Of a DNA stretch of 41,644 bases, positions 1 through 41,644 are shown piece by piece (positions within the stretch are counted from its first letter, which is position 1; each line of letters begins with the position of its first letter). The translations under genes and the position numbers were made by a program. The stretch comes from Gammaproteobacteria bacterium. Its GTDB lineage: Bacteria; Pseudomonadota; Gammaproteobacteria; Steroidobacterales; Steroidobacteraceae. Location: positions 1-41,644 of the forward strand of contig VBMV01000081.1 of assembly GCA_005878835.1 (NCBI GenBank), read 5' to 3'. The notes below the pieces were generated by a model. It was not told the origin of the DNA. It did no database searches and saw nothing but the letters and a program-made list of their open reading frames with translations.

Positions 1-552
1 TGGGAGCGGGTGCGCCTCGCTGGGGTCCAGATCGCGGGCAAGATATTCGTCGACAAGTATCCGATGAATACATTGAAGCTGCCGCTCATTGCGCGTCTTT
101 TTCCGCGCGCCAGGATCCTGTTCGCCTGGCGCGACCCGCGCGACGTGGTGCTGAGCTGTTTCCGACGGCGCTTCAGGATGAACCCGGCGATGTACCAGAT
201 GCTCACTCTGGGCGGTGCGGCTCGTTTATACGACGCGGTCATGGACTTTGCCGAGCGTGCCAGGCCGCTGCTCGGCCTCGAGTGGCACGAGGTGCGCTAC
301 GAGCGGCTGATGGCTGATCTTGCTGCCGAGATGCGTGCCGTCTGCAGTTTTCTCGGGCTCGAGTGGAGCCCTGCCATGCAGGACTTCGCCGCGCGCGCGC
401 AGGCGACCCAGCGAGCGACTCCGAGCACCGCGCAGCTCGCGCGCGGTCTCGATCCGTCCGGAGTCGGACACTGGCGACACTACCAGGCGCCGCTCGAGTG
501 GGTTCAGCCGGTGCTCGGGCGCTGGATCAAGCGGCTGGAACGCGATGGCTGA
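1..552 (+). CDS. TPR-type sulfotransferase, 3' part (cut by window start)
   Basis: This is the C-terminal 183 codons of a PAPS-dependent sulfotransferase (Sulfotransfer_3-like). The reading frame is open to base 1, so the apparent GTG at 10 is internal. It shares with the gene at 15740-17380 the block VDKYP.NTLKLPLIARLFP, then WRDPRDVVLSCFRRRFRMN, the usual 3'-phosphate-binding Arg...Ser region, and near the end TPSTAQL.RG followed by G.WRHY. The colinear match with that full-length paralogue suggests the missing N-terminal part holds TPR repeats and the 5'-phosphosulfate loop. It converges on the ERLACYD gene across a 61-base gap with no clear hairpin. The acceptor is unknown. The family is confident; protein sulfation is an inference. 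Confidence 0.85.
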   Translation, partial: WERVRLAGVQIAGKIFVDKYPMNTLKLPLIARLFPRARILFAWRDPRDVVLSCFRRRFRMNPAMYQMLTLGGAARLYDAVMDFAERARPLLGLEWHEVRYERLMADLAAEMRAVCSFLGLEWSPAMQDFAARAQATQRATPSTAQLARGLDPSGVGHWRHYQAPLEWVQPVLGRWIKRLERDG

Positions 553-613
553 AGCGGCGGCGAGGCGCGCGGGGCGGGGACGGCCGGCGGCTTTTGGCGC
601 TGAGCGCCAGCGT

Positions 614-1165
614 CTATTTCGTGCGTTGCACGCGGTAGGTGTGACGTGAGGGCGTCGTCATCAGGAATGAGCCAAGCGCGGCGCGCCGGATCGTCACCGC
701 GTCACCGGCATTCAGGCGCGCATCCGCGTCCTTGACGGTCCAGGACTGCCCGTTATCGAGCGATACCAGGACGCTCCCCTGGCGATCCACGCTGAGCCCG
801 GTCACCACCGCGCTGATCTGCTGCGGACCCGGCTCGCTGACAAGCGTGCGCCTGATCACTCCGAAGCTCGCCGCGTCGTCCGGCTTGCTCGCGGGGCGCG
901 CGGCCACGGCTGGGGCACCCTGCGGCTCCGGCGACTTAGGCTTCGCCCGCGCGTCGTAGCAGGCGAGCCGCTCGTCGGACGCCGCGATGCGGGCGCAGAA
1001 CAACGCGTCGTAGCAAGCGAGTCGCTCGTCGGCCGCCGTGATCACGGCGCAGCGCGCCATGTCGTTCGCACTGCCCGGCGGCGCGGCGCAGCCGAGCCCC
1101 GGAACCCCGACGGCCAGGCTATTAATCCACAGGAAGACGCGCGAGGCGCGCGGGTTGCCGCTCAT
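614..1165 (-). CDS. Small exported 'ERLACYD' protein, copy A
   Basis: This 183-residue protein has no assigned function. A hydrophobic N-terminal stretch (about residues 10-27, ending in GLGC) suggests export, perhaps as a lipoprotein, although the lipobox is poor. Two near-identical motifs follow, AADERLACYDA and ASDERLACYDA, each with a Cys 11 residues before the motif Cys, which may form disulfides in the periplasm. The C-terminal part (LDNGQSW...GDAVTIRRAALGSF) looks like a small beta domain. Its ATG overlaps the stop of the upstream hydroxylase as ATGA, indicating translational coupling. The protein at 13698-14243 has the same architecture and the same coupling to a paralogous hydroxylase, so the two gene products probably act together. 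ERLACYD-like motifs occur in many periplasmic proteins and do not define a function. Confidence 0.8.
   Translation of the reverse strand: MSGNPRASRVFLWINSLAVGVPGLGCAAPPGSANDMARCAVITAADERLACYDALFCARIAASDERLACYDARAKPKSPEPQGAPAVAARPASKPDDAASFGVIRRTLVSEPGPQQISAVVTGLSVDRQGSVLVSLDNGQSWTVKDADARLNAGDAVTIRRAALGSFLMTTPSRHTYRVQRTK
951..1058 (-). repeat. 54-bp tandem direct repeat (2 copies) inside the ERLACYD gene
   Basis: Two copies of about 54 bp start at 951 and 1005 with the same gcgtcgtagca and differ at a handful of positions. The period equals 18 codons, so the duplication keeps frame and produces the second ERLACYD motif. Copy B of the gene (13698-14243) has only one motif, so the duplication is probably recent and specific to copy A. 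Confidence 0.8.
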
Positions 1166-2472
1166 AGGGTCTTCGCCGCTGGCAGCGCGTAGTGACGCAC
1201 GTGGATTTCGGTTGCGGTCTGTACCAGTTCACGCTCGGCGGCACTGAGCAGCGGGTTCCAGATGTCGAAGATCAGGATCGCGCGCGGTGTGTCCGACAGA
1301 TTCCACGCCTCGTGCTGGATCGTGTCATCGAACACCCACGCCTGCCCCGGCAGCCACTCTCTGGTCGTCGCCCCGACCCGAAAGCCGCAGCCGGGCGGCA
1401 CGATGAGCGGCAGATGCACCGTGAGGCGTGTGTTCGTGACGCCGGTGTGGGGCGGAATTCGGGTATTGGCATCAAGGATCGAGAAGAACGCCGTCGGTGC
1501 GCGCGCCTCGATGCGCGCTCGCAGCGGTACCGCCTCGAGCACCCGTGCGGTCACCGGGCAGCGTGCGATGTGACCGGCATGGGGCTGACTCTGGTTCCAC
1601 AGGAAATAGGCGCTCCAGCGGCGCGAGCGGTTGAGCTCGCGAAACTGATCGAGCGGCATGTCGGGCGGAAAATCGATATAGGGTTGGAGCCCTTCACGGT
1701 CTGCGGCCAGCACGCGCAGCAGCTCGGCACGGATCTGATCGGCGGCCGCCTCGACCGCTTCCAGCCACGGAAAGTCCGCGCGCTCAAAGAATTCGATCGC
1801 CGGCAGTTCCGGAAAATACATCCAGGTCGGCTGCGAATAAAAGATCGACCGTCTGCCCAGCAGCGCTTCGAGGCACAGGTCAACCCGTCGCTGGCGCCCA
1901 CCACCGTGTCGCTCGCGGACCGCCGCCAGCGGCCCTTCGAGCTCGGCGGCGAGCGCCGCGTAGTCGGCCTCGACCAGCGCCTTGGCGTGGCTCAACGCCT
2001 CGCGGACGGCGGGCGCAGCTTCGGCGCCGGACGGGATGCAGGCGAGTGCGTTCTGGTAGGTGCGCGCCGCGCCGCGCACATCGCCCGACTGCTCGAGGTA
2101 AGCGCCCTTCTGCAGGAGTGCGCTGAGGTGGCGTGGCTCGAGTTGCAGCGCCTTCTCGAGGGCGTCCATCTCCTCGGCGCGCCGCCCCAGCGCGTTGAGA
2201 CTGCTCGCCAGGTTGGCCCACAGCGACGGGTGCCTGGGGTCCGCATCCGTCGCCCGCACGAACAACGCGTACGCCTGCTCCGCCGCTCCACGGCCGAGCA
2301 TGAGCACCCCGAGCTCGTTGAGCACGCCGGGATGGTTCGGAGCCTGGTGCGCCAGGCGGACCAGCAGCTGCTCGGATTCCGCGGCTCGCCCGGCCGCGGC
2401 TTCCGCCCGGGACGCTTGCAGGATCCGCGTGATGGTCGCGTCGTCCAACGGTGCAGGTAGTGCGGTGTTCAC
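1162..2472 (-). CDS. TPR-containing aspartyl/asparaginyl beta-hydroxylase, copy A
   Basis: This predicted 2-oxoglutarate/Fe(II) dioxygenase (436 residues) would hydroxylate Asp or Asn side chains in a polypeptide. TPR-like helical repeats fill roughly residues 25-170. The C-terminal AspH-type domain (about 285-410) has PPHTG with His342 and FDDTIQHEAWN with His387 as likely iron ligands, and Arg397 as the likely 2-oxoglutarate-binding Arg. By comparison from memory with human AspH, the position of Arg688 is Thr351 here. No signal peptide is visible, so it is probably cytoplasmic. The GTG start at 2472 follows a GGGGA ribosome site. The gene is divergent from the sulfotransferase at 2696 and coupled (ATGA) to the ERLACYD gene. 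It is nearly colinear with the paralogue at 14240-15553. Family certain; substrate unknown. Confidence 0.9.
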   Translation of the reverse strand: MNTALPAPLDDATITRILQASRAEAAAGRAAESEQLLVRLAHQAPNHPGVLNELGVLMLGRGAAEQAYALFVRATDADPRHPSLWANLASSLNALGRRAEEMDALEKALQLEPRHLSALLQKGAYLEQSGDVRGAARTYQNALACIPSGAEAAPAVREALSHAKALVEADYAALAAELEGPLAAVRERHGGGRQRRVDLCLEALLGRRSIFYSQPTWMYFPELPAIEFFERADFPWLEAVEAAADQIRAELLRVLAADREGLQPYIDFPPDMPLDQFRELNRSRRWSAYFLWNQSQPHAGHIARCPVTARVLEAVPLRARIEARAPTAFFSILDANTRIPPHTGVTNTRLTVHLPLIVPPGCGFRVGATTREWLPGQAWVFDDTIQHEAWNLSDTPRAILIFDIWNPLLSAAERELVQTATEIHVRHYALPAAKTL

Positions 2473-2578
2473 GGTTGTCCCCGGAGAGCCCTCGAGGTTC
2501 TCGCGGTGATTGTAGTCTCAGTGGCCACGCCGGCTCACGCGTGGATCGCTGACGGCTCGATGGGACTCGCCGGTGACG

Positions 2579-2608
2579 TTGACTGACTTGGACGGGTCAG
2601 CTTAGATA
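2579..2608 (+). promoter_or_regulatory. Candidate sigma-70 promoter for the 2696 sulfotransferase
   Basis: TTGACT at 2579-2584 is separated by 18 bp from TAGATA at 2603-2608, in the divergent 223-bp gap between the hydroxylase and the sulfotransferase. The -35 is good; the -10 matches at three of six positions. A transcript from here would have a leader of about 80 bases. Confidence 0.4.
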
Positions 2609-2695
2609 GGTTGCCCGCCGCGCGAGCGCACCCGCGCACCTCCCGTGCAGCGCGCGGCGGGCGCTCTGCCATCCTGTCGTTCCCGGAGTGCTCAA

Positions 2696-4708
2696 TTGAC
2701 AGCGAGTGCCCATGCCGACCTCGAGCTGATGCGTGCGTCGCTGCTGCTCGATTCCGACCCGGCAGGGGCCGCGCAACGGGCGACCGACATTCTCGCACGT
2801 TCACCGCGCCACACCGAGGCGAGCCTGCTGCTCGCCACCGCCCATCGCAAGGCCGGTGACCCGGCCGCCGCGGCTCGCCTGCTCGAACCCCTGGCACGGG
2901 ACCAACCCGAGTCGGCATTCATGCAGCTCGAGCTGGCGCGGGCCTATGCGGCTGACGGCTGCAACGCCGCGGCGCTGGCGGCACTGCGGCGTGCGGTCGC
3001 GCTCGATGCAGAGCTCGCCGATGCGTGGCGGGAGTTTGCAGCGCAGCTGTTCGCCGCCGGCGAGATTTCCGAGGGTGACCGCGCCGACGCGCGCTACCGC
3101 AGCCTGGTACGCGAGCCACCCGAGCTCGGCGATGCCCGCGTCGCGCTGGCGAACAAGCGCCTGCAAGCGGCCGAGACAATCCTGCGCCGCCATCTGCTGA
3201 GCGCGCCGCATGACGAAGTGGCACTCCGGATGCTCGCAGATGTACTGCTTAGGCGGGAAGACCAGGACGAAGCTGAACGGTGCCTGAGGAAGTGTCTCGC
3301 GCTCGCGCCGGGCTATGCCGCTGCGCGCCTTGATCTGGCGCACGTGCTGTATGCCCAGCAGCGGATCGTCGAGTTGCTGCCGATGGTGGAGCGGCTGCTC
3401 GCATCACAGCCCGACAACGTTGAATACCTCAGCTTCAAGGCAGCGGCGCTGCGACTTGTCGGCCGCAACGACGAGGCCATTGCGCTCATGGAAGGGGTCG
3501 TCGCGACCCACCCTGACAATGATCAGGCGTGGGTTCTCTTCGGCAATTTACTGCGCGAGGTCGGCCAGCAGACAAGGGCGATCGCCATGTATCAGCGGGC
3601 GCTCGTGGCACGACCCGGGTGCGGTCGCGCGTATGCAAGCCTCGCAAATCTTAAAACCTTCCGTTTCGACAGAGGCGATATCCAGGCGATGCGCGATGAG
3701 CTTGCGCGCAGTGCCATGGATGACGAGGATCGGCTGCATACCGAGTTCGCACTGGGCAAAGCGCTCGAAGATGCCGGCGAGTTCGCAGCGTCTTTCGAGC
3801 ACTATGCTCGCGGCAATGCACTCCAGCGCGCGCTCATCTTCTACGATCCGCGGGCGGTAACAGCGGAAATCCACCGGCATGTGGCCCTCTACACGGCCGG
3901 TTTCTTTGCCGAGCGTCGCGGCTGGGGAAGCCTGCAGCGGCAGCCGATTTTCATCGTCGGCGTGCCGCGCTCGGGATCGACCCTGCTCGAGCAGATGCTG
4001 GCCAGCCACTCGCAGGTCGAAGGCACGCACGAGTTGTCGGACATCGCCGCAATCGCGTTCCAGCTGTGGAGCGATAGTAGTGGCGCCGAGCGGCTGAACT
4101 ACCCGCAGCCGGTTGCTGCGCTCGATCAGCGGGGGATCGAGGCGTGCGCCGCGGGTTACCTGTCGCGTACTCAGCCGTACCGACCTCTGGGCAGACCCCA
4201 CTTCGTCGATAAGATGCTTGGAAACTTCGGCCATATCGGTTTCATCCACCTGATGTTTCCACACGCGGCGATCATTGACGTGCGGCGTCACCCGCTCGCC
4301 TGCGGCTTTTCCTGCTATAAGCAGCTCTTCATCCGCGGCCAGAAATTCAGCTACGACTTGCGGGAGTTGGGGCTTTACTATCGCGATTACATTACGCTCA
4401 TGGAGCATTTCGATTCGGTTCTTCCGCGCCCGGTGCACCGCGTGCACTACGAACAGCTCATTTCCGATCCTGAGGGTGAGTTGCGAAAGCTGCTCGACTA
4501 CTGCGGGCTACCGTTCGAAGAGCAGTGCCTGCGGTTCTACGAGAATCCGCGAGTCGTGCACACGATCAGCTCGGAACAGGTCCGCCAGCCGATTTACACC
4601 GAGAGTGTGGATCAATGGCGCCACTATGAAGCGTGGCTCGGCCCGCTACGGGAGGCGCTCGGCGATCTGGTGGAACGTTACCCGAGCTTCCCTCGCACTG
4701 CGACCTGA
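2696..4708 (+). CDS. TPR-containing sulfotransferase
   Basis: This 670-residue protein has about ten TPR-like repeats over residues 1-340, followed by a PAPS-dependent sulfotransferase domain. The 5'-phosphosulfate loop is VGVPRSGSTLLEQML (Pro at about residue 424), followed by HSQVEGTHELSDI with a Glu where protein sulfotransferases place a catalytic acid. A later HFVDKMLGNFGHIGFI and DVRRHPLACGFSCY give the 3'-phosphate-binding region. The TTG start at 2696 is chosen because GGAG lies seven bases upstream; GTG at 2645 and ATG at 2729 are alternatives. The family commonly sulfates peptides, sugars or lipids; the TPR array favours a polypeptide partner, which is inference. It ends 12 bases before the next TPR gene, so the two are probably cotranscribed. 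No signal peptide is visible. Confidence 0.87.
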   Translation: MTASAHADLELMRASLLLDSDPAGAAQRATDILARSPRHTEASLLLATAHRKAGDPAAAARLLEPLARDQPESAFMQLELARAYAADGCNAAALAALRRAVALDAELADAWREFAAQLFAAGEISEGDRADARYRSLVREPPELGDARVALANKRLQAAETILRRHLLSAPHDEVALRMLADVLLRREDQDEAERCLRKCLALAPGYAAARLDLAHVLYAQQRIVELLPMVERLLASQPDNVEYLSFKAAALRLVGRNDEAIALMEGVVATHPDNDQAWVLFGNLLREVGQQTRAIAMYQRALVARPGCGRAYASLANLKTFRFDRGDIQAMRDELARSAMDDEDRLHTEFALGKALEDAGEFAASFEHYARGNALQRALIFYDPRAVTAEIHRHVALYTAGFFAERRGWGSLQRQPIFIVGVPRSGSTLLEQMLASHSQVEGTHELSDIAAIAFQLWSDSSGAERLNYPQPVAALDQRGIEACAAGYLSRTQPYRPLGRPHFVDKMLGNFGHIGFIHLMFPHAAIIDVRRHPLACGFSCYKQLFIRGQKFSYDLRELGLYYRDYITLMEHFDSVLPRPVHRVHYEQLISDPEGELRKLLDYCGLPFEEQCLRFYENPRVVHTISSEQVRQPIYTESVDQWRHYEAWLGPLREALGDLVERYPSFPRTAT

Positions 4709-4720
4709 GTCCGCGCGCGG

Positions 4721-5695
4721 ATGACCAGCACAGCCACGCTCGCACGGGCGCTTACGCTGCAAAACGAGGGCCGCGTCGCCGAGGCCGTGGCGATGTATCG
4801 CGAGCTGCTCGCCCGCGAGCCTCTCGATGGGGATGCGCTGCATCTCCTGGGCGTCGCCGTGGCGAGACTCGGGCAGACGCAGGAGGCCGTGCGGTTGATC
4901 GGTGCGGCGGTGCAGCTGCAACCCTCCAACGCCGCGGCGCACGCCGACCTCGCCAATGCCCTCAGCGCCAGCGGCAGCCACGCGGAAGCTCTACCGTGCT
5001 ACGACCGCGCGCTCGCCCTGCAGCCCGATTTGGCGCGGGCATACCGCGGCCGCGGCGCCGCGCTCCTGGCCTTGGGTCAACCCGAAGCCGCTCAGGCGAG
5101 TTTCCGCGAGGCGCTGCGGCTGGCACCCAGCGACCATCAGGCGCTCAACGCCCTGGGCGTGGCACTCGAGCGTCTCAGTCGCCCTGACGAAGCGCGGCAG
5201 TGCTTCAGCCGAGCGATCACGCTCAATCCGGCCAATGTCGACGCACACCATAACCTCAGCCTCATCGAAGCCGCGGCGGGTCGGCACGCGGAGGCGCTGA
5301 TGCACATCGAGCGCGCGCTCGCTTTGCAACCGCTTCATCCGGCACTGCACACCAACCGCGGTACCGAGTTGCTCGCCCTGGGCCGGCCTGCCGAGGCGGT
5401 CGAGAGTTTCGACCGGGCGGTCGGCAGTTCGGGTGCCGGAGCCGCCCCGCACCACAACCGCGGGCTCGCGCTGGCGAGCCTCGGGCGGCACGCCGAGGCC
5501 CTCGCGAGCTTCGAGCGCGCGCTCGCGCTGGCACCGGAGGCTACTTCGACTCACCTGTGGCGGGGAAAGATGTGTCTGAAGCTCGGCCGGCCTGCCGAGG
5601 CGCTCGCGAGCTTCGACCGGGCGGCGCAGCTGGCGCCGCAGCAGTTCTGCTCGAGCGCTACGACGAATCCCTCGCGAGCTTCTCGACGGCTGTGA
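4721..5695 (+). CDS. TPR protein, N-terminal half of a frameshifted TPR-glycosyltransferase
   Basis: This reading frame encodes about eight 34-residue TPR units (for example LALQPDLARAYRGRGAALLALGQ, shortened: LALQPDLARAYRGRG) and nothing else. It runs out of frame at about 5645, ending in the non-TPR tail CSSATTNPSRASRRL. The next TPR unit resumes in another frame at about 5644 (VLLERYDESLASF) and continues into the downstream glycosyltransferase. Intact units here have 26 codons from the Pro of 'LAP' to the Phe of 'LASF'; across the junction that distance is 44 bases, about 34 short. A deletion of that size, not divisible by three, explains the break. The original gene probably spanned 4721-6900. 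It is either a pseudogene, a truncated TPR protein, or a sequencing or assembly error in repetitive DNA. Confidence 0.75.
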   Translation: MTSTATLARALTLQNEGRVAEAVAMYRELLAREPLDGDALHLLGVAVARLGQTQEAVRLIGAAVQLQPSNAAAHADLANALSASGSHAEALPCYDRALALQPDLARAYRGRGAALLALGQPEAAQASFREALRLAPSDHQALNALGVALERLSRPDEARQCFSRAITLNPANVDAHHNLSLIEAAAGRHAEALMHIERALALQPLHPALHTNRGTELLALGRPAEAVESFDRAVGSSGAGAAPHHNRGLALASLGRHAEALASFERALALAPEATSTHLWRGKMCLKLGRPAEALASFDRAAQLAPQQFCSSATTNPSRASRRL

Positions 5696-6900
5696 TTCTC
5701 AACCCAGACTCTGCGGAAGCGGTCGGCAACCGTGGCGCGGTGCTGGTGCGGCTGTTCCGTCCCGCCGAGGCGCTGCCGGACTTTGCCCGCGCTGTCGTGC
5801 TCAAGCCCGACTACGCCGATGCTTTTCTCAATGCCGGCATCGCCCGGCGCGGCCTCGGGCGTTACCGGGAGGCGCTCGACGATCTCGACCGCGCGCTCTC
5901 GATCCGGCCGGAAGATCCGACCGCCGCCTGGATGAAGGCATTGCTGCACCTCGCCCTCGGGGAGTTCCGCGAAGGGTGGCCACTGTACGAGTCGCGCGCG
6001 CAACTGCCGCATGCGCGCCAGCTGCAGCGCACGCTGCCGGGAACACGTTGGACCGGCACCGAGCCGCTTGCCGGCAGGACGCTGCTCGTTTACGCCGATC
6101 AGGGACTCGGGGACACGCTGCAGTTGTGCCGCTATATCCCGATGCTCGAGGCACTGGGCGCGAACGTCGTGTTCGAGGTGCAGCCGGCCCTCACGCTGCT
6201 GCTGCGCTCCCTCGGCATGCGCGGCAGGCTCGTCGGCCGCGGCGAGGCGCTGCCGGAGTTCGACCTGCACATCCCGCTGCTGAGCGTCCCGCTTGCCGTG
6301 CGCGCCGAGCTCGACAGCATTCCCGGCGGTGTTCCCTACCTGCGCGTCCACCCGGCCGCAATACGCTGGTGGGGCGAGCGGCTGGCCGCTTTGCCTGGCT
6401 TGAAGGTCGGGCTCAACTGGTGCGGCAATCCCGAGGCGGAGAAGGTGGCTGCCCTCGAGGCGCGCTCGTTTCCGCTCACCGCGGCAGCAGCGCTGGCGGG
6501 CGTCCGGGACGTGAGTCTCGTGTCGCTGCAGAAGGGCGCGGGCGCCGCGCAACTCGCCGAGGTGGCTTTCGGCAGCCAGCTCATGCAACTGGCCGATCCG
6601 CATCACATGGGGGCCGAAGAGCTCGCGGCAGAAACCGCGGCGATCATCATGGGGCTCGATGTGGTGATCACCTGCGACACGGCCCTTGCCCACCTGGCCG
6701 GTGCGCTCGGCGCGCGCGTGTGGGTGGTCCTGCAAGCGGTGCCGGACTGGCGCTGGCTCATCGGGCGCGAAGACAGCCCCTGGTACCCGACCATGCGACT
6801 CTTCCGTCAGCGCGTCGCGGGGGACTGGCCCGAGCTGTTCGAGCGCGTGGCGGCCGCACTTGCGGACTGGCGCGACGCCCGCGCAAAGGGTGTGACTTAG
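5557..6900 (+). CDS. TPR-GT-B glycosyltransferase-like protein, C-terminal half of the frameshifted gene
   Basis: Useful sequence begins at about 5644; the stretch 5557-5643 is an out-of-frame reading of the previous gene, and GTG at 5692 is an alternative start. Two to three TPR units are followed by a linker (FREGWPLYESRAQLPHARQL) and a domain with a GT9/GT-B-like pattern: LLVYADQGLGDTLQLCRYIP, FDLHIPLLSVPLA, VGLNWCGNPEAEK, SLQKGAG, and VITCDTALAHLAGALGARVW then DWRWLIGREDSPWYPTMRLF. Such TPR plus heptosyltransferase-like proteins are common in bacteria, with mostly unknown acceptors. The domain itself has no stops and keeps the family motifs, so decay, if real, is recent. It sits directly upstream of the GT41 gene (14 bases) and is probably in one transcript with it. 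Confidence 0.75.
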   Translation: MAGKDVSEARPACRGARELRPGGAAGAAAVLLERYDESLASFSTAVILNPDSAEAVGNRGAVLVRLFRPAEALPDFARAVVLKPDYADAFLNAGIARRGLGRYREALDDLDRALSIRPEDPTAAWMKALLHLALGEFREGWPLYESRAQLPHARQLQRTLPGTRWTGTEPLAGRTLLVYADQGLGDTLQLCRYIPMLEALGANVVFEVQPALTLLLRSLGMRGRLVGRGEALPEFDLHIPLLSVPLAVRAELDSIPGGVPYLRVHPAAIRWWGERLAALPGLKVGLNWCGNPEAEKVAALEARSFPLTAAAALAGVRDVSLVSLQKGAGAAQLAEVAFGSQLMQLADPHHMGAEELAAETAAIIMGLDVVITCDTALAHLAGALGARVWVVLQAVPDWRWLIGREDSPWYPTMRLFRQRVAGDWPELFERVAAALADWRDARAKGVT

Positions 6901-6914
6901 TCAGCCCCTGCCCC

Positions 6915-9119
6915 ATGTCCGGTCGCGACCACTCCGTGCTGTCCCCAGCCGACGCGATGCAGCGAGCGGTCCGTGCGCATGAGGTCGGGAACTTCGCTCT
7001 CGCCGAGTGGCTGTGCAGCGGGATCCTCGCCCATTACCCAGAGCATTTCGAGGCGCTCAACCTGCTGGGAGTCATCAAGGCGCAGACACGCCGCTCGCAG
7101 GAGGCGGCGGCGTTGCTGGAACACGCCGTGGCAGTGCGTCCCGGCAATGCGACCACGCACAACAACTACGCCAACGTTCTGGGAGACCTCGGGCGCTTCC
7201 ATGAGGCGCTGGAACACTACGATCGCGCACTCGCGCTCGAGCCCGACTATCCTGAGGCCTGCAACAACCGCGGTGGCGCGCTCAGGGCGCTAGGCCGCCT
7301 CGACGCCGCGCTCGCGAGCTACGAGCATGCGATCGCCCTGCGCCCAACCTATGCCGAAGCGCACTACAACCGGGGTGTGACGCTTCACGATCTCGGACGC
7401 CTGGAGGATGGGTTGGAGTGCTATGGGCGCGCGCTCCGGCTCAGTCCCGGGTCTGCCCAAGCGCTCTACAATCAGGGCATCGCGCTGCACGAACTCGGAC
7501 GCCTGAAGGAAGCGCTGCACAGCTACGGCAGGGCCCTGCAGATCACGCCGACTGCCGAGGCACACAACAATCGCGGCAACGTGTTTCTGGAGCTCGGACG
7601 CCGGCACGAAGCCCTGCAGGATTATGAGCGCGCTCTGCAACTGAACGCGGCGCTGCCAGATGCTCACCACAATCGTGGCAACGTGCTGCAGCTGCTCAGG
7701 CATCCGGAGGAGGCGCTGGCGAGTTTTGAACGGGCACTGCAGCTCAACCCGCAAATGCCTTGGCTGTTCGGCGCGTGGCTTCATGTCAGGCTGCTGCTGT
7801 GCGATTGGAGGGGCATCGCGACGCTCGCGGCCAGGATCACGCGAGGCCAGAAGGCGACCCGACCGTTCACCGTGCTGGCCGTGAGCGATGCGCTGGCCGT
7901 CCAGCGTCGGGCGGCGGAGATCTCCGCGGAGGAAACCACTCGAGTGAGCCGAGCGCTGCCCGCTCTGGCACCGCGGGCCCCGCGCCCGATCATCCGGGTC
8001 GGTTACTACTCGGCGGATTTCCGCAACCATGCCATGGCACAACTGATGGCAGGGGTGTTCGAGCTTCATGATCGCCGGCGCGTCGAGCTCACCGCGTTCG
8101 CCTTCGGCTCGCACGAGCCGGATCGGATGACCGAACGACTGCGCGGGGCGTTCGATCGATTCCTCGATGTCCGCTCCAGGTCGGACCGTGAAGTGGCGCA
8201 AGTGTCCCGGGAGCTCGAGATCGACATAGCGGTCGACCTCATGGGCTATACGCAGAACTCGCGTCCCGGGGTCTTTGCGCACTGCGCAGCGCCCCTGCAG
8301 GTGAGCTATCTCGGTTACGCGGGGACGATGGGTGCACCCTACATCGACTACATCGTCGCGGATCGGACCGTGATCCCGCCGCAGTCGCGCCACTACTACT
8401 CCGAAAGGATTATCTATCTGCCCAACAGTTATTTTCCTAACAGCTACCGCATCAACAACAACGGGCCGCCTGCGGCGGATGCGCAGCCCTCGCGATCCGA
8501 GCTGGGCCTGCCGGCGGCGGCGTTCGTTTTCTGTTGCTTCAACAGCACGTACAAGATCATCCCCGGCACCTTCGCGAGCTGGATGCGGATCCTCGAATCT
8601 GTCTCCGGAAGCGTGTTGTGGCTGCTGACCGATAATGCGACGGCCGCTCGCAACCTGCGCGTGGAGGCCGAGAGATTCGGCATCGATGGAGCGCGGCTGC
8701 TGTTCGCGCCACCCGTACCGTTGGCGCAGCATCTGCCGCGGTATCGCGCGGCCGACCTGTTTCTCGATACCCACCCCTGCGGTGCGCACACGACCGCGTG
8801 CGACGCCCTCTGGGTGGGACTGCCGGTTCTCACCCGCAGCGGAGAATCGCTGGCGGCGAGGGTAGCCGCCAGCCTCCTGACAGCGATCGGACTGCCCGAG
8901 CTGATAACCTCCGCTCAAGAGGACTATGAGGCGTTGGCGATCACGCTTGCGACCGACCCGCCGCGGCTGCGGGCCATCAGGAGTCGCCTGGCGGGCAATC
9001 GACTGACGACGCGCTTGTTCGATACTGGACTCCTGACCCGCCATCTCGAGACGGGCTACATGGAGATCTACCGGCGGCACCATGCGGGCCTGAGGCCCGA
9101 CGACGTGTTCGTGGAGTGA
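6915..9119 (+). CDS. TPR-GT41 glycosyltransferase (bacterial O-GlcNAc transferase homologue)
   Basis: This 734-residue protein begins with about eight TPR units (residues 10-290) and ends with a GT41 domain, the family of the O-linked GlcNAc transferase that modifies Ser/Thr of proteins with UDP-GlcNAc. Key positions are present: SADFRNHAMAQL with His372 (the conserved catalytic-region His), CCFNSTYKI with Lys547 (nucleotide-sugar binding), and FLDTHPCGAHTTACDALW with Asp618, followed by GLPVLTRSGESLAARVAASLL. The frame is open well upstream, but ATG at 6915 is chosen because it lies after the previous stop; ATG at 6957 is an alternative. The domain is intact and probably active. Donor and target protein cannot be read from sequence. 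No signal peptide, so cytoplasmic. Confidence 0.9.
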   Translation: MSGRDHSVLSPADAMQRAVRAHEVGNFALAEWLCSGILAHYPEHFEALNLLGVIKAQTRRSQEAAALLEHAVAVRPGNATTHNNYANVLGDLGRFHEALEHYDRALALEPDYPEACNNRGGALRALGRLDAALASYEHAIALRPTYAEAHYNRGVTLHDLGRLEDGLECYGRALRLSPGSAQALYNQGIALHELGRLKEALHSYGRALQITPTAEAHNNRGNVFLELGRRHEALQDYERALQLNAALPDAHHNRGNVLQLLRHPEEALASFERALQLNPQMPWLFGAWLHVRLLLCDWRGIATLAARITRGQKATRPFTVLAVSDALAVQRRAAEISAEETTRVSRALPALAPRAPRPIIRVGYYSADFRNHAMAQLMAGVFELHDRRRVELTAFAFGSHEPDRMTERLRGAFDRFLDVRSRSDREVAQVSRELEIDIAVDLMGYTQNSRPGVFAHCAAPLQVSYLGYAGTMGAPYIDYIVADRTVIPPQSRHYYSERIIYLPNSYFPNSYRINNNGPPAADAQPSRSELGLPAAAFVFCCFNSTYKIIPGTFASWMRILESVSGSVLWLLTDNATAARNLRVEAERFGIDGARLLFAPPVPLAQHLPRYRAADLFLDTHPCGAHTTACDALWVGLPVLTRSGESLAARVAASLLTAIGLPELITSAQEDYEALAITLATDPPRLRAIRSRLAGNRLTTRLFDTGLLTRHLETGYMEIYRRHHAGLRPDDVFVE

Positions 9120-9241
9120 TCCTGGCGTCCGCGAGCGCCCGCGAGCCTCAACCCGACAGCTTGACCGGGCCGCAGTCGATGCGATGGTGGGGGCAAGTTC
9201 CGTCCGACCGGACGCGACCTCGGTCGTGGCGGTAGACCTGC

Positions 9242-9508
9242 GCGGTCGACTGTGTCGCGCGGGCGAGCGCATCGCCGACCGGCCCGAGAGCGGGATTCTG
9301 CGGTTCATGGATACCCGCCCCGGCCACAGACGGCTACCTCGACACGACCAACCGCCGGCTGCGCGCGCCGTTTGCACTGAAGGACCGCGAAATGCGGCTA
9401 GAAGAGGGCCGGGTGGTCGTCTTCTCTTCCTACCTCTTCCATGAAGTCGCGCCCTTCTACGGGCGCGATGCGCGCATTACCGTCGCGAGCAACTGCTGGT
9501 TGGTGTGA
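9242..9508 (+). pseudogene. Decayed 2OG-Fe(II) oxygenase remnant
   Basis: Translation in pieces matches the intact oxygenase at 12976-13647. ESGILRFMDTRPG is read in the frame of base 9286 and corresponds to DSGLLSFVSP; GYLDTTNRRLRAPF, then MRLEEGRVVVFSSYLFHEVAPF and ITVASNCW, are read in the frame of base 9332 and end at TGA 9506-9508. At least one shift lies at 9310-9332, and a one-base loss at about 9257-9263 (after AVDCV) is likely. The first roughly 125 codons, including the HNHP iron site, are not recognisable upstream. The remnant follows the GT41 gene and precedes the TonB receptor, mirroring the intact copy on the receptor's other side. Confidence 0.72.
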
Positions 9509-9584
9509 GCGTTCCCACTCGCTCGTCAGCGGTACCGGCCGCGACCAGCATCGTGCTGCGGGGGACCGGGCGTGTTCGAGATGT

Positions 9585-9608
9585 GCGCCCAGGTGGGCGC
9601 CCAGGTGG
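9585..9608 (+). repeat. 12-bp tandem repeat
   Basis: gcgcccaggtgg occurs twice in immediate tandem in the non-coding stretch 9509-9818. Apart from this and the promoter below, nothing else was seen in that 310-base stretch. Confidence 0.6.
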
Positions 9609-9727
9609 GCGAGCGCTCACGTAGCACGCGCCGCTTCACCTGCCGAGCCTGCGGTGACGCTGTGCAAGCCCCCCGTGCTGTGTGTTGCTTCAGCGCTACA
9701 AAATCTTGTGAAGTCTTGAATTGCACT

Positions 9728-9755
9728 TTGCAGGGCTAGTCGTGCCGTGTAGTAT
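9728..9755 (+). promoter_or_regulatory. Candidate sigma-70 promoter of the TonB-dependent receptor
   Basis: TTGCAG at 9728-9733, a 16-bp spacer and TAGTAT at 9750-9755 lie in a locally AT-richer stretch. The start codon is about 64 bases downstream of the -10 and is preceded by a strong GGGGAG ribosome site at 9805-9810. An overlapping TTGCAC at 9721 is an alternative -35. Confidence 0.5.
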
Positions 9756-9818
9756 TTCTGCACTTGCTCGCGCGCCCACGGCGCGCGCATTCACGTCCAC
9801 TTGAGGGGAGTTTACGGA

Positions 9819-12800
9819 ATGAACACGAGTCGCAATGTGCGGTCGGCGGTTCGCATCGCTCTCGCGGCGTGCGCGACGGCTGGGGCAATCCCGCTGGCTC
9901 ACGGTCAGGCAGCCCCGCCGCCGGCTGCTCCAGAGAAGCCGGTGGAGGAAATCGTCATCACCGGTTCGCGCATCGTGGTACCCAACCTGCAGAGCATAAG
10001 CCCGGTGTCGACGATCTCCAGCGCCGACATCGAGCAGACCGGCAAGACGCGCGTGGAGGACATCCTCAACTCCATGCCGCAGATCTTCGCCGCCCAGGGG
10101 GCCCAGGTCTCCAATGGCTCGAACGGCATTGCGACGGTCAACCTGCGCGGACTCGGTTCGCAGCGCACGGTCGTGCTGGTCAACGGGCGGCGCGTGCAGC
10201 CGGGCAGCCCCTCGGGCGGAACGCCGGCCGTCGACCTGGACTTCATCCCGGCAGAATTGATCCAACGCGTGGAGATTCTCACCGGCGGCGCCTCTTCGAC
10301 CTACGGCGCCGACGCGGTGGGCGGTGTCGTCAACTTCATCCTGAACGACAAATACCAGGGCGTGAAGTTCACCGCGGAATATGGGTTTTACAACCATCAC
10401 AACAGCAATGGCATCGACTCGACGGTCACTGCGCTGCCGAACTACACCTTACCGCCCAGCAGCGTGAACGTCGGCTACAACAGGGATTTCTCTTTTTTGA
10501 TGGGCATGAACACCCCGAACGATAAGGGCAATGCGACCTTTTACGCGACCTACCGGACCGCCGACCCGATTCTCCAGGCATCGTTCGATTACAGCGCCTG
10601 CACCCTGAACTCCGGCGATACCTTCAGCTGCGGTGGCTCGACGACCACTGCACCGCCGTTTTCGAACGGGCGATTCCGACCGCTCGATCCGACGAGCGGA
10701 GCACCGATCGGGCCGAATGCCACGTTCCGTGCCGATGGGTCGCTGCAGACATTTCCGAGCACCACGGCGTTCGCGGCAGCACAAGCCTACAATTTCGGTC
10801 CGCTCAACTACTACGCCCGCCCCGACGAGCGCTACACGCTCGGCGCGTTCGTTCACTACGACGTGGCCGAGCACGCCAAGGTCTATTCCGAGCTCATGTA
10901 CATGAACGATCGGAACGTCTCGCAGATCGCACCGAGCGGCGCGTTCTCACTTGGAAACCCGATCAATCCCGGCGGCGGACTCTTCGTCAATTGCGATAAT
11001 CCGCTCCTCAGCGCGGCGATGGTGAGCACCTGGTGCGCGCCGGGCAGCACGATCACGCAGAACGGGCTGACGGAGGCGCTGCTCGTCATCGGCCGCCGCA
11101 ATGTGGAAGGCGGAGGCCGTCAGCAGGACTTTACCTTCAGCGACTACCGGGCCGTGATCGGTGTCAGGGGGGATATCAACGAGGCCTGGAGTTACGACGT
11201 ATACGGCCTGCAGGGCAACACCACCCTCAGCAGCATCTATCTGAACGATCTCTCCTGGACCAAGATCCAGAACTCCCTGCTGGTGCAAAATGTCGGCGGT
11301 GTGCCAACCTGCACGTCGGTCATCAACGGGACCGATCCGGCCTGCGTGCCGTGGAATATCTTCCACGTCGGCGGTGTGACGCCGGCTGCCGCCAACTATC
11401 TGGCCATACCGCTGCTCGAGCGCGGCAGCACGCTGTTGCGCGTGGGCGAAGCGAGCGTGACCGGGGACCTCGGCAAATACAACGTGCAGCTGCCGACGGC
11501 GCGGAACGGGTTGAACGTGAATATCGGCGTCGACTGGAATCAGACCACACTGCATTTTCAGCCGGACTTCGCATTCCAGACGGCTCAGGGAGCCGGGCAG
11601 GGGTCTGCGACTTTGCCGGCGGGTGGCAGCGTCACGGCTCGTGAGCTCTTCCTCGAGGGGAAACTCCCCATCGTCGAAGACCATCCGGGGGCTGAGGTGT
11701 TCGGCGCTGAATTCGGCTACCGCTACTCCGACTACAGCCAGGCGCAGTCGGACAACGGCTCGGCCAAGCAGACCTTCAACGCCAGTACCTATAAGTTCGG
11801 GCTCGAATGGATACCGATCCATGATCTGAGGTTGCGCGGCAGCTTCCAGCGGGCCACGCGCGTGCCGAACGTGAATGAGCTCTATTCGCCGCAGGAGGTG
11901 GCGTTAGACGGAACCATCGACCCCTGCTCGGGACCGACACCCGCCTTCTCGCCGGCGCAATGCGCCCGAACCCACGTGACGGCCGCGCAGTACGGCCTCG
12001 TCGATAACAATCCGGCGAATCAGTACAACGGCTTCATCGGCGGCAATCCGAATCTGCAGCCGGAAAAGGCCGACACCATCTCGTTCGGCGTCGCCCTGCA
12101 GCCGCGCGCGGTCCCGGGGCTGCGCTTCCTGGTCGACTGGTTCGACATCAAGGTCGACAATGCCGTTCAGCAGCCTCAGGCCGACTTCACCCTTATCGAG
12201 TGCGGCGTCACGGGCGATCCGACCGCCTGCGGCCGTGTCCATCGCGATGCCAACGGCAGCATCCTGACTCAGACCGGGTACATTCAGGACCTGTTCACCA
12301 ACATCGGCCAGCTCCGGACGCGCGGAATCGATTTCGACGCCGGCTATCGGTTCGGCATCGGCCGCTTCGGCAATCTCGCGTTTTCGCTGATCGCCACGCA
12401 CCTGAATAAATACGAAGTCACGCCTCAGGTCGGCATTACCTACGACTGCGTGGGACTTTATGGACCGGTATGTTCCAGCACCGGCAGCGGAACCGGTGTG
12501 CCGACACCGGAGGATCGCTTCACCCTCGGAGCGCACTGGCAGACCCCGTACCGCGGCCTGGACGTGGGTCTCGCGGTGCGCTACATGAGCTCGGTGAAGC
12601 TGGAAACGTCCGGGTCCAACCCGTTCCTGTCACAGATCGGAGCAATCGTCGGTCTCCCGGCGACGGACCTGCGCCTCGGCAGCCGGAGTTACCTGGACCT
12701 GTCGGCGAGCATGAACGTGACGGAGAAGCTCAGGGCGCGGTTCGGCGTCAACAACCTGCTCGACAAGGATCCACCGATCAACGGCGGCAACGCCTGTCCG

Positions 12801-12887
12801 ACGGGTCCCTGCAACGGCAATACCTGGCCGACGTTCTATGACGCGACCGGGCGGTTCATCTTCTTCAATGTCTCCGCCGAGTTCTAG
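9819..12887 (+). CDS. TonB-dependent outer-membrane receptor
   Basis: This 1022-residue protein has a signal peptide (residues 1 to about 33, ending PLAHGQA), a TonB-box-like VEEIVITGSRI just after it, and a plug domain (about 60-190) with DILNSMPQIF, VNLRGLGSQRTVVLVNGRR and GGASSTYGADAVGGVVNF. The rest is a 22-strand-type barrel with long Ser/Asn/Gly-rich loops, and the protein ends in Phe (FFNVSAEF) as outer-membrane barrels do. It imports a large ligand using TonB energy; the ligand is unknown. ATG 9819 is chosen over the upstream GTG because of the GGGGAG site eight bases before it. It has its own promoter and terminator, so it is a single-gene unit inside the modification island. There is no N-terminal signalling extension for a FecI/FecR system. 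Confidence 0.95.
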   Translation: MNTSRNVRSAVRIALAACATAGAIPLAHGQAAPPPAAPEKPVEEIVITGSRIVVPNLQSISPVSTISSADIEQTGKTRVEDILNSMPQIFAAQGAQVSNGSNGIATVNLRGLGSQRTVVLVNGRRVQPGSPSGGTPAVDLDFIPAELIQRVEILTGGASSTYGADAVGGVVNFILNDKYQGVKFTAEYGFYNHHNSNGIDSTVTALPNYTLPPSSVNVGYNRDFSFLMGMNTPNDKGNATFYATYRTADPILQASFDYSACTLNSGDTFSCGGSTTTAPPFSNGRFRPLDPTSGAPIGPNATFRADGSLQTFPSTTAFAAAQAYNFGPLNYYARPDERYTLGAFVHYDVAEHAKVYSELMYMNDRNVSQIAPSGAFSLGNPINPGGGLFVNCDNPLLSAAMVSTWCAPGSTITQNGLTEALLVIGRRNVEGGGRQQDFTFSDYRAVIGVRGDINEAWSYDVYGLQGNTTLSSIYLNDLSWTKIQNSLLVQNVGGVPTCTSVINGTDPACVPWNIFHVGGVTPAAANYLAIPLLERGSTLLRVGEASVTGDLGKYNVQLPTARNGLNVNIGVDWNQTTLHFQPDFAFQTAQGAGQGSATLPAGGSVTARELFLEGKLPIVEDHPGAEVFGAEFGYRYSDYSQAQSDNGSAKQTFNASTYKFGLEWIPIHDLRLRGSFQRATRVPNVNELYSPQEVALDGTIDPCSGPTPAFSPAQCARTHVTAAQYGLVDNNPANQYNGFIGGNPNLQPEKADTISFGVALQPRAVPGLRFLVDWFDIKVDNAVQQPQADFTLIECGVTGDPTACGRVHRDANGSILTQTGYIQDLFTNIGQLRTRGIDFDAGYRFGIGRFGNLAFSLIATHLNKYEVTPQVGITYDCVGLYGPVCSSTGSGTGVPTPEDRFTLGAHWQTPYRGLDVGLAVRYMSSVKLETSGSNPFLSQIGAIVGLPATDLRLGSRSYLDLSASMNVTEKLRARFGVNNLLDKDPPINGGNACPTGPCNGNTWPTFYDATGRFIFFNVSAEF

Positions 12888-12912
12888 AAGGTAGAAGGCA
12901 AGCACGACTCGG

Positions 12913-12945
12913 ATACGGCGGGCGCGAGCCCGCCGTATTTTTTTT
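12913..12945 (+). terminator. Rho-independent terminator after the TonB receptor
   Basis: A perfect 11-bp stem, atacggcgggc / gcccgccgtat, with a gcga loop is followed by an eight-T run (12938-12945). It ends the receptor transcript 26 bases after the stop codon. Confidence 0.95.
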
Positions 12946-12975
12946 CGCCAGCCGAAGGCGCGTATCATCCAGACG

Positions 12976-13647
12976 ATGGCTGAGATCGCGCCGTTCTTTG
13001 CGGTCCCGTTCGGGTTCGCACGGCTGGATGACTGTGCGCCGTTGAATGAGCAGCTGCGCGAAACCTTCCTGCAACGCGCCGCCCTTGGGGCGGCCTATGC
13101 CAATCCGCGACCCATCACGCGCCGCAATCAGCAGGTCTATGAGAGCCGCTTCGACCTCTTTCGCTGGCCCGAGGCGCCGGTCCAGCACCTGAAGGAGTTC
13201 TGCTGGAGGGAGCTCATCCGCTGGGTCTGCGAGCTGAACCGTTATGACGACAAGGTTCGCGCGCAACTTCTGCTGTACGCGGACTCGTGGTTTCACATCA
13301 CCCGGCGTGGCGGTTTTTTTGCGTTACACAACCACCCCATGGCCTCCTGGTCCGGAGTCTACTGTGTGGACCCAGGGGGCCAGGACGTACAGCACCCCGA
13401 CAGCGGCCTGCTGAGCTTCGTGAGTCCCATGCTCACCTCCAGCATGTTCCTGGATGCCGCCAATAGCCAGCTACAGGGACCGTATGCGCACGGCGTCCGG
13501 AGCCTGCGGCTCGAGCCGGGGCAGTTGGTGCTGTTTCCGTCATGGATTCTGCACGAAGTCACCCCGTTCACCGGGGACGGCGAGCGCATCACGGTTTCCT
13601 TCAATGCCTGGTTCCGCTTAGCGGCGGACCCGCCGGCCTCGTCTTAG
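12976..13647 (+). CDS. 2OG-Fe(II) oxygenase (TIGR02466/2OG-FeII_Oxy_5-like)
   Basis: This 223-residue protein fits a family of putative 2-oxoglutarate and iron dependent oxygenases with unknown substrates. The double-stranded beta-helix core starts at ITRRGGFFALHNHPMASWSG (His118, His120), followed by GVYCVDPG and PDSGLLSF, then LFPSWILHEVTPF with His193 and GERITVSFN with Arg204, the likely second iron ligand and cosubstrate Arg. It starts 31 bases after the receptor terminator and has no obvious ribosome site, so its promoter is unclear. It converges on the second hydroxylase-ERLACYD pair. A decayed copy lies on the other side of the receptor (9242-9508). A role in hydroxylating a peptide or small molecule linked to the island is inference. 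Confidence 0.85.
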   Translation: MAEIAPFFAVPFGFARLDDCAPLNEQLRETFLQRAALGAAYANPRPITRRNQQVYESRFDLFRWPEAPVQHLKEFCWRELIRWVCELNRYDDKVRAQLLLYADSWFHITRRGGFFALHNHPMASWSGVYCVDPGGQDVQHPDSGLLSFVSPMLTSSMFLDAANSQLQGPYAHGVRSLRLEPGQLVLFPSWILHEVTPFTGDGERITVSFNAWFRLAADPPASS

Positions 13648-13697
13648 CCGCAAACCCTTTCGGCCCGTAAGATCCTTTCCAGCACAAGGCGATCCTT

Positions 13698-14243
13698 TCA
13701 GCGCAGCCGCTCGACTTTGGCCACGCGGCCGCCGGGAGCACGGATCCGGAAGGATCCGAAGGCCGCGCGCGAAATAACGACCGCATCGCCCGCGCGCACC
13801 AGCCATTGCTCGCCCTCGAGAACGCGCCAGACCTGTCCATTGTCGAGCTCGAGGACCGGTGAGCCTCCGCTTACGCTCAGCGCGCTCACCCGCGCCGTGA
13901 TGGAATCCAGCCTGACCGCATGGGCGCTGCCTGCCGGCGGCTGCTCGGGCGCGGATCGGCGCAAGCCGAACATTCGTTGCGCAGAAACCGGGGCAGCTTC
14001 CCGCGCGGGTCCGGCATCAGGACCCGGTGCGAGGGTGGCCGCGAGGCGGTCGTAGCACAGGAGTCGCTCGGAATCGCTGCCGAGCGTCGCGCACACACGC
14101 ACCTCATCGGCCAGCGTGTTGCCCTCCGGCTCGCCCGCCGGCACGAGTCCCGGCACTACGAGACACTCCGGCGCGAACAGCAGATGAATCGCAACCGCCC
14201 GCCGCCACCTGGACTTGCCGCCGCGAGCGCCCACGGCCTTCAC
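13698..14243 (-). CDS. Small exported 'ERLACYD' protein, copy B
   Basis: This 181-residue protein has a basic then hydrophobic N-terminus (SRWRRAVAIHLLFAPECLVV) suggesting export. One motif, DSERLLCYDRLA, is preceded by a Cys 11 residues earlier, and the C-terminal domain ELDNGQVWRV...GDAVVISRAAFGSF matches copy A. The frame is open to 14441, but GTG at 14243 is chosen because it overlaps the stop of the upstream hydroxylase as GTGA, exactly as ATGA does in copy A. The linker between motif and C-terminal domain is Ala/Pro-rich. The function is not known. Constant pairing with the hydroxylase suggests it is a partner or a substrate carrier; it might even be a target, which only biochemistry could show. 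Confidence 0.78.
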   Translation of the reverse strand: MKAVGARGGKSRWRRAVAIHLLFAPECLVVPGLVPAGEPEGNTLADEVRVCATLGSDSERLLCYDRLAATLAPGPDAGPAREAAPVSAQRMFGLRRSAPEQPPAGSAHAVRLDSITARVSALSVSGGSPVLELDNGQVWRVLEGEQWLVRAGDAVVISRAAFGSFRIRAPGGRVAKVERLR

Positions 14244-15553
14244 GCGGGGGGCGCCCTGCCGGACTCGCCGTCGTAGAACTCCCGGATACCCTGCGTCGCG
14301 CTGCGCACCAGCGCGCGCTCCGTCTCGGTCAGGTGCGGATTCCAGACATCGAAGATCAGGATCGCGCGCGCCCGGTCGCTCTCGTTCCAGGCCTCGTGTT
14401 CGAACGTGTCGTCGAAGACCCATGCTTCGCCAACTCGCCACTGGCGCGTTTCGGAGCCCACGCGAAAGCCACAGCCCTCAGGCACGACGAGCGGGACATG
14501 CACGATGAGTCGCGTATTGGTCTCGCCGGTATGAGGCGGGATACGGGTCCTGGCATCGAGTATCGAGAAGAAGGCATTGGGCCCATGCCCCGCTATGTCG
14601 ACTTGTGGCGTCCTTGAAAGCAGGGCGCTCGTGACGGGGCAGCGCGCGATGTGCGCTTCAATTCTGCTCCCCTCCTTCCACAGGAAATACGCGCTCCAAC
14701 GCCGCGAGCGATTGAGCTGCGCCCATTGATCCAGGGGCAGCCCATCCGCATGAGCAATGTAAGGCACCAGCTCACTTTGCTCATCGCGCAGCACACCTTC
14801 CACTTCTCGCCGCACCTCCTGGCTGGAGGCTTCAAACTCCTCAAGCCAGGGGAAGGCATCGCGATCGTGAAACTCCCAATCGGGCAGGCTGGGGAAGTAC
14901 ATGAAGGTCGGCTGTGGCCGGTAGATCGCGCGCTTGCCGAGAAAGGTATCGAGACAATGATCGAAGCGTCGCTGCGTCGAGGATCCGCGCGCTGACCGCA
15001 GGCCTTGCAGCTTCTGCCCCAGGTACTCTTCGAGCGCCGCATCATTCGCCTTCACGGCTGCCAGTGCCCGCTGAACGGGCTTCTGCAGCAGCGGCGGCAC
15101 CGCAGTCCCCGGCGCGATGGTCTGCAGCGCGGCCCGGTAGACCTTGGCGGCCGCCCGCGGCCGCTCGAGCAGCTCGAGCAAGGAGGCCTTCTGCAACAGC
15201 GCCAGCAGGTGACGCGGCTCGAGCGTGAGCGCGCGCTCGAGCGCCTGCATCTCGGCCTCGGGCGCCTTGAGGGCGCGCTGGATCGTCGCGAGATTGATCC
15301 AGAACGCGGGGTTGGTCGCATCGCGCGCGACGGCTCGTTCCGCGAGCTCCTTGGCCGCCTGCAGCTGACCCTCGTGCAGCTTCTGCATGCCGCGAGCGTT
15401 CAAAATCAGCGGGTGCTCGGGTGTGATCGTCTCGGCTTTTGCCAGCAGCTGCGTGGCCAGCGCGAACTCCCTCCTGGCCAGCGCGCGTTCGGCTTCTACC
15501 ACGAGCTCACGCAACTGCTCGTCATGCTTGCCCTCCTGTCTATTCGACTGCAT
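14240..15553 (-). CDS. TPR-containing aspartyl/asparaginyl beta-hydroxylase, copy B
   Basis: This 437-residue paralogue of the protein at 1162-2472 is almost gap-free against it: both have WSAYFLW at residues 286-292 and HIARCPVT about ten residues later. TPR-like repeats occupy about 10-170. In the AspH-type domain, PPHTG gives His341, FDDTFEHEAWN gives His386 and Arg396 is the likely 2-oxoglutarate Arg; the position comparable to human AspH Arg688 is Ile350 (alignment from memory). The ATG start follows an AT-richer intergenic stretch shared with the divergent sulfotransferase at 15740. Its stop overlaps the start of the ERLACYD gene. It is probably cytoplasmic, since no signal peptide is seen. 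Substrate unknown; copies A and B may have different targets, since their TPR surfaces differ more than their catalytic domains. Confidence 0.9.
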   Translation of the reverse strand: MQSNRQEGKHDEQLRELVVEAERALARREFALATQLLAKAETITPEHPLILNARGMQKLHEGQLQAAKELAERAVARDATNPAFWINLATIQRALKAPEAEMQALERALTLEPRHLLALLQKASLLELLERPRAAAKVYRAALQTIAPGTAVPPLLQKPVQRALAAVKANDAALEEYLGQKLQGLRSARGSSTQRRFDHCLDTFLGKRAIYRPQPTFMYFPSLPDWEFHDRDAFPWLEEFEASSQEVRREVEGVLRDEQSELVPYIAHADGLPLDQWAQLNRSRRWSAYFLWKEGSRIEAHIARCPVTSALLSRTPQVDIAGHGPNAFFSILDARTRIPPHTGETNTRLIVHVPLVVPEGCGFRVGSETRQWRVGEAWVFDDTFEHEAWNESDRARAILIFDVWNPHLTETERALVRSATQGIREFYDGESGRAPPA

Positions 15554-15739
15554 GCTCGAGCCCGGCAGGCGTGTGCGCCGCTCCGTTTGGCAATGGCCCC
15601 TGCCTCATCACAGCATGATTTTGACGTGCGCAAATAAAAAAGTCATGTCACCGGGCGAGCACCGCGCCCGCGCTCCGACGGCGCCCAGCCTCGGGCTGGC
15701 CAGACTCGCTTTCGTCCACCGGCGCAGCTGGCCCAAGCC

Positions 15740-17380
15740 ATGAACAGCGCAGCGCGCGACCCGTCCGCCGATCGCGAAACGGTCCGCGAGGTGCATCGGC
15801 TGGCTTCCGCGGGCGATTTAACCGGCGCGGCCGCCGCGGCGCTTGCCGCATTGGGTGCCGGGTTGGAGCATCCGCTGCTGCTCAATGTGGCCGCGCTGCA
15901 GCTGGAGCGCGAAGGCAGGTTCGAGGACGCATGCCGCTACCTGCGGCGCGCGATCGAGCTTGCGCCGCAGGATATTGGTGCGCGCAATGCCCTGGGGCTC
16001 TGCCTGCAGAGCCTGAATCGGGACGCTGAAGGCCTGGCGCACTTTGACGCCGTCATCGCCCTCGCTCCGCAGGCGGCGTTTGGCCATGCAAACCGCGGTC
16101 GGGCGCTACTGGCGCTGGGGCGAATTGAAGAGGCGCACGGCAGTTTCCACAAAGCCCTGGAACACGAATCGAACGTCGCTGCGCTCGCCGGACTCGCCGC
16201 AATCGCCACGTTTCGCGGCGATCATTCCCAGGCGCGCCAACTTGCTGAAAAGGTCCTCAAGGTCGAGCCCAACTATCCCGATGCCGTGATGAGCATCGCC
16301 GCCGCGGATCTGGCAGCGGAGCAACCGCAAGAGGCAGCGCGCGGCCTGCGCGAGCTTCTGGCGGACCGCCGTGTGGCTCCGGTCGACCGCGCCCACGCAC
16401 TGTCGATGTTGGGTGATGTGCTGGACGCGCAGCACCGCTATGCCGAGGCATTCGCGGCCTACACCGAATCAAATGAACAACTGACCACGATCTACTCATC
16501 TCAGTACGCCGGGGGCGAGACGGCACTGGAATTCACCCGGCTCCTGACCGAGCAGTTTCAGAACGTCCCGCCACACCGGTGGGCGCCATGCGCGCCCGGG
16601 AAGGGGGCAACGGGTGCCGTCCGCCATGTTTTCCTGATCGGCTTCCCGCGCAGCGGCACGACTCTGCTCGAGGCGGCTCTCGAGGGTCATCCGGCGATTC
16701 AAAGCCTGGAAGAGCAGGAGCTGATGATTGACTCGGTTGGCGCTTACCTCGGGCGACCGGAGTACGTTCACCGCCTGGCGGCCGCCAGTAATTCCGAGCT
16801 GCAAGGTTTTCGCGACGCCTACTGGCGGCGCGTTCGTGACGCAGGAATCGACCTGGCGAACAGAGTCTTCGTGGACAAGTACCCGCTGAACACCTTGAAA
16901 CTCCCGCTGATCGCCCGTCTGTTTCCGGATGCGAAGATCCTGCTGGCACGTCGCGACCCGCGCGATGTCGTGCTGAGCTGCTTTCGTCGCAGATTTCGCA
17001 TGAATGCTCCCATGTTCCAGCTGTTGAGCCTCGACGGCGCGGCGCGCTTTTATGACACGACCATGAGGGCGGCGGAGGTGTTCCAGGAGAGGCTCAAGCT
17101 GGAGTTGCGCGTGGCGCAACATGAAATGATCGTCGGCGACTTTCGCTCCGAACTGACCGCGATTTGCACCTGGATCGGGCTGGACTGGACCGACGCCATA
17201 CGCGCTGTCGATCAACGATCGAGCAAGCGGGCGGTTGTGACGCCCAGCACGGCGCAGCTGGTGCGCGGTGTCGACTCGGCAACCGTCGGCCAGTGGCGCC
17301 ACTACGCGCCGCAGCTGGCGTCCGTGCTCCCGATCCTGGAGCCGTGGGTCCGCAAGTTCGGATACGACAGTCGACCGTGA
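15740..17380 (+). CDS. TPR-containing sulfotransferase, full-length paralogue of the left-end gene
   Basis: This 546-residue protein has about six TPR-like units (residues 10-230) and then a sulfotransferase domain. The PAPS 5'-phosphosulfate loop is LIGFPRSGTTLLEAALEGHP (Pro at about 303), followed by SLEEQELM, resembling the catalytic Glu segment of tyrosylprotein sulfotransferases. VFVDKYPLNTLKLPLIARLF and RRDPRDVVLSCFRRRF form the 3'-phosphate-binding region. The C-terminal 180 residues match the truncated gene at 1-552. It is divergent from hydroxylase B across 186 bases that include an AT-rich pocket (about 15615-15650) without a convincing promoter. It converges on the M19 dipeptidase gene, 12 bases away. 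Protein or peptide sulfation is favoured by the TPRs and the Glu segment but is inferred. Confidence 0.9.
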   Translation: MNSAARDPSADRETVREVHRLASAGDLTGAAAAALAALGAGLEHPLLLNVAALQLEREGRFEDACRYLRRAIELAPQDIGARNALGLCLQSLNRDAEGLAHFDAVIALAPQAAFGHANRGRALLALGRIEEAHGSFHKALEHESNVAALAGLAAIATFRGDHSQARQLAEKVLKVEPNYPDAVMSIAAADLAAEQPQEAARGLRELLADRRVAPVDRAHALSMLGDVLDAQHRYAEAFAAYTESNEQLTTIYSSQYAGGETALEFTRLLTEQFQNVPPHRWAPCAPGKGATGAVRHVFLIGFPRSGTTLLEAALEGHPAIQSLEEQELMIDSVGAYLGRPEYVHRLAAASNSELQGFRDAYWRRVRDAGIDLANRVFVDKYPLNTLKLPLIARLFPDAKILLARRDPRDVVLSCFRRRFRMNAPMFQLLSLDGAARFYDTTMRAAEVFQERLKLELRVAQHEMIVGDFRSELTAICTWIGLDWTDAIRAVDQRSSKRAVVTPSTAQLVRGVDSATVGQWRHYAPQLASVLPILEPWVRKFGYDSRP

Positions 17381-17392
17381 GCGACCTCGACT

Positions 17393-18760
17393 CTAGCGCG
17401 CCCCGGGCCCCGGGAGCGCAGGCGTCTGGTCGAGCGTCGCAAACGTGGCGCCCGACGGCGCTCGCGCCGCACGCAACCGCGCACTGACTGCTTCCGCCTG
17501 TCCCATCACCCGCAGCAGGTTTGCGCCCGCGACCTTCGCCAGCTGCGCATCGCTCCAGCCGCGACGGCCCAGCTCCGCGAGCAGCGCCGGAAACCTGTCG
17601 ACGCCCTCGAGCCCGACAGGCGCTTCGGGGATACCGTCGAAGTCTGAGCCTATACCCACATGATCAACCCCCGCGACTTTGCGGATGTGCTCGATGTGAT
17701 CGGCGACGTCTGCGAGCGCGACCGGTGGCTTCGGGTGAGCCTGCTCCCAGGCTCTCAGCGCGGCCGCGATGCGTTCGGGCTGCCCGATGTACAGACCGCC
17801 GAACGGCGGGCTGCTGTAACGCGCCTGTTCCGCGGCGCGATCCGCATCCCAGCGCCGGCGCGCCTCGGAGACGTAGCCGGGAAAGAAATTGACCATCACA
17901 ACGCCGCCGTTCTTCGCCACCAGCTCCAACACGTCATCGGGCACGTCGCGCGGGTGATCGACCAGGGCGCGGGCGGAGGAGTGCGAGAAGATCACCGGCG
18001 CCTCGGTCACGGTGAGCGCCGCACGCATGGTGTCGGCCGAGACGTGGGCGAGATCCACGAGCATGCCGAGCCGGTTCATTTCCCGCACCACCTCGCGCCC
18101 GAAGGGCGTGAGCCCGTGGTGCGCGGGTGTGTCGGTGGCGGAATCCGCCCAGTCGGTATTGGAGGAGTGCGTGAGCGTCATGTAGCGCGCGCCGCCCTCG
18201 TAATAGGCGCGCAGCACCGCGAGCGAGTTGTTGATCTGGTGACCGCCCTCGACGCCGATCAGCGCGCCGATGCGGTGCGCCTTGTGCACACGGACGATGT
18301 CCGCCGCGGTGTACGCCATGGCCAGGTCCGCCGGATAGCGCGCGCACAGCGCCTTGACCAGGTCGATCTGTTCGAGCGTCATCTGCACCGCCTCCGGTCC
18401 CCGGGTCGCTGCCGGGATCCACACCGACCAGAATTGCGCCCCGACGCGGCCGGCGCGCAAGCGGGGAATGTCGGTCATGAGTGGCGCGCCATCGGGCGGG
18501 GCCGGCAGCGCGGCGGTGGAGGCGGCGAGATCGATCTTTGCCAGATCACCCCCAAAGCGCGCGCGGATCTCCCACGGCAGATCGTTGTGCCCGTCGATGA
18601 GCGGCGTCTGCGCGAGAACCCGCTCGACCCGTTCGGTGCCGGTTGCGGCGCGTGCGGTGAGCGGCGCGGCCAGCAGCAGCGCCAGCGGCCAGGCCGCGAT
18701 GAGGCCGGCGCGGACGGCCGAGCGCGCCGTGCCACCCGCCGCTGCAGCGCCCGCAGCCAC
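17393..18760 (-). CDS. Membrane dipeptidase, peptidase family M19
   Basis: This renal-dipeptidase-type zinc enzyme cleaves dipeptides, including D-amino-acid-containing ones in some members. Metal ligands are visible: LIDGHNDLPW (His-x-Asp), GVEGGHQINN (bridging Glu), LVDLAHVS and IFSHSSAR (His residues), and GIGSDFDG near the end. The reading frame is open to 18859, overlapping zwf; GTG at 18760 is chosen because it leaves a clean signal peptide (hydrophobic LIAAWPLALLLAAPLTARA) and starts 27 bases after the zwf stop. The ribosome site is weak, so the start is uncertain. It is the last gene of the ibaG-murA-gnd-zwf run and is probably periplasmic. It could trim peptidoglycan or imported peptides. 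Confidence 0.88.
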   Translation of the reverse strand: MAAGAAAAGGTARSAVRAGLIAAWPLALLLAAPLTARAATGTERVERVLAQTPLIDGHNDLPWEIRARFGGDLAKIDLAASTAALPAPPDGAPLMTDIPRLRAGRVGAQFWSVWIPAATRGPEAVQMTLEQIDLVKALCARYPADLAMAYTAADIVRVHKAHRIGALIGVEGGHQINNSLAVLRAYYEGGARYMTLTHSSNTDWADSATDTPAHHGLTPFGREVVREMNRLGMLVDLAHVSADTMRAALTVTEAPVIFSHSSARALVDHPRDVPDDVLELVAKNGGVVMVNFFPGYVSEARRRWDADRAAEQARYSSPPFGGLYIGQPERIAAALRAWEQAHPKPPVALADVADHIEHIRKVAGVDHVGIGSDFDGIPEAPVGLEGVDRFPALLAELGRRGWSDAQLAKVAGANLLRVMGQAEAVSARLRAARAPSGATFATLDQTPALPGPGAR

Positions 18761-18786
18761 GCACTCACACGCGTGTGCCGAGGGCG

Positions 18787-20208
18787 TTACTGCGCCGACG
18801 GTGGCGAGCACGAGCGCGTCCAGTCCTGTGGCTTTGCGCCCGGGTTGTGCCAGCCGCACGGACCCCTGAGCAGCGCCTCCGCCTGCTGCGGTCCCCAGCT
18901 GCCCGGGATGTATTCCACGGGCGGCGCGCCGGCACTCAGCACCTGATCGACGATCGCCCAGGCGGCTTCCACCTCGTCCTCGCGCGCAAAGTGCGAGGTG
19001 TCGCCGATGAGCGCGGCGCTGATGAGCACCTCATAGGCATCCATGTCGTCCCCCTGCTGCTGCGCGACGAACAGCTCCACCGGCCGCCCCGTCATGGCCG
19101 GCCCGGGTCTCTTGGTGTGGGCGCCGAGCGCGATCGCGACGTCGGGGCCGACGCGAAAGCGCAGGTGATTGGGCCGGTCGGGGCCCAAGTCGCCGAACAC
19201 GTTGACGGGCGGGGGCCCCAGGTCCACGACCACCTCGGTGGCCGTCACCGGCAGGCATTTGCCGGCGCGCAGGTAGAAGGGCACGCCGCTCCAGCGCCAG
19301 GAGTCGATCTGCAGGGCCAGCGCGGCGTAGGTCTCGACGTGCGAGTCGGCGGCCACGCCCGGCTCGCTGCGGTAGCCGGTGAACTGTCCGCGCACCAGTT
19401 GCGCGGGCATCACCGGGCGCACCGCTTTCAGCACCTTCACCTTCTCATCGCGCAGCGCCTCCCCCTCGGTGTTGACCGGCGGTTCCATGGTGAGCAGCGC
19501 CATGATCTGCAGCAGATGGTTCTGGATGACGTCGCGGACCGCGCCGGTTTCCTCGTAGAAGCGGCCGCGCCCGGCGATCCCGAGCCTCTCGGCCATGGTG
19601 ATCTGCACGCTGGCGACGAAGTTGCGGTTCCACACCGGCTCGAGAAAGGAATTGGCGAAGCGGAAATACAGGATGTTCTGCACCGCCTCCTTGCCGAGGT
19701 AATGGTCGATGCGAAAGATGCTGGCTTCGGGGAAATGCGCGTGCAGCGTCCGGTTGAGCGCGCGCGCGGAAGGCAGGTCGCGCCCGAAGGGCTTCTCGAC
19801 CACCACGCGTGCTCCCTGCGCGCTGCCCGAGCCGCTCAGGTGCTCGATGACCACCGGGAACATGCTCGCCGGTATGGCGAGATAGTGCAGCGGCCGCTGC
19901 GCCTCGCCGAGGGCCTGGCGCAGCGCATCGAACGTGGCGCGCTCGTGGTACTCGCCGTCCACGTAGCGCAGCAGGCCCGTAAAGCGTGCCACCACCGCCT
20001 CCTCCGCTGCCGGCACGAAGGCCTTCAGGCTCTCGCGCACGCGCGCCGCGAGCTGCGCGGCGTTCCAGCCCTGGCGCGCGACCCCGATCACCGGCACGCT
20101 CAGGAGACTGCGGCGCACGAGCTGATAGAGCGCGGGGTAGATCTTGCGATAGCACAGATCGCCGGTGGCCCCGAACAGCACCACGGCATCACAGTCACGG
20201 CGTTCCAT
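18787..20208 (-). CDS. zwf: Glucose-6-phosphate 1-dehydrogenase
   Basis: It oxidises glucose 6-phosphate to 6-phosphogluconolactone, making NADPH. The 473-residue protein has the nucleotide-binding [15 protein letters not shown] at residues 13-27, [10 protein letters not shown], and the active-site [14 protein letters not shown] with the catalytic His. ATG at 20208 is chosen over the longer frame; it lies within the last codons of gnd (14-base overlap) behind GAGGGA, so gnd and zwf are translationally coupled. The length is slightly below the usual 490. No 6-phosphogluconolactonase gene is adjacent, although gnd, the next pathway step, is. Confidence 0.96.
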
Positions 20209-21244
20209 GGTTTCCCTCGACGTGACCTCCGAACCCGAGGCGCATCGCCGACAGGACCTTGTTGGCGAACTCGGCCTGCCCGCGTGACTCGAAGCGCGCA
20301 TACAGTGCCGCGCTCAGCACCGGGGCGGGCACGCCGGTTTCGACCGCCGCCTCCACGGTCCAGCGCCCCTCCCCCGAGTCCGCCACGTGCCCGCCGAACC
20401 CGGCGAGCTCACCGTCCTGCGCCAGGGCGGCCGCGGTGAGATCGAGCAGCCGCGAGGCGATGATGCTGCCGTGGCGCCACAGTTCCGCGATGGCGGCCAG
20501 GTCGAGCCGGTACTGGAAGAAACGCGGATCGCTAAGCGGCGCGGTCTCCGCATCGGCCCCCGCGGTGCGCAGGCCGGCATCCGCATGGGCCAGAATGTTC
20601 AGGCCCTCCGCGTACGCGGCCATCAGCCCGTACTCGATGCCGTTGTGAACCATTTTCACGAAGTGGCCGGCGCCATGCGCTCCGCAGTGCAGGTAGCCGA
20701 GCGCGGCCGCCGCGGCACTCGCGGCCCGGCCACCGGCGCGGCCGGTGGCGGCGTTGCCCGCCGGTGGGGACGGGAGCCTGCCACCCGGCGCGAGCGTCGC
20801 CAGCGCCGGCTCGAGCAGCGCGACCGCCTCCGGCTCGCCCCCGATCATCAGGCAGTAGCCGTGCTCGAACCCGAGCACCCCGCCGCTGGTGCCGACGTCC
20901 AGGTAGCGGATGCCCGCGGCCGCGAGCTCCCCGGCGCGGCGGATGTCGTCGTGATAGTTGGAATTGCCCCCGTCGACGAGGACATCGCCCGCGCTGAGGA
21001 GCGGCCGCAGCTCGCCGATCACCGCATCCACGATCGCGGCCGGCACCATGATCCACACCGCCCGCGGCGGCGGCAGCAGCCGCACCAGCTCCTCGAGCGA
21101 GCGCGCCGAGCGCGCGCCCGATGCCGCAGCCGCGCGCACCGCCTCGGCCTTCGGATCGTAGGCCACGCACTCGTGGCCACCCTGCAGCAGGCGCCGCACC
21201 ATGCTGGCGCCCATGCGCCCGAGCCCGATCATTCCTATGCGCAT
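20195..21244 (-). CDS. gnd: 6-phosphogluconate dehydrogenase, decarboxylating (GndA-like/YqeC type)
   Basis: It converts 6-phosphogluconate to ribulose 5-phosphate and CO2. The Rossmann motif [15 protein letters not shown] starts at residue 4; [10 protein letters not shown] and [19 protein letters not shown] are the substrate-binding segments, and [13 protein letters not shown] holds the catalytic Lys. At 349 residues it belongs to the short form rather than the 470-residue E. coli form. An Ala/Gly-rich insert (about residues 160-178, [17 protein letters not shown]) is unusual. ATG 21244 follows AAGGAG, 6 bases before; the longer frame to 21289 is rejected. It lies 54 bases after murA and overlaps zwf. 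Confidence 0.93.
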
Positions 21245-21298
21245 TGTCGACTCCTTGAGCGAACGGCGCGGCGCGCATCCTTGCGGCAACGGGCCGTG

Positions 21299-22796
<1,498 letters not shown>

Positions 22797-22849
22797 GGGC
22801 GTAACACCCTCCGCTTAAGGCTGCTCACGGGCGCGCCTATGATGACCGG

Positions 22850-23239
22850 CTAGGGGACGAACTGCACACGCGGTACTTTGGGCCGCGTCCGAATGAGCGA
22901 GCGATCAAATGTCAGGAACGCCTCGGCCTCGGCTGGCGTGCCGGCGACATGCAGTGCGTCTGCGACGTCCATACCGGCACGTGCGCTTGCCAGCGCTCGA
23001 GCCACGACGGCCTCGTCCTCCACCTGTACGGTCGCAAGCCCGAAGAAGGCTTCGAGAGCGGCGATGACGTCCTTGCGCGAAAAGTCGTACACAGCCTCGA
23101 GTACCCAGGCGGACTCGAGCACCACGGTCCTCGAGACCCACACATTTTCCCGATCTACCAGCGCGCGCGCCCGCGCCCCCTGGGCCGCATCGTCGTTGAC
23201 GAGGTAACGGATGACGACGTTCGTATCAATGGCGAACAT
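22850..23239 (-). CDS. vapC: PIN-domain ribonuclease toxin, VapC-like
   Basis: This 129-residue PIN-domain protein is a probable endoribonuclease toxin. The acidic active-site residues are Asp5 (MFAIDTNVVIRYL), Glu42 (VVLESAWVLE), Asp94 (DVADALH) and Asp112 (FLTFDRSL). ATG 23239 gives the canonical PIN start; the longer frame to 23326 has no homology and runs into the antitoxin gene. It starts 19 bases after the antitoxin stop, in the usual antitoxin-first order. The RNA target is unknown. Confidence 0.9.
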   Translation of the reverse strand: MFAIDTNVVIRYLVNDDAAQGARARALVDRENVWVSRTVVLESAWVLEAVYDFSRKDVIAALEAFFGLATVQVEDEAVVARALASARAGMDVADALHVAGTPAEAEAFLTFDRSLIRTRPKVPRVQFVP

Positions 23240-23258
23240 GTCCAGACCCGCGAACGCG

Positions 23259-23513
23259 TCAGCGACGCCGAGACCTGAACGCCTGCCGCAGACCCTCATC
23301 CATCTGCTTGACGGTGCGCGCTCCACCGCCGGCTTTCAGGCGGCCGAAGACCTCCGCCGGCTCGGTGCTTCCAAAGGGCTTCCTCGGGCGCAGCAGGATC
23401 CCGCGCGGGGTATTTTCGACGAGAAATTCCGTGCCCGGTGGCCAGCGGCGGGATTGCCGGATGGCCTTCGGCAACACGATCTGCCCCTTCGAAGAGAGCT
23501 TGGTGGTTTCCAT
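23259..23513 (-). CDS. vapB: AbrB/MazE-type antitoxin, VapB-like
   Basis: This 84-residue protein has an N-terminal SpoVT/AbrB-type swapped-hairpin DNA-binding domain (TTKLSSKGQIVLPKAIRQ) and a C-terminal tail (GGGARTVKQMDEGLRQAF) likely to wrap the toxin. It probably neutralises the PIN toxin and represses its own promoter. There is no ribosome site before the ATG, and the -10 sits only nine bases upstream, so the mRNA may be leaderless. Confidence 0.88.
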   Translation of the reverse strand: METTKLSSKGQIVLPKAIRQSRRWPPGTEFLVENTPRGILLRPRKPFGSTEPAEVFGRLKAGGGARTVKQMDEGLRQAFRSRRR

Positions 23514-23521
23514 CGGAAATG

Positions 23522-23550
23522 ATGGTAAGACGACGTAAGACCGATGTCAA
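23522..23550 (-). promoter_or_regulatory. Promoter of vapBC
   Basis: On the minus strand TTGACA (plus 23545-23550) is followed by a 17-bp spacer and TACCAT (plus 23522-23527). The consensus -35 and spacing are convincing. The expected transcription start is at about 23515, one or two bases from the vapB ATG at 23513. Confidence 0.7.
23525..23541. promoter_or_regulatory. Candidate VapBC operator: direct repeat with a 10-bp period
   Basis: gtaagac occurs at 23525-23531 and 23535-23541, one helical turn apart, between the -35 and -10 of the vapBC promoter. A small palindrome (ccatc-ggaaat-gatgg, 23510-23525) abuts it over the start codon. The position suits autorepression by VapB or VapBC. Confidence 0.5.
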
Positions 23551-23598
23551 TCTCGCCTCCGCGGTCGCGCCGCGCACGCCGATCCACCCGGTGCCATA

Positions 23599-24621
23599 AT
23601 GAGCGTCATGGATCTGCACCCGGCGGCCGCAGCCACCCCTGACGCGACACCCGACGATGAGCAGCTGCTCGCTTCCGCGCGGCGCGCGCTCGCCATCGAG
23701 GCGCGCGCGGTCGAGGCGCTCACCGCAAGGCTCGGGACCGCGTTCGCGCAGGCCTGCCGCGTGTGCCTCGCCTGCCACGGCCGCGTCGTGGTCACCGGCA
23801 TGGGCAAGAGCGGGCATGTCGCCGGCAAGATCGCGGCGACGCTTGCCAGTACCGGCACACCGGCCTTTTTTCTGCACCCCGCGGAAGCCGGGCACGGCGA
23901 CCTCGGCATGATCACCCGCGGGGATGCGGTGCTGGCGCTGTCCAACTCCGGCGAGACCCCGGAGCTGGTGCTGCTGCTGCCGCACCTCAAGCGCCTCGCC
24001 GTGCCGCTCATCGTGATGAGTGGCAGGACCGATTCGACCCTCGCTCGCGCCGCGAGCGTGACGCTCGATGTCGGCGTGCCGGAGGAAGCCTGCCCGCTGA
24101 ATCTCGCGCCCACCGCCAGCACCACCGCCACGCTCGCCATGGGCGATGCGCTCGCGGTGGCGGTGCTCGAGGCGCGCGGCTTCACCCGGCAGGACTTCGC
24201 GCGCTCCCACCCCGGCGGCGCGCTCGGTAGAAAGCTGCTGCTGCACGTCGAGGACCTGATGCGTACCGGCACGGCCGTGCCGCGCATCGCGCCCGACGCC
24301 CCCTTGAGCGAGGGCCTGATGGAGATGTCGGCCAAGGGTCTGGGAATGACGGTGGTGGTCGATCCCGAGGAGCGCATCCTCGGGGTGTTCACCGACGGGG
24401 ACCTGCGCCGCGCGCTCGACCGGCAGATCGATGTGCACGCCACGGCGATGAGTACGGTGATGACCGCGCACGCCCGGACCATCGGCCCGCGCGAGCTCGC
24501 GGCCGAAGCCGTGCACCTCATGGAAGTGCACCGGATCACGGCGCTGCCGGTCAGCGACGCCAACGGCCGCCTCATCGGCGCGCTCAACGTGCACGATCTG
24601 ATGCGCGCCGGCGTCGTGTGA
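23599..24621 (+). CDS. kdsD: D-arabinose 5-phosphate isomerase
   Basis: KdsD interconverts ribulose 5-phosphate and arabinose 5-phosphate, the first step to the LPS sugar Kdo. The 340-residue protein has a SIS domain (GRVVVTGMGKSGHVAGKIAA, HGDLGMI, SNSGETPELV; NLAPTASTT is typical of the family) and two CBS domains (about 215-335, ending RLIGALNVHDLMRAG). ATG 23599 has a second ATG three codons on. It leads the kdsD-kdsC-lptC-lptA-lptB-rpoN-hpf-rapZ run; no calcium/sodium antiporter (yrbG) gene precedes it as in E. coli, where vapBC now sits divergently. Confidence 0.96.
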   Translation: MSVMDLHPAAAATPDATPDDEQLLASARRALAIEARAVEALTARLGTAFAQACRVCLACHGRVVVTGMGKSGHVAGKIAATLASTGTPAFFLHPAEAGHGDLGMITRGDAVLALSNSGETPELVLLLPHLKRLAVPLIVMSGRTDSTLARAASVTLDVGVPEEACPLNLAPTASTTATLAMGDALAVAVLEARGFTRQDFARSHPGGALGRKLLLHVEDLMRTGTAVPRIAPDAPLSEGLMEMSAKGLGMTVVVDPEERILGVFTDGDLRRALDRQIDVHATAMSTVMTAHARTIGPRELAAEAVHLMEVHRITALPVSDANGRLIGALNVHDLMRAGVV

Positions 24622-25133
24622 AGCGCTCGGCCGGCTCGTCCATGCCGAACGCCATCAGCCTGCTGGTGCTGGACGTGGACGGCGTGCTCACCGACGGGCG
24701 GCTGTACTTCGGCCCACGTGGCGAGGCCCTCAAGGTGTTTCACGTGCACGACGGACAGGGCATCGCGCAACTGCGTCGCGCCGGGGTGCAGGTGGCGGTG
24801 ATCTCGGGCAGGCGCTCGCCCATGGTGGCCGCGCGCTGCCGCGAGCTGGGCGTGCGCCATGTGCTGCAGGGGGTGGCGGACAAGCGCACCGCCCTGACGC
24901 GCCTGTGCGCGCGCCTGGGCCTGCAGCCCGCCGCGTGCGCCTGTGTCGGCGATGACCTGCCGGACGTGCCGCTGATGCGCGCAGTCAGGCTCAGCTTCGC
25001 GGTCGCGGATGCGCACCGCGAGGTACGGCGCGCCGCCGATGTCGTGACCCGGCGGGGCGGCGGGCGCGGCGCGGTGCGCGAGGTGTGCGATCACCTGCTC
25101 GCGCTCGAGGCGCGCCGGGCGCGCGCGCGATGA
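24618..25133 (+). CDS. kdsC: 3-deoxy-D-manno-octulosonate 8-phosphate phosphatase
   Basis: This HAD-family phosphatase releases Kdo from Kdo 8-phosphate. The 171-residue form has the nucleophile motif LVLDVDGVLTDG, the Ser/Arg motif VISGRRSPMV, Lys in GVADKRTAL, and the metal motif VGDDLPDVPLM. GTG at 24618 overlaps the kdsD stop as GTGA and suits translational coupling; ATG at 24642 is an alternative that keeps the whole domain. Confidence 0.95.
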   Translation: MKRSAGSSMPNAISLLVLDVDGVLTDGRLYFGPRGEALKVFHVHDGQGIAQLRRAGVQVAVISGRRSPMVAARCRELGVRHVLQGVADKRTALTRLCARLGLQPAACACVGDDLPDVPLMRAVRLSFAVADAHREVRRAADVVTRRGGGRGAVREVCDHLLALEARRARAR

Positions 25134-25687
25134 TCTATCGCCTGCTGGCGATGCTCGCGCTGGTGGCGCTGATCGTCGGTGTCGTGGTGCTCTCCGGAGC
25201 GCAGCGCGAGAGTGCGGCGCCCGCCACCGTCGGGCCGCTGCACGACCCGGGTTATGCCGTCCGCAGGGCGCGCCTCATCCAGACCGGCTCCGACGGACGA
25301 GCGCTGTACACACTCGACGCTGCGCAGATTCAACAGCAGCCGAACCAGGGAACGGTGGACCTGCAACAGGTGCAGCTCGGATTTCGCGACACCAGCGGCA
25401 CTGAATGGACCGCGCGCGCCGATCGTGGCGAGCTCGCCCAGGAGAGCGGCGTGGTGCAGCTCGAGGGTGGCGTGCGGCTCGCCGGCGTGCTGCCGGACAT
25501 GGGCGAGCCCGCCGCGATCTCCACCGAGCGCCTCGCGTTCGACACCCGATCGCAGATCGTCACGACGCTCGATCCGGTCACGCTGCTCGTGTCGGGACGA
25601 GAGCTGCACGCGCAAGGGCTGATCGCCAGGTTGAAGGAGCGTCGCGTGCAGTTAGAATCGGCCGTGCATGGCTCGTTCCTGCCGTAA
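25130..25687 (+). CDS. lptC: LPS export system protein LptC
   Basis: LptC is the bitopic inner-membrane protein that passes LPS from LptBFG to LptA. The 185-residue protein has one N-terminal membrane helix (LLAMLALVALIVGVVVLSG) and a periplasmic beta-jellyroll with ALYTLDAAQIQQQPNQGTVDL and ATISTERLAFDTRSQ-like segments. ATG at 25130 overlaps the kdsC stop as ATGA; the longer frame is rejected. Sequence conservation is weak, as usual for LptC; the operon position makes the call firm. Confidence 0.92.
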   Translation: MIYRLLAMLALVALIVGVVVLSGAQRESAAPATVGPLHDPGYAVRRARLIQTGSDGRALYTLDAAQIQQQPNQGTVDLQQVQLGFRDTSGTEWTARADRGELAQESGVVQLEGGVRLAGVLPDMGEPAAISTERLAFDTRSQIVTTLDPVTLLVSGRELHAQGLIARLKERRVQLESAVHGSFLP

Positions 25688-26330
25688 ACTGCTGCTGGCC
25701 GCGGCGCTCGCCAGCGGCGCGGCCGCGGCGCCGGCGCCACCGCCTGCGCCGCCCCCCGCCCAGCAGCCGATCAACCTGGACGCGGCTTCCACCGAGGTCG
25801 ACGGCCGCACCAACACGCTGGCATTCAGCGATGTCGTCATATCGCAGGGAGCCACCCGGGTGCAGGCGGAGCACGCGCATGCCACCGGACTGAACTTCGC
25901 CAACAGCCGCTGGACGTTCGACGGCAAGGTGCGCATCGACGCGGAGCAGCATGGCAGCCTGCGCTCCGACCAGGCGACGATCGAATTCAGGGACAACCGC
26001 ATTGCGCGCGCCACGGTCACCGGCAAACCCGCCGAGTTCGAGCAGCAGCGCACCGACTCCGGGCAGCTGGCGCGCGGTCACGCCGGCGAGATCGTCTATG
26101 ACCTGAACGACGGAACCGTGCGCTTGAGCGACGACGCCTGGCTGACGGACGGACAGAACGAGATCTCGGGCCCCCTGCTGGTGTACAACATCCGCGCGCA
26201 GCGCGTGCAGGCCGCCGCATCGCCCGGCACCGATCAGCGTGTGCACATCACCATCGCGCCACGCGTCGTGCCGGGGCCGGGCAAGATCGAGCCGGTGAAA
26301 CCGCCACCGCACCCGACCGGGCAGCCATGA
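25668..26330 (+). CDS. lptA: LPS transport periplasmic protein LptA
   Basis: LptA bridges the periplasm and carries LPS to LptD. The 220-residue protein has a signal peptide ending ASGAAAAPA, a Pro-rich linker, and the OstA-type beta-jellyroll ([29 protein letters not shown], [48 protein letters not shown]). It overlaps the end of lptC by 20 bases and lptB by four (ATGA). The Pro-rich C-terminal tail is longer than in E. coli. Confidence 0.95.
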
Positions 26331-27052
26331 GCGCCCTGCAGGCTACGGGACTCGCCAAGAGCTACCGGTCCCGTCAAGTCGTGCGCGACCTGTCGCTCGA
26401 GCTCGAGCGCGGTGAGGTCGTGGGACTGCTCGGGCCCAATGGTGCCGGCAAGACCACCGCCTTCTACATGATCGTCGGGCTCGTGCCGTGCGACGCGGGC
26501 CGCATCCGCCTGGACGACACCGACATCACGCTGCTGCCGATGCACCGCCGCGCGCAGCTCGGCCTCGGCTACCTGCCGCAGGAGGCCTCGGTGTTCCGCA
26601 AGCTGACGGTGGAAAACAATGTGCTGGCCATTCTCGAGACCCGGCCGGACCTGGAGCGCGCGGCGCGCCAGCAGCGCCTCGAGCAGCTGCTCGAGGAGCT
26701 GCGCATCGGCCACGTGCGCAGAACCCTCGGCATGGCGCTCTCGGGCGGGGAGCGGCGGCGCGTCGAGATCGCCCGCGCGCTCGCGGCCGAGCCGCGCTTC
26801 ATGCTCCTGGACGAGCCGTTTGCGGGCGTGGATCCGCTGTCCGTGCTCGATATCCAGCGCATCATCCGCGAGCTGACGCACCGCGGCATCGGCGTCCTGA
26901 TCACTGACCATAATGTGCGCGAAACCCTGGGCGTGTGCGCCCGGGCCTACATCGTCAATCAGGGCACGGTCATCGCCTCCGGGAGTGCGGAAGAAGTCCT
27001 TGCCAACCCCCAAGTCCGTGAGGTGTACTTGGGTGAGTCGTTCCGGCTGTGA
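26327..27052 (+). CDS. lptB: LPS export ABC transporter ATPase LptB
   Basis: LptB powers LPS extraction from the inner membrane with LptF and LptG, which are not in this window. The 241-residue protein has Walker A GPNGAGKT (36-43), Q-loop YLPQEASVF, the signature [15 protein letters not shown], Walker [14 protein letters not shown] and H-loop ITDHNVRET. Start and stop fit the family closely. Confidence 0.98.
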
Positions 27053-27103
27053 GCTCTTCGGATTGTTTAAAGCCAAATCCCTTGTTTTTCAAATAGTTCC
27101 ATC

Positions 27104-28537
27104 ATGCTGAAACCCTCTCTGCAGCTGAAGCTGGGTCAACAACTGACCATGACCCCGCAGCTGCAGCAGGCGATCCGGCTCCTGCAGCTGCCGGCGCTCG
27201 AGCTGCAGGCACACATCCGCGAGCTCCTCGAGACGAACGTGATGCTCGAGCCCGACGAGGCCGAGGCCAGCGGCACGTTCGAGGTGGCGGTGACCGCCGC
27301 CGAGCAGCCCAAGCCCCCGGAGCGCGCTACGGAGAGCACGGTCGAGGTGCTCGAAGAGGGCTGGGGTGATCACAGCGTCGGACCCGCCGAGACCCCCTGG
27401 AGCGGCGACGAGGACGAGCGCCACCAGGAATACGTCGACGAGAGCGGCAAGTCGCTGCAGGATCACCTGATGTGGCAGCTGGAGCTCGCAGGCCTGGCGC
27501 CGCGGGAGTTCGCGGTGGCGCGCGCCATCGTCGACGCCATCAGCGACGACGGCTATCTCACCGAATCGCTCGCCGAAATCGCCCACACGCTGCGCCCGGA
27601 GCTCGAGTGCTCGACCGAGGAAGTGCACGGGGTGCTCGCCCGGGTACAGACCCTCGACCCCCCGGGCATCGGCGCGCGCTCGGTGGCCGAGTGCATCGAG
27701 CTGCAGCTGCGGCAACTGGACCCGGCCACCCCGGGCTTCGGCACCGCGCTGCAGATCGCGCGCGCGCACCTCGAGCTGGTGGCGCAGCGCGAGCTGACGC
27801 TGCTGCGCCGCGAGCTGCGCGCCACCGAGGAGGAGCTCGGTGCGGCGCTCGCCCTGGTGCGCTCCTGCCACCCGCGCCCCGGGGCCACCGTGAGCGCCGG
27901 CAGTGCGCAGTACGTGGTCCCGGATGTGTTCGTGCGCCGCACCGAGCACGGCTGGGGCGTGGAGATCAACCCGGCGACGCTGCCACGCGTGCGGCTCAAT
28001 CAGGGCTACGCCAGCCTCATCGGCCGCAACGCCAGCCACGCCAGCATGCGCGCGCAGCTGCAGGAGGCGCGCTGGCTGCTCAAGAGCCTGGAGATCCGCC
28101 ACGAGACCCTCATGAAAGTCGCCCGCTCCATCGTCGAGCGCCAGACGGCGTTCCTCGAGCAGGGCGAGGAGCACATGCGGCCGATGATTCTCAAGGACAT
28201 CGCCGAAGCGGTCGCGATGCACGAATCGACGGTCTCGCGCGTCACCTCCGGCAAGTACATGCACACGCCGCGCGGGGTCTTCGAGCTGCGCTACTTCTTC
28301 TCGAGCCAGGTGGAAGGCGCCGACGGCTCCGGCACCTCCTCCACCGCCATCCGCGCCAAGATCCGCAAGCTCGTCAAGGAAGAGGACGCGGACACCCCCT
28401 TGAGCGACGGGCGCATCGCGGAACTGCTCTCGGCCGAGGGCATTCCGGTGGCGCGTCGCACGGTCGCCAAGTACCGCGAAGCGATGGGCATCGCGGCCTC
28501 CAACGAGCGCCGGCGAGCGGGGCTGAAACAGATGTGA
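27104..28537 (+). CDS. rpoN: RNA polymerase sigma-54 factor
   Basis: RpoN directs RNA polymerase to -24/-12 promoters and needs AAA+ activators. The 477-residue protein has the N-terminal Gln-rich region I (QLKLGQQLTMTPQLQQAIRL), an acidic region II (about 70-115), the core-binding and HTH parts (VAMHESTVSRVTSGKYM), and the RpoN box ARRTVAKYRE near the end. It starts 51 bases after lptB behind a locally AT-rich stretch (27058-27101) and without a clear ribosome site. Confidence 0.98.
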   Translation: MLKPSLQLKLGQQLTMTPQLQQAIRLLQLPALELQAHIRELLETNVMLEPDEAEASGTFEVAVTAAEQPKPPERATESTVEVLEEGWGDHSVGPAETPWSGDEDERHQEYVDESGKSLQDHLMWQLELAGLAPREFAVARAIVDAISDDGYLTESLAEIAHTLRPELECSTEEVHGVLARVQTLDPPGIGARSVAECIELQLRQLDPATPGFGTALQIARAHLELVAQRELTLLRRELRATEEELGAALALVRSCHPRPGATVSAGSAQYVVPDVFVRRTEHGWGVEINPATLPRVRLNQGYASLIGRNASHASMRAQLQEARWLLKSLEIRHETLMKVARSIVERQTAFLEQGEEHMRPMILKDIAEAVAMHESTVSRVTSGKYMHTPRGVFELRYFFSSQVEGADGSGTSSTAIRAKIRKLVKEEDADTPLSDGRIAELLSAEGIPVARRTVAKYREAMGIAASNERRRAGLKQM

Positions 28538-28580
28538 GCCCATGCGCAAGCGCCTCAAGACAGCACACAGGAGACGGACC

Positions 28581-28901
28581 ATGCAGCTCAGCGTCACCGG
28601 ACACCACGTCGAAGTCACCCCGTCGTTGCGGGGCTATGTGGAGAAGAAGCTCGAGCGCATCGGCAGACACTTTGATCAGGTCATCGACGTGCACTGTGTG
28701 TTGACGGTAGAGAAGCTGCGACAGAAGGCCGAAGCCACGCTGCACGTGAGCGGCAGCGCCATCTACGCGGACGCCACCGAAGAAGACATGTACGCCGCCA
28801 TCGATCTGCTCGCGGACAAGCTGGACCGCTGCATCAAGAAACACAAGGAAAAGCGCGCCGACCACCATGCCGCCGAGGGACGCCGCGCGCTGCGGGTGTA
28901 A
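28581..28901 (+). CDS. hpf: Ribosome hibernation promoting factor, short form
   Basis: This is a 106-residue HPF/YfiA-type protein that binds the 30S subunit to store ribosomes in stationary phase. It has the beta-alpha fold with QLSVTGHHVEVTPSLRGYV and EDMYAAIDLLADKLDRCIKKH. ATG at 28581 is chosen because AGGAG lies seven bases upstream; the longer frame from 28542 adds unrelated residues. It lacks the C-terminal dimerisation domain of long HPF. In E. coli ptsN follows; here rapZ follows after 65 bases. Confidence 0.95.
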   Translation: MQLSVTGHHVEVTPSLRGYVEKKLERIGRHFDQVIDVHCVLTVEKLRQKAEATLHVSGSAIYADATEEDMYAAIDLLADKLDRCIKKHKEKRADHHAAEGRRALRV

Positions 28902-28966
28902 GCCGCGCCAGGCAAGCGCGGCCGCGGGACTTGCGGCGGCAGTGCCCCGTGGATAACCATTGAGGC

Positions 28967-29896
28967 GTGCGCATCATCATCCTCAGCGGGCTGTCCGGGT
29001 CCGGCAAGAGCGTGGCCCTGCACATGCTCGAGGACCTCGGCTTCTACTGCATCGACAATATCCCGGCGGCGCTGCTGAAGCCGTTCGTCTCCTACACGGT
29101 GCGCAGGCCCGAGACCACCTACGAGCGCACCGCCATCGGGCTCGACGCACGCAATACCGCCGCCGAGGTGGCCAGCGTGCCGCAGCTGGTCGATGAGCTC
29201 AAACGCAGCGGCCTGCAGTGCGAGGTGATCTTCCTGGTCGCAGCCGAGGACGAGCTGCTGCGGCGCTTCGCGGAAACGCGCCGCAAGCATCCCATGAGTC
29301 GCAGCGACGTCGGCCTGCGCGAGGCGATGACCATGGAACGCGCGCTCCTCGAGCCGATCGCCTCGGTCGCCGACCTGCTGATCGACACCTCGCGCCTGAG
29401 CGTGCATGCCCTGCGTGACATCGTACACAAGCGCGTCGAGCAGCGCAGCGCCGGACGGCTGTCGATCAGCTTCGAGTCCTTCGGTTTCAAACGCGGCATC
29501 CCCGGTGACGCCGATTTCGTGTTCGACGCGCGGGCGCTCCCCAACCCCTACTGGGAGCCGGGCCTGCGCAACCTCACCGGCCGCGATCCGGAGGTCATCC
29601 GTTTCCTCGAGACCCACACCAACGTGGCGACGCTGGTGGCGGACATCGCGCGCTTCGTGCGCGGCCGCGTGCCGGAGTACCAGGCGAGCAACCGCGGCTA
29701 CCTGACGGTGGCGGTCGGGTGCACCGGCGGCCAGCACCGCTCGGTGTACATCGTCGACCGCCTGGCCGAGGAGTTCGCCGGCGAATTCCGCAACGTCACG
29801 GCGCGCCACAGCGGCCTGCCGGGCGCCAAGCTCTTTCAGCCGCCCCCGCGGGCGGCGAGCGGCGCGCAGGTGGCGCAGGACGCCGCGACGGAATAG
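28967..29896 (+). CDS. rapZ: RNase adapter protein RapZ
   Basis: This 309-residue protein belongs to the RapZ/YvcJ P-loop family; in enterobacteria RapZ binds the small RNA GlmZ and presents it to RNase E, controlling GlmS. Walker A is LSGLSGSGKS, followed by LGFYCIDNIPAALLKPF. The C-terminal domain has ISFESFGFKRGIP, DFVFDARALPNPYWEP, GCTGGQHRSVYIV and TARHSGL. The GTG start lies 65 bases after hpf. The usual ptsN (and hprK or npr) neighbours are missing, so the role may be broader than in E. coli. Confidence 0.96.
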   Translation: MRIIILSGLSGSGKSVALHMLEDLGFYCIDNIPAALLKPFVSYTVRRPETTYERTAIGLDARNTAAEVASVPQLVDELKRSGLQCEVIFLVAAEDELLRRFAETRRKHPMSRSDVGLREAMTMERALLEPIASVADLLIDTSRLSVHALRDIVHKRVEQRSAGRLSISFESFGFKRGIPGDADFVFDARALPNPYWEPGLRNLTGRDPEVIRFLETHTNVATLVADIARFVRGRVPEYQASNRGYLTVAVGCTGGQHRSVYIVDRLAEEFAGEFRNVTARHSGLPGAKLFQPPPRAASGAQVAQDAATE

Positions 29897-29957
29897 CCGC
29901 GCTGCGCCTGGCCCGGGGGCGCGGCCTCAGAGCGCTCGAGCCGATCCGACCTTCGGC

Positions 29958-31160
29958 TCAGGTCGCCTGCGCGACCCCGGCGGCTGTCATCACCTGCGGC
30001 AGCTTCTCGCCGCTCATGAACGCCATCAGCGCCGAGCGCGCCTCCATGGCATCGCGGTAGCCGAGCTCGATCAGCGCGCGCGTGTAGCCTGCCTCGAACA
30101 TGAGGTAGCTCGCCAGCTGGTAGCCGGACTCGTCGCGCCCGCCGATCACCCGCAGCAGCACCCGCAGCCCCTGCGGCATCTCGCGCACGTGGCGCGAGGC
30201 GATCTCGCGCGGATCGACACTCGGCGCCAGCATCAGCGTCTCGATCGGCCGTTCGCCGCGGGCGGCCTGCGGCGCGCTGTGCACCAGCGTGTTGATGCGT
30301 TCGAGCTGCTCGAGATCGCCGTAGATCTGGTCGGTGAACAGCGTGTCGAGCATGTAGCCGAAGATCTCGCCCGGCGTCGGCATGACGGTGTGCAGGCGGT
30401 CGACGGTCACGCCGGCGGCGCGCCGCGCGCGCACGCCGATCACCAGCAGGCGATCGGCCCCCAGATGGATCGCCGGGCTCAGCGGGTGGATCTGGCGCAT
30501 GGCGCCGTCGCCGAAATACTCCTCACCGATCCTGATGGGCGGGAACAGCAGCGGGATGGCGGCGCTCGCCATCAGGTGATCGACCGTCATCTCGGTGCGG
30601 CAGCCGACGCGCTGCACACGGGCCCAGTCGGCGATGGAGTCGATGCCGTCGTAGAAGGCGACCGAGCGGCCGGTGGCGTAGCTGGTGGAGCACAGCGCGA
30701 GCGCCCGCAGGTGCCCGCGCGCGATGCTGCGGCGGATGCCGCTGCAGTCCACATGCACGCCCAGCAGCTCGCGCAGCGGCGTGTTGTCGAGCATCGATCT
30801 GGGGGGCGAGAGCACCAGCCCGCCGGAGACCAGCGCCAGCACCCAGTGGGCGCCGGCGCGCATCATGTGCCGCGCGTTCACGTGAAAGACCTGGCTCGAG
30901 CGGAAGTTCGCCCACACCTGCTCCAGTCCCGCGACCGCGCGCCGCCAGTGATGCGCTTCGGCGGCCAGCACGCCCGCCGCCACTGCGCCCGCGGAGGTGC
31001 CGACGATGATCTGGAACGGATTGCGCGCCCGCGGCAACAGCTCGGCGAGCGCCCGCAGCACGCCCACCTGGTACGCCGAGCGCGCGCCGCCGCCGGTCAG
31101 CACCAGCCCGACGGTCGGGCGGAGGTCGGGTCTGATCGCAGTGTCGCCGAAGCCATCCAT
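29958..31160 (-). CDS. Patatin-like phospholipase family protein
   Basis: This predicted lipid acyl hydrolase (400 residues) uses a Ser-Asp dyad. The oxyanion loop is VLTGGGARSAYQVGVL, the nucleophile is Ser56 in IVGTSAGAVA, and the Asp is in EEYFGDGAMRQIHPLS. No signal peptide is visible, although a hydrophobic stretch (HWVLALVSGGLVLSP) might associate with membrane. ATG 31160 has GGAG 11 bases upstream; GTG 31172 is the alternative. It converges on rapZ. It may remodel phospholipids; the substrate is unknown. Confidence 0.9.
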   Translation of the reverse strand: MDGFGDTAIRPDLRPTVGLVLTGGGARSAYQVGVLRALAELLPRARNPFQIIVGTSAGAVAAGVLAAEAHHWRRAVAGLEQVWANFRSSQVFHVNARHMMRAGAHWVLALVSGGLVLSPPRSMLDNTPLRELLGVHVDCSGIRRSIARGHLRALALCSTSYATGRSVAFYDGIDSIADWARVQRVGCRTEMTVDHLMASAAIPLLFPPIRIGEEYFGDGAMRQIHPLSPAIHLGADRLLVIGVRARRAAGVTVDRLHTVMPTPGEIFGYMLDTLFTDQIYGDLEQLERINTLVHSAPQAARGERPIETLMLAPSVDPREIASRHVREMPQGLRVLLRVIGGRDESGYQLASYLMFEAGYTRALIELGYRDAMEARSALMAFMSGEKLPQVMTAAGVAQAT

Positions 31161-31316
31161 AGGTGAATACACTCCGCCGGCTATTATGAAACCGCCGGCG
31201 CCGGAGCCTGTGTGATGGAAGTAGCAACATACTGGTCGGTGCCCGTGTAGCGCTGCTCACTCATGACAGCGCGAGTCTAACCGCCAACAGCTGAACCTGC
31301 GCGGAACTACCTGCGC

Positions 31317-33719
31317 TCAGTTCGGCGTCAGGATAAGCGTGTGCTCGGCCGGCCCCGGCAGAAACGGCAGCGGCGTACCCCGCGCCCACTGCATGAACCC
31401 GGCGTGGTAATACGGCGATAGCGGATGCCCGCTCTGTCCGCCCGGCAGCTGCAGGTAACCCTGCTCCTCGTGGCCGGGGGAGACGGCAAAGCGCTCGGAG
31501 GCGCCGAAGATCGCGCCGTCCTGCACCCGCGGCATGTCGTGGTCGCCCGGCAGTTCCAGGGTCGGCATGTCGAGGAATGAGGCGAGCCACGGCAGGACAC
31601 GCGACAGCGGATGACGGATCTGCACCAGGTTATGCGCACCCCAGGTGCAGTGCGCGAGCTCGCGGCAGCTCGCGCCGAGCTCGGCGATGGTGGCGTCGAC
31701 CTGTGCACGCAGGAACTGCGGCCAGCCGGGATAGCTCTTCGCCAGCAGATGCAGCGGCTGCGCGCTGACGAGCTGCCACAGCGGACCTTCGAACTGCGCC
31801 GGCGGCGCCGCGCCCTGCTCCGCCTCGAGGCCCAGCCCCGCGAGCAGCATGTCCCACACCGCCTGCCGGGTGCGCTCGTGATAGGCGCGCACCAGGCGGT
31901 AGCCGACCGAGTCGACGCTCGCCCGGGCGTTCCAGCCCTCGATGAGCTGCCGAAGTTCCGCGCGGCGCGGGTGATCGTGCAGCGCCTCCTCATCGAGCAC
32001 GCTCAGCAGCAGCGTGCGCCAGCGCGCCAGGAACACGGCGCGGTCATCGAGCTGGATACGCAGCATGTCGGCGGGGGTGATGTTGCCCTGCAAGGCCAGC
32101 AGATCGTCGCGGATCTGGCCGGCGCGCGCCCCGAGATCGTATTGCGCACCGAGCGCCGCCACGTCCCCGCCGATGAGTCGCAGCTGATGATCGTCGGAGG
32201 CCACGCGCGCATTGGCGGTCCAGATGCGACCCAGCGGCGGGTCCACGATCCGCGGGTGATCCGCCACGGTGGTCCAGGGGGCGCCGCCGCTGGCGCGCGT
32301 CGCTCCGGTGTCCGCGGGGATGCGCCCGTAGATGGTCCAGCCGATGTGGCCCTGCTCGTCGCCGATCACCACGTTCTGGTGGGGAATGCCCACGGCGGGG
32401 GCGAGCGCGAGCGCCTCGGCGACCGAGGTGGCGCGCTCGAGCGCCATGAGACCCAAGTTGGTCGCCGCCGGGTTCTGCGCCAGCCAGGCGCCGAACCAAC
32501 AGCTGTGCTGCGCCTCATCGGCGCGCAGCAACACGCCCGCGGGCGCGGACTTCACCTCCATCACGACCGCCGCCTGACCGTGCACCCGGATCTCCTCGCG
32601 CACCACCGACAGCGCCACCGGGCCCGAGGGCGTCGTCAGCTCGTGCTGCCCCACCGCGGTGCACGGCACGCGGCTGACATCCAGCCAGGTGCCGTAACTG
32701 TTGGTGAAGCCCCAGGCGATGTGTCCGTTCGACCCGGCGACCAGCAGCGGCGCTCCGGGCAGCGTGACGCCGTTCAGGTCGAGGGCCTGTGCGGCGCCGG
32801 AGGCGATCCGCAGGCGGGCGTGATACCACAGCGGCGGGATCCGCAGCCCGAGGTGCATGTCGTTGGCGACGAGCGCGGCGCCGGTCGCGGTCAGGCGGCC
32901 CGCCACCGCCCAGCTGTTGCTGCCCGCGGCCGGCTCGCGCGGGACGCTCCCGGACACGGCCGCCGCAGCGCGGCCGTTGCGCACATCCAGCACCTCTGCG
33001 GGCGGCACCGCAGCCTCCGCCGCGCTCACCGCGCCCTGCGCAGGCGCCACGGGCGCATCCCAGCTGGTTCCGGCCGGGTACAGGAAGCCGAGGCCGCACT
33101 TCCAGCGCGCGCCGCACTGCGCGCCTCCGAGCCGCGCGTTGATCTCCTGGCGCAGGATCTCGCGCCGCAGGCCGTTCGCCTGCAGATCCCACCACATGGC
33201 GTGCTCGATGAGGATCGTGTCCTCCGGGCGCCACGGGAGCGGGGGTGCGCCCAGCACCCAGTACTCCCACGGGCGTCCGGCAAGGTCTGCGAGTCCGGCG
33301 TTCACGCCGCGCGCGTAGGCCTCGAGCAGCGCGCGCTCGGCGGGGGCTGCCTGCGCGAGCACCTCGCGGGCGACCGAGCGAAACCTGAACAGGCGGGCCC
33401 TGCGGTCCTGCTCGAGGGCCGCGCCGCCGAACAGCTCCGCCAGCTCCCCGGCGGCGAGCCGCCGCGAGAGGTCCATCTGGAAATAGCGGTCCTGCGCGTG
33501 CACGAAACCGGTGGCGTACGCGAGGTCGGCGCGGTCGGTGGCCTCGATGGTGGGCACGCCGCGTGAATCGCGCGTGATGCGCACGGCACCCGTGAGGCCC
33601 GACGCAGCGAGCGCCCCCTCCAGCCGCGGCAGCGAGGCCCGCAACAACAGCCAGCCGAGGGCGAGCGCCGCGAGCAGCAGCACGGCAGCCGCGGCGCCGA
33701 GGTACTTCAGCGTCCGCAT
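31317..33719 (-). CDS. Penicillin acylase family protein (N-terminal nucleophile hydrolase)
   Basis: This 800-residue precursor probably self-cleaves into alpha and beta chains. A membrane or signal helix (residues 8-28) is followed by the alpha-chain motifs ITRDSRGVPTIEA and TGFVHAQDRYFQMDL, a linker, and the new N-terminus GSNSWAVAG with Ser267 as nucleophile. The family hydrolyses amides including beta-lactam side chains and acyl-homoserine lactones; quorum quenching is possible but cannot be told from sequence. It follows pyk by 13 bases and so is likely the last gene of the tkt-gap-pgk-pyk operon. Confidence 0.93.
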   Translation of the reverse strand: MRTLKYLGAAAAVLLLAALALGWLLLRASLPRLEGALAASGLTGAVRITRDSRGVPTIEATDRADLAYATGFVHAQDRYFQMDLSRRLAAGELAELFGGAALEQDRRARLFRFRSVAREVLAQAAPAERALLEAYARGVNAGLADLAGRPWEYWVLGAPPLPWRPEDTILIEHAMWWDLQANGLRREILRQEINARLGGAQCGARWKCGLGFLYPAGTSWDAPVAPAQGAVSAAEAAVPPAEVLDVRNGRAAAAVSGSVPREPAAGSNSWAVAGRLTATGAALVANDMHLGLRIPPLWYHARLRIASGAAQALDLNGVTLPGAPLLVAGSNGHIAWGFTNSYGTWLDVSRVPCTAVGQHELTTPSGPVALSVVREEIRVHGQAAVVMEVKSAPAGVLLRADEAQHSCWFGAWLAQNPAATNLGLMALERATSVAEALALAPAVGIPHQNVVIGDEQGHIGWTIYGRIPADTGATRASGGAPWTTVADHPRIVDPPLGRIWTANARVASDDHQLRLIGGDVAALGAQYDLGARAGQIRDDLLALQGNITPADMLRIQLDDRAVFLARWRTLLLSVLDEEALHDHPRRAELRQLIEGWNARASVDSVGYRLVRAYHERTRQAVWDMLLAGLGLEAEQGAAPPAQFEGPLWQLVSAQPLHLLAKSYPGWPQFLRAQVDATIAELGASCRELAHCTWGAHNLVQIRHPLSRVLPWLASFLDMPTLELPGDHDMPRVQDGAIFGASERFAVSPGHEEQGYLQLPGGQSGHPLSPYYHAGFMQWARGTPLPFLPGPAEHTLILTPN

Positions 33720-33732
33720 GCGCGCGCGGCTT

Positions 33733-35175
33733 TCAGTTCAGCGTGACCTTCAGGATCTGCATGGAGTTGGTGCCGCCCTGCACTCCCGAGAGCTCACCCT
33801 TGGTGAGAATCACCAGGTCGCGCTTCTTCACCAGTTGCAGCTCGAGCAGCCGCGTGAACAGCGCGCGGTAGAGGCTCTCGGTGGAGTTATCCGGGCAGGT
33901 GACGTCGAAGATCACCGGGTAGACGCCGCGGTAGAGCGTCACGCGCCGGCGGGTCGCTTCGTGGCGCGTGAACGCGTACACCGGGATGTCGGAGCGGATG
34001 CGCGACATCCACAGGGGCGTGGCGCCCGATTCGGTCAGCGCCACGATGGCGCGCACCTTCATGTGATTGGCCGTGTACATGACGGCCATGGCGATCGCTT
34101 CCTCGGTGCCCTGGAACTGGCCCTCCTTGATGCGCTGGCGGGGGCGGGTGTGGGTGAGCTGATACTTCTCGGCACCTTCGATGACCTGGGCCATCGCCTG
34201 CACCGCCTTGACGGGATAGCGTCCGGCGGCGGTCTCGGCGGACAGCATCACCGCATCGGTGCCGTCGATCACCGCGTTGGCGACGTCGCTCACCTCGGCG
34301 CGCGTCGGCACCGGGTTCTGGATCATGGACTCCATCATCTGCGTCGCGGTGATCACCACGCGATTGTGCGTGCGGGTCTGATGGATGATGGTCTTCTGCA
34401 GGCCGGTGAGCTCCGCGTAACCCATCTCCACGCCCAGGTCCCCGCGCGCCACCATGACCACATCGCTCGCCTCGATGATGCCGGCGAGATTCTCGACGGC
34501 TTCGTGGCGCTCGACCTTGGCCACCAGGCGTGCCTGGCCGCCGGCGGTGCGCAGCAGCGCGCGCGCCTGCTCCATGTCGGCAGCGTCGCGCGCGAACGAT
34601 ACCGCCATGTAATCCACGCCCTCCTCGGCGACGAACTGTATGTCCTCGTGGTCGCGCGCCGACACCGCGGGCGCCGAGATGCCACCGCCCTGACGGTTGA
34701 CCCCCTTGCGATCGGAGAGCTCGCCGCCGACGCGCACGCGGGTGTCGATCGTCGTGTCGCCGACACGCTCGACGTCCAGCACGATCTGCCCGTCATTGAG
34801 CAGCAGGGTATCGCCGGCGGCGACGTCACGCGGCAGATCCTGGTAGGCGACGCCGACCCTGGCTTCAGTGCCGGCCTTGGGATCGAGCGCGGTGTCGAGC
34901 GTGAAGGCGGCGCCTTCGGCGAGCTGCACGGGGCCGTCGCGAAAACACTCGATGCGGATCTTGGGTCCCCCCAGGTCCAGCAGCACGCCGACGCACTTGT
35001 CGGCGCGCTGCGCGGCCTCGCGCACCAGCGCCAGGCGCCGCCGGCGGTCCGCGACCGTGCCGTGCGAGGCGTTGAGGCGCGCAACGTCCACACCGGCGTG
35101 CATCATTTCCGTGAGCACCTCGAGTGAGTCGGTGGCCGGCCCCATCGTGGCGACGATCTTGGTGCGTCTCAACAT
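33733..35175 (-). CDS. pyk: Pyruvate kinase
   Basis: It makes pyruvate and ATP from PEP. The 480-residue protein has RRTKIVATMGPATDS at the start, the active-site VAKVERHEAVENL with the catalytic Lys, MVARGDLGVEM and TATQMMESMI. The usual ARLNFSHG segment is ARLNASHG here (Phe to Ala). Length and motifs resemble the PykA (AMP-activated) class, though class assignment is tentative. It lies 14 bases after pgk. Confidence 0.97.
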   Translation of the reverse strand: MLRRTKIVATMGPATDSLEVLTEMMHAGVDVARLNASHGTVADRRRRLALVREAAQRADKCVGVLLDLGGPKIRIECFRDGPVQLAEGAAFTLDTALDPKAGTEARVGVAYQDLPRDVAAGDTLLLNDGQIVLDVERVGDTTIDTRVRVGGELSDRKGVNRQGGGISAPAVSARDHEDIQFVAEEGVDYMAVSFARDAADMEQARALLRTAGGQARLVAKVERHEAVENLAGIIEASDVVMVARGDLGVEMGYAELTGLQKTIIHQTRTHNRVVITATQMMESMIQNPVPTRAEVSDVANAVIDGTDAVMLSAETAAGRYPVKAVQAMAQVIEGAEKYQLTHTRPRQRIKEGQFQGTEEAIAMAVMYTANHMKVRAIVALTESGATPLWMSRIRSDIPVYAFTRHEATRRRVTLYRGVYPVIFDVTCPDNSTESLYRALFTRLLELQLVKKRDLVILTKGELSGVQGGTNSMQILKVTLN

Positions 35176-35189
35176 GGCTTGGGTGCGCT

Positions 35190-36368
35190 TCAGGCGCGGG
35201 CGCGCTCCTCGAGAATGGCGACCGCCGGCAGTGTCTTGCCTTCGACGAACTCGAGGAATGCGCCGCCGCCGGTGGAGATGTAGGAGATGCCGTCCTCGAC
35301 CCCGTATTTCTCGATGGCGGCGAGCGTATCGCCGCCGCCGGCGAGCGAGAAGGCCTTGCCGCGCGCGATCGCCTGCGCGATGGCGCGCGTACCTTCGCCG
35401 AACTGCACGAACTCGAACACCCCCACCGGTCCGTTCCAGATGATGGTGCCGGCGGCCTGCAGCAGCGTGCTGCAGCGGTCGGCAGTGTCCGGCCCGATGT
35501 CGAGAATCAGGTCGTCGGCGCGCACCTCGCTCGCCGCACGCACATCCGCGTGCGCCGTGGCGGCGAATTCCTTGCCGACCACGACATCCGTCGGCAGCAG
35601 GATCTGCGTGTCGTGCGCGCGCGCCTTGTCCAGCAGGCGGCGCGCGACATCCAGCATCTCCGCCTCGTACAGGGACTTGCCCACGGCGACGCCGGTCGCG
35701 GCGAGAAAGGTATTGGCGATGCCGCCGCCCACGATCAGCTGGTCGACTTTCTCGAGCAGCGACTCGAGCACCAGCAGCTTGGTGGAGACCTTGGAGCCGC
35801 CGACGATCGCCACCAGGGGCCTCGCGGGCTTCTGCAGCGCGCGCTCCAGGGCTTCCAGCTCACTCACCAGCAGGGGACCTGCGCAGGCCAGCGGCGCGTA
35901 GCGGGCCACGCCGTGGGTGCTCGCCTCGGCGCGGTGGGCAGTGCCGAAGGCGTCCATCACGAACACCTCGCACAGGGCGGCCATGCGGCGCGACAGCTGC
36001 TCGTCGTTCTCTTTCTCGCCCTTGTTGAAGCGCACGTTCTCGCACAGCACGGCGCTGCCGGCGGCACAATCGACGCCGTCCAGCCAGTGCTTGCGCAGCG
36101 GCACGGGTTTGCCGAGCAGCTCCGAGAGGCGCACCGCCACCGGGGCGAGTGTGAGGGCTTCGGTCGCCTGTCCCTCCTTTGGCCGGCCGAGGTGCGAGAT
36201 GACGAACACCCTGGCGTGCTGGTCGAGCGCGTAGCGGATGGTCGCCAGAGCTGCGCGGATTCGGGCATCGCTGGTCACCACCCCGTCCTGCACCGGCACG
36301 TTCAGGTCTTCCCTGATGAGGACCCGCTTGTTGCGCAGGTCCGTGTCGGCCATGCGCAAAACCTTCAT
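35190..36368 (-). CDS. pgk: Phosphoglycerate kinase
   Basis: It transfers phosphate from 1,3-bisphosphoglycerate to ADP. The 392-residue protein has [16 protein letters not shown] near the start, [40 protein letters not shown] and the C-terminal [13 protein letters not shown] with [15 protein letters not shown] at 36368 overlaps the gap stop as ATGA and matches the usual MxVxxM start; ATG at 36353 is an alternative. Confidence 0.97.
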
Positions 36369-37378
36369 GAGGTGCGCGACCACGCCAGCGTGGTGTCGAT
36401 CATGCGGTTGGAGAATCCCCACTCATTGTCATACCAGGCGCACACCTTGACCAGCGTGCCCTCGATCACCTTGGTGAGCGTCGCGTCGAACACCGAGGAG
36501 TGCGCATCGTGGTTGAAGTCCATCGACACCAGCGGCGCGTCGTTGTAGGCGAGGATCCCCTGCAGCGCACCGGCCGCCGCCTGCTGCAGGGCCTTGTTCA
36601 CTTCCTCCACCGACGTGGCGCGCCGGGCGGTGAAGGTGAGATCCACCAGCGACACGTTGATGGTCGGCACCCGTACGGCGAAGCCATCGAGCCTACCCTT
36701 GAGCTCGGGCAGCACCAGGCCCACGGCGGCGGCGGCGCCGGTCTTGGTCGGGATCTGCGACATGGTCGCCGAGCGGGCACGCCGCAGGTCGGGGTGATAG
36801 ACGTCCGTCAGCACCTGATCATTGGTGTAGGCGTGAATGGTGGTCATGATGCCGGCCGTGATACCCACCTTGTCGTGCAGCACCTTGGCGACGGGTGCCA
36901 GGCAGTTGGTGGTGCAGGAGGCGTTGGAGATCACGGTGTAGCCGCTCTTCAGCACGTTATGGTTCACGCCGAACACGATGGTGGCATCGACATCGTCGCC
37001 ACCAGGGGCGGAGATCACCACCCTCTTCGCACCTCCCTTGAGGTGCGCGCCGGCCTTCGCCTTGCTGGTGAACAGTCCCGTGCACTCGAGCACGTAGTCC
37101 GCCCCCACCTCGCCCCAGGGAACCTTGGCGGGGTCGCGCTCGGCATACACGCGGATGCGATCGCCGTTCACCACCATGTAGTCGCCGTCGACCTGCACCT
37201 GGCCGTCGAACCTGCCGTGCACGGTGTCGTAGCGCGTCAGGTGCGCGTTGGCCTTGGAGTCGCACAGGTCGTTGAGCGCCACGATCTGCAGCTGCCCGGT
37301 GCGCTTGCTCTCGTACAGCGCACGCAGAACGTTGCGCCCGATGCGCCCATAACCGTTGATGCCGACCTTGATTGCCAT
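36365..37378 (-). CDS. gap: Glyceraldehyde 3-phosphate dehydrogenase, type I
   Basis: It oxidises glyceraldehyde 3-phosphate with NAD. The 337-residue protein has [36 protein letters not shown] and the catalytic Cys155 in [19 protein letters not shown]. Erythrose 4-phosphate dehydrogenase (Epd) is a close relative and cannot be ruled out given the tkt neighbour, but the sequence reads as GapA. ATG 37378 follows a strong AGGAGG in the last codons of tkt, four bases away; the longer frame is rejected. Confidence 0.95.
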
Positions 37379-37382
37379 GCGC

Positions 37383-39380
37383 TCATTCCTCCAGCAGTTG
37401 GCGTATGTGTCGGGAGATATTATCGGCGCTGAAGCCAAAATGCGGGAACACGTCGGCCGCCTTGCCCGAGGCGCCGAAACGGTCGATGCCGAGCACCCGG
37501 CCGGTGCTGCCCACGTAACGCCACCAGCTCTGGGTCGCACCCGCCTCCACCGCCAGGCGGCGCGTCACGGCGCGCGGCAGGACGCTCTCGCGGTACTCAT
37601 CGTCCTGCGCGGCGAACGTCTCGGTCCCCGGCATCGACACCAGCCGCACGCGCCGCCCGGCGGCGTTCGCCGCCGCTACCGCCTGCGCCGCGATGCCGAC
37701 CTCGGAACCGGTGGCGATCACCAGGACTTCAGGCGTGCCGCTGCAATCGAGCAGAACGTAGCCGCCGCGGCGGATGTCGGCGAGCTGCGCCGGCGTGCGC
37801 GGCTGCTGCGGCAGCGGCTGGCGGGTGAGCGCCAGCGCCGTCGGGCCCTGGCGCTCGATGGCGAGCGTCCAGGCGACGGCGGTCTCCGCCGCATCACACG
37901 GACGCCACAGACTCATGTGCGGCATGGCGCGCAGGCTGCTCAAGTGCTCGATCGGCTGGTGGGTCGGCCCGTCCTCGCCGAGGCCGATGGAGTCATGCGT
38001 GTACACCAGGATGACGCGCAGGCCCATCAGGCAGCCGAGCCGCACGGCGTTGCGGGCGTAGTCGGAGAACACCAGGAACGTGCCGCCGTAGACGATGAAG
38101 CCACCGTGCAGCGACACGCCGTTCATGATCGCCGTCATGCCGAACTCGCGCACGCCGTAATGCAGGTAGTCGCCCGCTGCCTGCGCGGGCGTGATGGTGC
38201 GCGCGCCCTTGAACAGCGTGTTGTTCGACCCGGTGAGATCGGCGGAACCGCCCATAACCTCCGGCAGCGCGGGAGCGAGCACGTTGAGCACCGCCTGCGC
38301 GGACTGGCGCGTGGCCTGGGGCGCCGCCTGCTTGAGCAGCGTCTCGAGCGTCTGCGCCGCGGTCTGCTGCCAGTTGCGCGGCAGATCCCCGCGCATGCGG
38401 CGCTCGAACTCGCGCGCCTCCGCGGGGAACGCCTGCGCGTAGCGCGCCAACAGCTCCCGCCACGCTGCCTCGAGCGCCGCTCCCTTGACGCGCTGATCCC
38501 ACGCGGCGCGAATCTCCTCCGGCACCACGAACGGCGCATGGGGCCAGCCGAGCTGCAGGCGCGCCGCGGCCACCTCCTCCGCGCCCAGCGCCTCGCCATG
38601 CGCCTCCTTGGTGCCCTGTCGGTGAGGCGCGCCGTAGCCGATGATGGTCTTGCAGCAGATCAGCGACGGACGATCGCCCGCCGCGCGCGCCGCCTGGATC
38701 GCGCCGCTCACCGCGCCGGCATCGTGTCCATCGACGTTGGGCACCACGTGCCAGCCGTAGCCGGCAAAGCGCTGCGGAGTATTGTCGGTGAACCAGCCGC
38801 TCACCTTCCCGTCGATCGAGATACCGTTGTCGTCGTAGAAGACAATGAGTTTCCCCAGCCCGAGCGTGCCGGCCAGCGAGCAGGCCTCGTGGGACACCCC
38901 TTCCATCAGGCAGCCGTCACCGCAGAAGGCGTAGGTGTAGTGATCGACCAGGTTGAAGCCCGGACGGTTGAACTGCGCTCCGAGCAGCCGTTCCGCGAGC
39001 GCCATACCGACCGCGTTGGCGAGTCCCTGGCCCAGCGGCCCCGTCGTGGTCTCGATACCGCAGTGCGGGTCGTATTCGGGGTGGCCCGGCGTTTTGCTGC
39101 CGAGCTGGCGGAAGTGCTGCAGGTCCTCGATGGTGAGCGGGTAGCCGGTAAGATACAGCAGCGAATACAACAGCATCGAGCCGTGACCGTTCGAGAGCAC
39201 GAAGCGATCGCGGTCCGCCCAGCGCGGATTTGCCGGGTTGTGCCGCAGAAAATCCCCCCACAGGACCTGGGCGATGTCGGCCATTCCCATCGGCATGCCG
39301 GGGTGTCCGGAGTTCGCGCGTTCCACCGCGTCCATGGACAGTGCGCGGATGGCGTTGGCGAGTTCGCGGCGTGTAGTCAT
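37383..39380 (-). CDS. tkt: Transketolase
   Basis: This thiamine-diphosphate enzyme moves two-carbon units in the pentose phosphate pathway. The 665-residue protein starts [20 protein letters not shown], with [61 protein letters not shown] and the later [23 protein letters not shown] at 39380 is clear; the longer frame to 39521 is non-homologous. It heads the tkt-gap-pgk-pyk-acylase operon. Fructose-bisphosphate aldolase, often in this cluster, is absent here. Confidence 0.97.
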
Positions 39381-39702
39381 GCGGCTCTTCGGGCGGCGCG
39401 CGGCCGCCTGCTCAGTCTCCGACGGCAGGTGCCGCGCTTCGGCTCGAGGCGCGCACACGGTGCAGGGGCGCGCATTCTCCACCAGTCGCGCCCGTTGCTC
39501 AATCGGGCTGGCATAATCCAAGTCCCAAGCCGGCGTACGCTCCGAGGCGACTTAAGTTCCCGCAGACGCGACTTGGGCGCGGGCCTGTTTCACATTACGC
39601 GCACACGGGAGCGATACGGGGTCATGTCGCACGCGGCTGACGCCCCTCGCGCGGCGACCTGGTTCACTGCCTGCGCCACAGGGGCTCTGCTACGCTCCCG
39701 TC
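39381..39702. other. Divergent intergenic region tkt / cpdA-like gene
   Basis: No gene is seen in these 322 bases. A CATAAT at about 39512 and an AT-richer patch at about 39583-39597 (tgtttcacattacg) are possible promoter parts, but no -35/-10 pair with good spacing was found for either direction. The tkt operon promoter must lie here. Confidence 0.5.
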
Positions 39703-40494
39703 ATGAGCGCAGTGCGTCTGACTCACTTTACCGACCCGCACCTCTACGGCGACGAAAACGAATCGCTGCGTGGAGTGGCGACGCTGCCGGCGCTGACCGC
39801 GGCGCTGGCCCACGCGCGTGCGCGCGACTGGCCACCGGATGCGCTGCTGGTGACCGGTGATCTCGTGCAGGATGACCCGGCGGGATACCCGCACTTCCGC
39901 CGCCTGTTTGGTGCGCTGGGGCTGCCGGTGCTGTGCCTGCCCGGCAATCACGACGAGCCCCAGGCCATGCAACGCGAGCTCTCCGGAGAGCCCTTCGTGC
40001 TCGGCGGTTTCGTCGACCTGGGGCGCTGGCGTATCGTGCTGCTCGACAGCTGCCTGCCGGGCTCGGCCAGCGGCGCCCTGAGCGCGCCGGCCCTCGCCGC
40101 GCTCGAGGAGGCCCTGGCCGGCGCCGGCACGCGCCATTGCATGGTGTGCCTGCACCACCATCCGGTGCCGATGGCCAGCCGCTGGCTCGATCGCGTGGGG
40201 CTGACGAATGCGGCCGAATTCCTGCATGTCATCGACGGGCATCGTAACGTACGCGCCATCGTGTGGGGCCATGTACATCAGAGTTACGACGCCCTGCGCC
40301 AGGGCGTGCGGCTGCTGGCGACGCCTTCGACCTGCGCGCAGTTCCTGCCGAACGCCGACGAATTCGCGGTGGACCGCCGCCCGCCGGGTTATCGCACGCT
40401 CGAGCTGCGCGCCGACGGCTCGCTGCTGACGGAGGTCGTATGGGTCGAACGGCATGCCGGTGGTTCCTCGCGCTCGGCCTGCTCGGCAGCCTGA
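39703..40494 (+). CDS. cpdA: Metallophosphoesterase, 3',5'-cyclic-nucleotide phosphodiesterase-like (CpdA type)
   Basis: This class III phosphodiesterase-like protein (263 residues) may hydrolyse cAMP. Metal-binding motifs appear in order: LTHFTDPHLYG (Asp, His), VTGDLVQDD, LPGNHDE, CLHHHPVPM and VWGHVHQSY, with TPSTCAQFLP, as in CpdA. The length fits (E. coli about 275). The symbol is by resemblance; other metallophosphoesterases have the same motifs. It overlaps the TraB/GumN gene by 55 bases, so the two are coupled. Confidence 0.82.
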   Translation: MSAVRLTHFTDPHLYGDENESLRGVATLPALTAALAHARARDWPPDALLVTGDLVQDDPAGYPHFRRLFGALGLPVLCLPGNHDEPQAMQRELSGEPFVLGGFVDLGRWRIVLLDSCLPGSASGALSAPALAALEEALAGAGTRHCMVCLHHHPVPMASRWLDRVGLTNAAEFLHVIDGHRNVRAIVWGHVHQSYDALRQGVRLLATPSTCAQFLPNADEFAVDRRPPGYRTLELRADGSLLTEVVWVERHAGGSSRSACSAA

Positions 40495-41309
40495 CCGCTC
40501 ACGCCGCCGGCCCGGTGTGGGCAGTCCGCGGCGCACACAACACCGTATACCTGGCAGGTTCCGTGCACTTGCTGCCGGCGCAGGACGCAGTGCTGCCGTC
40601 GGCGTTCGACCGCGCCTACGCGGATTCGGGCCAGCTCGTGATGGAGCTCGATCTGGGCCAACTCGACCCGCTGCAGGTGGCCGGCTGGATGACCGAGCAT
40701 GGCGCGCTGCCGGCCGGCAGCACGCTGCGTGGCGTGCTCGGGGAGCCGCGCTACACGCGTGTCAGTGCCGCGGCGGCCGACCTCGGCCTCTCGATGGAGC
40801 TGCTCGACGGCCAGTCGCCCTGGGTCGTGGGGATCGAGCTCGCCGACCTCCAGTACCTGCATCTGGGGTTCGATCCGCAACAGGGCGTCGAGGCGCAGCT
40901 CGTGCAGCGCGCGCAATCCGACGGCAAGCCGACCGCGGGCCTGGAGACTCTGTCCGAAGAGCTCGGCAGTCTGGAGACGCTGCCTCGCGAGGATCAATTG
41001 CGGCTGCTCGACCAGACGCTGAGTGAGCTGAAGGAGTCCGCCGGCGAGATGCAGGCGGTGCTCAGCGCCTGGCGCCGCGGCGACGCTGCCCGGCTCGCCG
41101 CCCTGCTGGCGCGCGAGTACCGCGCCTTCCCGGCGCTCTATCGCCCGCTGGTGACCCAGCGCAATCAGCGCTGGCTGCCGCAGATCGAGCAGCTCCTGCA
41201 CGGCGAGCGCAACTGCCTGGTGATCGTGGGCGCGTTGCACCTGGTGGGTGAGGGAGGGTTGCTCGAGCTGCTGCGCAAGGACGGGTTTGCGCCGGTGCAG
41301 CTGAATTAG
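40440..41309 (+). CDS. TraB/GumN family protein
   Basis: This 289-residue protein has a signal peptide (CRWFLALGLLGSLTAHA) and then a TraB/GumN-type domain: NTVYLAGSVHLLP, the family's first His motif, and near the end CLVIVGALHLVGEGGLLELL with the second. The family is suggested to be a metalloprotease-like fold; function in bacteria is poorly known. ATG 40440 follows GGAGGT, 3 bases after it, and lies in the 3' end of the phosphodiesterase gene. It is probably periplasmic. Confidence 0.9.
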   Translation: MGRTACRWFLALGLLGSLTAHAAGPVWAVRGAHNTVYLAGSVHLLPAQDAVLPSAFDRAYADSGQLVMELDLGQLDPLQVAGWMTEHGALPAGSTLRGVLGEPRYTRVSAAAADLGLSMELLDGQSPWVVGIELADLQYLHLGFDPQQGVEAQLVQRAQSDGKPTAGLETLSEELGSLETLPREDQLRLLDQTLSELKESAGEMQAVLSAWRRGDAARLAALLAREYRAFPALYRPLVTQRNQRWLPQIEQLLHGERNCLVIVGALHLVGEGGLLELLRKDGFAPVQLN

Positions 41310-41330
41310 TCGGAGGCCGCAGGCCCCGAT

Positions 41331-41426
41331 CGCAAAACAGGACTTTCGCGGCCGCCGCAAGTACGTCCCTGTAGGCTGCGGGCGCGCCGTCCCTGGCGCG
41401 CACGCCCGCGAAACTCCTGTTTTGCG
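41331..41426. repeat. Composite inverted-repeat element with internal hairpin
   Basis: Outer arms cgcaaaacagga-ctttcgcgg (41331-41351, one continuous 21-mer) and its reverse complement at 41406-41426 match at 20 of 21 positions. Inside, gcgcgcc-gtccct-ggcgcgc (41382-41401) is a perfect hairpin, and a smaller tac-gtccct-gta (41362-41373) shares the gtccct loop. It lies between convergent genes and may act as a bidirectional terminator or be a copy of a dispersed REP- or MITE-like element. Confidence 0.8.
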
Positions 41427-41448
41427 CTCACGCCTGCTCCCGTTTTCT

Positions 41449-41644
41449 TCACCCGCGCTGCCGAGCGGCGCGTGTCGAGTAGAAGCGCCACAACGGCACC
41501 GCCAGCACCGCGGTCCACGCCAGCACCAGCCAGCCCACGAAGCCATCGAAGCGGCTGAGCAGAAAGCCAAGCGGCGCGCCGCGCGCCGGCCGTGTCAGCT
41601 CGTGCGCGACCAGCATCACCCACACCCAGCCCGCGTGCAGCCCG
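41449..41644 (-). CDS. CPBP-type intramembrane protease, 3' end (cut by window end)
   Basis: The last 64 codons of a minus-strand gene read GLHAGWVWVMLVAHELT, then two hydrophobic parts (VGWLVLAWTAVLAVPLW) and stop at 41449-41451. GLHAGW plus a following helix resembles the final His motif of CPBP (CAAX protease and bacteriocin-processing) family membrane proteins. The frame is open to the window edge. Other frames over this segment lack such a membrane pattern. The family call rests on one motif and hydropathy, so it is moderate. Confidence 0.62.
   Translation of the reverse strand, partial: GLHAGWVWVMLVAHELTRPARGAPLGFLLSRFDGFVGWLVLAWTAVLAVPLWRFYSTRAARQRG

Follow-up and report, generated by a model that had tools for sequence, protein, structure and literature searches.

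A possible receptor-modification locus in a gammaproteobacterium: two adjacent, anciently diverged cassettes of sulfotransferase, hydroxylase and TonB-dependent receptor genes

Introduction

Among protein modifications, tyrosine sulfation and Asp/Asn hydroxylation are usually associated with the secretory pathway of eukaryotes, and to our knowledge there are few bacterial cases of either. One system of tyrosine sulfation is RaxST-RaxX in Xanthomonas. For human AspH, passages in PMC6817910 state that the TPR domain is required for hydroxylation of EGF domains and that Gln627 and Lys666 hold the carboxylate of the substrate Asp. In lasso-peptide gene sets, the names sulfotransferase and aspartyl beta-hydroxylase co-occur in a table of PMC10040529.

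The DNA analysed here (the window) is the entire contig C27, 41,644 nucleotides long, from a member of the Steroidobacteraceae, and the gene island on it is therefore truncated at position 1. Its hydroxylases share with human AspH the domain order, the two-His Fe site with Gly replacing the acid, the Ser/His/Arg of the 2OG site and the fold of the oxygenase domain, but they are without a strongly hydrophobic N-terminus and both Gln627 and Lys666 are replaced. One of its sulfotransferases may be related in sequence to TPST1/TPST2, with which its PRSGTT motif, a Glu-Glu pair and a Lys can be aligned, whereas the sulfotransferases of this locus have a TPR arm in front. If the locus acts as proposed below, it would have in common with RaxST-RaxX the bacterial sulfation of an exported polypeptide; unlike that system no small precursor was found here, and the set includes a hydroxylase, a secreted-type ERLACYD protein (ERL) and a TonB-dependent receptor (TBDR). 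In contrast to the lasso-peptide gene sets, the window's own genome has no PF13471 gene (0 matches). A likeness to O-GlcNAc transferase/SPINDLY (GT41) is provided by a TPR and PF13844 enzyme encoded between the cassettes, which is not core of the set.

Results

As originally predicted, a hydroxylase-ERL pair occurs twice on the minus strand (ORFs 2472-1162 with 1165-614, and 15553-14240 with 14243-13698), and each pair is divergent from a plus-strand TPR-sulfotransferase (PF13469) and convergent with another plus-strand gene across gaps of 61 and 50 bases. In both copies the hydroxylase ORF overlaps its downstream ERL ORF by 4 bases. In profile searches AspH1 (1162-2472, class I, PF05118 E 4.6e-43) and AspH2 (14240-15553, class II, E 1.5e-44) each consist of an N-terminal TPR region and a PF05118 oxygenase domain; they are 51% identical, and ERL1 (614-1165) and ERL2 (13698-14243) are 38% identical over 137 columns. 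The first pair is flanked by ST-A, a sulfotransferase of which the contig edge leaves only the C-terminal 183 aa (1-552, PF13469 E 7.7e-24) and which is convergent with ERL1, and by the divergent TPR-sulfotransferase ST-B (2645-4708, E 4.7e-47, its start at 2645 or 2696 being uncertain). These genes make up the proposed class I cassette (1-4708), which probably continues on contig C7. The class II cassette (9819-17380) holds, on the plus strand, a TonB-dependent receptor (9819-12887, plug PF07715 at 9993-10328) that groups with receptors of class II loci, a PF13759 2OG-Fe(II) oxygenase convergent with ERL2 (12976-13647, E 8.8e-20) and a TPST-like TPR-sulfotransferase divergent from AspH2 (15740-17380, PF13469 E 4.5e-28). 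Between the two cassettes lie three further plus-strand features: a TPR-GT9-type gene (4721-6900) broken by a frameshift into pieces at 4721-5695 and 5557-6900, the second of which matches PF01075 under the cut-off and is 74% identical to an intact paralogue (P0020) on contig C72; a gene for a TPR-GT41 (OGT/SPINDLY-like) glycosyltransferase (6957-9119, start from a codon-model gene caller; PF13844 E 2e-79 when the longer ORF 5976-9119 is searched); and a remnant of a PF13759 oxygenase, the C-terminal 87 aa (9242-9502, tblastn E 6e-26, 53% identity to an oxygenase on C7). The PF13759 oxygenases of the window are without TPR. The cassettes lie beside zwf, and a 6-phosphogluconolactonase-type gene is found on the other flank, on a probable neighbouring contig.

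The two pairs had been taken for copies of one functional unit in which the divergent sulfotransferases were counterparts. The coupling of hydroxylase and ERL stands, but the composition of the unit does not, as these sulfotransferases are only 26% identical and belong to separate lineages, and the unit as drawn left out the TonB-dependent receptor, a regular member of such neighbourhoods. In a tree of 125 rows ST-B falls in a 26-row clade with 24 of the 25 divergent sulfotransferases, the gene at 15740 being the sole one outside; its closer relative is ST-A (52% identity), convergent with the first copy and placed in a 16-row clade together with 11 ERL-convergent sulfotransferases. The nearest solved structure to the 15740 enzyme is human TPST2 (E 1.8e-12), to which it aligns at the PRSGTT motif, the Glu-Glu pair and the Lys, while ST-B is about equally near to CurM, a polyketide sulfotransferase (E 1.3e-9), and TPST1 (E 3e-9), so that its TPST relation is not specific. 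Purifying selection acts on both hydroxylase copies, which are old (dN 0.16-0.20 and dS 0.85-1.35 for copy 1; dN 0.35-0.39 and dS 1.3-1.5, near saturation, for copy 2); a recent neutral tandem duplication is therefore refuted for the hydroxylases. AspH2 belongs to a 7-row clade shared with other genomes. The ERL genes are more weakly constrained (dN 0.49-0.61, dS 0.77-1.37), and in ERL1 the DERLACYD motif is duplicated through a 54-base tandem repeat at 950-1057. Contig C72 of the same genome carries a third hydroxylase-ERL pair, and C156 a fourth hydroxylase that has no ERL next to it; all three ERL genes found in this genome sit after a hydroxylase.

The coupling recurs in other genomes. In a set of 91 hydroxylases from 81 loci, ERL lies directly 3' of the hydroxylase in 44 of 90 cases, a convergent sulfotransferase follows beyond ERL in 25 of 41, and a divergent one is found upstream of the hydroxylase in 25 of 88; the 4-base overlap was seen in 19 pairs from 18 loci. 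Within six genes of the 91 hydroxylases there was a TonB-dependent receptor in 70 cases, a sulfotransferase in 66 and a PF13759 gene in 56, and eight hydroxylases had none of the four partner types at this distance. The recurring set is larger than the unit first drawn, comprising the receptor, TPR-sulfotransferases, TPR-AspH-type hydroxylase, secreted-type ERL and PF13759 oxygenases. In six loci the hydroxylase is flanked by the same two genes, zwf and a pgl-type gene. Island content differs between loci. Only the window and locus L041 matched the OGT profile among the 81 loci, so the GT41 gene is not a core part. In an evenly selected sample of the family (60 genomes, 24 genera), ERL immediately follows 19 of 52 hydroxylases, lies within 6 kb of another 11 and accompanies none of the remaining 22; the 19 coupled ones are spread over 14 genomes and 8 genera (counted from their handles). 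At the level of the order, 31 of 50 genomes contain ERL and 25 contain PF05118; positions checked by eye revealed hydroxylase-ERL adjacency in no genome other than that of the window. ERL is not specific to the hydroxylase: it is widespread where that gene is missing, and five of 20 hydroxylase-free ERL loci lacked any TBDR, sulfotransferase or PF13759 gene across the stretch retrieved. The ERL motif C..RLxCYD is similar to the beginning of PF11319, the family of VasI/TagO in type VI secretion, but the AlphaFold model of ERL2 shows a helical hairpin with the C-terminal part as a small beta-barrel. As a VasI/TagO protein ERL was rejected, both PF11319 (23.7 bits, cut-off 26.5) and TIGR03360 (22.7 bits, cut-off 124.2) scoring below threshold.

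The cofactor sites of the hydroxylases are retained. S331, H342, H353 and H387 are kept in all 91 sequences and R397 in 90, the Ser and Arg being those of the 2OG site; the Fe site has two His and no acidic ligand, in an H-x-G arrangement as in human AspH (G344 in 89 of 91). Human AspH is the nearest solved structure to AspH1 (E 1.9e-23) and the best fold match of its AlphaFold model (pLDDT 93.5), although over both domains the TM score is only 0.39-0.40, which indicates that the domain arrangement differs in the model. The Gln627/Lys666 pair is not kept among the 91 aligned hydroxylases: by our count, Gln627 aligns with Ala288 (A in 76, V in 10) and Lys666 with Phe329 (F in 67, M in 10, L in 6). 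With both residues replaced the reaction may differ, and Asp/Asn hydroxylation by these enzymes is not assured. By crude hydropathy, a poor measure passed by only 42% of 72 TBDR and yet by 31% of 68 PF13759 proteins, a strongly hydrophobic N-terminus is predicted for 67% of 58 ERL, 4% of 120 sulfotransferases and none of 90 AspH-type hydroxylases.

Linkage to receptors was also apparent in the window's own genome, where 36 plug domains and 12 PF13469 matches were counted. With coordinates read by eye, a plug is no more than 10 kb away from 10 of the 12 sulfotransferases and all four TPR-hydroxylases, although such zones cover 18% of the genome or less; for five of seven sulfotransferase clusters this gives P of about 0.003. 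One miss, on contig C40, says little because this contig is only 3.2 kb long. Sulfotransferases adjoin receptors also on C1 and C106. In the receptor tree the class labels of the loci need 16 changes, where 8 is the minimum; shuffled labels needed 43 on average, and none of 200 shuffles needed as few. Receptor and hydroxylase distances correlate at 0.35 over 61 pairs (as high in 0 of 2000 permutations). The receptors of this genome group with class II (window), III (C72) and Ic (C156), and the receptor on C7 shares 67-69% identity with three receptors of class I. Exceptions, grouping elsewhere, are the receptors of loci L047 and L040 in class II and of L021 and L037 in class I; in L040 and in L037 this holds for one receptor of two. 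Judging from these trees, the hydroxylase-ERL copies appear to be old lineages, mostly with matching receptor lineages. Linkage and relatedness alone give congruent trees, so this pairing shows co-inheritance and not contact.

Discussion

We tentatively favour a reading of the window as two adjacent, anciently diverged receptor-modification cassettes whose enzymes modify the cognate receptor, or a co-exported protein, before export, and consider it possible rather than probable. Each cassette would combine a large TonB-dependent receptor with enzymes whose N-termini are not strongly hydrophobic: TPR-sulfotransferases (one of them TPST-like), PF13759 oxygenases and a 2OG hydroxylase of the TPR-AspH type. 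The enzymes are most likely cytosolic, TPR-guided and protein-modifying, with the receptor before export as presumed target. We infer enzymatic activity, substrate, order of export and the role of ERL as follows. The TPR arms would hold an unfolded polypeptide in the cytosol, the site of PAPS, 2OG and Fe(II); side chains of the cognate receptor, or of a protein exported alongside, would be modified ahead of Sec export; and the secreted-type ERL would assist or read the modified receptor in the periplasm. Sulfation and hydroxylation may in this way converge on one target.

It is also conceivable, though unlikely, that a small exported peptide, RiPP-like and perhaps of lasso type, is what the enzymes tailor, and that the receptor re-imports it, by itself or as its metal complex. 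Protein-modifying enzyme families do adjoin an uptake receptor here, an M19 dipeptidase gene lies beside the island in four loci, and families 1738-1748 in the table of PMC10040529 include lasso B2, sulfotransferase (twice), aspartyl beta-hydroxylase, PqqD and asparagine synthase; this part of the paper does not state gene adjacency, but the numbering beside lasso-peptide genes points to peptide tailoring in related bacteria and keeps a peptide target open. However, the lasso B2-type PF13471 is absent from the window's own genome and 13 others of 18 genomes searched, in the remaining four it is never on a contig with a listed hydroxylase, and 558 small intergenic ORFs gave no conserved precursor family, the largest clusters looking like tRNA-gene frames; a precursor or maturase of a different type may lie elsewhere. 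Also unlikely, in our estimate, is an action of the hydroxylase and sulfotransferases on lipids or small molecules, as in LpxO, OlsC or CurM-type enzymes, with TPRs that only hold the enzymes together. The loss of the acidic-substrate pocket of human AspH and the match of ST-B to CurM are consistent with such a role, and the OlsC and LpxO NCBIfam models do match AspH1, but their scores (90.7 and 51.9 bits) are far under the cut-offs of 450 and 500; the AspH-like Fe site and fold, and the TPST match of the 15740 enzyme, also argue against it. That genes merely pile up at shared sites, receptor co-location reflecting joint transfer and not joint function, is improbable, for despite the variable island content and the turnover evident in the broken GT9-type gene and oxygenase remnant, the 4-base overlap recurs, sulfotransferase lineages hold their positions and the zwf and pgl-type flanks are shared in six loci. 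A PADLOC scan of five proteins for anti-phage defence gave only two weak matches, to the TPR region and to a generic 2OG model.

The receptor-modification reading can be extended, in a form we regard as rather unlikely, to a bacterial equivalent of the toolkit that eukaryotes use in their secretory pathway: dedicated, paralogue-matched, TPR-guided sets of sulfotransferase, hydroxylase and oxygenase, in some cases joined by a glycosyltransferase, would each decorate their own outer-membrane receptor prior to export, the decorated receptor would be handled by a periplasmic ERL, and the AspH-type hydroxylase would have a new side-chain specificity. If receptors are indeed modified in this manner, the several receptor-linked enzyme sets of this one genome, each mostly paired with a receptor lineage of its own, would be a concrete place to seek such marks in bacteria, the paralogue-matched sets would offer a possible basis of receptor specificity, and the ERLACYD family would have its first role.

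The hydroxylase-ERL pairs and their sulfotransferases

The genome of the window amounts to 4.18 Mb in 186 contigs, the window being contig C27, and the island spans positions 1-17380. Two pairs were confirmed on the minus strand, at 2472-614 and 15553-13698, in each of which a TPR hydroxylase of family PF05118 (AspH1, 2472-1162; AspH2, 15553-14240) overlaps by four bases the gene of a secreted-type ERLACYD protein, here ERL (ERL1, 1165-614; ERL2, 14243-13698). The hydroxylases of the two copies are 51% and the ERL proteins 38% identical. A third pair lies on contig C72, together with a receptor, sulfotransferases, a GT9-type gene and a PF13759 oxygenase, while a fourth hydroxylase, on C156, stands beside a receptor without ERL; ERL is found at three places in this genome and a hydroxylase precedes each of them (3/3). 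A recent tandem duplication can be rejected, because each copy clusters with other genomes in the hydroxylase tree: copy 1 in a clade of 17 rows (16 ERL-coupled), copy 2 in one of seven (five ERL-coupled) and the C72 copy in one of 12 (11 ERL-coupled). For the hydroxylases dN is well under dS and for ERL dN/dS is nearer one half, with dS near saturation.

The original prediction was of a duplicated unit, a TPR-sulfotransferase divergent from a TPR hydroxylase coupled to ERL. The coupling is present in both copies, but in sulfotransferase composition the copies differ. The two divergent sulfotransferases, the 2696 gene (ST-B, start 2645 or 2696) and the 15740 gene, are not counterparts, being only 26% identical and differently placed in a tree of all 125 sulfotransferase rows from the loci. 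In this tree 24 of the 25 hydroxylase-divergent sulfotransferases, the 2696 gene included, belong to one clade of 26 rows, the 15740 gene being the sole exception, and the contig-edge fragment at 1-552 (ST-A) groups in a clade of 16 rows that contains 11 ERL-convergent sulfotransferases. These positions indicate that copy 1 has the commonest arrangement, a sulfotransferase converging on ERL and hydroxylase and another diverging from them, and that copy 2 departs from it. Elsewhere, one TPR-sulfotransferase carries an N-terminal SEC-C zinc motif (L008:9851-12100), and in the window's own genome TPR-sulfotransferases directly adjoin smaller TonB-dependent receptors (TBDRs) on C140, C106 and C1 (L148-L150; gaps of 14, -47 and 35 bases), the C140 (L148) neighbour being called a TBDR from its plug domain.

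Several features of the window deserve mention on their own. In ERL1 a 54-base tandem repeat (950-1057) doubles the DERLACYD motif, in only one of 33 aligned ERL proteins. The TPR-GT9-type gene at 4721-6900 is frameshifted within its repeats, where one spacing is 68 instead of 102 bases; this may be decay or an assembly error, and the C72 paralogue is intact. A PF13759 oxygenase remnant (C-terminal 87 amino acids) is found at 9242-9502, upstream of the receptor gene (9819-12887, plus strand). An M19 dipeptidase gene at 17393-18760, with matches also in L008, L026 and L033, adjoins the island; past it come genes for glucose-6-phosphate dehydrogenase (zwf) and a 6-phosphogluconate dehydrogenase-type protein, and then others of housekeeping appearance. 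At the end of contig C7 (L146, G000:C7:1-12000) a receptor 67-69% identical to the class I receptors of L018, L037 and L014 is followed by two PF13759-type genes, the second without a Pfam match at 1e-8, and then by a 6-phosphogluconolactonase (pgl)-type gene. Since a hydroxylase is situated between zwf and a pgl-type gene in six loci, gene order suggests that C7 is probably the left continuation of C27.

Recurrence of the gene set

A contig scan with a four-paralogue query gave 338 matches, the best 80 of which yielded 78 loci, a selection biased to close relatives; with the window, L007 and L008 the set holds 91 hydroxylases in 81 loci. Genes were called with a codon-model caller and with profiles built up from genes of the window; for this reason the ends of ERL may be misplaced, and some ERL genes were missed. 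Within this set (best 80 matches of 338), 44 of 90 hydroxylases are immediately followed by an ERL gene on their own strand, which bears out the predicted coupling, and 19 of these pairs overlap by exactly four bases; ERL is in turn followed by a convergent sulfotransferase in 25 of 41 cases, and a divergent sulfotransferase lies upstream of the hydroxylase in 25 of 88. Again among the best 80 of 338 matches, a TBDR occurs within six genes of 70 of the 91 hydroxylases, a sulfotransferase of 66, ERL of 59 and a PF13759 gene of 56, while eight have none of the four.

Sixty genomes sampled evenly across the family contained 52 hydroxylases, spread over 32 of them: 19 were ERL-coupled (14 genomes), 11 had ERL otherwise within 6 kb and 22 were without it. 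ERL rows were used at E 1e-12 or better (47 of 58), and 19 of these 47 directly follow a hydroxylase. Both genes were present in 20 genomes, only the hydroxylase in 12, only ERL in seven and neither in 21 (Fisher P 0.004). In 50 genomes of the order ERL was found in 31 and PF05118 in 25, and no adjacency of hydroxylase and ERL outside the window's own genome was seen by eye. Comparison of the two samples shows close coupling to be mainly a feature of the Steroidobacteraceae. Coupled cases are also labelled Nevskia and Lysobacteraceae (L079, L085), and loci labelled Alphaproteobacteria (e.g. L053, L058, L064 and L073) have hydroxylase, sulfotransferase and receptor without a downstream ERL. In locus L047, from the cultivated relative Steroidobacter gossypii, genes for PF13759, ERL and a TBDR lie close to a hydroxylase of class II type. 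In L044, L050, L052, L054 and L059 a common protein family adjoins the hydroxylase or ERL genes, its L044 and L059 members being retropepsin-like aspartyl proteases (PF13650), and small exported-type ORFs near the hydroxylase in L060, L062 and L072 have a common C..TG.R.G...C pattern.

ERL and the receptors

Twenty hydroxylase-free ERL loci from 19 genomes, part of the ERL matches in the order sample, were also compared. In 15 of them the fetched stretch has a TBDR (12, one a 91-aa fragment, L127), a sulfotransferase (11) or a PF13759 gene (three), against four of 12 PF05118 loci from the same sample (TBDR one, sulfotransferase one, PF13759 four), so ERL is more aptly regarded as belonging with the receptor islands than with the hydroxylase only. 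The predicted fold is a small beta-barrel with a helical hairpin, for which the PDB gave no significant match (best E 0.047). Membership in the type VI (VasI) family was dropped, as scores stay under the family cut-offs. It is also unlikely that ERL is a hydroxylase substrate through its CYD aspartate, which is present with or without a hydroxylase in the locus: it is kept in 53 of 57 ERL proteins from hydroxylase loci (the others being two gaps, one N and one E) and in all 20 of those from hydroxylase-free loci.

Receptor and hydroxylase lineages broadly match. In a receptor tree of 65 rows, with classes hand-assigned from the hydroxylase tree and two-class loci set apart, the window receptor falls among those of class II hydroxylase loci, that of C72 joins class III and that of C156 class Ic. 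Not all loci conform: in class II the L047 receptor and one of the two from L040 stand apart, and in class I so do the L021 receptor and one of the two from L037. Hydroxylase and receptor distances are correlated (0.35, 61 pairs; as high in 0 of 2000 permutations), to which linkage and relatedness contribute. Conserved D, N, Y and C columns over 69 receptors indicated no particular site.

Discussion

The solved structure nearest to the hydroxylase domain is human AspH, first match of the AspH1 model (pLDDT 93.5); the oxygenase domain alone reaches TM 0.82 on the target, but the two domains combined no more than 0.39-0.40. In alignment columns of the 91 hydroxylases, drawn mainly from the 80 best among 338 matches, the cofactor residues are conserved in 90-91 sequences and the Gly in 89. 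According to PMC6817910, human AspH holds its substrate Asp by Gln627 and Lys666, whereas here these are Ala/Val and mostly Phe/Met/Leu. The nearest match of the 15740 sulfotransferase is TPST2, ST-B is about equally near to CurM and TPST1, and the TPR-GT41 enzyme matches PF13844 at E 2e-79.

We tentatively predict that cytosolic TPR enzymes modify the cognate receptor, or a co-exported protein, before export. They would grip the unfolded protein in the cytosol and add sulfate and hydroxyl groups prior to Sec export, and the exported ERL would act on the receptor in the periplasm. The make-up of the set, its recurrence, the coupling and the broad match of lineages are established by the data; enzymatic activity, target and the part played by ERL are inferred. 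It is rather unlikely that the enzymes make a peptide product instead. In table 2 of PMC10040529, sulfotransferase and aspartyl beta-hydroxylase families stand by number beside lasso-peptide families; its families 1738-1748 (lasso B2, sulfotransferase, aspartyl beta-hydroxylase, PqqD and asparagine synthase, in Pontixanthobacter and kin) are possibly a sulfated, hydroxylated lasso-peptide cluster. This table makes a peptide product somewhat more likely and receptor modification slightly less so. However, the lasso gene PF13471 is absent from the window's own genome and from every hydroxylase contig in the 18 genomes searched, and none of 558 small ORFs is a conserved precursor. Lipids or metabolites are improbable substrates, and it is still more doubtful that the genes are merely co-transferred.

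The single families are already known; the literature searched by abstract, mostly outside subscription journals and preprints, gave no description of the receptor-linked set. If modification of the receptor proves true, a categorically new reading of these genes is possible.
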